Positions 1 through 64,000 of a DNA stretch of 64,000 nt are shown here, piece by piece. The stretch's first letter is position 1; the number at the start of each line of letters is the position of its first letter. The translations under genes were made by a program, and so were the position numbers. Origin of the DNA: Branchiostoma floridae (taxonomy: Eukaryota; Chordata; Leptocardii; Amphioxiformes; Branchiostomatidae); the NCBI RefSeq assembly GCF_000003815.2, contig NC_049985.1:2271643-2335642 (forward strand), read 5' to 3'. Below the pieces are notes generated by a model that was given only the letters and a program-made list of their open reading frames with translations, was not told the origin of the DNA and did not search any database.

Positions 1-300
1 CATAAAATTTTCTCTCTTTTCTGCCCTCTCTCCTTAATGTTACACTCTAACTCCCCCTTTTCCTTCAGTTTCTCCTTCTCTTCCCTCCTTCTTTCTTTTT
101 CTTTCTTTCTCCTTGTCTCCATCTCTCCATTCCCCTATCTCTCCTTCAATTACCCCCCCCCCTCTCTCTCTCTCCAAGGACGATATGAGATTCCTTATTT
201 AACGTCCTTGCTCTCTCCTCTCTGCCCTATATCCCTCTCTCTATCCATCCCCTCTTAACGTTACCCCATCATTCTCTCTTTCTCTTTCTCTCCCTTTCTG
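1..300. repeat. CT-rich low-complexity tract
   Basis: Almost pure pyrimidine on the plus strand (tctc, ctttct, ccctct runs). An open frame across it is only Ser/Leu/Phe/Pro low complexity and is not a gene. No motif other than the strand asymmetry is visible. Confidence 0.8.
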
Positions 301-692
301 TTTGCCTGCCCAAAAGGACTGATGTGGAAAGCGCTACTAAAAGACATGCACAATACATCTGTTTTATATTAAGATAGGTGCTTTACCGTACTAGTATCAC
401 GCCCATCCCAGCTGTGTTGAAACCAAAGGGGCGGGAACCCTGACCATACCGTGACAACTCAACCCTCTGCGGTGTTCAAACGGCCGCTGTCAAACAAGTC
501 AAAGGTCGGCCTGGCACGAATGCCCTTGTGTTACCCTTCGAACAGAACAGAAATCCCCCTCACGCCAGCTCCTGTGATAAAAGCTATTGATCGCGCAGCT
601 GTGTGTTAGAAACAGCCCGTCCAACGCGGGGTTACAAAACGCGATGTTTGAACGGTTGATAATAAAAGAGAGCGGAAGAGACACAAACTCAC

Positions 693-884
693 CGGCCTGT
701 TCTCGGAGAAAACGGTCTCTCAGCTCTCGGATCTTCACTTTCCGGTCCTGAAAACAAAACAGACACCTTCAGACATGTGTTCGCGAACTTCTACCGCGGT
801 GTTACCGTCAGTCACAATGAAAGTATCGACAAAATCGAGGAAAAATTGGAGGTGAACCTCTTTGCCGTCTGCTACTTCCGCCAT
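693..884 (-). CDS. possible 5' exons of an unrecognised divergent gene
   Basis: On the minus strand an ATGGCGG start at 884 opens a 48-codon frame (MAEVADGKEVHLQFFLDFV...). Separately, 747-693 is bounded by a very good acceptor (pyrimidine run then tttcag) and a very good donor (gtgagt) and can encode a charged helical segment, DRKVKIRELRDRFLREQ. The two do not join simply: the only in-line gap is 19 nt, too short for an intron, so the true first exon or donor is uncertain. The rest of the gene would lie left of the window. I do not recognise the family. Confidence 0.25.
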
Positions 885-1046
885 GTTGGTCATGCGATGT
901 TGTCGGTCAAAGGTCACCCGGAAGTCGGGTCGTCAGTGGCGGGAAACACAAGATGTCAGCTGATGACTAGGTCGTGTGAGGATCTTGCTCCTTATTTTCC
1001 TACTTAATAGCGCAATAGTGCGACATAACCAGCTCATTTTTTCACC
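885..1046. promoter_or_regulatory. start region between FANCB and possible divergent gene
   Basis: About 160 bp separate the minus-strand ATG at 884 from the FANCB ATG at 1047. The stretch contains scattered CpG and no TATA box that I can see, which would fit a bidirectional housekeeping promoter. This is inference from spacing only. Confidence 0.25.
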
Positions 1047-4000
1047 ATGGCGTCTCCAAGACACCATCTAGTTTCCTACAAAGGCTTTGTTGTAGAATTT
1101 TGCGATGAAGTTGAAAATACGACACTGGAAGGAACTGTGATCCAGGCCAGGGTTTTCAAGATGGACAGGACCACAGGCAAGTTTGTACAAGTATGTGTGG
1201 TTGACAGTCCTGAAGTTGGACAGCTTCACATCATAACAGCTAACTGTGTGTGCGAGGAGAGCACCGGATCCATCCTTCCATGCGTTCTTTTCCGTAACTG
1301 CAAAGGAGACTCTGGCTTTCCTTGTGTGTTCCAAGCAGCTTTTCTGACAATGGATGGGGACGATGCAAAACTCGTGACCGGTCCAGGAATGTCAGCATCA
1401 CACCGCATGTGTCACAGCAACGTCCTAAAGACCTTCCAGCTCCTACCGGGACCTCGGATTGCGTATCGTTACCATGGAGACCTATGCGTCGCCTGCGACA
1501 AACAGAACACAGGAACATTCCAACAGCTGAAGATCGCTACGTCGACCTTCGACCCGCTATGGTGGGGAAAGCTGGGAAGGACACTCGTTGCCATGGGAAC
1601 GGAGGCATGCTCAGCATCACCTGATCACCAGATGGAAACCGAAGAGGAGATGGTCACCGACCTTGACCTCATCTGGGGTCACAAGTGGATGTATGTTGCC
1701 ATGGAAACCAAAGATGAAGAGTGGAAGAAAAGGGACGGTAGCGTCTTCATTCCTCATCCGTATGCATGTGTGGCTAGGGCGATATGCCTGTTAGAATACA
1801 GAGTGATTAAACAGACAATAGATGGGGATAATCCAGAGCAGGAGGATGCTGATGTCCATCAATCACGTGTGCTGTTAGCGACCAATCAGGGGCAGCTGGT
1901 GGAGCTGGAGGATGGGGAGGTGAGGAGGATTTGTGAGCTGCCGTTTCAGGACCCGTCTGACGTGCGTGTGGCGTATGTCAGCGGAGGGGAGACAGTCGTT
2001 CTTGTGACGTCACCCACAGGAGGGGTGTGTGCGGTGTGGGGCAGCAGCTTCAAGGTACGGCTCAGATTTTTGCCGTAACATAAAGAAAAAAAGTATAGAA
2101 AAAGATCTGTCTGATCAGATTTAGTTCTCTGTGTATATCTGAGAGTAGATGTCAGCTCTGATACTTGCTCTATGATAACATCAGTTGGAGCAAATAAAAT
2201 CTACTTAAATGGTACCAAGGCTAATCTAAAGTTCAGCCCTAAAAATGACTAGGTATATAGGACAGTAAATTAGAACAGTAAATGTACTTTGGATGGATTA
2301 GGTGTATGATAAGATAAACAGCCTCTGGAAGTACTTTAAACTTAATGATCCAGAATTTATCTGATGTGTGATAGTTGTTCTTTTGCTCCAGCCCGCAGGC
2401 CACTGGCCATCAGCCCACATGGCCCTGACCGACTATTTCCTGTCCCGTGGGACTCAGCAGGTGCTACTGCTATCTGGGAGTGGGGGAGTCTTTGATGGTT
2501 TCCTTCTCACTGATCTAATGGGCTACAACATTACCGATCAGGTGAACTAGCCGGTGTCTACACAGCTCAACTTTATTTTTGTGATCCCAGTTCCCTTTGA
2601 TTAAAGAAATCCTGTAAAGATTGATTTTTCCATTATCATGTCTGATGTTTAATTTCTAGTCCAGTGTTTGAGTGCGGTTTATTCAGATTCTTATATTGCT
2701 ATATCTTTACCCTTCAATTTTGTTCATCAAGTTGACAGAATGGTCTTACAATATAGTTAAGTAACATTTTTTCAGTCAGAGTGATGATACACAGCAAAAT
2801 TCTATCAAATGACGGAATGACATTAGCTATCTAGAATTCTGATGTGTTGTTTGATAAGATATACAATTGTTTAAGTGTTTGTTGTAACTTTTTCCCTGGT
2901 ACCACTAACAGCAGGAGGAAGCTGAGGAGGAGACAGATGTGTCTACTAGTACAGACAGGAGTGTACCCATGCAGTCAGCTGTGCAGGCCTTACAAGCCAG
3001 GCTATATGTAAGGCTACTCCCTATTATGACAGGATATGAAATAAGTCAAACATTGCGACTGTGTATTAAAAAATGTCAATTCGGACCTCATACGGACTTC
3101 ACATACATTGTTATAGCACCTTTTCCAAGGATTTTAACCTCCTTGCCTTAAATCTTTATGAATACTTAAATCTGGAATACTTTTTTAATGTGTACCTTTT
3201 TATGTGTGTTAATCACAGGAGAGCCAGGCATCCCTGGAGGAGCTGAGGTCCCTGTCAGCTCAGAAGGACAGAGTGATCCAGCAGACCTGCACAGCTCTGA
3301 GAGCCATGGTGCTACAGAGTGGCCACGTTATGGGGCAGGCCGCTCTACCAGAGGATGTAAGCACTCCCTCCTACATGTATATCCTACCTCGCTATACTTT
3401 TGTTCTGTATGGTATAGACTCACTCACTTAATCACTCTCACTCACTCGCTGACTCACTAAGTTCCTCATGCTTGCTCACTCGCTCACTCATTCATTCACT
3501 TAGAAGTTACTCATACTTACACTCAGACACTAACTCTCTTACTCACCAACTCTCTCAGTAACTCACTTACTCACTCTTACTCTCACACTCACTCACTCTC
3601 AGTAACTCTCTCACTCACTCTCTTACTCACCCACTCTCTCAGTAACTCACACTCACTCTCAGTAACTCTCTCACTCACTCTCTTACTCACCCACTCTCTC
3701 AGTAACTCACACTCTCTCAGTAACTCTCTCACTCACTCTCTTACTCACCCACTCTCTCAGTAACTCACTCACTCATACTCTCACACCCACTCACTCTCTT
3801 ACTCTCACACTTACTCTCACTCTCTCAGTAACTCACTGACTCACTCTCTTCCTCTCACTCTCACTTACAGGTGCCATTGTCATGCTGGATAACACTGAAG
3901 GTTTAGGAGGTGAAATCTTCCATTATGCTGTATGTCCTTCTCTTGCAAGGTTGTCCCCATAGACATCATTCATAGCTTGGGAAAATGACAGCTCAGAGAC

Positions 4001-6572
4001 GACAGTATTCTACCAGTTTCGACTTTAATTTGTCTTTCTCAAGAAATCAAGGTTGTCCCCATAGGTTTCGTCCTTCCTTGTTGCTCCATTGACTAATTAC
4101 TTTCCTCTTATTTATTGTGTCCCACTTGCAGCCCTCACTGGTGTGCCTGTACAATGGAAAAGGTTTTCCCCCCAGTCCTGACTTGATGCCCCCCTCCCCA
4201 CCTATGTCGGACCCCATCACCGTTGTACGAGTCTGGCAGAGGCTGGTTCTGAACCAGTGGGTGGTCGGGCTGGAGATCAGCAACCAGTCAGACAGGTGGG
4301 GATCTTAACTTGAAAGTTCATCTGTGTTGGTAGAACTCATTATTGGACTTTAAGTCAAACTATATTGGACTCCAATAGGCAGGGATCTTATGTTCCAATG
4401 GGTCCTTCCTGGTGTGAGTAGTTCAAAACTTACAGACCTATGGCCGCACCTGGGTCAATAACTGTCACCTGAGTTAGTGTCAAATGGCAGCTGCTTTAAG
4501 ACTCTTAAGATTTAGCCCTGCCTATATTAAGCTCCTCGAAATTCAGCCTCTGGCTGCGAGGAGAGAGTAGACAGCCCACCCAATAAGAACAAGCAATGCC
4601 CCTTCATTCTGACACCCCTATGTTAGGGTTAGGGTTAGGGGTAGGGGTAGGGGTAGGGGTAGGGGTAGGGGTAGGGGGTGTGAGAACATCAAGGATTTGG
4701 AACATATGAGTGTAACTAAATAGGGATCTTGTGGTATCAGCATAGGCTATGCAAAATCTATTTAATGGAAGACATCTGCCCATGCATTGATTTTGACCTG
4801 TTTCTGAGATATTTTCTTTCAAGTGACATGCAACAAGAAATCACAGCTGCATTGACATCCATCTAACTTACCTTAAATCAAACAGTTTTCTCTACTGTTT
4901 GAAATAAACTTTCCCACATACAAATGTATTTTCCTTTTTTCCGCAGAACTTTGCAGGACGTACGCCTTGCCCTTGTTAGACACGAGGGTGCTGAAGCTGG
5001 TGCCATGAAGAGTTCAAGATGGAACAATGATAGCACATCTTCATGTAGAGTTGTTTCAACAATCCCTCCCGCAGTAAAACTAGGCTCAGAGACAAGTCAT
5101 CACTTCCAATCCAAGAAACTAAAACTGGACAAAAGTGTGCAACAAGATGTAACAAAACAGAATACTACACTAGTCTGTGTGTCCCCCATACCCAAGTTTG
5201 GTGCCCGCCCATCCTTACAATGTTCTTTACTCCTATCATGGAGAGAAAAAGAAGGGAGAGGTAAAGACAGTGAAGTGGAGTCCAGCTTTAGAGATTTCTG
5301 TCTGGATGTTGGGCATGTGAAGTTGTCCATTGATGACATTACCAACAGACATCTGACTGTGTTTGCGGGGGATGGCAGCAAGACTGGTAAGATCTCGCCT
5401 TTTTTTTTACCTCTTCAGATTCTGTAATCTTTTTCTGTAATTCAGTTTGTCTTTTGATGTTCTTCAGGACCCATCCTCCATCAATACAGAAATTTGCTGC
5501 AGTGGGAAAAATTCACCCCATTGTCAACAAAAAAATCCTAACTGCAAGACATGAAATTGATGAAAGTGTATATTATAAGCTTGAAATAGACATTTTCAAA
5601 AATGTGAATTCACACAACATAGTCTCCCAAAACAATTAGTATGACTAGAGACAGCCCTTGTGTACACATAACTATTCTGTCTGTAATGCCTGTGAAATTT
5701 ACAGAGTAGCATAGAGATGACTAGGTTGTATAAACTCTTTCAAAAACATTTTTTTCACAGCTGACTTACAGAAGACAGACCTGCTGGCCCTCGAAGCTGT
5801 GCAGTCAGAAACAAGGTTAAAGGTGAGATGTAGCCATGGCAACCTCAGGCAGCTGCCTCAGATGTTGCAGAGCAAACTGGGATTCCAGGCTATCCCAGGC
5901 GCCCCTGGACTGTTCTGTGAGCGGCAGGGACCGCTGCAGTATGTGAGAGTCACCTGTACTGTCATCAGCAGAGCAGAGGCTGAGCTATCTGTTTGTACAA
6001 GGTGGGAGGATTTTGTAATTATGATAGCATTCATCTAGGTGTATTATTGCAGCCAGTAGGTTCCCAATCTGACTCTGAGTGTTGAGGCTGTTAAAATACA
6101 GTGGAAGGAGAAGGATGGATTCTGCCTACCAACACTGTTCCCTAGACACGGTGGATAACAACCCACTGCTTTTATAGCCTCAAAAGACTTTCGGACAACC
6201 TTATCACTTGAGTCAGATATACATGTAAATGTCGAATTTTGTTCATCATTATCAGTACATATCCTATAGATGCACGTAGAGGAGCGATTTTGGTTCATTC
6301 ATTGCTTGCCTATGTAACTGCTCAGTTTAAAAGACACTGTGTGAATCACTTTTTTTTCTCTCTCCAGAGACCTGCCCCAGCTGTCTCTTCTACTCCACTC
6401 CCTGTACAGCCTCCTTCCCCGAGGAACAAAAGTCCTCCCTGATCTTCAAGACTCCAACATTAAGGAGGAGGTGGAAAAGTATGTGAAATCTGTGGACACT
6501 GAGCAGCCACACATGGGCAGCAAGCTCAGAACTTTACTACAGTGGGAGGGAGTGGAGAAGGAACAAGAGTGA
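1047..6572 (+). CDS. FANCB: Fanconi anaemia group B protein (FANCB), complete, 9 exons
   Basis: FANCB works with FANCL and FAAP100 in the nuclear Fanconi core complex that monoubiquitinates FANCD2/FANCI at DNA crosslinks. Proposed CDS: 1047-2054, 2392-2541, 2912-3007, 3219-3356, 3871-3900, 4132-4295, 4947-5386, 5761-6001, 6368-6572. That is 2472 nt, 823 residues, against about 859 in human; phases agree at every junction. The start lies in a caccATGg context. Recognition rests on collinear blocks: NCVxxxxTGxxLP early; an RRICELPFQDPSDV block and CAVWGSSF at the end of exon 1; TQQVLLL in exon 2; RVWQRLVLNQWVVGLE in exon 6; LLALEAVQSE and GLFCERQGPL in exon 8; and a short helical C-terminus. 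Exon 5 is only 30 nt with a weak gtttag donor and is the least certain. No nuclease or ligase motif is expected, since FANCB is a scaffold. Confidence 0.88.
3410..3868 (+). repeat. ctcactctc-type minisatellite in FANCB intron 4
   Basis: Degenerate tandem repeats built from actcactctc, ttactcaccc and tcagtaactcac blocks fill most of the intron and run up to the acceptor of the 30-nt exon 5 (ends ttacag at 3870). The pyrimidine-rich strand is the transcribed sense, so the array itself may act as an extended polypyrimidine tract. Confidence 0.85.
4620..4679 (+). repeat. telomere-like TTAGGG/GGTAGG minisatellite
   Basis: Starts as ttagggttagggttagggg, then drifts into repeated ggggta units. It lies in FANCB intron 6. 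It is an interstitial short array, not a chromosome end, because exons flank it on both sides. Confidence 0.85.
6055..6200 (+). repeat. dispersed repeat, copy 1
   Basis: The stretch with ccctagacacggtggataac followed by a cctcaaaa block recurs in diverged form at 43780-43945 (ccctagacacagccgataac). It lies in the last FANCB intron. No coding potential or terminal structure was resolved; family unknown. Confidence 0.5.
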
Positions 6573-7137
6573 TGCTTTCATACAGATGACAGGGCCTACA
6601 AGACGTGTTGCCATCTGGCTGAATGTTTAGATTCATAGAAGTTAAAAGTTGATTTGCCGATGAGTCTGTCAGCTTGAAATGATACTTTTGTCAGTTATAT
6701 TGTCAAAGTTCTCTCAATCACCACACAATTTGACAGATCAACTGATGTGCAGAGACCCCTGAGCCCAGCACAATGTGATGGGGTAAGTATTTTTGTGAAA
6801 AATATGCTTGAGTCTCCTTGTTAATATTGGGGACAGGTACAAATGTACACCTTAAGCCCCTTAACAGGTGTCATCATAATGTAAAAATCTGTGTGGAACT
6901 GTGTCATAAGATGGTTTACTACTTGAATTTTATTGTTTCAATGTTTGTGGCATATACATGTGTAACATAGAAATTTACATTGTCATTTCCCAGAGTGTAA
7001 CATTACTGTCTAAATGTCTTCACTGACAGGTTATATTGGCAAAATATGTACAGGTGTGTTATGTTGTAGACAGTTACTTGGGTTTGGCAAAAAAACTTTT
7101 CTACATTCAGTGTGCTAGAAAAATAGTACAACTCTAC

Positions 7138-7143
7138 AATAAA
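7138..7143 (+). terminator. candidate FANCB poly(A) signal
   Basis: AATAAA about 570 bp after the FANCB stop codon, in A/T-rich sequence. It is the first canonical hexamer I noticed downstream of the stop. Inference only. Confidence 0.4.
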
Positions 7144-7570
7144 TATATTTACTCTCAACAGAAGTCTAGCTTCCTACATGCATCCTCATTGGATAACTTA
7201 AGCATACAGATTTGAGGATCCTTAACTGAGTGCTCTTAATTCCACTCATTAGTGCTTATATTCACAAAAATATAGCATCTACATGTACTACATCATGCTT
7301 TGCATTATACAGTGGCATGGAAATCATGTCGACTTTTGATCAAAATATGCAAGAAAGCCACATTGTTGAAAAGTTTGAAAATTCAACTCCTATTGCAAAA
7401 TATATTGTATTTATGTTTGTGCACTATTTGTACATATCATTCATTTACATATTTGTGCCCATGATAAATGTAAATTTACTATATATTTATCATGTGTAAC
7501 AAGACCTTTTCACTTCAATGTTTAGTTGTTACCTCCATGAAAAACGAAGGTATTTTCAAGTGTCTGTTTA

Positions 7571-7760
7571 TGTTTCCAGATATTTGTGGTCAGCATAACT
7601 CAACAATCTCTGGATGGATTCTGATGGTATTTGGCATGTGGGTAGGTAGGTTTGTTTGTGTGTGCATTTGTGTTTCCAGATATTTGTGGTCAGCATAACT
7701 TAAGAACCCCTGAATGGATTCTGATGCTATTTGGTATGCCGGTAGGTCTTATTTTTGTTT
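7571..7760 (+). repeat. 100-bp tandem repeat, two copies
   Basis: The block beginning tgtttccagatatttgtgg at 7571 recurs at 7671 with its whole downstream context (ggatggattctgatg, then ttggcatg/ttggtatg). A diverged third copy lies far away near 36470-36545 (ccggatatttgtgattag), so this is a dispersed family that also went tandem here. Confidence 0.75.
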
Positions 7761-8329
7761 GCACTCTCCACTTTTGTCCCTCTTTATACTTCCACCATTG
7801 CTTTTCAGTTGAACTAGAAACACCTCAATATCAGTTCACCTCAATGAACATACATGTACAGTTTGTCCACCAGTACATCAACATTCAGCATGTAGCCAAA
7901 TGTGTCGTCAGTCCACGTATGGCAGTGTTCTTGTCTCACCCCTAACCTGCTGTGTTCAGATGCTGTACATTCCGCATATGGTCAAATTGTCAAAGATCAG
8001 CAGGTAGTCAGTTGCACGCATCTTGTCGCAAAGGAAGATGACTTAAGGACCCATAGACACCTTGAAGGACATTATGACGACTATGTATCAACAGTCAGTA
8101 GTAGACATGTAGAGCTGTCTGGTCACAAAAGACTCCTAGGACTCATAGATACCTTGGAAAATCACCAGTACCATGCATATGGGGAAGAAATTCTCGCATG
8201 CATGCATGGAAAAGACCTTAACCACCAAAAGATGTTGTTTCTCGTGAAAGTCCTGGCTTTGGGATGTCTCAGATTGTTTTTTTTCAAATCTAAGAGCTCT
8301 AGCATTGAAACTCCTGAGAGTACGATGCC

Positions 8330-8855
8330 ATTGCTAAAGTCCAGGGTGTTCTGAAGCAGATGAGCGCCTCATACAAGGAATTTGTGCTTTTGGAATGTTC
8401 CCCTTAAAGAGTCTTCCAAGTTCTTCAAGCATGATTACAGATGTGAGAAATCAGTCCTTTAGAACCAGAACTTTCTGTTTTGTGAGGCACATTGAAGAAT
8501 CAAGTTCGTTTTAAGATGGGAAAACAGATTCCTTCATAATCATATGCAGATGTGTCGTAGCCCTGTTAACTTTTGCTGTCAATATCTTGCTGTGGCTAGA
8601 TATTGAGACCTGGAACGTCTCCAAACATGTTTGTCTTTGTGAGGTTTTTGAGAGCCCAGCAAAATGAGACTATGCTCCTCAGAAACAGATGAGTCTGCCC
8701 AACGTGTGGTAGCCCTGTTTGCTGCCTCTGCCCGTGTCCTTGAATGTCTTCAAACTTGTCTTTATCAACCTTAAGAGCCCAGCAAGAGGAGTCTATGTCT
8801 TCAGACGCACATGAGGCACCTCCTTAAATAGTCTTTTTCAAGAGATCACAGTCTT
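8330..8855 (-). repeat. degenerate tandem copies of the last exon's 3' end
   Basis: The sequence around the stop codon of the minus-strand secreted-protein gene (atgagcctgcccagcgtgtg, then gtagccctgtttgctg, at 8866-8901) recurs in weaker form at about 8690-8735 and 8545-8580. The segments gagcccagcaa and cctcagaaaca recur between them. Unit is roughly 150-170 bp. It forms the 3' flank, probably 3' UTR, of that gene. Confidence 0.7.
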
Positions 8856-11800
8856 TCAGAAGCATATGAGCCTGCCCAGCGTGTGGTAGCCCTGTTTGCT
8901 GTCTGTGTCCGTGTCGCCGAACCTGAGCTGTGTGACAGGCAGGTGTCTCTTGTGCATGAGCCAGCCGGAGTCCTCCTGCCAGCTGGCCAGCCCAGAGTCG
9001 CACTTACAAGCTCGGCCTCCGCCACAGGTGCCTGCAAACAATGACAGTTGTACGTTTAAAGCAAACGCAGATTTGTGATCTATTTGGGGAAACCGAATTT
9101 TGCCCAATTTTTCAGACAAACTTTCATGTCGCATTGACAGTGGACCTTAAAAACATTCAATTGATTTGATTCACTCACAAGGGACAGGCTGTCAATAATT
9201 TGGTCATTCTTACTAAGGAAGGTGCTACCAAGAGTTCAGCAAGAGTTAAGATCGAAAGTTTAGACTTATTAAGTTTTATTGCATAAAGATAAATTGGTTT
9301 ATACACATTCATACACATCATTTCTGTTGTGGAAGGCATCTTCTGAAGTAAAGATAACATTTGCCGTAGATGATAAGTATGTATACGGATTCGTTGTCAA
9401 AAAAGACACCAACTACAATATATTATAAAGCTCTATTTCTGTACACAAAGCAGAGTGCTCGCCAATAATCATTCGCATTTTCGATTTTTACAATATCAAT
9501 GGCCATCAAATATGAACTTTCATTCAACATTACCTGCTTCTCCACACGCGCAGTTGTTTGTCCCGGGTTTCCCCCCTCCCCAGTAGTCCTTTCTCCGGCC
9601 GTCAGCTGACAACCACCAGGCGAACCCCGTACTGCCTCTGTGCAGGACCGAGCTCAGGCATTCATACTACAAAGATGAAATATTGCAGGGAATTACTTTG
9701 CATCACACAAAGGTTCAGTTTTGCTAGGGTGTTCTAATGTTATTAATCTCAAATGGTGAAATGTTCCAAACCAAATGCTATTACCTTAGTAGATTAAAGG
9801 CAGTACAAAGAAGAAAATACGGCTTGAAAGTGGGGTAATATTCAAAAGAGTCAGTTTGATTCTGGAAAAACTGATCTCAGTTAATGTCTTTTACAATATT
9901 ACTCGTATCACACCTTCGCCTGGGTACCATCCTAACCCTTGGCTGGGTTCCGCTTTCCGCTTTTGGGGCATGGTCGGGCCCGGGTCCATTCTAACTCGGA
10001 GATAAAATAACCCGGGATCTAATCGTAAGCACATCGACAGGTACCCCAAAGTAATCCGGCAGTCCAACGGGACAAATTTGTGGCTTCGGGGTGGGGCTAC
10101 AGTCCCAACGACCACAGGGGCAAATGTGACCGTAATATTAAGCAAGCAAAAGGGGAGAGCCAACATACAGTAACTACGGACGACGGTACCCAGACTAATC
10201 AAACCTTGCTGTTATGTAAACATTTGTGTAATCTCTTAAGCTGGAGACCAAAGGTCCATGTACGATAGAAACAGAAAACACGCCGCCACCGGTACCTTGA
10301 TGAACTGCATACATCTCTTGGACCTCCTGATGACGGCCCGGATCTGCTCCAGGGACGTCCAGTAGGTGATGTTGCGGAAGTACGACCCGGGCTCCCCGTA
10401 ACCCTCCACCACCGTGCGGGACTCGCTGTCGTGCCCGAAAGACGACGCGACTAAAAACAATCAATACATAATGTTCACATAACGTTACATGTACGAGGTT
10501 ACACCTGCGTTTGGTTCAAGTCTTCAGATAACAGTTTCCCTTGCTGGTCTTAAATACTAATATGATTAACATCGTTCGGGCCTCGTTGTCGTGCCCGAAA
10601 GACGAAGCAACTAAAAACAATCAATACATAATGTTCACATAACGTTACATGTACGAGGTTACACCTGCGTTTGGTTCAAGTCTTCAGATAACAGTTTTCC
10701 TTGCTGGTCTTAAATATGTTTAACATAGTGCGGGCATCGCTGTCGTGCCCGAACGACGACGCAACTGAAAACAAGCAATACATGATATTCACATTCATGT
10801 ACGAGATTACAGATGAGTTTGGTTCAAGTCTTCAGATGACAGGTTTTTATTTTACTCGCAGTTCGTCGACACATTTAGCTAAAATGCCCGAATGTTCAGG
10901 ACACCGGAAACATTCAATGCACAATAAACCATCATCTCATAGTTCTGAGCACAGATGTGGTCTCATATGAGCTCAATTGGCCTAGAACGGAATGAAATCG
11001 TTAGGATAATAAAATACAACGTCCGTCCCTACCTGCATCTCCGACGCGTTCACACTGCACGGGAGTCGGCGGCACGCCCTGTCCCGGGCCGTCAGGGTCT
11101 ATGGAGTAAATCTCTCCCGAACGGAACTCTTTCCCCAACGTCTCGGAAACTTCTGTGCAGCTGGCAGGAAGAACTGGAAGGGAGTAAATGATTTGATACA
11201 TCTTTGGCAGGAATAATTTTCACAATAAATAATTTTACTTTCTTCTGATATCAAATTTCAATTTTGTTAATGTTGAATTTTAATTTTTGTAATGTCGAAC
11301 GCCATTTTACTCAAATTTTAAAGTTTGAAATGCCGAATTTCAAATGATGGGCAGTGCAGTTTAAAGCATTACTTCACATGAAATGTAATAATGATCAAAG
11401 ATGTCCACATAAGCACATATTTGCTAATGTTATGTTATCTTGTTCAGCAAAGGGCGTGCCAGTCAATGTGAATAGAACTAAATCTGAATCTGCAAGTGCG
11501 TGGCTTCATAAAACTCAGAGATAGCAAGATTTAAATGAACACTACTGAAAAATGTTTTTGTCTAATACAATTACCGGTATTGACAAGCTTGTTGGAGAAA
11601 TGCATACGAATGATGAGGACAGCTTTATTGCATGTCAAGAGCTGAATATTAGCCAAAGGTGATCATAAAATGTAGGAAGGTTGGTCCGTCAAAAATGGAT
11701 GCATGAGAGTCCCCACCATGACATGACTGACAGCCTCCCGATGACGTGTTCCACCCCGGTAAGTCCCTGCCCTGCGCCGATGACGCCGGTTCCCCGAGAA

Positions 11801-14800
11801 TTCCCGACAGCTTCTGCTGCAGAATCCGCTGCGACCGCTCCATCTCCGAGTTCCTCAGCCTGAGCCCCTCCACCTCGTCCAGCAGCTCGTCCTGGTCGTG
11901 AAGCTGTCCGTAGAGTTGTTGAAGTTCCTCCCTCAGCTCGCTGGCTGACTTCCCGTCCAGGGCCAACAGGCGCTTCTCTCTGTTTGGGGTTGTGACGCCG
12001 GAATCGTCTTCGCTGTCGTCTTGGTCCTGTACGTCTCTGGGCCCTATGATGCGCGGTGTGGTCGGGCCATGGTCGGGCTTGGAGGGTTTCTTACCCTTCC
12101 GCAGGGTTTCCATTTCCTGAAAAATATAAAAGTGATCGCATATGAAGTCATTGAACAGGTGAGCTAATCTTTCATTGGTCGTGACAGAAAAAAAATAGAC
12201 GTTATGTAACGTATTTATAGATTATCTATCGGGCGAGGTTTTTCTTTCCTTCCTGAGGGTTTCGATTTCCTGTAAAAGAGTAAAAATCATCTCGGACCTG
12301 TTGATCTCAAATTAACTCAATGTTTTGAAATGAATAAATAAATAGATAATTAAGTTGTCCACGGCGTAATGTCCCGTCCTTAGGATTGCTACACTTTCCA
12401 GTAGCGTGAATGCCAGGTGAGCGACAACAGGCGGAAATCGAACTCACGACCATTGGTCCAGAGGCAGGGTCTCTAACCACTGGGCTATGCTCCCAACGTG
12501 GTAGCATGACATTTCGGCGTAAGGGCAGTTTGGCCTCTAGCCGAACAGGACGATTCGGCACTGGATCCAGGAAGACTCGGGTTATAGTTAGGATTAGGGT
12601 TGAGTTAAGGCGTCCTCTTGACAGTCCTAGGGCTGATGCCGCATCGTCCTGATCGAGTAGAGGCCGACCTGTCCACGACCCGAAAGGTCGGACAATCACG
12701 AGACGCTTATTCCTATTTTCCCCTAACTATCGCAGAGTGGAATTTGTCATCACCAAGCACAGCAAGGGCATCTTCGCTAGATAGTTTTAAAGAACGCTTG
12801 AAGATAGATGGGCAAAAGTTGCGTCTGATAGGTCGTTCAGTGCAAAACAACCAGAAGCTGGCGTGTTATTCAAAAGGTCGGTGCTAGATGACAAAACAAA
12901 GACGACAGAAAAAGGCCACGTTTATTCCTATCAACTTCTGCTTGGAGAGTAGGTTATAACAGCTATATTGATATAGATACGCGCATATGTACCTTTAGAA
13001 GCGCCTGGTTCTGCTGCTGAAGCCGCTTGACCTCGTCCCACAGCATGTTGGTGGGGCGGCTCTCCAGCGCCAGCACCCGCTGCTCCATGACGTGATGCGT
13101 GCTCTGCAGGAACTCGTTCTGCCGCCGCAGCTGCTGAACCATCTCCTGAACACCCTGCTGGTCCAAGACCTGCAGAAACAGACAAGGTTCACTTTACTCC
13201 TGAACCATCTCCCTAACACCTGCGGAAACAGACAAGGTTCCCTTTACTCCTGTCCTGAACCATCTCCTGAACACCTGCAGAAACAGACAAGCTTCACTTT
13301 ACTCCTGAACCATCTCCTGAACACCCTGCTGATCCAACACCTGTGGAAACAGACAGGGTTCACATTACTCCTGAACCGTCTCCTGAACACCCTGCTGGTC
13401 TAAAACCTGCGGAAACAGACAAGCTTCACTTTACTCCTGAACCATCTCCTGAACACCTGCTGAAACAGACAAGCTTCACTTTACTACTACTGAACCATCT
13501 CCTGAACACCTGCAGAAACAGACAAGCTTCACTTTACTCCTGAACCATCTCCTGAACACCCTGCTGGTCCAACACCTGCAGCGAAAGACAGGTTTCACTT
13601 TACTCTCAAGGGCAGACACGACTATTTCTCTTGAACCATCTCCTGTACACCCTGTCTGTCTTACATACACCTGCAACAACAGGCAAGGTTCATTTTACTC
13701 TGAATCATTTGAATAACGATATCATCTACAGCAAGATACAAGGTTTCACTTTAAGAAGAGACAAGGCTATGTTTTTATCATTGAATGAATGTGTGAATGT
13801 ATGAATAAGTGAATGAGGATAAAGTGATAAATTTTCTGTGGCATATATAAAGTTGATTTAGACTCTCGAGTGTCTGTTTGTAAGTGGCAAAACACAACAA
13901 GATTAGATGCATTTTTTATTATAACAATGGTTAGGTCTTACTAATTAAGAAAATGTTAGAATTGTGGGACTCCTTTAAAACTGTGTCTGTTTTTTCGTTT
14001 GTCTGTTGGTTGTCTGTATTGCATACACGAATCAAGGCGTAATATATACTATGTAATGTTATGTGTATGTGTACCAATGTGATGTATATGTTTTAATGTA
14101 TGACCCCAGGAAGAATAGTGGATGCACATGTGTATTCACTAATGGGTGTCATTTTAACAATAAACAATATATCAGATTTGTACAGAATAGCACAAGCTCC
14201 GGACAGCTTTATTTCATCCACTCACACCGGGATGGATCCCTATCGTTTTCGAGTGGTAGGTGTGGCTCTCCTCAAGCACGGGACCTCCATTTAATTTCCT
14301 ATTCGAGTGACATTCTTAGCCTAGGTTTGGTACTCATTTCCACCTGAGTGGAAAATTAGTATATTTCCCAAGGGCACAGCATGTCAGGAGATTGAACCCA
14401 GAACCTCTGGGTCCAGGACTAGCACTCTAATCGCTACGCCTGCAAACAATATTTAGCTGTAAGTAGCTCTGAATGATTATGTTCCAAGTTTAAATATGTT
14501 GAAAGCATTCGTGTACAATGATTCCATGAAGAGTAGAGGTGTAAGTTGCTAATCGAGATCAAAACAAAGAAATAAACAAACAAATAAGATATAAGAATGA
14601 GTTATACCTTATTACATATATCCTTTATTAACCTTAATGTGCATTCCCGTAATGTTTAAAAGTGCAGTTCTGAGCCCAGTAAGTGATTCTAAGAATTTTA
14701 AATGTATCATCCATTGTAAGCAGCAGAAGAATTCATTGTCCCTACAGGGAACCCTGCCATTTTCTTCCGTTCCATTAGAAATAAGATCCATCATTAAATA

Positions 14801-17800
14801 TCTAAAGCGTATGACACATCCACTATTGGATACCTAACGTGTATTACACAACGCAATCAGACATGCCTATCTTGTGGAGATGAAATTCAATGCGTAAAAT
14901 TGAATTGTACATTTATTTCAGCGGAACAGATGAATGAATGACATTAAATATATTGCCTTGCATTCTGTGAATACATTGATATCTGATAAGTGTGATAACA
15001 CTTACATGCAAATGAATGTTGTGGAGTCATGTTAAAAACTTTTAGATTCCGTGGAAAAATTTGATACAACCAGGATATTCAGAAACAACTAAATGTCCGT
15101 CGAGAGTCAGCGCCAGTCCCAATGGCAATGGACGGTCCAGTCCGTGTTCCTCCCGTGTCAGCACGTGCCTGATAAACGTGCCGTCCCGACTGAACACGGA
15201 AACACGAAAGTTTTTAAAGTCAGCCACGATGATGTTGTCCTCGCCGTCCGTGATGACAGACCAGGGGCTGTACAGCTGACCAGGTTCCGAGCCACGTGAC
15301 CCGCACGTGAAGAGATAACGACCGGTGGGGTCAAATATCTTCAAGTTGTTGTTGTCACAGTCATTGACGATGATTTGGTTGCTGCTGTTGACGGTCACGC
15401 GGAGATAGGAACCCAGCTGCTGCTGACCTTGACCTTTATCCCCGAACTTCAGCATGACGTCACCGCTGGGACTAAGTACGAAAACTTGGTGCTCGATAGT
15501 GACGATGACGCGTCCCAAACCGTCAACAGCAACACCACGTGTAGCGCCTCCTCTCTGTGCAGCCCCTGTCACCTGGATGACACGTGACTCCCTCCCCTGT
15601 TTGTCCAGTACGTGAATCCTGTGTCCGTCCCCTGTCACCAACAGCTCACCGTTTGTCAGTGCCGCCACATACAACGGCTTGAACCTTAGGTCGACCTTCC
15701 TCTTGAAGGAGCCATCTTTGTCTAGAAATTGCAGGCGCAAGTTGCTATAATCAGCCACAACAATGTCTCCCTCTGCGGTGACAGCGAGCGAGCTCGGAAA
15801 GGCAAACTGTCCAACTCCACAGCCCTTCTTACCAACAGTTTTCACGTGTTTTAGACTCGAGCCGCCATTCCCGATCACCACGTTTGGTCGCACTTGCGTG
15901 ATTTTTTGCGGTGAGCACAAAGGTGTTTTCACCTGGTTTATTCCACCTACAAGTCTAGCTACTTCCTGCTCCAGTTCTCCGGTTGGTGGGTCAAAGGTCA
16001 AGTTCACAAAGTTCTTGGGAAGTTCAGACTTCTCAGTGTTTTTGTACTCCGCGGTTTGATCCAACCGTCCGGTCAGTTCTCCGGCCACCGACATGAGCTC
16101 CGCCGGGCTCCCGTACTCCAACACGTTGTCCGTGAACTGGACACAGCTCCTGGCTGAGGCCAGGTCCATCTCAGCTGCCTCCATGGCGGCTTCCATCTGT
16201 TTCTCCCGAGCAGCGTTCATGGCGCGAAGCTGAACGATTCTGTCGTTTCCCACCTTCTTCGCGGCCTCGATGATCGAGTTGACTTGTTTTCTGATCTGTT
16301 CTTCTGTTCGCTGTACCTGTGCAGACCACTCGTCCTTCACTGACTGCAACTCTTCTATCCACTTCTCACGCAGGTCTGCTGTGTTCTTGACTGTCGCAAG
16401 TTTTGCCTTGACCTTTGCCCCCTCCCTCTCGGCCGCCTTCTCTATCTCCACATACTGGTGATCTTTGTGCGCCGTGACCACACAGTGCAGACAGATGACC
16501 CGGTGGCAGGTGTCACAGTAGAACTTGTTCAGTTCATGGTGATCCTCACACTTGGAGGTCTCCCTTGCCCGGAGCTCGGCGGCAGCCTTGCCGGATTGGA
16601 GGTCTTGAACTTTGTGGGACCGATTAGCTTTGAAGCGTCCGTGCATATCGTTACACGTCTGACACAGGTAGTCAGTACACTCCAAGCAGTAGAACTGAGC
16701 CTTGTTGCCTACCTCACATACCGTACAGGGGATTCCATCCTCCGGCGCCTCGGAAATTTCCCCTTTCGGCTGTTGTTGTAGAATGTCGCGCAGTTTGCCA
16801 ACGAGGAAGTTGGACTTCAGCTCTTGGACGCCATTTCTGGGCAGTGGCACGTCCTGTCGGCATGTTGGACAGTCCAGTTTCCCTACCGGCTCTGTGGCCA
16901 GGAGCTTCTCCAAACACGGCTGGCAGAAGGTGTGAAGACACGGCAGCATCTTAGGCTGCTTGAAGTCCTCCAAACACACCTGGCAGACGAGAAATTCGTC
17001 TGTTATATCGCTGATCGCGTTCGACGCCATTGTCACTAAGCACTGAATGTTGACATTGGCACGCCCACTGAAACTTTAGAAGGGGTCACAGTAAAACGCT
17101 TTGAGCGTTCGACCTTATCAATTATGTTTACCTTCTATTCACACTTTAGGTCGTTCCATTCCATAAGTTTGGAGGGGTGCAGACCCACTGTCGATACGAC
17201 GCAAAGAGATACGATAATAAGGCAAGCAACATATAGCCTATAGGGATGAAAGGGTAATCGTAAGTTGTGTCGAGTTGTCGGAAGGTTGACCAGAATTTCC
17301 CTGGGTTCAAGGGGAAAGTCCTGACGGCCTTTGGGAACACCTTGTGATATCGCGTGGCGTAATCGGCAGCGCTTTGGGCTCAGACCTAAGAGGTCTTGGG
17401 TTCGAAACCTGCCATTGTGATTTAACTAGTACGAGGAGTACTGTACGAGTTTGTCTTCTAGTGAAAAATGTGATAGCACCCCTCTATTGCATTAACTCAT
17501 TAGTTAGAATAAATTTGTGTCTATCATTGAAAAAGGTAATAGCATCCATCTATAACATTAATTCACGAAAAAGAGGGGAAAGTTGGTTCTACTAGTGAAA
17601 GAATGTGATAGCACCACTCTACCACCTTAATTCACTAGTGAGAGTAAAAGGTCTGATCTAAATTAATTCTTGAAATAATGAGATACCATTGTGACAACCA
17701 TTGTCACGTGTAAAAGTAGCTAACATGGTTTTCAACTGAAAAACTTTTTGAACTAAAATAATGAGATAAATAGACCACTACCGGGTCAGTAAATTAATGT

Positions 17801-20800
17801 AAGGGAAGGGTGTTATCACATTTTTCACTACTAGACACAGATTTAGACCAGATGTATACCTTTTACTAGTGAATTAGTGTGATAGCACCCATTATCACAT
17901 TAAGTCACTAGGTAAGTGGAAAAAACTGCATCTACTAGTGAAAAATGTGATGGCACTCCTCTATCACATTAATTCACAAGTGAGAGAGGGAAAGTGTTGC
18001 TACTAGTGACAAAAATGTGATAGCACCCCTCTATCACATTAATTCACTAGTAAGAGAAAAACTGTGTCTACTAGTGAAAAATGTGATAGCACCCCTCTAT
18101 CACATTAATTCACTAGTATACGTAAGAGAAAAACTGCATACTAGCGAAAAATGTGATAGCACCCCTCTATCACATTAATTCACTAGTAAGAGGAAAAGTG
18201 TGTCTACTAGTGAAAAATGTGATAGCACTCCTCTATCACATTAATTCACAATTAAGAGGAAAAAGTGTTGCTACTAGTGACAAAAATGTGATAGCACTCC
18301 TCGGTACATTAATTCACTAGTAAGAGAAAAAACTGTGTCTACTAGAGAAAAATTCAATAGTAAAAGGAAAACATCTGATCTCATCAAGCAGAACGTAAGA
18401 TATTGCATTAATTTAAAGACACCACAGAGCAGAGTCTAAACTATTAACATTATAAAGCCTGTCATCGTCATCTCAAGTCACCATTCTGTAATCTTTATGA
18501 ACAACCAAAAACAGAATGGTACAGAAAGGTTAAAAAAGGTATGAAACATAGTTCTACATCAAGTATAATGCATAGCGTATAAAGTCCTCATCAAATATGT
18601 GCAAGCTACTCGTGCTGCATGATAATCTGTTGTATGGGGAAGGTTCAACTTAACGGAGTGCTGGATAGCATGAAGGATTCATGTACGTGTAATCTAACAT
18701 TGCACAAGTATCTAAAATTCCATGACCTGATACCTGGTTACTGAATCCTTTATTGACCTTTTTAGTACTCTTTGCTTGATGTATTGGACTTTTTCTAATA
18801 AAATGAGACAAGAGTCCATTTGTGGTACTGCACACCACGATAAAATTGACTAAACTTTAAACGCTAATATCTCGAAAACAAAACATTAGATTTGAACGCG
18901 GTTTTAACCTAACTCATTAGTTAGGGTTAACAATGTGCCTTTTTCTAGGAGTGGGTGGGGAGGGGGTCTAGGAGAGATGGTTTCTAACGGGCTTGGCTTG
19001 CCTTCCTGGCTATTGGTGAACGTTTTTCGCAGTTTAGCAGAATTTTCGAATTGATAGGAAGTATGAATTTTTCTGTCGCATAGAACAAATACATGAAACA
19101 CAGCAATGAATGAAAGAACACTTTCGGCGTCCCTAAAACAATCATTATTGACCATCATACTGAAGCATGTTTTCTCAAACTTTAATATTAAAAGTCTTTT
19201 GGTCTTTGTTGGATATACAATATTTACAAATAAAGTGCATTGTACAGTGGTTCATAGAGAGATACTTTGTTCTTGTGGAGATTGAAGTTAAAAGGTAAAA
19301 TGTAACTGTATCATAGCGGCACACATGGATGCATGGCGTTATATATTGTCTTCGGTGCTTTAGAAAAATGTTTAACGCTTTGGATGAATTGATGTCATTA
19401 ATATCTGTTCGCTTAGATTGAAAAATTGTATTAGTGATTTGATAAGTGAAGATCAAACTGGTTATTTGAAAAACAGATTCATTGGAGAGAATATACGAAG
19501 AATTTTAGAATTAATTGAATATTATGACACTAACGAAAAACCAGGACTGATCTTTATTGCCGATTTCGAGAAGGCATTTGATAGCCTAAGATGGGATTAT
19601 ATGTTTAAAGTTTTGAACTATTTTGGCTTTGGGGAATCTCTTATTAAATGGATTTCGGTTTTATACAACAATATTTCTAGTAAAGTAATAAACAATGGAC
19701 ATATTTCTGACGCCTTTCCTCTTCTCCGTGGTGTTCGACAGGGGTGTCCCCTCTCCCCCTACTTGTTTATTTTATGTGTAGAATTATTAGCCACAAAAAT
19801 CAGGACCAACGAACACATAAAAGGACTTAAGATACACACTCTGGAAACCAAGGTCTCACAGTTTGCTGATGATTCTAATTTTCCTCTGCAACCCGAAGCA
19901 CAATCTCTAGTAGCCCTCGTTGAAGATTTAAAGAATTTTTCAATAATTTCTGGCTTAAAACCGAACTTTGACAAATGTACGATTTTAAGAATAGGCTCTT
20001 TAAAAAACACAACTTTTTCTCTCCCTTGTGATCTTCCTATCAAATGGACTAATGGCCCTGTACAACTTCTAGGGATTATGCTGGGTTTAGGCACAACTGG
20101 TTATACCGAAAAATTAGATCAGAATTACTGGACAAAACTAGCTAAGATAGACAAGATCTTGCTCCCCTGGAGAGGACATTCCTTAACACTTTTTGGTAAA
20201 ATTGCCTTGGTGAACTCTCTAATAGTATCACAATTTACATATCTATTCATGGCTTTACCTTCTCCTAGCGCCAAGTTCTTTAAGGAGTATGAGAAAAAGA
20301 TATTCAATTTCATTTGGAATGGGCGCCCAGAAAAGATTAAACGCAAGGTTATATATAACACCTATGACTGTGGTGGTCTGAAATTAATACACTTACCCAC
20401 TTTTGATCTCACTCGTAAGGCATCGTGGATACCTAGACTATGGCAAGCAAAAACACCTTTAAGTAAATACTTGACTGATTTCCCAGATCCTGTATGTAAA
20501 CTTTACCCTTTCTTGCAATTATCTAAATATCATATAGACTGTATTTTCACTAAGTTTTCTCGGTCTGTTAGTCCTTTCTTCATCAATGCCCTTAAAGCAT
20601 GGCTTTCCTTCCAATTTAAGCCACCTGAAACACACCAGGACATACAATCACAGCTTTTATGGCTCAACTCAAATATTACTATAGACAGCAAGCCTATTCA
20701 CTTTAGAAAGCAAGCTACTGGTCAAATATTATTTATAAGTGACCTTTTAGATACAAATGGAAAATTTTTGTCATATAAGGAATTATCGCTGAAATTTGGG

Positions 20801-23800
20801 AAAACTCTTCAAATGATGGAATATAATCAAATAATCTCCGCTATCCCAAGCACCTGGAAAAGACATCTTAAGGATAAACCACTTACTATAGGACCTAATG
20901 CACCCTTCATATCAAACTATTCCTGGTTGGGGGCACGTAAGATAAATAAAGATATATACATGACAACTCTTTTGACAAATAACGTAGTCCAAACCCCAGT
21001 TAAAATCCAAACATATTGGGAAGAAATACTTGACATAATAATACCATGGAAACAAGTTTATAGACTGATATACAAGACTACAATATGTCCGAGACTAAGA
21101 TTTTTCCAATTTAGGATGTTACATAAATTTCTACCTACCAGAAAAATGTTATATATTTGGAAACTCTCGGACAGCCCTATTTGCATACACTGTGGAAATG
21201 AGCAAGAAGATACACTGCATCTATTTTGGGAATGTCCAAGAGTTTCCCAATTTTGGAGAGATGTCAAGAAATGGCACGAACGAGTATCGAGTGAACCATT
21301 ACACATAGATTTAGCAAGTGTAATTTTGGGTGATCTAACAGTAAATTCCCCTAGGCTGAACAATACACTAATATTAATGGCAAAATTTTTTATTTACAAA
21401 CAGCAAGAAAAACACCTATCATTAAACCATTTTATCTCATATATTAAGACTTCTTACAAATTGGGATTTATAATAGCTTCCAGAAAGAACAAATTGGCAG
21501 TTCACTACAGTAAATGGGGAGAAATACTTCACATCATTTCTTAAACCCCTCTATTTTCTTTTTGTCTTTTGCTACTCTTGTGGTTTTGCATTATTCAATT
21601 ATTTTCACTAGTATTTGAAGCGAAATGTTGTATTGATGGTTTCTTATGTGTCTGTACTTTATTTGAGATTATTCTTGTTTAAAGTTTACCATTAATTTAC
21701 ACTGATGTTACTTTTCTTATGTAAACGATACTACCTTATACTACTGTATTAGTTTATTTGGTTGGTATTATTTTCTTCCCGCTGTAGTATTGTTATCTAT
21801 TTTTGGATCCGTGGTTTATGTTTATGTTTTGTCTCAGTTATTGTCTCCATCTCTATTGTCATTATGTATTCTTCTGTTATTTCTGTTTATTTGAAATGCA
21901 ATAAATATTAAAAAAAAAAAAATCTGTTCGGTACAATAAGCGGTACATGCAGTAGTAGAACTAGAAGGATGTTGTGAAGTTGTTCGAAAAACGTTATTTT
22001 CCGTGGAAAAATATAATAGAATGAGTACATTCAGAAACGACCAAATGTCCGTCGTGAGTCAGCGCCAGTCCCAATGGACCGCACAGTCCGTGTTCCTCCC
22101 GTGTCAGCACGTGCCTGATAAACGTGCCGTTCCGACTGAACACGGAAACACGCCAGTTGTTACAGTCAGCCACGATGATTTTGTCCTCGCTGTCCGTGAT
22201 GACACATTCGGGCTTGTTGAGCTGACCAGGTCCCGAGCCGAGTGACCCGCACGTGAAAAGATGACGACCGGCGGGGTCAAATACCTTCACGTTGTGGTTG
22301 TCATAGTCACTGACGATGATTTGGTTGCTGCTGTTGACGGTAACGCGGAGGTCGGAACTCAGCTGCTGCTGACCTTGACCTTTGTATCCGAATTTCAGCA
22401 TGACGTCACCGCCGGGACTGAGTACAAGAACTTGGTACCCGATAGTGACGATGATGCGTCCCAAACCGTCAACAGCGACACCGAGTGTAGTTTCATCTGT
22501 CTCTGCAGCCCCTGTCACCTGGATGACACGTGACTCCCTCCCCTGTTTGTCCAGTACGTGAATCTTGTGTCCGTCTCCTGTCACCAACAGTTCACCGTTT
22601 GTCAGTGCCGCCACAGACCACGGCTTGAACCCCAGATCGACCTTCTTCTTGAAAGAGCCACCTTTGTTCAGAAATTGCAGCCGTGAGTTTTCATTATCAG
22701 TTACTACAATGTCTCCCTCTGCGGTGACTGCGAGATAGTCTAACTGCCCATCCCCACTGCCCTCTTCCCCAACAGTTTTCACGTGTTTTACACTCGCACC
22801 GCCATTCCCGATCACCACGTTCGGTTGCACCTGCCTGATTTGAGGTGGACGCAAAGGTGTTCTCACCTGTTTTATCCCACTTACAAGTTTAGCTACTTCC
22901 TGCTCTAGGTCACCAGCTGGTGGGTCTAAGGTCAAGGTCACAAAGTTCTCGGTCAGTTCAGATTTCACGGTGTTCTTGTCTTCCCCGGTTTGGTCCAACC
23001 GTCCGGCCAGTTCTCCTGCCACCGACATGAGCTCCGCCGGGCTCCCGTACTCCAACACGTTGTCCGTGAACTGGACACAGCTCCTGGCTGAGGCCAGGTC
23101 CATCTCAGCTGTCTCCATGGCGGCTTCCATCTGTTTCTCCCGAGCAACGTTCATGGCGCGAAGCTGAGCGATTCTGTCGTTTCCCACCTTCTTCGCGGTA
23201 TCGATGATCGAGTTGACTTGTTTTCTGATCTGTTCTTCTGTCCGCTGTACCTCTGAAGACCACACGTTCTTCACTAACTGCAGCTGCTGTATCCACATCT
23301 CATGCAGGTCTGCTGTGTTCTTGACTGTCGCCAGTTTTGCCTTGATCTTTGCTCCCTCCCTCTCGGCCGCCTTCTCTATCTCCACATACTGGTGATCTTT
23401 GTGCGCCGTGACCACACAGTGCAGACAGATGACCCGGTGACAGGTATCACAGTGGAACTTGTTCAGTTCACGGTGATCCTCACACTTGGAGGTCTCCCTT
23501 GCTCTTAGCTCGGCGGCAGCTTGGCCGGATTGCAGGTCTTGAAGTGTTACAACTTTGTGGGACTTGGTCACTTGAAGCCGACGATGGGTGCCGTTACATG
23601 TCTGACACAAATAGTTGGTACACACCACACAGTAGAACTGAGCCGAGTTCCCGACCTCACAGGCCGTACATGGGACTCCTTCCTCCCGCGCCTTGGAAGT
23701 ACTAGTTGCCCCTTTCGGCTGTTGTTGCAGAATGTCGCGCAGTTTGCCAACGAGGAAGTTGGACTTCAGACCCTTCACGCCATTTTCTGGGAGGGGCACG

Positions 23801-26800
23801 TCCTGTCGGCATGTTGGACAGTCCAGTTTCCCTAAAGGCTCTGTGGCCAGGAGCTTCTCCAAACACGGCTGGCAGAAGGTGTGAAGACACGACAGCATCT
23901 TAGGCTGCTTGAAGTCCTCCAAACACACCTGGCAGACGAGAAATTCGTCTGTTATATCGCTGATCGTGTTCGACGCCATTTTTACCAAGTACTGTATATT
24001 GACTCTGTCACGCCCACTAAAGCTTTGCAAAGGGTCACAATGCAAAGCTTTGGTCGCTTATCATTAATATTTACCAGGTTATGAACTTTTGTCGCTTTTG
24101 GACGATCCATTTCAGGCGTTTTGAGGGGTACAGTCCGTGCAGACCCACTGCTGACACGACGCAAAGGGATACGATGCATTGATAAGGCAGGCAAGATTGA
24201 CCGAAGGCCGTCGACACCGGCTAAGCCAGGGAAATATTGACTTCGGCACACCCACTGAAACTTTGGAGAGGGTCACAGTGTGAAACTTTGAGCGCGTATC
24301 ATTGGTGTTTACTATGTTATATGGCTTCAGGACGTTCAATTACAGGCGTTTACAAGGGTTCAGGATGTTTCAAAGTACGCCGTGTACAGAATAGTACAGT
24401 CAGGTTAAGAAAGGTATGGAAAAAACATCGTTCTACATCAGGTACTATGCATAGCGTATAAGTCTTCATCAAATATGTGCAAGCTACTAGTACTGTATTA
24501 TAATCTGTGTAGGTGAAAATCCAACTTAACGGTGTGCTGCATAGCGTGAAGGATTCATGTACATGTAATCTAACATTGCACAAGTAACTAAAATTCCATA
24601 ACCTAATAACTGATTACTGAATCCTTTATTGACCTTTTAGTACTCTTTGCTAGATGTATTGGGCTATTTCTAATACAAGAAGAGAAAAGTGTCCATTTAT
24701 AATACAGCACACCACGATGAAATTGACTAAACTTTAAACACTCATATCTCGCCAACAAGGCACTAGATATGAACGCGGTTTTCACCAAATAACTTCGTAT
24801 TAGTTAGTTTTAACAATGTGCCTTTTTCTAGGAGTGGATGGGGAGGGGTATAGAAGGGGCGGTTGCTAACGGGCGTGGCTTGCCTAGTGACCATCCTCGC
24901 TACCAAGTTACTGGCTATTGGTGAACGTTGTTCCAAAGTAGAATTGATTGAAAATTATGAATTCTTCTGTCGTGTAGAACTGATATATGAAACATTACAG
25001 TATATGTAAGAACATTTCATGTGTATCTGAAACAAGCCTTTATTGAACAAAATTTTAGATTATTGTAAATGCAGAAACTTTCGCGGTGGATTAATGCTCG
25101 CGGTTTTCGCAGCGGCCGCTTCACCGTGAATTTAAAACCACTGCGAACATTTATCCATAACAGTAAGAGACTACAATGTATGGTGCTACCACGAAATTAA
25201 TACCACCGCAAAAAAGTCCATTTCCCCGCTACCGCGAACTTAAATCTCCGCGAACTTAAATGCATTTACAGTATTTTTCAATCTTGTCATCGTTAATTTT
25301 ACATGTGGAGTCAAATACAGAGGATTTAAACTAAGACGGGGTTTTAAAGTGTATTTGAAAGCAATATTGCAAATATATACGAGGGCAACCTTTTTCATCT
25401 TTATTACGATAAAGATTACAATAGGGATAATTTTTTGTCTTTGTTGGATACAGCATATGTACAAATGACGAGCATAATACAATGATTTATAGAGACATAC
25501 TTTGTTCTTTTGGAGATTGAATTTGAAGTGTAAAATTGTATCTCAGCGGCACAGAAGAATGGATTACATTGTGTATTGTCTTGCATGCTTAAGAACAAAG
25601 ATAAAAGGCCTGTGATTACATTGATTTTTGCACAATAACACATGTAATAGAAGGATGCGGAAAGCAGTTAAAAACTTTATTTTCCGCGGAAAAATTTTAT
25701 ACAACCAGGAAATTCAGAAACAACAAAATGCCCGTCGTGGGTCAGCGCCAGTCCCAATGGACGGTACAGTCCGTGTTCCTTCCGTGTCAGCACGTGCCTG
25801 ATAAACGTGCCGTCCCGACTGAACATGGAAACACGATCGTTGCCAAAGTCAGCCACGATGATGTTGTCCTCGCTGTCCGTTATGACAGTCTCGGGGTTTT
25901 CCAGCTGACCAGGTCCCCGGCCATGTGACCCGCATGTGAAGAGATGACGACCGGTGGGGTCAAATACCTTCACGTTGTGGTTGCTATAGTCACTGACGAT
26001 GATTTGGTTGCTGCTGTTGACGGTCACGCGGAGATAGGAACCCAGCTGCTGCTGACCTTGACCTTTATCCCCGAACTTCAGCATGACGTCACCGCTGGGA
26101 CTAAGTACGAAAACTCGGTGCTCGATAGTGACGATGATGCGTCCCAAACCGTCATCAGCAACACCACGTGTAGCGCCTCCTCTCTGTGCAGCCCCTGTCA
26201 CCTGGATGACACGTGACTCCCTCCCCTGTTTGTCCAGTACGTGAATCCTGTGTCCGTCTCCTGTCACCAACAGCTCACCGTTTGTCAGTGCCGCTACATA
26301 CACTGGCACGAATCGCAGATTGACCTTCTTCTTGAAGGAGCCATCTTTGTCCAGAAATTGCAGGCGTTTGTTGCAACAATCAGTCACTACAATGTCTCCC
26401 TCCGCAGTAACGGCGAGCGAGGTCGGGAAGTAAAACTGTCCAGCCCCACTGCCCTTCTTCCCAACAGTTTTCACGTGTTTTAGACTCGCGCCACCATTCC
26501 CGATCACCACGTCCAGTCGCACCTGCGTGATGTGAGGTGAGCACAAAGGTGTTCTCACCTGCCTTTTTATCCCACCCCGGAGGGCGACGGCAGCCTGGCC
26601 GGATTGCAGGTCTTGAATGGTTACAACTCGGTGGGACTTGGTCGCTTGAAGCCGACTGTGGGTGTAGTTACATTTCCGACACAGGTAGTCGGTACACTGC
26701 ACACAGTAGAACTGAGCCGAGTTCCCGACCTCACAGGCCGTACAGGGGACTCCATCCTCCCTCGCCTCGGAAGTTTTCCCTTTCGGCTGTTGTTGTGGCT

Positions 26801-29800
26801 TTTGTTGCAGAATGTCGCGCAGTTTGCCAACGAGGAAGTTGAACTTCAGCCCCTGAACGCCATTTCTGGGCAGTGGCACGTCCTGTCGGCATGTTGGACA
26901 GGCCAGTTTCCCTACCGGCTCTGTGGCCAGGAGCTTCTCCAAACACGGCTGGCAGAAGGTGTGAAGACACGACAGCATCCTAGGCTGTCTGAAGTCCTCC
27001 AAACACACCTGGCAGACGAGAAACTCGTCGGTAATGTCGCTGATCGCGTTCGACGCCATTGTGAACAAGTACTGAATATTGACTTGTCGCCTTAGGACGA
27101 TCCATTTCAGGTGTTTGGAGGGGTGCAATCCCATTTTAATACAACGCAATGGAAGACGGTGCATTGATAAGGCATGCAAGATTGGCCCAAGGTCGACGTT
27201 GACACCGGCTAAGCCAGGGAAATATTGACTTCGGCACACCCACTGAAACTTTGGAGAGGGTCAAAGTGTAAGACTTTGAGTGCTTATCATTGATGTTTAC
27301 CATGTTAGGTCGCTTCAGGGCATTCAATTAGAAGCGTTTGTAGGGGTTCAGGATGTTTTAAAATACGCCACAAAGGGATAGGATAAAAAGATAAAAGGTT
27401 GTTCGTAAGCTGTGTCAAAGTTGTCCCAAGATTGACACTGGCTTAACCAGTGTATACCAAGGATCCAGAGGAGATTCCTAACGGCCACTATGAGCACTAC
27501 AATCGCTTGGACAGTCAGTCTGCTCCGGGGAGTTTTCCTGTATGGTACAGGGTCGAACTCGCTGTACTAGTAGAAGACCTTATGAGAGTCCTTGTTCTTT
27601 TCTGTTGTGTCAATAAAGTTTACTTCTTTTTGGTAGGATCGCGGGGAAAATATTCTTGAGCGAAACAAAAGTATGAAACATGCGTTAAGGAGAACATTTA
27701 ATGCTCACTACAGCCGCCTATCCCGTCAGTCTGCCCTGGGGATTTTTCCTGTATCTCAAGTTAAGTTCTGCTTCCTTTACTTATGCCTATTTACATACCT
27801 TGTACAGGACATTATAAAAGTCCTCGTTTTGTCCTTTTGTGTCAATAATGTTTACTTCTTTTTGGTAGAATCGCAAGGAAAGTATTATTGCGAACTTCCT
27901 GTTTCCCAAGTTAAGTTCTACTTCCCTTACTTATGCCTATTTACATACCTTGTTATTGATGGTTAAATCATTGAACACGCCTTTGTGTACCTTCACTTGC
28001 AGAAGACCTTATGAAAAGTCCCTTTTCTGTTTTTTTCGTTATGTCAATAAAGTTAAGTTCTGTTTGGTAGAATCGCGAAAATTTTTGTCTCGTGCTGAAC
28101 AGAGGTATGAAACATTAAGATAAAGAACACTTAATGAGTTGTCACATACATTCTTCATTGACTATAATGTAAGTGTATTTTGATGTATTGAACCGCTTTT
28201 GACTAGAATGAAACAAAGTTCCTTTGCACTGCTTCACATGACAATGCAGTTCACAGGAAGCAAATCACATATCATCAAGTAGAACGCAAGATAACGCATA
28301 AATTTCAAGACATCGCAGAGTCTAAAACATACTGAATATCAATACAAACCATCCAGGCATTCTTGAGTTATTCTGTTCTTCTACATACATACATACGTAC
28401 AAACAAACGCTACCCAAAATATAACCTTCTCGGCGAAGGTAACAACTAACATCAGAAAGCCTGCCATCGGCATCTGAAGTCACCATTCTGTAATATTCAT
28501 GAGCAAACATAACAGAATGGTACAGAAAGGTTTAAAAAGGATGAAATAAAACATCGTTCTACGCCGAGTACAACATTGTGTAAAGTATAGAGTCCCTTTA
28601 AAATTTGCGAAAACTCCACCATCATAATCTGCTGTAGGTGGCACGTTCAACTTAACGGTGTGCTGGGTAGCATGAACTACCCATATACATGTAATCTAAC
28701 ATTGCACAAGTAACTAAAATTCCATAACCTGATAACTGGTTACTGAATCCTTTATTGACCTTTTAGTACTCTTTGCTAGATGTATTGGGCTATTTCTAAT
28801 ACAAGAAGAGAAAAGGGTCCATTTATAATACTGCACACCACGATGAAATTGACTAAACTTTAAACACTCATATCTCGCCAACAAGGCACCAGGTATGAAC
28901 GCGGTTTTCACCAAATAACTTCGTATTAGTTAGTTTTAACAATGTGCCTTTTTCTAGGAGTGGATGGGGAGGGGTATAGGAGGGACGGTTGCTAACGGGC
29001 GTGGCTTGCCTAGTGACCATCCTCGCTACCAAGTTACTGGCTATTGGTGAACGTTGTTCCAAAGTAGAATTGATTGAAAATTATGAATTCTTCTGTCGTG
29101 TAGAACTGATATATGAAACATTACAGTATATGTAAGAACATTTCATGTGTATCTGAAACAAGCCTTTATTGAACAAAATTTTAGAATTATTTTTCAATCT
29201 TGTTATCGTTAATTTTACATGTGCAGTCAAAATACAGAGGGTTAAAACTAAGAAGGGGTTTTAAAATGTATTTGAAAGCAATATTGATAATGCAAAGATT
29301 ACAATAAAGATAATCTTTTGTCTTTGTTGGATACAAAATATGTACAAATGACGAGCAAAATACAATGATCTATAGAGACATTCTGTATTCTTGTGGAGAT
29401 TGAATTTGAAGTGTAAAATTGTATCTCAGCGGTACAGAAGAATGGATTACATTATGTATTGTCTTGCATGCTTAAGAACATAGATAAAAAGCCTGTGAAT
29501 ATATTGATTTCTGTACAATAACACTTACATGTAATAGAAGGATACGGAGAGCAGTTAAAAACTTTAATTTCCGCGGAAAAATTTTATACAACCAGGAAAT
29601 TCAGAAACAACAAAATGTCCGTCGTGAGTCAGCGCCAGTCCAATTGGACAATACAGCCCGTGTTCCTCCCGTGTCAGCACGTGCCTGATAAACGTGCCGT
29701 CCCGACTGAACACGGAAACACGATGGTTGTTGCCACAGTCAGCTACGAAGATGTTGTCCTCACTGTCCGTTATGACAGTCTCTGAGTTTTCCAGCTGACC

Positions 29801-32800
29801 AGGTCCCCGGCCATGTGACCCGCATGTGAAGAGATGACGACCGGCGGGGTCAAATATCTTCACGTTGTGGTTGCTATAGTCACTGACGATGATTTGGTTG
29901 CTGCTGTTGACGGTCACGCCGAGATAGGAACCCAGGTGCTGCTGACCTTGACCTTTATCCCCGAACTTCAGCATGACGTCACCGCTGGGACTAAGTACGA
30001 AAACTTGGTGCTCGATAGTGGCGATGACGCGTCCCAAACCGTCAACAGCAACACCACGTGTAGCGCCTCCTGTCTGTGCAGCCCCTGTCACCTGGATGAC
30101 AAGTGACTCCCTCCCCTGTTTGTCCAGTACGTGAATCCTGTGTCCGTCTCCTGTCACCAACAGCTCACCGTTTGTCAGTGCCGCCACAGACCCCGGCTTG
30201 AACCCCAGATCGACCTTCCCCTTGAAGGAACCATCTTTGTCCAGAAACTGCAGGCGTGAGTTGTCATGATCAGTCACAACAATGTCTCCCTCTGCGGTGA
30301 CAGCAAGCGAGGTCGGATAGTCAAACTGTCCATCTCCACCGCCCCTCTCCCCAACAGTTTTCACGTGTTTTAGACTCGTGCCGCAATTACCGATCACCAC
30401 GTTCGGTCGCACTTGCGTGATTTGAGGTGGATACAAAGGTGTTCTCATCTGGTTTATTCCACCTACAAGTTTAGCTACTTCTTGCTCAAGTTCACCGCCT
30501 GGTGGGTCAAAGGTCAAGTTCACAAAGTTCTCGGTCAGTTTAGACTTCTCGGTGTTTTTGCTCTCCGTGGTTTGGTCCAACCGTCCGGTCAGTTCTCCGG
30601 CCACCGACATGAGCTCCGCCGGGCTCCCGTACTCCAACACGTTGTCCGTGAACTGGACACAGCTCCTGGCTGAGGCCAGGTCCATCTCAGCTGCCTCCAT
30701 GGCGGCTTCCATCTGTTTCTCACGAGCAGCGTTCATGGCGCGAAGCTGAGCGATTCTGTCGTTTCCCGCCTTCTTGGCGGCCTCGACGATCAAGTTAACT
30801 TGTTTTCTGATCTGTTCTTCTGACCGCTGGACCTCTGAAGACCATTCGTCCTTCACTGACTGCAGCTGTTGTATCCAAGTCTCATGCAGGACCGTCGCGT
30901 TCTTGACTGTCGCCAGTTTTGCCTTGATCTTTGCTCCCTCCCTCTCGGCCGCCTTCTCTATCTCTACATACCGGTGATCTTTGTGCGCCGTGACCACACA
31001 GTGCAGACAGATGACCCGGTGACAGGTGTCACAGTAGAACTTGTTCAGTTCCTGGTGATCCTCACACTTGGAGGTCTCCCTTGCCCGGAGCTCGGCGGCA
31101 GCTTTGCCGGATTGCAGGTCTTCAATTGTTACAACTTTGTGGGACTTGGTCGCTTTGAACCGACGATGGGTGTCGTTACATGTCTGGCACAAATAGTCGG
31201 TACACTCCACACAGTAAAACTGAGATGAATTTCCGACCTCACAGGCCGTACAGGGGATTCCATCCTCCATCGCCTCGGAAGTTTCCTCTTTCGGCTGTTG
31301 TTGCAGAATGTCGCGCAGTTTGCCAACGAGGAAGTTGGACTTCAGCCCCTGGACGCCATTCCGTGGGAGAGGCACGTCCTGTCGGCATGTTGGACAGTCC
31401 AGTTTCCCTACCGGCTCTGTGGCCAGGAGCTTCTCCAAACACGACTGGCAGAAGGTGTGAAGACACGGCAGCATCTTAGGCTGCTTTAAGTCCTCCAAAC
31501 AAACCTGGCAGACGAGAAACTCGTCGGTAATGTCGCTGATCGCGTTCGACGCCATTTTTACCAAGTACTGAATATTGACTTTGTCACGCCCACTGTAGCT
31601 TTGCAAATGGTCACAGTGCAAAGCTTAGGTCGCTTATCATTGATGTTTACCATGTTATGAACTTTTGTTGCCTTTGGACGATCCATTTCAGGTGTTTGGA
31701 AGGGTGCAGACCCATTGTTGATACGACGCAAACTTTGGGGATACGATACGTTGATAAGGCAAGCAAGATTAAGGAGGAAAAGCTATTCGTAAATTTTAGA
31801 AAATTATTTTCGGAAGGTTGACACCGGCATAACCATTGTTTCTCTGGGTTTGAGGAGAGCTTCCTGTGAGCACTACAGCCGCCTGGACAGTCAGTCTGCC
31901 CTGGGTATTTTCCTGTATGGGGCTGGGTCTAACCTGGTGGTTCCCCAATCAAGTTTTGTTTAGTTAACTTATGTTTATTGAAGTACCTTATCATTACTAT
32001 ATAACTATGTTAAATCATCGTATTACTTTTGTTTAGTTTACCTGTATTTATAGAGTATGCTTATGTTAAATCATTGGATCTACCTTTGTGCATCTGTTTT
32101 TGTAAGACCTTATGAAGGTCCCTTTTGTTATATTAGTAGCGGGAAAGGTTCTCTAGAGAAAAACAGATGTATCAAGAGTTGTCAGATACACTCTTCTTTG
32201 ACACCAAAAGAACACATGCTATTAAACAAACAAACACAACTGATCGCAAACGGCACCGAAAACATAACCTTCTTGGTGAAGCTCATAAACATTTTCGAAG
32301 CAAACAAATGAACATGTACCTAAATCTGCTTTTGTAATCTCAGCGCCTCCTCCCACACCAGACTGGAGGGTCCTCCTACCGTATGTGAGTAACACAATCC
32401 CCTCCAGGCCCCACATCACAAAATAACAAACACACAATATAATAAATAAATAAATAAATGAACAAACCTACCCTGCCAGCGTCTGATTCTGAAAGCTAAA
32501 CACCCCCTCCCACGGCAGACTGGAGGGTTTCCCTTCCAGTAACATCACAATCCCCTCCACATCGCAAAATAGCAAACAAACAAACAAACAAACTAGAAAG
32601 GCCGACATTTGCTTAAGAGCAAATACAGCATATTTCAGCCATACCCCTTCCCACGCAACATTGGACTGTTCCAAATCACCCCTGCGCAAAAATGGAACAT
32701 CCTCTTAACAGTACATTATCCCCCAAAGTGGACTGGTATTGTGAATTGATTCCAAGTAAAAACAGTGCTTGCTTCTATTTTTCAGAAAATGACAATAATA

Positions 32801-35800
32801 ACACCTTCCATTCAGAAAATTTTCATCATGACTGAAAATTGTTGAATGACTTCATGTAATGTCATTAACAATTTTCAGTACGATAACTAGGTGTAAGTTT
32901 AAAAAAGTATAAGCTCCTTGTGATGTGGGTACATTTATTATTGCAGTGAACTTTTTTTATTCAAGTAGGGCATACGATTTAATAATTATCAAGCAGGTGC
33001 AGGTACTGTAGGAGCGTTTGTTTTCTTCAAGCTGTAAAACTGTTAAACTGTTTTACTTTGTATGCAATCAGCCATCGAGCCTATTCTTATTTTAGTTTAA
33101 CAACTTCCTGCCAGACCCGGAAGATACGATTGAACCTTGTTCGAGGATTTATTTTCGTCTGTCTGGTCAGTCTGTTCATACCCTGCGCTGAGAGTGTTTT
33201 GTTGGGCTGAAACTCTGGCAGTTTAAAGTTACTTACAATTTAAATGTTCAAAGTTTATGTCAAAAAACAACAGCACTAAGAAATGTGGCCACTATAGACA
33301 GGTGGTCACTATAGAGAAAATGCTGATCTATTGACTAGGAGCATACGTTACACATGATTTCAGTACACTGATCATTAATCATATAAACATTGCACAGGTA
33401 AGCCAATTGTTTAGATGTACAATTAAGTTCAAATAATTCTGAAGAGAAATATTGATGAGAAAATAATCATCCTCGCCACTGTCTAACTTATAATTACGTA
33501 TCAAAACTAAACGCAGATTTTCTAACTAACGCACCTTTCGCCGACTTCATCAAAGGACCGCCGGCTATCAATCAAACACGGCTGTTGATTAGACTTAGAG
33601 TTTCAAACAGTCATGTGCTGTGTGCCAGTTGACAGCGAACTTCATGCTACGTGATGTTTTACATTGCTTGGACCTTCTTTCCTACAGCGGTGCTTCTACA
33701 AAATATTTAGACTGTAACACTGAGTCCCACATGTTTTATAGAATAGAATTTGACGCAGAACAGCGTTTTTTGCTGGGTAATTTTCTTGAAACATGTCCGT
33801 GGGAATATCAGCGAGGCGGCGACGTAGGGATATCAGACCGTCAACAAAAGTCGCACGGCGGCTAACGGCGCAGCGAAGATACTAGCGCTATAAATAAGCG
33901 CTTCAACTAAGGATGGCAACCCGTACAATATTTTTGTATACTGTTGAGCTAAGTAAAGTTTGTTGTTTATGAGGTTTTAGTTGTCTTTGAAGCTTTGACC
34001 CGAAATATTTTAAAGTCAAACTGCTGAAGAGAAGTAATTGACTGCTACGATTATCGTAGATATGGCCCTAAAAAAACTGATAAAAGAAGCCTTCTCAATA
34101 GTCTAAAATGCAAGAGCTTCCGGGGGGGCTTCGCCCACCTGGGTCCCCCCCCCCCCCCCCACAGTGGCCCTGCCCCTGGACCCCGCCAGGGACATTCGGC
34201 GGCCCCCGGACCCCTGTCCGACGCTTTGAAAAAATGTTGGCGAGAGGTCTGTACGGCCTGAGTCATCAAGTTAACGTATTGTGTGGTCCCGCTTATGAAT
34301 ATTACTTAGCCTTCGCTTTCCTCTTCGCTGATTGGCTGAACCATTAATTGAATTAACTCTTCCTGCCGGCTAGACGCAGGTGCAGATGTTGGCTCTGTGG
34401 GGTGAACGTCCGAAAGGTCATGGCATGGAGAACGAAAGAAAACCAATTTCCCATACAAAAAAGTGCTGTAATTAAGCCTTTTACAGTACTTTATGCCAAA
34501 AATTTTACTTGGATCATTTTACCGACTATCTTATGCCTATCTATACCAAATGTTACTCATACCAGGGTACAGGGGTGCAAAATATACCGTTATAAGACCG
34601 TCAACAACAGTCGCACGGAGCTAACAGCGCAGCGAAAATACCATCGCTAGCGTTTCAACTTCGGATAACAAGTTATAAGTACTGTTGAACTCAGTAACGT
34701 TAAAGTTTGTTTTTAGTTGCCTTTGACGGTTTGACCTGAAATAGTGTTACGCTAAACTCCTGAAGAGAAGTTAAGTGACTGCTGCGATTATCATAGATAT
34801 GCCCCTAAGAACTGATACAATATAAAGCCTTCTGAATAGTCTAAAATGCGAGAGCCTTAGGCGGGCTTCGCTCCCCCTGGCAAGAACACTGCTATATACG
34901 GGATCATGAGGCCCCGCTTATGAATATTAATTAGCCTTTGGCCTCCTCTTCGCTGATTGGCTAGGTCTTTGATTCAATTAACTCGCCGGCTGACGCGCAC
35001 AGGTGTGGCTCTGTGCGGGGTCACGGAAGGTCACGTCAGGAGGCCAAAAGAAAACAAATTTCCCCTCAGAAAAGTGCCAAAATTAATCATTTTAAAGTTA
35101 TTTATGTCAAAAATTTTACTTGAATCTTGTTACCAAGTATCTAATGCCTATCTATACCAAATTTCAGGTCATTTAATTGTAATACCAGGGAACAGGAGCC
35201 AAAAGTGTCCTTTTTTGGTAAAAAATTGGCCAAAAATCGCAAAAATAAGCATTTTGTTGCACTGTACACCAAAAGTGTTATTGAATTTATATGAAGGGAT
35301 TATCAAGGCACATCTGTGTCAAATTTCAGCTCATTCGGTTGCAATACCAAGGTACAGGAGCCAAAAGTGTCCTTTTTTGGTCAAAAATTGGTCAAAAAAT
35401 CGCAAAAATAAGCATTTTGTTGAACTGTACACCAAAAGTATTATTGAATTTATATGGGGGCATTATCAAGGCACATCTCTGTCAAATTTCAGCTCATTTG
35501 GTTGTAATACCAGGGTACAGGGGCCAAAAGTGTCCTTTTTTGGTCAAAAATTGGTCAAAAAATCGCAAAAATAAGCATTTTGTTGTACTGTACACCAAAA
35601 GTGTTATCGAATTTATATGGGGGCATTATCAAGGCACATCTCTGTCAAATTTCAGCTCATTTGGTTGTAATACCAGGGTACAGGGGCCAAAATATACAGT
35701 TTTGGTCTAAAATTGACCAAAAAATCTCAATAAAATCATTTTAGAGGCAGATATGAAAAAACTGAGAAAAAAGCATCAAGGTATTGGCCCATTCTACCCC

Positions 35801-37109
35801 TGTGCTAAATTTCAGGTCATTCGGTCCAGGAACGGCGGAGATGAATCACTTTGAAGATTTGACAGGAGAAAGAAGAAGAAAGAAAGAAGAAACATTACGA
35901 ATACAATATATTTCACCATACTATGTATGGCTGAAATATAACAAACAAACAGACCTGTCCCGCTAGCGCCTGGTTCTGCTTCTGTAACCGCAGCACCTCC
36001 TCACACAGAAGACTTGACGGTTTCCCTTCCAGGAATTCGAACATCACAGTCCCCTTCACATCGCAAAATAACAAATAAACAAACAAACAAACAAACAAAT
36101 AAACAAACAAACCTGTCCAGCTAGCGCCTGGTTCTGCTTCTGTAGCCTCAGCACCTCCTCCCACAGAAGACTGGACGGTTTGCCCTCCAGTAGCATCACC
36201 CTCCCCTCCACGTCGTCCGCCTGTTGCGCCAGCCGTTCCAGTTCACCCTGCATGTGCCGGACGGCGCTTTGCTGGTGCTCTACCTGTAATTGGGGCAAAA
36301 ATCATGTCCTTAACATTTGATCCTTTTGATGAATACGAGGCCAAACCACTTTTCAAAGACGCGTGAAATATCGCGAAACTGACATTCACAGCAATCCCTG
36401 TAATACAAAGACAATCATTGCCTTCACGAAAAATGGAGCGTGTGTGTGTGTGCGTCTGTGAGTTCGTTTTTCCGGATATTTGTGATTAGTGCAACTTAAG
36501 AACCTCTAAATGGATCACGATGATATTTGGTACGTGGGTAGGTCTTGGGCAAGGTCAAGGTTGATCTTGGCCCCCTAGTGTTTGGCCTTGTTTTGTATGC
36601 AAACTAACCCATTCAAACGATAACGTTCACTGAATATGCAAATCACAATTCTTTTGATGTTAAGACAACTCCCTGATACCCTTACGTTAGCCTACGTTGC
36701 AGTCTTCGAAAGGGGCTGTTTTGTGTGTGTGGGGGGGGGGGGGGGGAGGCGCTCTAGGTTCTCTTATGCCTGGAAAGTAAGTTTACCGTGGAAGGGGTTG
36801 TGCCATGGAATGAAGTTTCGCACGGCAAACCTTCTTCCACGGCATACTCCCTTCCTCGGCAGACTCCCTTTCCCGGAACCGTAGAGAACCTAGCCAACGT
36901 TGAAAATCGCGAACCAACGCCCCCCTAAAAACCAGCCCTGTTCGAAGACTGCAACGGAGGCTACCCTTACGTACCGTCTCGGTGACCTGTTGGAGCTCCT
37001 GGCGTGCGCGCAAATCGTGGCCCGAGCCGCACGTCCTGTCGTCTGACGGGGGCAGGACAAACGTGTAGGAACAGCGCCCGTCTCTGGTGAAGCGACTGCG
37101 CATGTCAGC
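8856..37109 (-). CDS. secreted coiled-coil protein with CNTNAP-type fibrinogen-related domain
   Basis: Proposed exons, in transcript order: 37109-36975, 36283-36113, 13169-12993, 12116-11755, 11160-11033, 10450-10296, 9666-9534, 9031-8856, with phases agreeing throughout. With the signal exon at 45604-45527 the CDS is 1515 nt (504 residues). The first exon here has GRCSYTFVLPPSDDRTCG, the Cys-x-Tyr-x-Phe-x-x-Pro...Cys pattern of angiopoietin-like N-termini. Two homologous coiled-coil exons follow (sharing a LLWEEVLRLQKQNQAL / MLWDEVKRLQQQNQAL core), then a charged 120-residue linker and coil. The C-terminus is fibrinogen-related: GEIYSIDPDG, RKDYWGGGKPGTNNCACGE, KRHLPVTQLRFGDT, ending GRLICF. 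Its Cys and Trp-Gly-Gly pattern matches the central domain of CNTNAP/neurexin-IV better than ordinary ficolins. The donor of the linker exon (cgg/gtggaa) is weak. Four TRIM genes lie in the intron 13170-36112. Confidence 0.75.
10424..10840 (-). repeat. three tandem copies spanning an exon 5' end and its acceptor
   Basis: The real exon begins at 10450. The segment covering its first bases plus the acceptor and upstream intron (cgctgtcgtgcccgaaagac on the plus strand, then ctaaaaacaatcaatacata) repeats near 10601 and 10755, that is at spacings of about 160 and 154 bp. The two extra copies carry the acceptor but no full exon or donor. Confidence 0.85.
12230..12300 (-). repeat. degenerate copy of a splice acceptor and exon start
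   Basis: gagggtttcgatttcctg at about 12254-12271 copies the exon start and acceptor at 12103-12120 (cagggtttccatttcctg), with similar sequence on both sides; spacing is about 152 bp. It lies on the intron side of the real exon (12116-11755). Confidence 0.6.
12427..12495 (-). mobile_element. tRNA-derived SINE head
   Basis: On the minus strand, ATAGCCCAGTGGTTAGAG resembles a Pol III A box and GTGAGTTCGATTTCC a B box, with tRNA-like spacing. The T and acceptor stems do not pair well, so it is a SINE or tRNA relic, not a working tRNA. It is next to a LINE 3' relic on the other strand. Confidence 0.55.
12640..12815 (+). mobile_element. LINE reverse-transcriptase C-terminal relic
   Basis: The plus strand encodes YFPLTIAEWN followed by TARASSLDSFKERL, the pattern typical of the last residues of CR1/Rex/I-type LINE ORF2 (FFxRTIxxWNxLP...FKxxL). 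No upstream RT domain is present, so this is a 5'-truncated remnant. Confidence 0.55.
13120..13690 (-). repeat. minisatellite of about 50-65 bp seeded on an exon start
   Basis: About eight to ten copies of a unit containing cctgaaccatctcctgaac, ccctgctggtcc, acctgcagaaacagacaag and ttcactttactcc. The first copy is the functional one: the exon 13169-12993 begins inside it and its acceptor is the ctgcag. The rest run into the upstream intron, giving a ladder of decoy acceptors. Confidence 0.9.
13700..15041. other. intronic DNA without a gene
   Basis: No exon found. It contains the SINE at 14205-14445 and otherwise A/T-rich unique sequence. It is the intron of the secreted-protein gene downstream of the first TRIM gene, and should include that TRIM gene's 3' UTR. 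Confidence 0.5.
14205..14445 (-). mobile_element. tRNA-derived SINE
   Basis: At its minus-strand 5' end are a tRNA-like A box (GGCGTAGCGATTAGAG) and B box (GGGTTCAATCTCC) from 14445 to about 14385, followed by a non-tRNA body. Stems are not conserved as in a functional tRNA. Limits of the body are approximate. Confidence 0.5.
15042..17030 (-). CDS. TRIM-NHL protein, copy A
   Basis: Intronless, about 662 residues from the MASN start at 17030 that all four paralogues share; an in-frame ATG two codons upstream is possible. Domains: RING (residues ~15-58, C-x2-C ... CLHTFCQPC ... CPTC), B-box 1 (~100-145, CTVCEVGNKAQFYC), B-box 2 (~158-200, CEDHHELNKFYCDTCHRVIC ... H-x2-H), coiled coil (~200-300), then NHL beta-propeller repeats to the end (e.g. 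FVLSPSGDVMLKFGDKG, then GQLYSPWSV). The family are E3 ubiquitin ligases whose NHL propeller binds protein or RNA; the substrate is unknown. All zinc ligands look present. It is the most diverged of the four and lies on the same strand inside a host-gene intron. Confidence 0.9.
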   Translation of the reverse strand: MASNAISDITDEFLVCQVCLEDFKQPKMLPCLHTFCQPCLEKLLATEPVGKLDCPTCRQDVPLPRNGVQELKSNFLVGKLRDILQQQPKGEISEAPEDGIPCTVCEVGNKAQFYCLECTDYLCQTCNDMHGRFKANRSHKVQDLQSGKAAAELRARETSKCEDHHELNKFYCDTCHRVICLHCVVTAHKDHQYVEIEKAAEREGAKVKAKLATVKNTADLREKWIEELQSVKDEWSAQVQRTEEQIRKQVNSIIEAAKKVGNDRIVQLRAMNAAREKQMEAAMEAAEMDLASARSCVQFTDNVLEYGSPAELMSVAGELTGRLDQTAEYKNTEKSELPKNFVNLTFDPPTGELEQEVARLVGGINQVKTPLCSPQKITQVRPNVVIGNGGSSLKHVKTVGKKGCGVGQFAFPSSLAVTAEGDIVVADYSNLRLQFLDKDGSFKRKVDLRFKPLYVAALTNGELLVTGDGHRIHVLDKQGRESRVIQVTGAAQRGGATRGVAVDGLGRVIVTIEHQVFVLSPSGDVMLKFGDKGQGQQQLGSYLRVTVNSSNQIIVNDCDNNNLKIFDPTGRYLFTCGSRGSEPGQLYSPWSVITDGEDNIIVADFKNFRVSVFSRDGTFIRHVLTREEHGLDRPLPLGLALTLDGHLVVSEYPGCIKFFHGI
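17345..17425 (+). repeat. tRNA-like sequence (pseudogene or SINE head)
   Basis: gtggcgtaatcggcagcgc resembles a Pol III A box and gggttcgaaacc is a near-perfect B box, about 35 bp apart as in a tRNA. The acceptor stem does not close, so I do not call a functional tRNA. It directly precedes the hairpin satellite array. Confidence 0.5.
17455..18365 (+). repeat. satellite of imperfect palindromes, unit about 65-75 bp
   Basis: Roughly a dozen copies. Each has the form actagtgaaaaatgtgatag, a short cacccct spacer, then ctatcacattaattcactag: the two halves are inverted repeats, so every unit can form a hairpin. Copies from 18000 to 18300 are nearly identical; those before 17900 are diverged. No coding potential. 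Confidence 0.9.
18510..18960. repeat. segmental-duplication block, copy 1 (oldest)
   Basis: Shares, in order, tagcgtataaagtcctcatc, gtgcaagctactcgtgct, taatctaacattgcacaag and gaatcctttattgacctttt with 24400-25060 and 28515-29190. It marks the repeated intergenic unit between TRIM genes. This copy is the most diverged. Confidence 0.75.
19412..21921 (+). mobile_element. 5'-truncated L1-like (Tx1-type) LINE insertion
   Basis: A 2.5-kb element ends in an A-run (21910-21921) after a 3' UTR of about 370 bp with aataaa at 21900. A 9-bp target-site duplication, atctgttcg, flanks it at 19403-19411 and 21922-21930. The flanks match the uninterrupted sequence 3' of the other TRIM copies (near 25615 and 29500), which gives an empty site. 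It is inserted in antisense downstream of TRIM copy B. Confidence 0.85.
19418..21544 (+). CDS. LINE ORF2 reverse transcriptase, C-terminal part
   Basis: 708 codons uninterrupted, but starting inside the RT domain. The endonuclease and first RT motifs were lost at integration, so the ATG is not a true start. Visible motifs: DQTGYLKNRFIGENIR (RT2), FIADFEKAFDS (catalytic Asp, motif A), RGVRQGCPLSPYLFILC (motif B), QFADDSN (catalytic FADD, motif C). Near the end is a CIHCGNEQEDTLHLFWECP zinc-knuckle-like segment, as in L1/Tx1 ORF2 tails. The open frame suggests a recent insertion; the element cannot move by itself without its endonuclease. Confidence 0.88.
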   Translation: MKNCISDLISEDQTGYLKNRFIGENIRRILELIEYYDTNEKPGLIFIADFEKAFDSLRWDYMFKVLNYFGFGESLIKWISVLYNNISSKVINNGHISDAFPLLRGVRQGCPLSPYLFILCVELLATKIRTNEHIKGLKIHTLETKVSQFADDSNFPLQPEAQSLVALVEDLKNFSIISGLKPNFDKCTILRIGSLKNTTFSLPCDLPIKWTNGPVQLLGIMLGLGTTGYTEKLDQNYWTKLAKIDKILLPWRGHSLTLFGKIALVNSLIVSQFTYLFMALPSPSAKFFKEYEKKIFNFIWNGRPEKIKRKVIYNTYDCGGLKLIHLPTFDLTRKASWIPRLWQAKTPLSKYLTDFPDPVCKLYPFLQLSKYHIDCIFTKFSRSVSPFFINALKAWLSFQFKPPETHQDIQSQLLWLNSNITIDSKPIHFRKQATGQILFISDLLDTNGKFLSYKELSLKFGKTLQMMEYNQIISAIPSTWKRHLKDKPLTIGPNAPFISNYSWLGARKINKDIYMTTLLTNNVVQTPVKIQTYWEEILDIIIPWKQVYRLIYKTTICPRLRFFQFRMLHKFLPTRKMLYIWKLSDSPICIHCGNEQEDTLHLFWECPRVSQFWRDVKKWHERVSSEPLHIDLASVILGDLTVNSPRLNNTLILMAKFFIYKQQEKHLSLNHFISYIKTSYKLGFIIASRKNKLAVHYSKWGEILHIIS
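21994..23979 (-). CDS. TRIM-NHL protein, copy B
   Basis: Intronless, 661 residues from MASN at 23979; the open frame continues 22 codons upstream, but that part is conserved as 5' flank between copies, so MASN is preferred. Full architecture: RING (CQVCLEDF ... CLHTFCQPC ... CPTCRQD), B-box 1 (CTACEVGNSAQFYC), B-box 2 (CEDHRELNKFHCDTC ... CVVTAHKDH), coiled coil, and about four NHL repeats ending in IIFFHGK. Very similar to copy D over its whole length. Probable E3 ubiquitin ligase. The L1-like insertion lies 70 bp beyond its stop codon, so its 3' UTR or poly(A) site may be altered. Confidence 0.9.
   Translation of the reverse strand: MASNTISDITDEFLVCQVCLEDFKQPKMLSCLHTFCQPCLEKLLATEPLGKLDCPTCRQDVPLPENGVKGLKSNFLVGKLRDILQQQPKGATSTSKAREEGVPCTACEVGNSAQFYCVVCTNYLCQTCNGTHRRLQVTKSHKVVTLQDLQSGQAAAELRARETSKCEDHRELNKFHCDTCHRVICLHCVVTAHKDHQYVEIEKAAEREGAKIKAKLATVKNTADLHEMWIQQLQLVKNVWSSEVQRTEEQIRKQVNSIIDTAKKVGNDRIAQLRAMNVAREKQMEAAMETAEMDLASARSCVQFTDNVLEYGSPAELMSVAGELAGRLDQTGEDKNTVKSELTENFVTLTLDPPAGDLEQEVAKLVSGIKQVRTPLRPPQIRQVQPNVVIGNGGASVKHVKTVGEEGSGDGQLDYLAVTAEGDIVVTDNENSRLQFLNKGGSFKKKVDLGFKPWSVAALTNGELLVTGDGHKIHVLDKQGRESRVIQVTGAAETDETTLGVAVDGLGRIIVTIGYQVLVLSPGGDVMLKFGYKGQGQQQLSSDLRVTVNSSNQIIVSDYDNHNVKVFDPAGRHLFTCGSLGSGPGQLNKPECVITDSEDKIIVADCNNWRVSVFSRNGTFIRHVLTREEHGLCGPLGLALTHDGHLVVSECTHSIIFFHGK
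24400..25060. repeat. segmental-duplication block, copy 2
   Basis: Near-identical to 28515-29190 from about 24560 (taatctaacattgcacaag) to 25055 (tgaacaaaattttaga). It contains a minus-strand AATAAA (plus gcctttattgaac near 25035-25047), a candidate poly(A) signal for the TRIM gene to its right. No coding exon. Confidence 0.85.
25061..25273. mobile_element. MITE with TGTAAATGCA inverted ends, TA target
   Basis: Ends are tgtaaatgcagaaac on the left and the inverse of tactgtaaatgcatttaag on the right. The interior is made of repeated cgcggt / accgcga motifs. It is absent from the matching place in the paralogous block (near 29184), where the flanks are continuous. TA at both borders suggests a Tc1/mariner-type element. 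No transposase frame. Confidence 0.8.
25677..27059 (-). CDS. TRIM-NHL protein, copy C, lacking B-box 2 and coiled coil
   Basis: Intronless, 460 residues from MASN at 27059. RING (CQVCLEDFRQPR ... CLHTFCQPC) and B-box 1 (CTACEVGNSAQFYC ... KSHRVV) are intact. At about residue 165, after SGQAAVALRGG, the frame jumps to IKRQVRTPLCSP, the linker before the NHL repeats. About 203 residues are missing, namely B-box 2 and the whole coiled coil. The deletion is in frame (junction near 26570-26580) and the NHL part is uninterrupted. Without a coiled coil it should not form the usual antiparallel TRIM dimer; it may be a monomeric ligase, a decoy, or decaying. Confidence 0.88.
   Translation of the reverse strand: MASNAISDITDEFLVCQVCLEDFRQPRMLSCLHTFCQPCLEKLLATEPVGKLACPTCRQDVPLPRNGVQGLKFNFLVGKLRDILQQKPQQQPKGKTSEAREDGVPCTACEVGNSAQFYCVQCTDYLCRKCNYTHSRLQATKSHRVVTIQDLQSGQAAVALRGGIKRQVRTPLCSPHITQVRLDVVIGNGGASLKHVKTVGKKGSGAGQFYFPTSLAVTAEGDIVVTDCCNKRLQFLDKDGSFKKKVNLRFVPVYVAALTNGELLVTGDGHRIHVLDKQGRESRVIQVTGAAQRGGATRGVADDGLGRIIVTIEHRVFVLSPSGDVMLKFGDKGQGQQQLGSYLRVTVNSSNQIIVSDYSNHNVKVFDPTGRHLFTCGSHGRGPGQLENPETVITDSEDNIIVADFGNDRVSMFSRDGTFIRHVLTRKEHGLYRPLGLALTHDGHFVVSEFPGCIKFFRGK
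27470..28510. repeat. diverged repeats between TRIM copies C and D
   Basis: A motif of the form gagcactac...cagtcagtctgc...ttttcctgtat occurs at about 27488, again near 27703, and once more at 31866 beyond copy D. The gtttacttctttttggta segment is also doubled (27618, 27851). These look like remnants of duplicated TRIM 5' flanks. No gene seen. Confidence 0.6.
28515..29190. repeat. segmental-duplication block, copy 3 (empty MITE site)
   Basis: Counterpart of 24400-25060; the part after 28690 is nearly identical. At about 29184 ttttagaattatttttcaatc runs straight through where the copy-2 block holds a 213-bp MITE. Contains the same minus-strand AATAAA (plus gcctttattgaac, 29162). Confidence 0.85.
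29564..31555 (-). CDS. TRIM-NHL protein, copy D
   Basis: Intronless, 663 residues from MASN at 31555 (22 further open codons upstream are taken as 5' UTR). RING with all C3HC4 ligands (CQVCLEDLKQPK ... CLHTFCQSC ... CPTCRQD), B-box 1 (CTACEVGNSSQFYC), B-box 2 (CEDHQELNKFYCDTC), coiled coil (~200-300), NHL repeats (NHNVKIFDPAGRHLFTCGS and similar) ending in KFFRGN. Full length, closest to copies B and C. Probable cytoplasmic E3 ligase of the TRIM2/3/56/71 broad group; orthology is not resolved. Confidence 0.9.
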   Translation of the reverse strand: MASNAISDITDEFLVCQVCLEDLKQPKMLPCLHTFCQSCLEKLLATEPVGKLDCPTCRQDVPLPRNGVQGLKSNFLVGKLRDILQQQPKEETSEAMEDGIPCTACEVGNSSQFYCVECTDYLCQTCNDTHRRFKATKSHKVVTIEDLQSGKAAAELRARETSKCEDHQELNKFYCDTCHRVICLHCVVTAHKDHRYVEIEKAAEREGAKIKAKLATVKNATVLHETWIQQLQSVKDEWSSEVQRSEEQIRKQVNLIVEAAKKAGNDRIAQLRAMNAAREKQMEAAMEAAEMDLASARSCVQFTDNVLEYGSPAELMSVAGELTGRLDQTTESKNTEKSKLTENFVNLTFDPPGGELEQEVAKLVGGINQMRTPLYPPQITQVRPNVVIGNCGTSLKHVKTVGERGGGDGQFDYPTSLAVTAEGDIVVTDHDNSRLQFLDKDGSFKGKVDLGFKPGSVAALTNGELLVTGDGHRIHVLDKQGRESLVIQVTGAAQTGGATRGVAVDGLGRVIATIEHQVFVLSPSGDVMLKFGDKGQGQQHLGSYLGVTVNSSNQIIVSDYSNHNVKIFDPAGRHLFTCGSHGRGPGQLENSETVITDSEDNIFVADCGNNHRVSVFSRDGTFIRHVLTREEHGLYCPIGLALTHDGHFVVSEFPGCIKFFRGN
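31556..33800. other. intronic DNA upstream of TRIM copy D
   Basis: Contains TRIM 5' flank to about 31700, a duplicated fragment at 31866-31935, and the decayed coiled-coil exon copies at 32330-32700. From 32700 to 33800 I see no exon or strong repeat. Confidence 0.5.
32330..32700 (-). repeat. decayed tandem copies of a coiled-coil exon
   Basis: Two or three fragments of the exon at 36283-36113 lie here. On the minus strand LEGKPSSLPWEGV (about 32540-32500) and PSSLVWEEALRLQKQ-like sequence (about 32375-32325) match LLEGKPSSLLWEEVLRLQKQ of the real exon. Each is followed by cctccacatcgcaaaata and (caaa)n. Spacing is about 160 bp. Frames contain stops and the acceptors are missing, so these are pseudo-exons. 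Confidence 0.75.
33800..35100. repeat. direct duplication, unit about 760 bp
   Basis: From about 33825 (agaccgtcaacaaaagtcgc) to 34570 repeats from about 34590 (agaccgtcaacaacagtcgc) onward, with the same order of landmarks: acggcgcagcgaa, agttgtctttga / agttgcctttga, gaagagaagt, tagtctaaaatgc, gcgggcttcgc. Copy 1 also carries a poly-C run (34147-34160). No gene. Confidence 0.75.
35150..35735 (+). repeat. 164-bp satellite, about 3.5 copies
   Basis: Copies begin near 35160, 35323, 35487 and 35650 with caaatttcagctcatttgg, followed by aataccagggtacaggggc and aaaagtgtcctttttttgg-like sequence. A 205-codon open frame over the array is an effect of the repeat (lysine- and isoleucine-rich, periodic), not a gene. 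The array ends in a (gaa)n tract at 35860-35895. Confidence 0.85.
35945..36112 (-). repeat. degenerate downstream copy of the 36283-36113 exon
   Basis: The 3' half of the exon plus its donor (cctgtccagctagcgcctgg at 36113) reappears at 35954 (cctgtcccgctagcgcctgg), spacing 159 bp. Its minus-strand reading is LEGKPSSLLCEEVLRLQKQNQALAGQ-like, with the Trp changed to Cys. It has no recognisable acceptor. A (aaac)n tract links the copies. Confidence 0.8.
36677..36972. mobile_element. foldback MITE inserted at a splice donor
   Basis: Inverted termini: tagcctacgttgcagtcttc at 36688 and the inverse of gaagactgcaacggaggcta ending at 36963, with further inverted matches inside (ctctaggttctc against gagaacctag; ccgtggaagg against ccttcttccacgg). 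Direct repeat cccttacgt flanks it (36679-36687, 36964-36972). The right-hand copy of this duplication is part of the gtacgtaagg donor of the exon 37109-36975. Contains a poly-G run at 36730-36746. Confidence 0.8.
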
Positions 37110-40058
37110 CTGGGGAGAAACAGGTGAATGAGTCTACAGCAGTTTAAGAAATCTTATTTAAACTTTTATATTGAATGTAGTGAGAAATTTAATAGTGCGT
37201 ACAAACTAAGGACTATCTAACTTCCTCTGTGCTATATTTTAAGACCGCAAGTGTTGCCAAAAGCGAATTCCCCAGGGAATGTGTTCGACTACGAGGAATG
37301 TTAAGAAGTATTTGACAAATTAATGGCAGTACTATTCTAATGGCTCCGTTCTTAAGGCGCCGCCAAAAATGGCGATACTTTACGACCGTAGTGGTTTATG
37401 CCGCTCGGAAATCGGTAGGCCGACAATTCTGCGACCTCTAAATGACATTGTCGGTAGTAATACGCAAGGTTTAAGAGATCGACCGATGTTCAGGGGCTAC
37501 TGTACTACCTGCAGTGTGATTGAGTTAATTAAATATGCTCAAGTCTCAAGTTTAAAAGTTGAAGTAGAGATCAGAAGTCAAGAGAGTACAGTGTACATAA
37601 GGCAGGCAGCACAATGCCCCTTTGAACTACCGTTTTATTGATACATGCCTCGTGTGGTTTTGACACCTCTGTACATAGATCTGAAGAATATACTAGTAGC
37701 TATCACGAGGGGCATGGACACTTTGTCGGCAACAGTACTCTCTCACTGTATGACACCTCCCGGTCGGGGGAATGGCTAACTAGGGTCCTTGGCCTTGCCC
37801 TTGCTAAAATCTGGTTCCTAGGGTAAAGCAGCGCTGAGCAAGTTTTTCCTCAAGGTCTGGACGATACCCCCCCACAAAAGATAATGCGCCCTTTGGCTGT
37901 GCAATGCCTTGGATACTTTATTCTAAAGGTTTTAAACATTTAGTTCTGTTGAATGAAATTTTTCACTGCGAGACAAGGGGTATTCGAATTAAACCGTGCC
38001 TTTGTAGAAAAACTGAGTACAGCACTACTACTACTATATCTCCGCGACTCAACCTCTGCTTGGAGAGTAATCACAAGGGGCATGAAGTGTTTGTCGGCAA
38101 CTCTCTCACTGCATGACACCTCCGGGCCGGAGTGCCTATCTAAGGTCCTCGGGAAGAACTACCTTGGCTGCCGAACATTCTCTGCTGGCCCTGGCTAATA
38201 TCTGGTTCCCAGCCTGAAGGAGCACTGAACAAGTTTTCCCTCAAGGTCTGGATGATATCGATATCCCCACACACAAGATACCGCGCCCTTTGAATGTGGC
38301 GTGTGCCTAGGACCCATTATATTGGCTCATGATCAAACATTTGAATGAACATTTGCACTGCGAGACAAGTGGACTTGTATTCGGATTAAGTCGTACCTTT
38401 ATAGAAAAACTGAGTACATGTATTTTAGGATAGCGTAAACGATCTGACCTGGGAGAAAACCGGTTTGTGCTGAAGATAAAGGGAGTAGACACCTGCAAAA
38501 TTAGGCGTCATTTAGTACGCGCTTTGAAAGAATTTGCTCTGTGTGCCTTAGGCCTAACAATTTATACTAGTGACACAACCCGCATGTTCGACCATGAGAA
38601 AGGTCGCTTCTATCCCATTGTTTAAAAAAATCGCATAGAAACTTTTTTCCACACAAAAACAGACACACATGGCATTTGCACAGTAATCAAGATTAATACG
38701 TAGACAAAACTAATACCAAAATAGACAAATGCCCACAATAACAAAACACTGAGATGCAGAAACAGTGACAATTTCGTGCAATTTACGAAATATGCACAGA
38801 ACCACGGAGACTGTTGATTTATGATGATGGATTAACAATTCATAAACACCCGCATGCGAAATGTACATGTTGTATTTGCTGACCGCTGGAAACCATTGTT
38901 TTGATACCTTCCTTGGACACTTTATTCACCCCATTAGTTATCATATAATCACTAAGTAGATAGTCTATGTTCTATGTTCTAGGTCCGTTTTGAACAAGAA
39001 ATCTTCGCCTCTCCGACCGATGATGATTGCTTTAACCAACGCACATTGATAGGCATAGAGTTGCACACTTGTGAATTGCTATAATCAAGTCTTTATGGAC
39101 CTTTATGGAATAAAACCAATTTGCAGAATCAGTAAGTACCCACTTAACAAGTACTCATCCCTGGAGGGCTTGCCTTCCACTGAACAATAGAAAATTGGGC
39201 TGTACTTTTACCGAGATAAGCCACTGACTCCTCTAACAAGAAGCATTGCTGCAAAAATAGCATGTGATCAGCCGGTGTGAACATGAAGTTTTCTGGTGGG
39301 ACCGTGGGAGTATATACTAGTAACCCATACTAGAGAAATGACACTTTTCAACAACCAAACGAGAGCGAACCATCAATGATTACTTATTTTTATTTTGCTA
39401 TTTAGTACACTTGAAGAAAAGGGACATCTTATTATCATCATCATAATCATCATTATTAAGTGTCGGTTAATTGCTGGTATTTTTAATAATAATCTTCATC
39501 ATAAGTTTTTGTTGATGAATAACGCCAAAAAAGCAGACCAGCATTTCACGTAACAAAAATCTCCGCCTCGGAGGCGTCGCCAAAAGAATCTACGCAATGC
39601 AATCGGAAACGAGGCCAATAGACTATTCCATGTGAACTTTGTGTTGAGTTGTAAAAATAAATCACATTAGAAAAGAATAAGCACTCAATATGTAGTAAGG
39701 TGTTACTTATACTATTAAACATAACTTTAATAAAAGATAATTTAAACTTCAAAAGTATGATAATTGAAATATCTTGCTATGTTTATTCAAATTTTATTAC
39801 TAAACTTCCCCGTAAAAAAGTGGTTCCGTCCCATTGTTTGACACGAGCGAGGTCACAAGGGACAGTGACGTCACGTTTGGCCAGGTTACGCGTCTAAACA
39901 GACGTTCGTGCTTCGGCGGGCTGACCTGCCATTTTTGATCTGATTCAAACTGGACGTGAGCATCGCTCTTTTTGGGCCACAGACTGACACCTAATTAGTT
40001 TATCACGCTATTCAGCCATTCTGCGGGTGGATTGTTATCCTGTTTGACAAATATCACC
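37110..40058. other. intron of the secreted-protein gene / 5' region of CFAP97
   Basis: Holds the tandem duplication at 37690-38460 and, at about 39155-39182, a short minus-strand match to the coiled-coil exon core (VEGKPSRDE). Otherwise A/T-rich unique sequence. The 39835-40058 portion, richer in CpG (tgacgtcacg near 39868), probably contains the CFAP97 promoter. Confidence 0.5.
37690..38460. repeat. direct tandem duplication, unit about 385 bp
   Basis: Copy 1 (about 37690-38075) and copy 2 (about 38075-38460) share the ordered landmarks aggggcatg...tttgtcggcaac, cactg(t/c)atgacacctcc, ctcaaggtctgga(c/t)gat, gcgccctttg, ctgcgagacaag and tagaaaaactgagtaca. No coding potential. Confidence 0.8.
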
Positions 40059-41248
40059 ATGGAAGAAGACGATCTAAGCGGTGATGTGGACTTCGATTTC
40101 TTTGAAGTGAACAGCACGTCCCACCGTTCCATTTCCCCAGTGCCCGGAGGAGATAGAGATGTTTCTACGCAGCAGAAAAGTGCCGATAGCAGAGGTAGGA
40201 ATGTATCGGGGGACCAGAACAGTGTGAGGAGCGGTAGCAGCGTCAAAATCACCGCGAAAATTCCGACGGGCTCCCCCCGATTGTCGGCGAGCTACAGCTC
40301 GGATGAGTTCGACTCGGAGGGGGAGGGCAGCGGCAGTGAGAGTGACACTGGTGCGGGGAAACGGAGAACCCGAGCGACGACGCCTAGCCACGGTAAACAG
40401 CCTGTGAGTAACAAAAGCATGGGCAGCGCCGCTAGCAAGCACAGTGTGACCAAAAGGGAGGTTTCACCAGAGTCAGACTCGCCCGTAGAATCCCCGAGAA
40501 GTAGATCGAGCTCTCGCAGTAGCTCCAGGGGGAGGAAGGAATCCAGGTCGCGGTCCAGATCCCGTTCAAGCTCGCGAAGCTCGGACAGTGTTACCGACGT
40601 TTCCCCGCTATCCTCCCCCAACCTCAGCCCGGAGCTGCGCAGAAAATCCCAGAAGGGCGTAGCGACCACCGAAAGTCAAAGTCAAGTGCGTCATCACCGT
40701 CACCAGACAACTTCCCCCGGCTCTCGTGACAACCACCGGCACAGGAGAAATCCAGGTGTTACAGGTAAAAGGCAGGTGAAAACAATAGGTGTCGACCGCC
40801 AGGGCCAGGAGAGGCCCATGCACAAAGATGTACGGTTTAAAGAGGGAGACGACAATGCGGTTGAGGATAAAGACGAAGCATTACTTCTCACCGATGACTC
40901 AGACACCATGGAACTTAACAGATTACTTGCAGCGGTTCTTGACATGGAGAAGAGGCCCAGATCGGCGTCTGGCACGCCAACAACGGGCCAGCGTAGCAGG
41001 AATATGACATTCAGTAACGACGAAGNNNNNNNNNNNNNNNNNNNNNNNNNNNNNNNNNNNNNNNNNNNNNNNNNNNNNNNNNNNNNNNNNNNNNNNNNNN
41101 NNNNNNNNNNNNNNNNNNNNNNNNNAGTAGGTTGAGGACTGGAGCCACCACAAGCTCCGCCGTGGACATGGGGTCCCCGCTGCACACGACCAAACCCAGG
41201 CCCCAATCCTCGGGTAGAGTTCGGCCTGCATGGGACTCAGGCTGGTAG
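40059..41248 (+). CDS. CFAP97: CFAP97 (Hemingway homologue), interrupted by an assembly gap
   Basis: Start at 40059 in a caccATGg context (a frame opening upstream lacks an ATG). The N-terminal part is acidic then Ser/Arg-rich, with DSVTDVSPLSSPNLSPE and DTMELNRLLAAVLDMEKRP, which match human CFAP97 motifs (TVTDVSPLSTPDISP, DTMDLNHLLKAFLQLDK), and MTFSNDE, the start of the conserved hemingway core. The core then falls in the N gap (41026-41125). After the gap a frame of 39 codons and a stop (41126-41248) ends KPRPQSSGRVRPAWDSGW, like the vertebrate C-terminus (RPKPPNVRTAWL). CFAP97 is linked to cilia and flagella and tubulin. Introns inside the gap are possible. The gene lies antisense in the putative first intron of the secreted-protein gene. 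Confidence 0.85.
41026..41125. other. assembly gap of exactly 100 N
   Basis: A run of exactly 100 N is usually a placeholder for a gap of unknown length. About 150 codons expected between the SNDE motif and the C-terminal exon in CFAP97 are missing, which a 100-bp gap could not hold, so the true distance is larger. Confidence 0.9.
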
Positions 41249-43779
41249 AGACTAAGAAAGACACAGTGTTCAGAACTGAAGAATTTACTAGCAATATTCA
41301 ACCTACTCCCTGTTAGAGTAGCCTTATGGCACTACATTTGTATTGGCGTTGTCAATACAGAGAAAGACCCCCTTTCCACAAGACAATGAGCATTGAGTGG
41401 CTGTATATACAGTATAGTGACCAAAATTGCATTTGTTTGCAATTTCATTATTGAAATAGATGGTGCAGGATGTAAAATTATTATTTCAAAGGCCAAAAAA
41501 CACAAAGCGATCGGTGAGACTCCATGCAGCAACATTGCATTTGTGTGACCCTTGATTTCATTATTGGAATATAATGAAGCATTGTTCTTTATCTATAAAA
41601 GTTGTTGAGTGATCCATAAAATTTTGGTCTCATAGCAGACACAGTTTCTAGTGGATAGGGGGTTAGGTAGCAGGGAGGTCAAAGGGTAATTTTTCCTCAA
41701 ATGCAAGATTGTATATTACATGTATCACTTGGTAGTGCATATTGTAAAAAAATGTTTATCTCCAGCTTACATTTTTATTCCATGTGATGAGATTTTATGG
41801 AGATTTTAATGTTAGTACATGTATGCTTACTGTGTACAGTTTAAGGGCAGGCTTCTATTTGTACAGAATTTGCATTTGGTTTTAAAGAAGTTAACATGTG
41901 TTTACCCCGCTTTGTTAAGAAGTTAAAGTTTAACTTAAAAATGGTTTTATGGACACTTGAAGAAGTGATTCAGTGCTACATTATATACTAGTGTAAACAT
42001 GAGTGATAACAGTCTTGCCTCTAAAGTGATGTACAAAGGTTGTAAAGTGACATAATAGATGTAAGTTGATTATATTGAGCATAAAATGCCAGTACTGGGC
42101 CAAGGATGGTCACATTTGTCATAGCCTGGCGTAAGATTTTGAGGTTATAGAATTTTCAAGCAGGCTGTGACAGAACTAACTGCTGACAAGGATCTGACTC
42201 TGTCTTTTCCATAAAAAGACAGCTGGGTTTGGCACAGTATGTGTTTGACTATCACAAGAAAGCCCTCGTTCAACAAATATGACAAGGGCACTACATAAAC
42301 TAGAAGAGATACCTTTGTCAGAAGGCAGAACTGCAGTACATGTACTGATCTCAGAGTCAGAATGGACATTTTTGTGAAAAAAAAAGCTACTTTAAAAAAG
42401 TAATTTAAAGTTAATGTGGAAGAAATCCTTCATTTTTTAAAACTTTGATGCCTATGCATAAGCAGCATTTGCAGTCTTCTTGGCTTTTATACACAAAAAA
42501 TGTAAGAACATATCATACTCTACCTATGCGAGTTAACAATTGTTGCAGTATAGTGCATGCTAATGCCATATGCACTGTTGTGGGTCTCCTAAACTGTGTT
42601 GTTAAAACCTAGAAATGTTCGGGCTCACCTTTTCCACTATGTGTTGAACAGTTGTTTAAACAAAACATTCCTTTTTGATAGACTTTAATAATTTATTTTT
42701 TTTGGAATTAATTCTTAATGAGAATTTCTTGTGCTGAGTAGCCAGCACAAGTTTCCGTGTAATGCACTTGAACCTAGCAAGAAGACAGCATCAATATTGT
42801 ATGATGCACAAAATGAGCCATTCATTCAAGGTATGAATATAGAAGAGTAGATCTATACAGTATATAGGTGTGGCAAAAGGCTTACAAAGCTGTATTCACA
42901 GAGGGAGGCTGTTGAAAGGAGTTTATCTATTGTGCAATGATGCATACTTATCTGACTTACAGGTTTGGCAAAAGTTCTGTCTATACAAATGTAGATTGTG
43001 TATTACTTTAACCCTTTTCATGGCGAGGGAGCCTTTTTAGCCACAGTTTTGTATTGGTTATGGAGTTAGGCAACAAGAAGAAGGTTACAGTTGGTTAAAC
43101 TGGACATGAGTTAGGCGTAAGGGATTTGCCAGTTGTTACATATCAACGTTTAAACGCAATGCTACTGTCAGTTGATGAAATGCCTTGATGCCCTAGTTTA
43201 ATTTTGTTGTGTAATTCTGAAGTAGCAAAATACCTTGCCACGAGCAGCTTGTGGTAGGAAAGTTCTTGTGAAGGCTACCCTCAATCGCCCACATACAATA
43301 TCTCATGAATGTTTGATACCTTTGACTTGTGCATTGTGTTGTACAAACAGAAGGAAATGAAAGGTTGCAAAATGTCTACATATTAAAAAAGAGATTGCTG
43401 TACCCAGTGTTTGGCTTGGCTCTGCTCCATGTAATCCCTGTTTTGAACACAGTTTAGTCTTATCACGTCCAAGTATAGCTTTTCAGTGTGATTTTTATCG
43501 CTTTAGAACTCCTGTGTACTGAAACAACCAAAATAGGTAGCAATAATGTGCTTGCGTTTGGAAGAATGTTAAACGCCAGGTGTTACAATGAGTATTATGT
43601 TGGAGATAATACAGCTGTGCTTGTGTTCGCTGTACAGAAAACATACGTTGCTACTTTTTTGGTACAATGTTGTTAAAGTACTGTGTATTTTAAGCCTGTG
43701 TAACCCAAACTCTGCTAACTGTGGCTACCAGTCTTGTGCACATGGGAAAGGCACTTTATATGACTTTTCTCCTCGGAGG

Positions 43780-43945
43780 TGTAAAAATGGGTACTTTGGA
43801 GATGTACAGTATGTACATGTCAAAGGCAGTGGGAGAGGAGGGTTGGGCTCTGCCTCCAAGTACTGTACCCTAGACACAGCCGATAACAAGCCACTGCCCT
43901 TGGCCTCAAAAAGGCTCTGGGACTGCCTTTACCTTATTGAGCTTG
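43780..43945 (+). repeat. dispersed repeat, copy 2
   Basis: Diverged counterpart of 6055-6200, in the same orientation: ccctagacacagccgataac, then caagccactgccc and ggcctcaaaa. Family not identified. Confidence 0.5.
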
Positions 43946-43984
43946 TTCTGTATGTGGCACTGTTTTAAATGAGTTATTAACATG

Positions 43985-44505
43985 AGTGCAGCGCCTTGTC
44001 CATTTAAAAGCAAAAGAAGACGATAAGTGTGATCAGGGGGATTTGTTTGGTTATCCATGTGTCGTGTCCTCAGAAAAGAAGACCTGCACAATGATTCCCA
44101 AATCCCAGAGTTACCACAGATTGATTTTGGCTTACTTTGATGAAACAACAAAAAGGCCAATGTCAGACCAGGATACCTATGAGAGTCCTTATATAACCTC
44201 AAAACTTTCTCCTCTATTATAGCCTGAACGATCCGAATTACAGTTCACTTTGATAGAAAGATCCAAGTTCAGGATTGCTAATAGAAAACTTGTGAGTGCA
44301 GCACCTTGTCTACAAGCAAAAGAAGATAAATCTGATTAGGGAAATTTGTTTGGTTATCCATGTGTCGTGCCCTCAGAAAAATAGACCTGCACAAGGATTT
44401 CCAAATCCCGGAGTTACCACAGATTGATTTTGGCTTACTTTGATGAAACAACAAAAAGCCAAATGTCAGTCCAGGTTATCTATGAAAGTCCTGATATCAC
44501 CTCAA
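43985..44505 (+). repeat. tandem duplication, unit about 300 bp
   Basis: The block at 43988-44205 recurs at 44293-44503. Shared landmarks: gtttggttatccatgtgtcg, cctcagaaaa, gagttaccacagattgattt, actttgatgaaacaacaaaa, ccaggtta or ccaggata before ctatga(g/a)agtcc. Identity is high, so the duplication is fairly young. No gene. Confidence 0.85.
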
Positions 44506-45526
44506 AAAGATAGATCTGATTGGGGACATTTTGGAAAAAAACAACAACAGAAGGTTTTAGCATGAACAATCAAAAGTGTAGTTCTTGATTACAAGTGCAA
44601 CAGTTGTGAGAAGCTTGTACAAAAGTGAAGGCATGAGAGTGCCTGTCAATTCAATATGCTGATATAGGGTGTGATAAGTGATGTGCCAATTATTTTGCTG
44701 CAGGTATTTGTTCAGTTACCAATTAATTCCACTAGTTATAATGTTACATAATAGCATGGAAAAAATAAGTACACAGATCCTGAATCTTGTATTTTTTAAT
44801 TTGCTGTATTATCATTTTATTTTATCTAGTATCTTAACCCTGCTAACCTATATATGGAAGTTGTCATATAACCTTAGAATGGGCTCCTAAAAGTTCAACA
44901 ATCATTGATAGCAAGATACAAAAAAGAAAACTTGTACAAAACCGCAGCTATGCCAGCGTCACTTAATTCGTGTCAATTATCTTGTTGCATAACAGTGGTA
45001 GAAAACAGCGTGGGAAAATAAGTAGAAGGTGACACCTGGACATATCTCAACCATGGTTATACCTGTATAACTATAAGTTTTCATGTAATCTTAGAATATG
45101 CCCCACAAGTCTGGACTACAGCAAAACAAGACTTGTAAGAAGGTTGTACAAGACAAAGCCATGAGCCCGCCACTCGATCAATTGTGCTAATATGTCAATT
45201 ATCTTCTTGCACGTCACAAGTTTTTGTTCAATGAACAAACATGTGTACTAGTAAGTGTTCCTGCTTGAAAGCAGTGTGCACACATAAGTGCAAATATACA
45301 TACTCCTGGATCTACCAACAGGCCAAGGGAGTAATATGAATCTTTGCCACACTTTGGAAGGTTTTTAAGCGAGATAAAAAAGAAAATTTACATGTCAAGG
45401 TAAATGTCATAGTGTCCTTGCCCAGTACAACAATGCAGGCCAGAGAATGGCTTAAAAGCACACCTGTAATGCTTACAACGTCACGGCAACACAATATAAG
45501 GGTGTAACAAGATATCCTGTACATAC

Positions 45527-45604
45527 CTGCTCAGTTGTCTGGCCTCTGATCCCGACATAAGTGCCAGAAACCACCAGAAAAACAAACAATTGGGCGACAG
45601 ACAT
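45527..45604 (-). CDS. signal-peptide exon, probably exon 1 of the secreted-protein gene
   Basis: ATG at 45604 opens 26 codons containing a hydrophobic core (QLFVFLVVSGTYV) and a likely cleavage near IRGQ, and ends in phase 0 at CAG/gtatgt (45527). The next compatible minus-strand exon I recognise is 37109-36975, which starts in phase 0 and encodes the Cys-containing N-terminus of a secreted protein. The joined frame is 1515 nt in all. The 8.4-kb intron would contain CFAP97 in antisense. The link is inferred from phase and topology only. Confidence 0.5.
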
Positions 45605-47950
45605 CTTGGTCGGATGGACGGTACAGTTACTCTGGTGTCCCCTAAAGGCCAGGAGAGTGAAAATTCTTGTCGGACGAGCCGTTCCAAATATAATTGTGAA
45701 AGGTCAAAAGAGATGCACAATTTGATTTAGCCTAGAGCTAATAAAGGTAGCCTTAGTTGCGCGCGAATCACACACTTGTAGTTGAGTGACTTTTCACTGC
45801 TTTGTAAGAGCAGTAAGTAGAAAATAGCAGGACTCAAGGACGTCTTAACCGCAATTACTAGCAGTCAGAATGGCTTAGAGCCAACATAGTGGCGAAAGAA
45901 GTTGTGGGAAATCTGGCCTCATTATAACTTGTCTGTCTCCGCTTTAAATTCATCTGGTGGTTCAAAGGGACAAGACTACATTGAGTGGCTTCCTACCTCA
46001 TTTAGGCCTGGCCTCCTGAACCCTGATGTGGCTCGTCGCCAGCGTGCCTCCAGCCTTGTCCTGTCTCCGGCAAGACCAACCAAGATTTCTCATCAAAACT
46101 TCCTGCTGAAATACAGAGCTATCTCTGACAAGTCCCGGCTCGAACATCTGTGGTATGTTGCAAACATGCAGGAAAAGTTTGCAGCCTTTCCCTGCATATC
46201 TCAATTTGAAGCCGAGGTTAGCAATGTTCCCTCTCTATAGAATCCAGCTTGTGTCACTCTCAACAGTCACTGATTTATGCGCCTCATCAACAGATCGATG
46301 CGATGAGGTGACTTCACCACCAGGATCCTTCAACACAAATATTTGCAATTGTTCCCAAGGCATACTGTACACAACCAGTGTTTTGCACACCGGGACTTTG
46401 CCATATTTCAATAACACCGTCACTCTCATCGCTCCCCTCTCTCCTTTATTTTGACATCGCTGATGCTAGTTCTTCCACCTGGACATGGTCTTGTTGTCTT
46501 AGACAAACATGCACCCATAAAACTAACTAGCTAGAACAGACAGGGGGCACTAGGTCTGGCCATCAGTGTTTTTTACCCTCCAGCGCCCTTCGCTGATTTG
46601 TTGAGACCTTGCTCCAGGCTATAAAACAGTTTGGTTTTGTCGAGCCTGGTTCCACTCAAGGTAAAACCTCCCCACTTGCATCACAGACACTTCAAGCACA
46701 CAGAATTACGGTTACTGGGTTCCTTGAGCATTCGGGCATGTACGCACAAATCTTGCTGACATTCTGAGCAAGTCACATTTTTTCTTTGCCTTGTTTTGCT
46801 CTTCTTTGTATGGGTCTACTGAACACCTACTAGCCCCTTCATGCAAGCCTTTGTATATAGAAGCCCTACCTGGGCCCCTCTGCCACACACACACACAACT
46901 ACTCACACAAGTGCTGATTGTATATGAACAAAAAGAACAACCATAACACATTTTTCAACAGCGTGGGAAGTACAGCGATGTAAACATGGATGAAAGTAAG
47001 TAGGTGTCGTGGGGTAAACAGGATTTTGACACGAGGAATATTAAAAATCTCCTATCCTGCTCTTTACGAGCATTAGCACACAGCAGGAAAGGACAGACAG
47101 ATACATAATTTATGTACTTTAACAATCCTATTGACCATATCCCTTATGGTGAGCTTCTTGATTTTTCTTGTGGTTATAAAAGCGGTCATTTCACTGAAGC
47201 TTGCTGCTGCCAAGCAATTTGACGAAATCTTTTTTCCCCTTTGTGTTTTGTAGTCTTTTTAGTCGTACCTATATCTTTTGCATTATACATTGTATTCCCA
47301 CAATGAAGTGAAGGGTAACACAACTCAAATTTAGGATGTACAATGTAGGGATGACACCAAAGTGCCGCTGTGCAGTGAGATACCCAGTTTTAAGTCACAA
47401 GACTACTATTAGGCTTCTAGCCAGCTGAAAAATTGGTCATTACGCCCGTTCCCTGGAGACACAAAAAATCTGAGAGTTTTTTTCCATCATTCTGTCATTG
47501 TTCAGTTTCTAGGCTGGTGGTTGGGCATGGTTTATTCAAATTGGATATATATATAGCTTAACCATCCAATTTTTGTCTGTCAAGGTTGATGCATTGGGTT
47601 AAAATTTTTACATCATAAGCAGCAAAATTCTGTCAAATGATGAAATGACAGTAACTGCCTAGAGCCCTGGTTTGGAGAATGAAACATAATACTGTCATCT
47701 CAGTTTGTAATCTGATCCTTCTGGCATTGACATTGAGTGACATGATGGTTGGAATGAGCACTTTCCATACTTAACAACGAGATCTTATCGTCAGACCACA
47801 ACATACAAGCACTTCTCTCATAGATAAGGAAGTTGGAATTTCAATCTGTCGTCCTCACAACAGGACAACCTGTTCCACATGGGAGGAGCCTGGTTTAGGG
47901 TTACTGTTTGTGGAAAGTTGGCGGGAAAGCAGTTCACACTGTAAACTCAT
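45605..47950. other. intergenic DNA, one unassigned open frame
   Basis: A plus-strand frame at 45902-46240 (112 codons, with FRPGLLNPDVARRQRAS and HQNFLLKYRAISDKSRLEHLW) has balanced composition, but I recognise no family, and there is no promoter or splice context. It could be an old transposon fragment. A short (ca)n tract lies at 46886-46898. Nothing else supported. Confidence 0.35.
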
Positions 47951-48220
47951 TAACGCTAGTTCACGTTTATCTGCTAGGCAACGGTTTTAAAAAACAGGGT
48001 AACGCTAGTTCACCTTTATCCACATGGCAACCTATATCCGTTGTTTACAAAAAACGAGATATTTAAGGATATGTAATCGGCAGACGTTGGTTTCAAGTTA
48101 CAATAGTTTTTACAGCATTCCAGTCTGAAACACTCGTCTGTCGACTTGATACCTCTAAATGCTCTGATTTTATATACAACGAATAAAGGTTACCCCACGA
48201 ATAAAGGTGAACTAGCGTTA
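47951..48220. mobile_element. MITE with taacgctagttcac inverted ends
   Basis: Left end taacgctagttcacgtttat (47951), with a second inner copy taacgctagttcacctttat at 47999. Right end is the inverse, ataaaggtgaactagcgtta (48201-48220), preceded by a second partial copy at 48182. Both ends thus hold a doubled motif. About 270 bp, no transposase. Confidence 0.8.
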
Positions 48221-48788
48221 TTAAGAGTCAAGTTGACGGACGATGGTTGCAAATTGCAATACACAATGGGAATTCTCAAAATATTGCAATTTGAAACAAA
48301 CATTGTCGACTTCACATCCCCAGATACTAGTAGTAGTACCCTGTTTACAAAAACAGCGAATATACAAATGTACATGTAGGTTATCCAGGAGATGAAGGTA
48401 AAACAAGCATTACACCAATATTTGGTTGTGTCAGACACTTGTTTAAATCTGAAAATGTAGAATTTTTTAGGGCTTGTTTGGTAAATGATTGTTTGATTCA
48501 CATAACCGGTAAACCACAATTTGGCATAACATATCAGGTTTATACGGTAGGTAAAATGCTGTGTGAGACCAGACTGTAAGGTCTGATCCACTCACATTGG
48601 AAGGTAGAAAAAAAGAGGAACGCATGGCAGGGCATTACATTTCTTCTGACAATAGCATCTCTGAAGGGATATGTTTGGGGTATATATATTGACAATATAT
48701 ACATGCATAGGGGGAAATAGCATGCATTTTGCACATCTTCAAACAAACCATACAACAACATAGAAGCCCTTTTATCAATGTAAATATC

Positions 48789-48794
48789 TTTATT
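48789..48794 (-). terminator. candidate PFAS poly(A) signal
   Basis: Plus-strand tttatt, that is AATAAA on the minus strand, about 500 bp beyond the PFAS stop codon. It fits a 0.5-kb 3' UTR. Inference only. Confidence 0.35.
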
Positions 48795-49295
48795 CTGATA
48801 GCCAGCCCAGCCTTGCAATTTCCCACAAATTCAAGCCATACCTTGTAGCATCAGGATTACAATACACCATTTACTACAGTCAAACTGCTATCAAAAATCA
48901 TATGCGGTGCCTCTAGGTCCAAACATGGTTTACTTTTATGTTTATTTAAATCAGCAAAAATCCTTTTAGAGATGATCAAGTTTTGGCCATTGGTTTTACC
49001 AGAAGTAGCCAATTTTCTGTTCCTTCTAAGTGCCAAAAAGTTGGTCCAAATCATCATCAATTCGCAACCAAATAGATTAGCCATAGCAAATTTCTCCAAA
49101 GACTTTATCCATCTTGTAGCCTGTTATACTGAGTGTTTAGGCTTCTTTCACATACAATAAGATAAATACACTTTTTAATAGTAAAGTTTCCAAAGGAGGT
49201 ACATAAACATGTATCTAATAAATGTGCATTTTCCTCACAGGCCAGTGACAGTAACATTCAAGAACAATTTTTTTCAATTCTCTAATTGTCAATAT

Positions 49296-52200
49296 CTATT
49301 GATTCTCCATACACCACACATAGGCATTTTGGAACATCCGTAACCATGGTGATGTCTTCATTGACTGATGCCAGTCTTGCGGCATCCACGGCCACTGCCA
49401 GGTGAGCGTGCAGCGCTCGGGGTGGGGCATCATGGCAAGATGGCGGCCGTCGGGCGAGCACAGTGCGGCCAGGCCGTTGGGCGATCCGTTGGGGTTGAGG
49501 GGGTACGCCGTGGTAGGCTTTCCGTCATCATCAACGTAGCGCAGAGGCGTGAGGTGGTTCTGCTCGACCTCTGACCTGATGGCATCAGTCTTGAACAGCA
49601 TCCGACCTGTCAATCAGTCAACCAATCATGTATCCATCCCTTTATCCATTCATCTATCCATCTATCAAGAGCTAGCTAATGGGTTAATATTTTCTATTAT
49701 GACTGCTAACTTGTCCCACCCAAATTAAGACAATCGATATAAACATTTAGACATTTTCAATTGCATTGTTACTCACTTCTTTTCAGTCCTACTAAAGCAA
49801 AGCTGAACTATAATTCTTAAGTCGGGCTTGACCAAATTTATGACTGTCCAGTCCCAGATAAGGAATGGGCTTCACAATATGCAATGGGTCTTCTGCAACA
49901 TTCTGACATCTCATAATTACCATCCACTTCTATCTGAATAACATGACTTCACAGAAGTGGCGGATTGCTCATTCCTTGACAAAGGACTGAAGTTAGATGG
50001 TAGAAACTTTGTGCAGGACCAATTTTTGTGCTGGAAATTACAGTTAAAATTTACGTTAGAATGACAATTTTACCAACTGAATACAGTTGAATTTTTAAGC
50101 TAACGAACTCCGTCCTACCTTCCCCATGCGCGACCCAGATCCCCAAGGTCGACCCCTCCATCCCCTTCAGCATCAGGGCGGGGCTCTCCTCGATTGCCAC
50201 GGTAACAAAGCGGGACTCGAAGCGCTCCGACACGTTGTAGGCCAGAAACACACCTTGCTGAGGGCTGGACTGGTCTCCTGCACAAGCCAAAGAAACACAA
50301 AAAATCAACTTCCAAGGGTCTGTACTCCATATTAGCGAAGGTGGCTCCTTGGCTTGCAAACGAATCTGCATGCTGTGATTTGGGCCCCTATGATGAGTTT
50401 CAACCAGCAAAAGGGGAATTTTCTGTTGTTTTGTAACAAAAGTTGACAAAAAATGTTGGCTTTATGTCACTAAATTTGGTCTTCAAAATGCAGGAAATTG
50501 TGTTTGTGAGCGTTATTAATTTTCCGGGGAGGATTTCCCAAGACCACCTACAATGCTCACACCTGCATCGCTTTCCACGTGGCTTTGTTGCACTAAGATG
50601 CCTCTATGCTGTGAAAAAAATCACTGCAACAAACACCCCAGCATACCTGAACCATCAGGGATGACCTGTCCGTGGTGCGGAGCCACCCAACCCAGCAGAC
50701 CCATCAGCTGACATCCATTACAGACCCCCAGGCTGAAGGTGTCGCTGCGGGCCCTGAAGGCACTGAACTGGGCTCGGACGGTTGGGTTAAACATCAGAGT
50801 GGCCGCCCAGCCTGGGACAAACAAACAAATACATAAATGAGATACTGCTGAAGGTGTTGAACTAAGCTTGGACAGTCAAGCTGAACAATAGCGTAGCCAA
50901 TAAACAAAGAATACACTAATAAGTGAAACACTGTCGCTGGAGGCCTTGAATCAGGAGGCCCTGAACTAATGACTAATTATTTAGAGAAATCCATCAAAAA
51001 GATTCAGATTTACTTCTCTTGGCTTGGCATGTGACATTTTAAAATGAAAATTAAATTTGAAAAGACTAAAAAAAATGCTCTGGGTGCCTTTAAAATGAAC
51101 ATACACCAACTCCTAACTCCTACCTTTAGCAGACCCCATGACGTCGGCGTAGCTGAACCCTCCCACGAACACAACCCCGCGGAACCCGTCCAAGGTGACC
51201 TTGCCGGAGCACAGGTCCTGCATGTTGACGTCCCACACCTATTTGGTAATTTTTTTTGTATTTATTGAAAATGACGACAAAATCATTACACTGGGCCGGC
51301 CTAGGCAGCATAAGCTGGTGACAGCTGACCCAACAAAGTTACAAACAAACATACAAACTTAAGCTAATCTAAAATGTGAACAAATAAAAGGCATAAGAAT
51401 TTACATTATAGTATTATACATAGCGTAATTGACACAGTGTAAAAATAATTGTACGAATTAATTGGTATTCAGTGTAATGCAGTGGAATAGATGGAAGGTG
51501 GTTAGTTGTGGATAATCTAAAATGAGGACAAGAGACAAGCCTGAAACTGTGGGAAGTGTGGGAGTCTAGGTAGACTGTCCCAAAGTCGGGATGTGTGCGG
51601 AATAAAACAGTTTTCACCTCGAATCCCGCCATGTGGAAAGCCGACACCATCTCACGGTCTCCGTTACTCCCCTCTTCTCTGATCACTGCAACCTTCGGGC
51701 GGGCGTCTGGATAAAGGAGGACGCAGAGGTTATTATAGATAAAAGCAACATATCATAACCTCTTAAACAACAACATATCATTGGAATGTAGGCATCAGGG
51801 TTGTCTTCAGCTTTCAATTCTTTCTGTTCCGCTCATTGTTTGCGAGCCCATGTTGTTGATTTTCCTTGTTGAATATGTAATGTAAAGCTTGTCTCTGTTA
51901 CTCTCTTCTCTGATCACCGCAACCTTCGGGCGGCGCTCTGGATACGGGAGGAAGCAGAGGTTACAGAATGTTTCCTTTTTCACAATAAAGCAGCATTGGA
52001 CAAAATTGCTTACCCTTTAGTATAGGGCAAGTATGTAAAAATCTACTGGCTGTAACCAACTTTTCATTTGCATGAAATCTAAATCTACCCATGCACCCTT
52101 GAAAAAATCACATTGTCCAAAACAGATCAGGCAAGTATGGTAAGGCATGTAGAAGACCATATAAATACTACACAATTGTGGTTTTATGGATGTCTCACTG

Positions 52201-55200
52201 AGGATGATAATGACAACTGACTTTCACAACCTAGTATGATCTTTTGATCTTCCTTCCAATTTTTACTTTTCTCTCAAAGTGTAAGAGTAAAAACTTATCA
52301 GCTGTAAATTGTCTGTTCAGCGAAGTCTTAATATATTTCATTTCTTTCCAAAGATTTGACTTGAACTGACAAGAATTCAGGAATCTTGTTCTATTTAAGC
52401 ATAAGCCTCCAGGTAAAGATCAAGTTTGTGCACCTCATGCCTCACACTAGTGACCTAATGCTTGATCAACTCAAAATCAGGTGAAGACTTGGTGAAAGCC
52501 TCATCAATTGTGAACATGTCAGAATTAAAACCAAAGCCTGCACTATCATTTAAAGTCTGAAGGAATCACTGATTGATTGAACGACCTTGTGATGAGTCGG
52601 CTGACCCGTTGACGGAAACCTGCGGCTGGGGCGTGTCTGATGGGTCAAAGGTCAGCTTGTAGGGCGGAGCCTTCCTAGCCCGGAGCCCAGCCTCCTCCTC
52701 GGCCACACACTGGGGGTTGGTCTGCAGCCTCTCCAGCTGGAAGCTAGTCTCCTCCCAGACGTCACGGAGGGCCGCCATTTTGTCGCTCAGAACTTCTGTG
52801 CCATTCACAGAGATTTTCACCTGCATGAAGGAAGGAAGATTTTAGAACTGTTTTAAGACCTGTATGAGGCATGCTTTGGCTAACTTATCTGGTGGTTGCC
52901 AATTTACTTTTCAGCACTTCTGCATCATTCAGAGACTTTCACCTGCATCAAGGAAGGGATACATTACAACTGTTTTAAGACCTAAATGTATTCACCTTCA
53001 GGAAGTAAGGTTTTATAGAACTGTCTTAAGACCTGTATGAAGCATGCCTTGGTTAACTTATCTGGTGGTGAACAATCTTGCTTCTATAGCTCAATGTTGC
53101 AGCTTTCAACCCAGGCCTGGTTAACAGTGTTTTGAACTTTACCCTGAATGCTCCTGTCAGGGGTTGAGGTCCGGAGGAAGACATATTTTAAAAGAGGTTT
53201 GCTCAGTGCACTTCAGGGCACTAAACCAAAACTCACTGGAACAGCATCTCTTCTCCCTAACTCAGAAACATTATGATTGAGCTCAACTAAATGACCCAAT
53301 CTGAGGCAAGGTTTACAAAGCCATCAGTCCACCATCTTATCTCAGTCACACCTTCAGTATCTTGAAGACCCTGTTCTAATTTCTCCCTGTCATTTATCTG
53401 TCTTCCATCCTTCAGACAGAAAGTAAGCAGTTGAGGGCTGAATGACAGATGTACATATGATGTCACTAGGTATACCTGTGATAAGTCAAAGGATATACAC
53501 AATGTACATGTACCGGTATACAAACTAGTATCTTAATAAAACAAACAAACTAGTATCTTAATAAAACAAACAAACAAAAAAACTACCCATACCTGAGCCT
53601 CTGTGCCTTCCCCTAGCGAGTGTCCGATGCGCTGGCAGGAGACGCCCGCCTGTGTGTACCTGGCCGCCACAGCGTCAGCCTGCTCCACAGTTGTCTCCAA
53701 CACCAACCCTAGCTCCTCTGCAAACAGCACGTCCACTGGGCTGGCTGGAGGGGACAGAGAGTTTTGTTTTACACTTAAAATCACTTCTCATAATTATACC
53801 AAGTGCCATATATCATACCGACACACACTGGAAGGGGCGGAAAGTTCTCTTTTACATCTCCAACACCAACCCCAGCTCCTCCGAAAACAGCACGTCCACT
53901 GGACTGGCTACAGGGGACAGAGAGTTCTGTTTTACACTAAAAATCAACTCTCATAATTATACGAGGTGTTATATATAATACCGACACACACTGGAAGGGA
54001 CAGAAAGTTCTCTTTTGCGTCTCCAACACCAACCCCTCCGCAAACAGCACGTCCACTGGGCTGGCTGCAGGGGACAGAAACTTCAGTTTAGAAAGGATCT
54101 GGTTCTACTGGATCAATGAATGAATTAATCAATGAAATCCTTCATGATCAGTGAATCAATCGATCAATTGACTAGTTGGTCAATCAGTCCATCAATCAGT
54201 TAACCAATCAATTGATCAATCACTCAACCAGTTAACCAATAAATCAGTTACCTAACCAATTAACAAGCCAAACAACCAACCAGTCCATCAATCAACTGAT
54301 CAATCAATCAATCTTATGAAATATCTACACCATTTCACACCAATCAACCAATCAATCACTCAATAAATGAATGAATAAATCAACCAACCTGTAACCATTT
54401 AATAAATCAATAAATCAGTAAGTCAATTGGTTGACCAATGAAAGAATGAATCAGTCAATATATCTATCAAGCTATCTATCAGCTAGTCATATTTGAATTA
54501 CCACATACATGTACATGTTCATTGCTTTCACAGCCTTAAGTTGCATCATGATTGATAAGAATGGGGTAGGGTTGTCTCCAGGAACTGTCCCATCCATCCA
54601 GGATGGAAATTTGCTTGTTTGGAGAAAAAGTATTAACCTATCTGTCCCCCAAATCTGAATTTCATGACATAAAGCTGTTGAAAATCTTTTTTTCTGAACT
54701 TAAAATGACACAATTAACATGGAAAAACAGAAACAATTGCCTCCCAAACAATGAAAAAATTTAAAGCTGGTGACAACCCTTTATTGGGGACACAGTTCGT
54801 AAAGTGATGACTTAAAGTTACCACTTATAAGGCAGTTAACCACTCAAGAAATACAGATACTATAGAGCCGTTTCCCTACCTTTGTTGTCTGCAGTGATGT
54901 TGACGTCCATCCCATAGTTCCCAGCGAAGGCCATCTCCAGCAGACATGTGACCAGGCCCCCGTCACTCACATCATGGCCTGCCGTCAGGAGACCCTCTGA
55001 AGGGACACGGGGAAATAAACTTTAACTCGACTTGAAAAAGGCAATACTACTTTTATGTCATACCTGGGCCACGATAACATTTGATACGGTTATTCCAGGC
55101 TGGATGTTAATTTTCCGTATCACACAGGCTTCCATCGATTAAATAGATATATTTACTTATTTGGTTAATTTCAAAGCAGACTAATAAAATGTACATACTA

Positions 55201-58200
55201 ATAGCTGAGCCTTCCTGAATTGTGTATAGTCTGTTAACAATGATCAAATAAACCACCATACTAGAAACAGCTGTGTTTAAGATCATGGCACAACCTGCAT
55301 CCAGTTTAAGTTGCAACAATTGGGGCATGTGCACATTTGTTCATCCAAAATTGGAGTTGTGCACCTAATTCTTGACTGTGGCTGCACCTGTGCACCTTGA
55401 TACTTTTGCATGCTATAGGGTTAAGATAGTATTGTACACCAATACACAGAATGCTTTTGAAATCTGCGCATCAGAAAAAGCAATTTTTATTGTACTTTGT
55501 TGATTGTATTACTGTTACAGTTTCAAGTTCTGAAGAGAGGCAGTAAGGTTTGTAATGATGCTCTGCCAAAATTCTACTTCTATTACATTCTATAATTGTT
55601 GTGTACCCAAATCTTAAGGTTAGGTGTACCAGTGCGCCTATTCCATTCACAAAAAGAAATTTTGAGCCCTGATTTTTCTTCTAATGTCTCAAGTAGTATA
55701 AAATCCAAGACTTCCCAACCTTCTATGAGTTTCTGCGTGATGTTAAATCCCTGCACCAGACGTTGAGGCTTGTCCAGATCGGGTGACTGGTCCCCCAGCT
55801 GGTTGTAGCACTGCGCCAGGGCTGTACCGCCTAGGCGGTGTCTCCCTCCGCTCAGGTCGACATAAAGCAGCGCACCTGAGGTACAGGACAGGTGAGAACA
55901 GGAGGAAACTCAGAGTTCCAACAGCTGGAACTGCTGTATTTCAGTTAAACTTATCACTGACTTGGGAAAGTACTAATTGTACAAATTAAAGTAATTTGAT
56001 GTAGCTTGTGTAATCCAGTGTTTATTGACCCTGCCTCTGGACGAAGAGTTTAATTCTCTGTTTTTGCTTTGACTTGCATGCTACTGAAAAGGATCCTTGG
56101 GATGGTATTTTAAGTCGTGGTCCACTTTGCATGTAAATACTGTACATATCGTCTGTCTTCTCTCATGATCAATGAAAGAGTAGCTCTTCAGCAAGCTAAG
56201 CTGGATAAAGGTCTTTTTCACGATTTACTATGCGTAAGACTCTTATTTCATCTACTTATAAGTAAAGTATCAAGTAATATACATGATGAAGAGAAGAAAG
56301 TGACTTCAGAACTAGAAATATTTGGCCCATGACGGATGACAACTTGACCTCTTACCTTTGCCCCCAGGGCATTTGAGGTCAGGGGTGACTGTTGCAGTGA
56401 TGTCGGGACAGGCAGCGTACACAGAGACAACCAGGGTGCCTGGATATAACACAGACATGAAGTTAGACAGGCACCCGGTCCAACAACATTTTATGATTTT
56501 GGGATGAAGGGATTGTCACTAGCAAAAAAAAAATTAAAATCACTAGATATTCTTGTTAGCAAACGACTTGTAGCAACTGAAATTTTGGGGCATGAGTATG
56601 GAACCTTTTATGGATATGTACCAAAAGTTGCCTTTTTGTGGTCAATACTTTTCAGGTGATGTCCTTTTGAAATTCAGAGGAGAAGAGGTGAAAAAAGCAA
56701 TGATTCAAATTAGTTTTGATGGCTTCATACCTACCAAATTTCTAACCCTGCCGTGTGCCAGATAAGCACAAGTGCTCGTCAGCTGGCCTGCCTAACAAAT
56801 CTCCTCCACTCGTGACGGTTCGAGAAAAGAGTCCATCTAGATCTGCCCATTTGAGGCAGGTCATGGATTTCTTTTACACCACAGGGTGGAAACTTAGCAA
56901 CTATACCCCAGGATTTGAGTCGTACCCCTTGTGTCTGTGTGAGAGAACTTTATTGAACCCCCCTTGTAACTTACCTGGAGACTTGACAGTTTCCTGGCCC
57001 ACCTTAGCAGCCATACTGAGGGAGTCCTTCCCCCCGTCCACGGCCACACCCAGCTCCTGCATGACATCACACATGGCACGGCAGGCGTGGAACAGGGCAG
57101 CACCTTCTCCCGGCAGCTTTGCAGGCCACATCCAGTTCCCACTGCACTTCACATCCTGGAGGAATGAAGGAGTGAAAGAGTGAGTAATAGAAAACAATGC
57201 ATGGCTGCCCTCTGGAGGAACGAAGGAAGGAAAAAGTGGTTTATAGGACATCACATGGCCCAGCAAGCGTGGAACAGGGCAGACCCCTCACCCAGCAGCT
57301 GGGCTGGCCACATCCTGTTCCCACTACACTTCACATCCTGGAGGAATGAAGGAAGGAAAGAGTGGGTTATAGAAAACATTGCATGGCTGCACTCAGGAGG
57401 AATGAAGGAATGAAAGAGTGGTCATAGAAAACATCACACATGGAAAAGAGCGGCACTCTCACCCGGCAGCTTGGCTGGCCACATCCAGTTCCCACTGCAC
57501 TTAACATCCTGTGTTAACAAAGAGTGATTTACAGAAATATCACACATGGCTCGGAAGGCACAGAGTAAGGTTGACATTCTGGAGGAACGAAGGAAGGAAA
57601 AAGTGGTTTATAGGACATCACATGGCCCGGCAAGCGTGGAACAGGGCAGCACCCTCTCCAGGCAACTTAGCTGGCCACATCCAGCTCCCACTGCACTTTA
57701 CATCCTGGAGGAATGAAGGAGTGAAAGAGTGAGTAATAGAAAATATTGCATGGCTGCATCCTGGAGGACTGAAGGAATGAAACAGTGGTTCCTACAAAAC
57801 TGGAACAGAGTTTCTGTTGCACCAGGCAGCTTTGAAGGCCACATCCAGTTTCCATTGCACTTCACATCCTGGTGGAACGAAGGAGTGAAAGAGTGGGCTA
57901 CAGAAAACATCATATGGAACAGGGCAGCCCCCTCTCCAGGAAGCTTTGCAGGCCACATCCAGTTCCCACTGCAGTTCACATCCTGGAGGAATGACGCGAA
58001 GGAAAGAGAGATTCATAGAAAACATTGCAAGGTTGACCCCTGGAGGAAGTATGGAATGAAAGAGTGGTTAATAGAAAACATCATATGGAAGAGCTACAAC
58101 ATCTGCGGGAAGACTGTTCCAGGTGTAGATTGCCCTGATGCTAAAGGAGGGGCTAGGGATAGGGGTTTGACAATCTTGTAGGGGTGGCCTCGATCTGGTG

Positions 58201-59728
58201 CGTCCATCAACATTGAAATCGAACAGGCGACTTGGGACGATATGGTCCATCATAGACACAAAATGTTGCAGTCAAACATAGGGTTGTAGTCAGCACCCAT
58301 CCTTCTGTCCTTTGATGGAATTTTGCAGCTGGGGACGGAATTTTTTTTGCCCATTCCGTCCTCTGTGAACAAAATTTAACCCTCAAAATGCAGGAAATAG
58401 GGTTTCAGAGGGTCTAGATTTCAAAGTTTTCCTTGGGAGCATGCCCCCGGACCCACTAGGAACGCTGCACCAAAGCCATTCAAAATCAAGGGGACAGAAA
58501 ATGCTTTCAGGCTGGCTACAACCCTGGTCAAACATACATACTGTGGATACGTACCTTGAGGTCAGTGACCCTGGCGAACACCAGATTTGTGAGCGCCTCT
58601 CCGACGGACATCCTGGCCCCCGCGGCCGGATCCAGCAGCCCTTTGATTGGCTGTTCCCCTATCGCTGTTGCCGAGCCGACCGTGCCGAAGTGCGAGAGTG
58701 CGGTGACGGCGACGTCAGCCAGCGGAGTGTGGAGGGGGCCGACGCACTGTTGCTGGGCGACCAGGCCTGTCACAGACCTGTCAACCTGGGGAGGGAAAAA
58801 CATATAATTGAGAGCTCATCTATGGTTCAAATGTGTGCTGGTGTAACATCGACCGGAGAAATTTGCATTAACAACTGAAACATCATGCTTTTCTTTGGAT
58901 GTGTGCACCTTCTAGTGATTCACAGGAATACTGCACAAGGTAATGCCCGAACAAGGTTGAATTAATGAGGTATACATGATTTACAGTATGGTTAAAGACC
59001 TTTCTTTTTAATTTTGGAAAATGCCAAAAATTGATGCGTGCGGAATGTCATCCATATTATGAAATCAATATGGCCATATTGGCTGAAATGATAAAAATAT
59101 GAACATTGAATAGTACAACAATGCAAAACTGTTATGCATCAGATCACTAGCATTCTAAAAATCAAATTGTAATCATACATTGTGCACAAGTACATGTAAT
59201 ACTATATGAATAAACTGAACAAAAGTACAATGTCAGGTCAAAGATTTCATATCCCTTGCTAGTGGTCACCAAAACGTCAGCTAGGTTGTACCTTGGTTAA
59301 TTAGTGTTAACTTATTGCTTGATGAATTGTAACAAACTGGCTGCACACTGGAGGACTATTCTACTATTAAAATAGGGGGAGTTTGAGTGTTAGTGATCGC
59401 ATGGTTCACAGATGGTTCATAACAATCAGTGATCTCCAAACTTGATAAAACTATTCACTGATTGACAGAAGTTTGATTGTTTGATTGTTTTGTAATTTGC
59501 CGACTGTAACAAAGTTACCCAATTCAGGAAGCCTGGAAGGCACTTCCTGCGCATGTAATTTTGCTTTGGTGAAATAGATAAATAAAAGTTACTTACCTTG
59601 TTTGTGAGGTACCTCTTGCTGGCCACAGACGGCAGACGGAGCACACGCTCCAACGCTGCTCGCACGCTCAGCCCATCAGGCAGGGTCAGGGGCGTCAGGT
59701 TTGGGGTGATGGTGTCAAAGTTGAATGT
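49296..59728 (-). CDS. PFAS: phosphoribosylformylglycinamidine synthase (PFAS), C-terminal 13 exons
   Basis: PFAS (FGAR amidotransferase) converts FGAR, glutamine and ATP to FGAM in cytosolic de novo purine synthesis. Exons in transcript order: 59728-59597, 58785-58555, 57155-56975, 56439-56356, 55875-55720, 54996-54880, 53744-53593, 52820-52586, 51706-51618, 51238-51124, 50811-50647, 50277-50119, 49606-49296. They total 2127 nt (708 codons and stop) with every phase matching. Signatures: VDRSVTGLVAQQQCVGPL, CSGNWMWPAKLPGEGAAL, VAVDGGKDSLSM, LLYVDLSGGRHRLGGTALAQ, AGHDVSDGGLVTCLLEMAF, IREEGSNGDREM. The glutaminase domain has the nucleophile in SLGVCNGCQ and the His-Glu pair in MMPHPER. Vertebrate PFAS has about 1,340 residues, so the N-terminal half must lie beyond 59728, probably past the window end. 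No break seen. Confidence 0.93.
51898..51960 (-). repeat. partial copy of a PFAS exon start and acceptor
   Basis: tctctgatcaccgcaacctt, then cgggcggcgctctggata copies the 5' part of exon 51706-51618 and its acceptor (51677-51712), about 230 bp upstream in the intron. A base change and a deletion break the frame. No donor follows. Confidence 0.8.
53728..54090 (-). repeat. two extra copies of a PFAS exon start and acceptor
   Basis: caccaaccctagctcctctg, then cacgtccactgggctggctg, which is the exon start and acceptor at 53744, recurs near 53891 and 54048 (spacings about 163 and 157 bp) with the intron sequence gacagagagttctgttttac between. The copies have small deletions and lack the rest of the exon. 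Confidence 0.88.
54100..54480. repeat. (caat)n-like low-complexity tract
   Basis: Degenerate tatca / caatcaatc / accaatc repeats in a PFAS intron. Shorter versions occur at 49610-49670. No other content seen. Confidence 0.75.
57156..58100 (-). repeat. tandem array of at least five degenerate PFAS exon starts
   Basis: The 5' part of exon 57155-56975 (plus cagctttgcaggccacatcc, then cactgcacttcacatcctgg) with flanking gaatgaaggagtgaaagag recurs near 57270, 57440, 57640, 57800 and 57917, at spacings of about 115-200 bp. On the minus strand each reads like CSGNWMWPAKLPGEGAALF with a changing frame. Each keeps an acceptor-like tcctccag, but only the first has a full exon and donor. (aaagagtgg)-type intron repeat joins them. 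Confidence 0.9.
58095..58259 (-). mobile_element. LINE reverse-transcriptase C-terminal relic
   Basis: Minus-strand frame with SRLFDFNVDGRTRSR and IYTWNSLPADVV, the usual ending of CR1/Rex-type LINE ORF2. About 55 codons only, ending against the PFAS exon-copy array. Lies in the intron between exons 58785-58555 and 57155-56975. Confidence 0.55.
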
Positions 59729-61317
59729 CTGCAAAGGGAGGAGGAAATGAGAGAAGTCTGTATACTAGTGGTGGGTACCGCTATGAAACTTTTACCTGCA
59801 CCACTCCGAATTTAGGAAGTATAGAATAGATCATACTAAAATTGTTCAGGAACCATTGCTATTTACTATTTTGTACTTTATTGGTGGTAACAGTCAATGC
59901 AGCTAATAACAAATATCACAAACCTACATCATAGGACATTTATGTATAAAACCCAGTACATGGACCAGTGCAGGTAGACACCAGAAATACCTGCACAGCT
60001 CCAATTTTACCTGCACTATTATAACCTGCATATGCAGGTGGTATTTTGAGCCCTCACTAGTGAGCCACCAGTGGTATTTGTTACATCTCAATTCTTATCT
60101 AAAGTTTTACTGATGTTGCTCAATGGAACATTTTTCACACAGCTGGTAACTCGTTAATGTTTCTACATTTTGCATTTTGTACAAGACACTTGAGTACAAA
60201 GACCACTGCCAGTGGAGTGGCTCCTTGCTGTAGCGATGGCAAACACGTACAATGTACGTAAATAACTTCATCAGGTTGGCAGTTATTCAGATAGTAAGGT
60301 TCTTTTGGCACAACCAGTGTGTACTAACTTCCAACGTTTCGATATCTATCAGACACCACCATCAGGGGTAGAATGACAGGAAACTACTTCTTGCTGCTAC
60401 TTATAGCCGATGTAGGTGGCGCTGCAGCTGCATGCAAGAATGCCGTCCCAAACGTATCAACTTGTATCCCCCCTTGCCTCGTCTTGTATACCCCAGCGCC
60501 ACCTACATCGGCTATAAGTAGCAGCAAGAAGTAGTTTCCAGTCATTCTACCCTGATGATGGTGTCTGATAGACAATGTACAATGTAGTTGTGTGGCCCAA
60601 AAGCTTCAGAAACGGAAATAGGTGCCTAATGCACCATTTGGTGCTGGAGGGATCTTAACTTTTACATTAAAAACATTTCTGTTCGTTTCATGGAGCTTCG
60701 AGATTTATAGTAAAACTCTGGCGCTGAGGCACTATAAATTTTTGTACATGTTGATGCCAGATGGCTGTACTGAGGCGTGCATTCATTGACATCTATGAAT
60801 TGGAAGAATTTTGTAATAACTGCTGTTGCTGGAAAACTTTATATAGATGATACCTCTCCAATTTCCTGCATTCTTTGAACCAAGAAATTAAATTGGTGAA
60901 TTGGCCTTATAGAGAAAAGAATCTAATACATGAAAATAACATACACGTAGGCGGTATCAAGTAATTAGCCTGTCCTTGATGGAACAAAAACACTTACACG
61001 AAGCAGTTACCAGAAAATTCTTGCTATGTGTTAGACTGGGATGATGGACATCCAAATCGACAGGTACAAAGGTTGCTCCTTACAACAGCTATTAAAAACT
61101 TAATTGAAAGATCAGCCGCTGAATACCTTTTGACGTCAGAGGCGACTTTCGTGCACAAAAAGTCACCAACAACATTTTTTCTAAGTAGGACATCACATTA
61201 AGCGCAATATGCATAAATTGGCTATCTTTAGCCAGTACTTGCCACTGCGTATATTGCTGGATCAGTAGTCTGTTCAGCCATCGAGAAAACGGTACGCTAT
61301 TCCTAAGAGTCCTGTTT
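59729..61317. other. PFAS intron or 5' region
   Basis: No further PFAS exon recognised here (I looked on the minus strand for the conserved segment preceding the TLPDGLSV exon). It contains the long-inverted-repeat MITE at 60346-60571. The last 100 bp should hold the GPCR's promoter or 5' UTR. Confidence 0.5.
60346..60571. mobile_element. MITE with about 77-bp terminal inverted repeats
   Basis: Left arm starts ctatcagacaccaccatcag (60346) and reaches atgtaggtggcgc (60422). The right arm is its inverse, starting gcgccacctacatcggctat (60496) and ending atggtgtctgatag (60571). The arms differ at about four positions, and a 70-bp unique centre separates them. No coding capacity. Confidence 0.88.
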
Positions 61318-61338
61318 TTGTGCTATTTGGCTATCAAG

Positions 61339-62637
61339 ATGGAAGAAGAAAGTGACGGTCCATCAGAAGATGACGACATCAACCGTGTTCTATCCCTCGG
61401 CGCAACATCCCAGACTCTCCAGGTAACATACCTCATCATCAGCCTGGTACTGTCGGTAGGATGCGGCCTGCTACTCATTTTCGTGGTCTGGAAGAAACGG
61501 TACCTGCACAAGCCGAGCCATTACCTTCGTTGCAATTTAGCCGTGGACGACATCATCTTCACAAGTTGCCTGATTCCGATCCGTATCCACGCCCTTTTGC
61601 AGCAAGATGTTGGCGGGGAACATCTGTGGTGCACGGCTAGATTACTGGTAGCGCCTCCATGTCTGACATCTATGGCTGGTACATACCTCATGATGGCGGT
61701 AGATCTGTACCACTTCGTGTGCAACCCACTACACTACCACGACAAGGTCACCACGAAACGGGTGGTCGCTGGCATCTTGGCGATCAGAGCATACTCCTTG
61801 TTCATCGGAATAGTGTCTGTGGCTTTTGGACTGCCCAAATACAACGTGTCATGTGAGTTGGAATTATCTGTCTCCTTCACTGACATTTTCAGAACCATCA
61901 ACTTCTTTGTCATGATACTCGCCACTCTCTTCATCCAAGTGCTCTACTACCTCGTCTTCAAGGAAGCCAGGAGACAACAGGAGAGGGATGAGAACCACAA
62001 CCTGTGGGTCTTCCAGACCAAGGCATTCAAACTGATGCTGCCGCATCTTATTGTTTGGACTGTATCCGCAGTCACTGTCTGTTTCATGGCAGCCATGGCA
62101 CAAGCTTTCATCAGTAAAGATCACATGTCGCAAAATGCCCTGATCATCGCACATCAAGTGTCCATCCTGCTGTATCTGACCGTATCGTCCATAGCCAACC
62201 CCATCCTCTACAGCTTCCGGTTGCCCGAGTTTCGTCGAGCCTTTAAGCAGCTGTGTGGTTTGCCAACCAACACGCCACCTGCGGTACCGGCACGGCGGCA
62301 TCGAGACATGGAGATGCCCGCCATCACGGGTCCTGGGCAAGATGCTCCGGCCTCAGAACTGATGCCAGCTCAAACCCCTGTAGAGAGCCTGATGCCACCA
62401 CCAAAGGACGCATCTTTCGACCAAGCTCAGAAGCAGACAACAACGGCAGACATGAGCCCAGGACTAGCGCCTCGTACAGGAAGCCATGGACATAAGACCT
62501 GTTCAGGGCGACCATTCCAGCTGACAGTCCGGGCAGAGGTGCATGCTGAACCAACACCACGTTCCAGTGAGGCCAACTCGGAAGCCCTTCCCGGACAAGT
62601 GGACTTGGATGAAGAATCATCAGATGTCCCCTATTGA
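61339..62637 (+). CDS. class A (rhodopsin-family) orphan G-protein-coupled receptor, intronless
   Basis: About 432 residues from MEEES at 61339 (aagATGG context); an in-frame ATG at 61318 would add seven. Seven hydrophobic segments: TM1 (VTYLIISLVLSVG), TM2 (CNLAVDDIIFTSC, with the sodium-site Asp), TM3 preceded by the disulphide Cys (LWCTARLL), TM4, ECL2 with NVSC (glycosylation site and disulphide Cys), TM5 (FFVMILATLFIQVLYY), TM6 (LIVWTVSAVTVCF, with Trp but no CWxP Pro) and TM7 with NPILYSF. The DRY motif at the TM3 end is DLY (VDLYHFVCNPLHY), losing the arginine that normally contacts the G protein, and TM4 has no Trp. A long Ser/Pro/Thr-rich tail of about 130 residues ends in DVPY. Ligand unknown. 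It probably sits in antisense inside a PFAS intron. Confidence 0.85.
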   Translation: MEEESDGPSEDDDINRVLSLGATSQTLQVTYLIISLVLSVGCGLLLIFVVWKKRYLHKPSHYLRCNLAVDDIIFTSCLIPIRIHALLQQDVGGEHLWCTARLLVAPPCLTSMAGTYLMMAVDLYHFVCNPLHYHDKVTTKRVVAGILAIRAYSLFIGIVSVAFGLPKYNVSCELELSVSFTDIFRTINFFVMILATLFIQVLYYLVFKEARRQQERDENHNLWVFQTKAFKLMLPHLIVWTVSAVTVCFMAAMAQAFISKDHMSQNALIIAHQVSILLYLTVSSIANPILYSFRLPEFRRAFKQLCGLPTNTPPAVPARRHRDMEMPAITGPGQDAPASELMPAQTPVESLMPPPKDASFDQAQKQTTTADMSPGLAPRTGSHGHKTCSGRPFQLTVRAEVHAEPTPRSSEANSEALPGQVDLDEESSDVPY

Positions 62638-62671
62638 GGGCCAAGTGTCGCAAAATTAAACATATACATAG

Positions 62672-62876
62672 AACGATTTTTCTCTCACACAGAAGAGTTG
62701 AAAAAGGTCTCACACACAGACAGATTTTTCTCTCTCACACATCAGTGGAAAAAATTCGCACACATTGACAGATTTTTCTCTCTCACACAACAGTTGAAAA
62801 AGGTCGCACACATTGACAGATTTTTCTCTCTCACACAAGAGTTGAAAAAGGTCCCACACATAGACAGATTTTTAAA
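62672..62876 (+). repeat. 48-bp minisatellite after the GPCR stop codon
   Basis: gacagatttttctctctcac recurs exactly every 48 bp (62719, 62767, 62815, 62863 in the last, truncated unit), with gttgaaaaaggtc between; a partial unit precedes at 62672. Because 48 is a multiple of 3 it makes a periodic open frame (DRFFSLT...), which is not a gene. It starts about 35 bp after the stop, so it is likely in the 3' UTR. Confidence 0.9.
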
Positions 62877-64000
62877 AGGTGACTTTTTACCCTGTGTCGT
62901 CCTATACAATTCTTCACAAATGTTATAAATGCAAGCATGTACACACGGTTTCTCAGTTCAACATGTACTCTGCTCTTCAATATAGAGGCTATAACATTCC
63001 TGACACAACAACGATTTTGGTGTTTCCGCCTCTTATTCTTACTCAGCGCTTATGTTTATGCTCACGGAACTGTATATGCAGACAAAACAATATAACGTTA
63101 TGCCATCGTTGTATCAATGCATTAGTTTATGATGATAAGAGACTTGCTAATTCAAATACGTCACTTCAAAGCATCATATTATTTAAGTGAATACAGTGGC
63201 CGCTATTCAAATCCATTTCTATTTCAGCATTCAAGATACAATGGCCAGCATGACTTTGACTTTTGATCTGTTATATAGCTTATATGATTTGCTTTTTCCC
63301 AAATTGAGACACTGTCTCACTGTCCCAATGTCTCTGGAGTCATAGAATGTACGCACATATGTCATATAAGTTGTCCTTCAAAGACTCAAACTTGCACGCT
63401 CGATATCTTTCTTAGATACTCTTTCAGATCGTTCTTGCAGTCACACATAATATCTGTCAAAACAAATATCACCCCAAAACTGAGGCTGAATTTTTTCACA
63501 TACACATCCAAGTCACTCACCCATGATAAGAGAGCTTAAAATGAAAAAAAAAACTGATTAAAAGATCCTTGTTCGGATGTATAAGTACGACGACTTTAAA
63601 GTTTTGGGGGTTGATTGCATTCTTCACATTGTACAGACACCAGAATATGGTGCGTAAACAAATGTGCATTTTTTTGTCTCAAATATACGCACATATCAAC
63701 TCTCAAACACAAACTCAAAATATTCTTTCCCAAAGACATCATATTCTTTGATACAGCAGACATCTATTATTCTGACACACAACACTAGAATTCACTCTCA
63801 CACACAGAACACAAAATTCTTTCACTTCGAAACGCTTTCCCTGCCAACCCGGCTGGAGGAGTGAGCGATTTTTTCTTCGATATGAGAGCGTAGTAGTAGA
63901 AAAATAAATTCCTTCGGAGTAGTAGAAGAATATCTTTCTTGAGCTTTTTTAACTTCCAAAGGGCAATGAACAGTGTCATTTAGCGGCTTCATCTTCGTGG
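62877..64000. other. no gene seen
   Basis: A/T-rich sequence with scattered cacac / tctcaaac low complexity. No PFAS exon, splice-bounded frame or structured repeat recognised on either strand. If PFAS continues rightwards this is its intron. Confidence 0.5.

Follow-up and report, generated by a model that had tools for sequence, protein, structure and literature searches.

Tandem duplications across exon boundaries in a 64,000-bp region of the Branchiostoma floridae genome, and their frequency at acceptors and donors of other genes

The analyzed stretch of 64,000 nucleotides from Branchiostoma floridae (the window) harbors seven arrays of diverged tandem duplications that cross splice acceptors and one that crosses a donor. 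Probably these are minisatellites of the mirage type, produced by frequent local tandem duplication of a generic kind and filtered by selection, with the window as a hot spot. In a sample of other genes from the same genome, acceptors were not enriched in such duplications and exon interiors were depleted of them. The phenomenon itself is already known. What is added here are further members and a rate of occurrence with donor, intron and exon controls.

Genes and open reading frames of the window

Two genes were placed, both on the minus strand:

49296..59728, minus strand: 3' part of PFAS (FGAM synthase), 13 exons, every junction open, Pfam matches GATase_5, FGAR-AT_PurM_N-like and AIRS_C
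8856..37109, minus strand: second gene with eight placed exons, delimited by the exon ends

Judged by strand and phase only, the eight exons of the second gene would belong together. Two pieces of this gene gave no match at E <= 0.01 in a Pfam search. No exons of the 5' part of PFAS were placed in the window. Past the most 5' placed exon lies a plus-strand open reading frame of 482 aa (61189-62637), which presumably resembles a GPCR. Four long single-exon open reading frames of 527-687 aa occupy the minus strand at 15042-31624, with a placed exon of the second gene on either side. Parts of them lie in tandem blocks 3-4 kb apart that are 82-91% alike, and we take these reading frames to be TRIM-like. 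Another reading frame of 718 aa on the plus strand (19388-21544) is assumed to resemble a LINE reverse transcriptase. A run of 100 N (41026-41125), either an assembly gap or a masked stretch, is situated inside a coding-looking open reading frame. An intronic array at 35150-35742 (163-bp unit, 3.6 copies, 91%), in which no exon sequence was noticed, has the unit size of the boundary arrays yet contains no splice site. A further tandem array with a 66/136-bp unit (17864-18353) is positioned upstream of the long minus-strand reading frame at 15042-17075.

Acceptor-side arrays

Duplications were sought by self-alignment of the whole window, blind to genes, at E <= 1e-3. All six acceptor arrays listed in an initial annotation proved to be real diverged duplications, in each of which the duplicated block spans the acceptor, with the additional copies in the upstream intron. 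A seventh, at PFAS exon 52820-52586, had been overlooked. The arrays are:

10410..10846, minus strand: acceptor-side array of 2.8 copies with a unit of ~160 bp; the true acceptor belongs to exon 10450-10296, and decoys lie at 10610 and 10764
12087..12291, minus strand: older duplication on the acceptor side, two copies at an offset of 153-154; start of the true exon at 12116, decoy at 12269
13131..13708, minus strand: acceptor-side array with eight mapped decoys, units of ~50-66 bp and composites; true exon 13169-12993
51657..51963, minus strand: acceptor-side duplication at PFAS exon 51706-51618, offset 231-234 (self-alignment, copy mapping)
52787..53069, minus strand: duplication across the acceptor of PFAS exon 52820-52586, with decoys located 122 and 175 bp upstream (self-alignment, copy mapping)
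53693..54089, minus strand: acceptor-side array at PFAS exon 53744-53593, unit of ~157-163 bp, decoys at 53907 and 54064 (self-alignment, copy mapping)
57063..58093, minus strand: complex acceptor-side array at PFAS exon 57155-56975, eight upstream copies, seven with a mapped decoy (self-alignment, copy mapping)

Altogether 23 decoy acceptors were mapped, eight in the 13.1 kb array, seven in the 57.1 kb array, two each in those at 10.4, 53.7 and 52.8 kb and one each at 12.1 and 51.7 kb. The copy at 57396 in the 57.1 kb array aligns only as far as the AG, where it reads TG. A unit of about 150-165 bp had been described for many loci. This size was found in the arrays at 10.4, 12.1 and 53.7 kb, but the full range extends from ~50-66 bp (13.1 kb) to 231 bp (51.7 kb). 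The intact exon was also said to be always the copy nearest its donor. This does not hold for the donor-side copies at 35945-36112 and 32330-32700, and at acceptors it is not evidence, because such an arrangement is forced for any acceptor-crossing duplication.

Repeats of such length and divergence do not align by chance at these E-values. Heterozygous haplotypes or repeats that were wrongly stacked during assembly could produce spurious arrays, and according to the globin paper (PMC3087553) an older draft had indeed mis-assembled one mirage; two arrays of the gene sample described below (L006 and L024) are 100% identical. Copies in the window, however, share 82-97% identity with the true boundary, differ in length and are partly decayed, a pattern not produced by stacking errors. 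Moreover, the sole run of N is far from the arrays and the contigs are chromosome-sized. An assembly artefact is thus very unlikely. When the genome (513,431,437 bases in 431 contigs) was searched with the stretch 10424-10840, skipping very common words, its only match was itself; with this single match in one assembly, a second haplotype copy of the 10.4 kb array was not found. The same result, within the limits of that search, speaks against a dispersed transposon or satellite whose copies sit at acceptors by chance, as does the fact that the copies include the coding start of their own exon, in full or truncated. Intronic arrays devoid of exon sequence (35150-35742 and 17864-18353) are present in the window and speak for such an element, but this origin of the boundary arrays is barely credible.

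Donor-side and stop-codon copies

The copies at 35945-36112 and 32330-32700 had been related to the acceptor type. Self-alignment and copy mapping placed both on the donor side instead, and a further duplication involves the end of a coding region:

35940..36215, minus strand: donor-side duplication, end of exon 36283-36113 and its donor copied 152-158 bp downstream (self-alignment, copy mapping)
32325..32593, minus strand: older copies of the donor-side piece of exon 36283-36113, ~3.5 kb further into the intron (self-alignment)
8679..8915, minus strand: coding-region end with stop codon (last 60 bp), copied 177 bp downstream (self-alignment)

At 83% identity, the copy at 35940-36063 repeats the terminal 3' piece of exon 36283-36113 together with its donor. 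The nearest donor copy retains its GT. In the stop-codon duplication, positions 8679-8738 and 8856-8915 are 88% identical at an offset of 177, and a splice site is not involved.

Duplication rates in a sample of the same genome

The sample consisted of 77 segments (275,557 bases), comprising 57 merged segments (219,037 bases) and 20 further kinesin segments. Segments were obtained through exon matches to the Pfam families p450, myosin head and kinesin, additional P450 exons by tblastn, and the ends of exons were adjusted by means of simple weights for splice sites, composed from general knowledge. An ab initio exon finder trained on the family matches was dropped, as its coding score failed to generalise to PFAS. 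A boundary was counted if it was located inside a local duplication block (offset 30-1000 bp) with at least 10 bp on each side. Left out of the counts were ends with low splice scores (acceptor < 3, donor < 2), terminal-exon ends of the added P450 exons, the intronless P450 in L002, L024 with its duplication within an exon (points of L024 thus being counted as outside exons), and two decoy copies of L062; L001 was never included.

Among the boundaries of these three protein families, which are not random genes and include many myosin loci that are tandem paralogues, 3/207 acceptors (1.4%) and 2/189 donors (1.1%) were found in local duplications. Without the kinesin segment L062, which was added once its triple match in the kinesin match table was already known, the counts were 2/203 and 2/184. 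For points taken every 5 bp, which are mutually dependent, the fraction was 1248/39262 (3.2%) outside annotated exons, 500/17804 (2.8%) in introns at 40-300 bp from a boundary and 22/12035 (0.18%) in exon interiors; an earlier count of exon interiors that retained L024 gave 21/8240. The arrays had been attributed to one mutational mechanism acting at acceptors. In the sample, however, acceptors are no more often duplicated than donors and less often than points outside exons. Circular shifts of the duplications within segments expect a mean of 4.5 acceptors and 4.3 donors, so neither the three observed acceptors nor the two donors exceed shuffled positions, which for acceptors is the outcome named at the outset as speaking against such a mechanism. 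Acceptors and donors are alike, and both lie between introns and exon interiors, the order expected of a neutral process under a coding filter.

The suggestion that such arrays occur at a wider scale is supported by additional cases. In the kinesin segment L062 the exon start behind acceptor 1011 recurs behind acceptors 857 and 706. Among the P450 segments, acceptor 2296 of L028 recurs at 2204 and L015 contains one decoy. On the donor side, the exon end and donor at 761 of kinesin segment L074 recur ~175 bp downstream; its donor at 1582, one of two, is a weaker call. An exon of an SNF transporter (C7:214065-214349) gave matches at 214065 and 214263, the second of them partial, with an offset of ~168 bp, and is possibly a donor-side mirage. 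An exact 58-bp tandem duplication is present in a P450 coding exon (L024:1447-1563), where the frame is shifted between two well-matched parts. It may represent a recently arisen allele or a pseudogene, or else an error of the assembly.

The window compared with the sample

At E <= 1e-4 and with at least 10 bp on each side, 6/21 placed acceptors and 1/18 placed donors of the window are part of duplications. At E <= 1e-3 there are seven acceptors, as the array at 12116 passes this threshold but fails the stricter one. The acceptor fraction exceeds that of the sample (6/21 vs 3/207, Fisher 2e-5), with the window having been picked for its arrays. The comparison of window acceptors with window donors gave a P of 0.098, that of pooled acceptors (9/228) with pooled donors (3/207) a P of 0.15. 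Duplications also cover 291/1591 PFAS intron points (18%) and 821/5313 points between the exons of the second gene (15%), where other open reading frames were left unmasked. This indicates that the region is rich in duplications generally, and the window would represent a regional duplication hot spot.

Within PFAS all four arrays cross acceptors (4/13 placed acceptors), and none crosses a donor or is wholly intronic. In post hoc circular shifts four acceptors were spanned in 8.9% of cases, whereas four acceptors together with zero donors occurred in 0.4%, or in 1.2% when exon coverage was held low. The shift tests thus show a mild acceptor-only excess in this gene.

The 26 sample arrays have a median best period of 132 bp, and four of them fall within 145-185 bp. 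Periods of this range were found in 5/8 boundary-crossing and 3/10 other arrays of the window, and in 2/5 and 2/21 of the sample. Combined, the proportions are 7/13 vs 5/31 (Fisher 0.023, size-weighted 0.069), for a range that was set after the data had been seen and a window that was selected for its arrays. A class of nucleosome size at boundaries is possible. A purely generic process would not predict such an excess.

These features could be explained by a mutational process tied to acceptors, for instance breakage or template switching driven by lariats, R-loops or polypyrimidine tracts, which would duplicate the intron 3' end together with the exon start. It would account for the seven acceptor arrays against one donor array in the window, for the four out of four in PFAS, for the nine acceptors against three donors pooled at the stricter threshold, and for the size excess among boundary-crossing arrays. 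The sample, with acceptors not above donors and below the points outside exons, argues against it, as do the cases on the donor side that occur in the window, in L074 and in the published BflGb9 gene (PMC3087553). The size excess also drops to 0.069 when weighted by array size. We regard an acceptor-tied process as unlikely.

Origin of the arrays

In the preferred explanation, generic duplication followed by selection, short local tandem duplications with units of mostly ~50-250 bp would strike all along amphioxus genes, and the resulting arrays would then grow and decay. Duplications within an exon would break the frame and be removed by selection, whereas those within an intron would be neutral. 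A duplication across an acceptor would keep the true exon undamaged, as the final copy, and place the extra copies in the intron; one across a donor would be its mirror image. Both boundaries are affected in the window (36112) and in the sample (L074), and the same is reported for published globins (PMC3087553) and for PGBD5 (PMC3902484).

The duplications themselves may have arisen by end-joining or replication slippage. Junctions were inspected in three of the most identical two-copy arrays of the sample, where L006 has 5 bp of filler, L024 1 bp and L027 5 bp of homology. These junctions fit end-joining or slippage and not recombination between long repeats, three cases being few.

A stronger reading is that some amphioxus genes, including PFAS, are hot spots at which splice boundaries, and chiefly acceptors, undergo repeated duplication in units of about nucleosome size. 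Ladders of near-identical working acceptors would result, of which the spliceosome would always take the donor-proximal one, and these ladders would feed new introns. We consider this reading unlikely.

Decoy acceptors and splicing

Many decoys score at about the level of the true acceptor, for example 8.7 and 7.8 vs 7.8 at exon 57155 and 8.3 vs 7.4 at exon 12116, and some are weaker (2.7 vs 8.0 at exon 52820). An anchor-free scan of seven arrays from the window and three from the sample found an AG at the place of the decoy in 19/21 copies anchored by their intron part and in 17/17 anchored by their exon part, omitting copies whose alignment stops more than 6 nt from the boundary (one for the intron part, in L062, and four for the exon part, at 13.1 kb). 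Of the two exceptions one reads TG and the other GA, the latter resembling a gap shift.

If joined to the true donor, all 23 mapped decoys of the window introduce an in-frame stop. For the 12.1 kb exon, whose donor was not placed, an arbitrary end was used, and the stop falls in the extension. Splicing must therefore usually choose the donor-proximal copy. From the sequence, exon definition may account for this choice, and decoy acceptors would stay intact because splicing takes the donor-proximal copy. The best donor score between 15 and 300 nt past the decoy and before the true exon was below 4 for 18/23 decoys. Better donors are present behind five decoys, four in the array at 57.1 kb (6.3, 6.3, 6.3 and 4.9) and one at 52.8 kb (5.1). 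As true donors score from 1.6 to 8.7, weak donors alone cannot separate all decoy cases. Ratchet splicing, with a decoy AG followed by GT, was considered by eye and rejected, as no arrays other than those at 13.1 kb and 52.8 kb agree with it.

The stop added by every mapped decoy would also be expected if selection maintained decoys as regulated poison sites whose copy number tunes expression. A parsimony count, in which the AG columns showed 0 changes against a mean of 3.57 in the flanks, had pointed to selection on the decoy AGs. This conclusion was withdrawn, as the TG copy at 57396 had been omitted from the count. In addition, the AG retention of 19/21 and 17/17 fits neutral decay by a rough estimate, and stops occur in intron sequence anyway. 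Poison sites are a quite improbable explanation for the ladders.

Relation to known mirages and significance

Mirages have been reported in Adh3, BflGb6 and BflGb9 (PMC3087553). In BflGb6 the 3' end of an intron and the 5' part of the exon are repeated in tandem units of 150-160 bp, six or three depending on the haplotype, and in BflGb9 the 3' boundary of exon 2 is duplicated with 157 bp (PMC3087553). The link to amphioxus mirages drawn initially is, judged by the BflGb6 and BflGb9 units (PMC3087553), correct in anatomy. The same report describes the Adh3 mirage as somatically unstable, presents data suggesting that regular splicing is undisturbed and puts forward a model in which new introns arise from mirages (PMC3087553). 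Similar repeats occur in PGBD5, and TnC is cited as well (PMC3902484). The published mirages and the arrays of the window share boundary-spanning tandem units, an involvement of both boundaries, splice signals kept in many copies and an intact true exon (PMC3087553, PMC3902484). The window differs in that several exons of one gene are affected (4/13 placed PFAS acceptors), with up to eight mapped decoys per exon.

Intron gain through tandem genomic duplication has been reviewed (PMC3443670). The AGGT model described there likewise involves short tandem duplications with splice signals (PMC3443670), but it duplicates an exonic AGGT and creates a new intron, whereas here an existing boundary was duplicated and no new intron was seen. 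A table of globin exons, used as a control for the published mirages, did not contain the repeated fragments. No genome-wide survey of mirages was found in the open-access literature searched, a scope outside which most subscription papers fall.

With the present counts, mirages move from a few reports on single genes towards a rate. About 1% of the sampled boundaries are affected, donors about as often as acceptors and both below the intron background, which argues for an origin by duplication and subsequent filtering. The natural ladders of decoy acceptors, with up to eight mapped decoys per exon, make exon definition and intron birth testable. If the hot-spot ladder reading were true, amphioxus would be a natural large-scale experiment in both.
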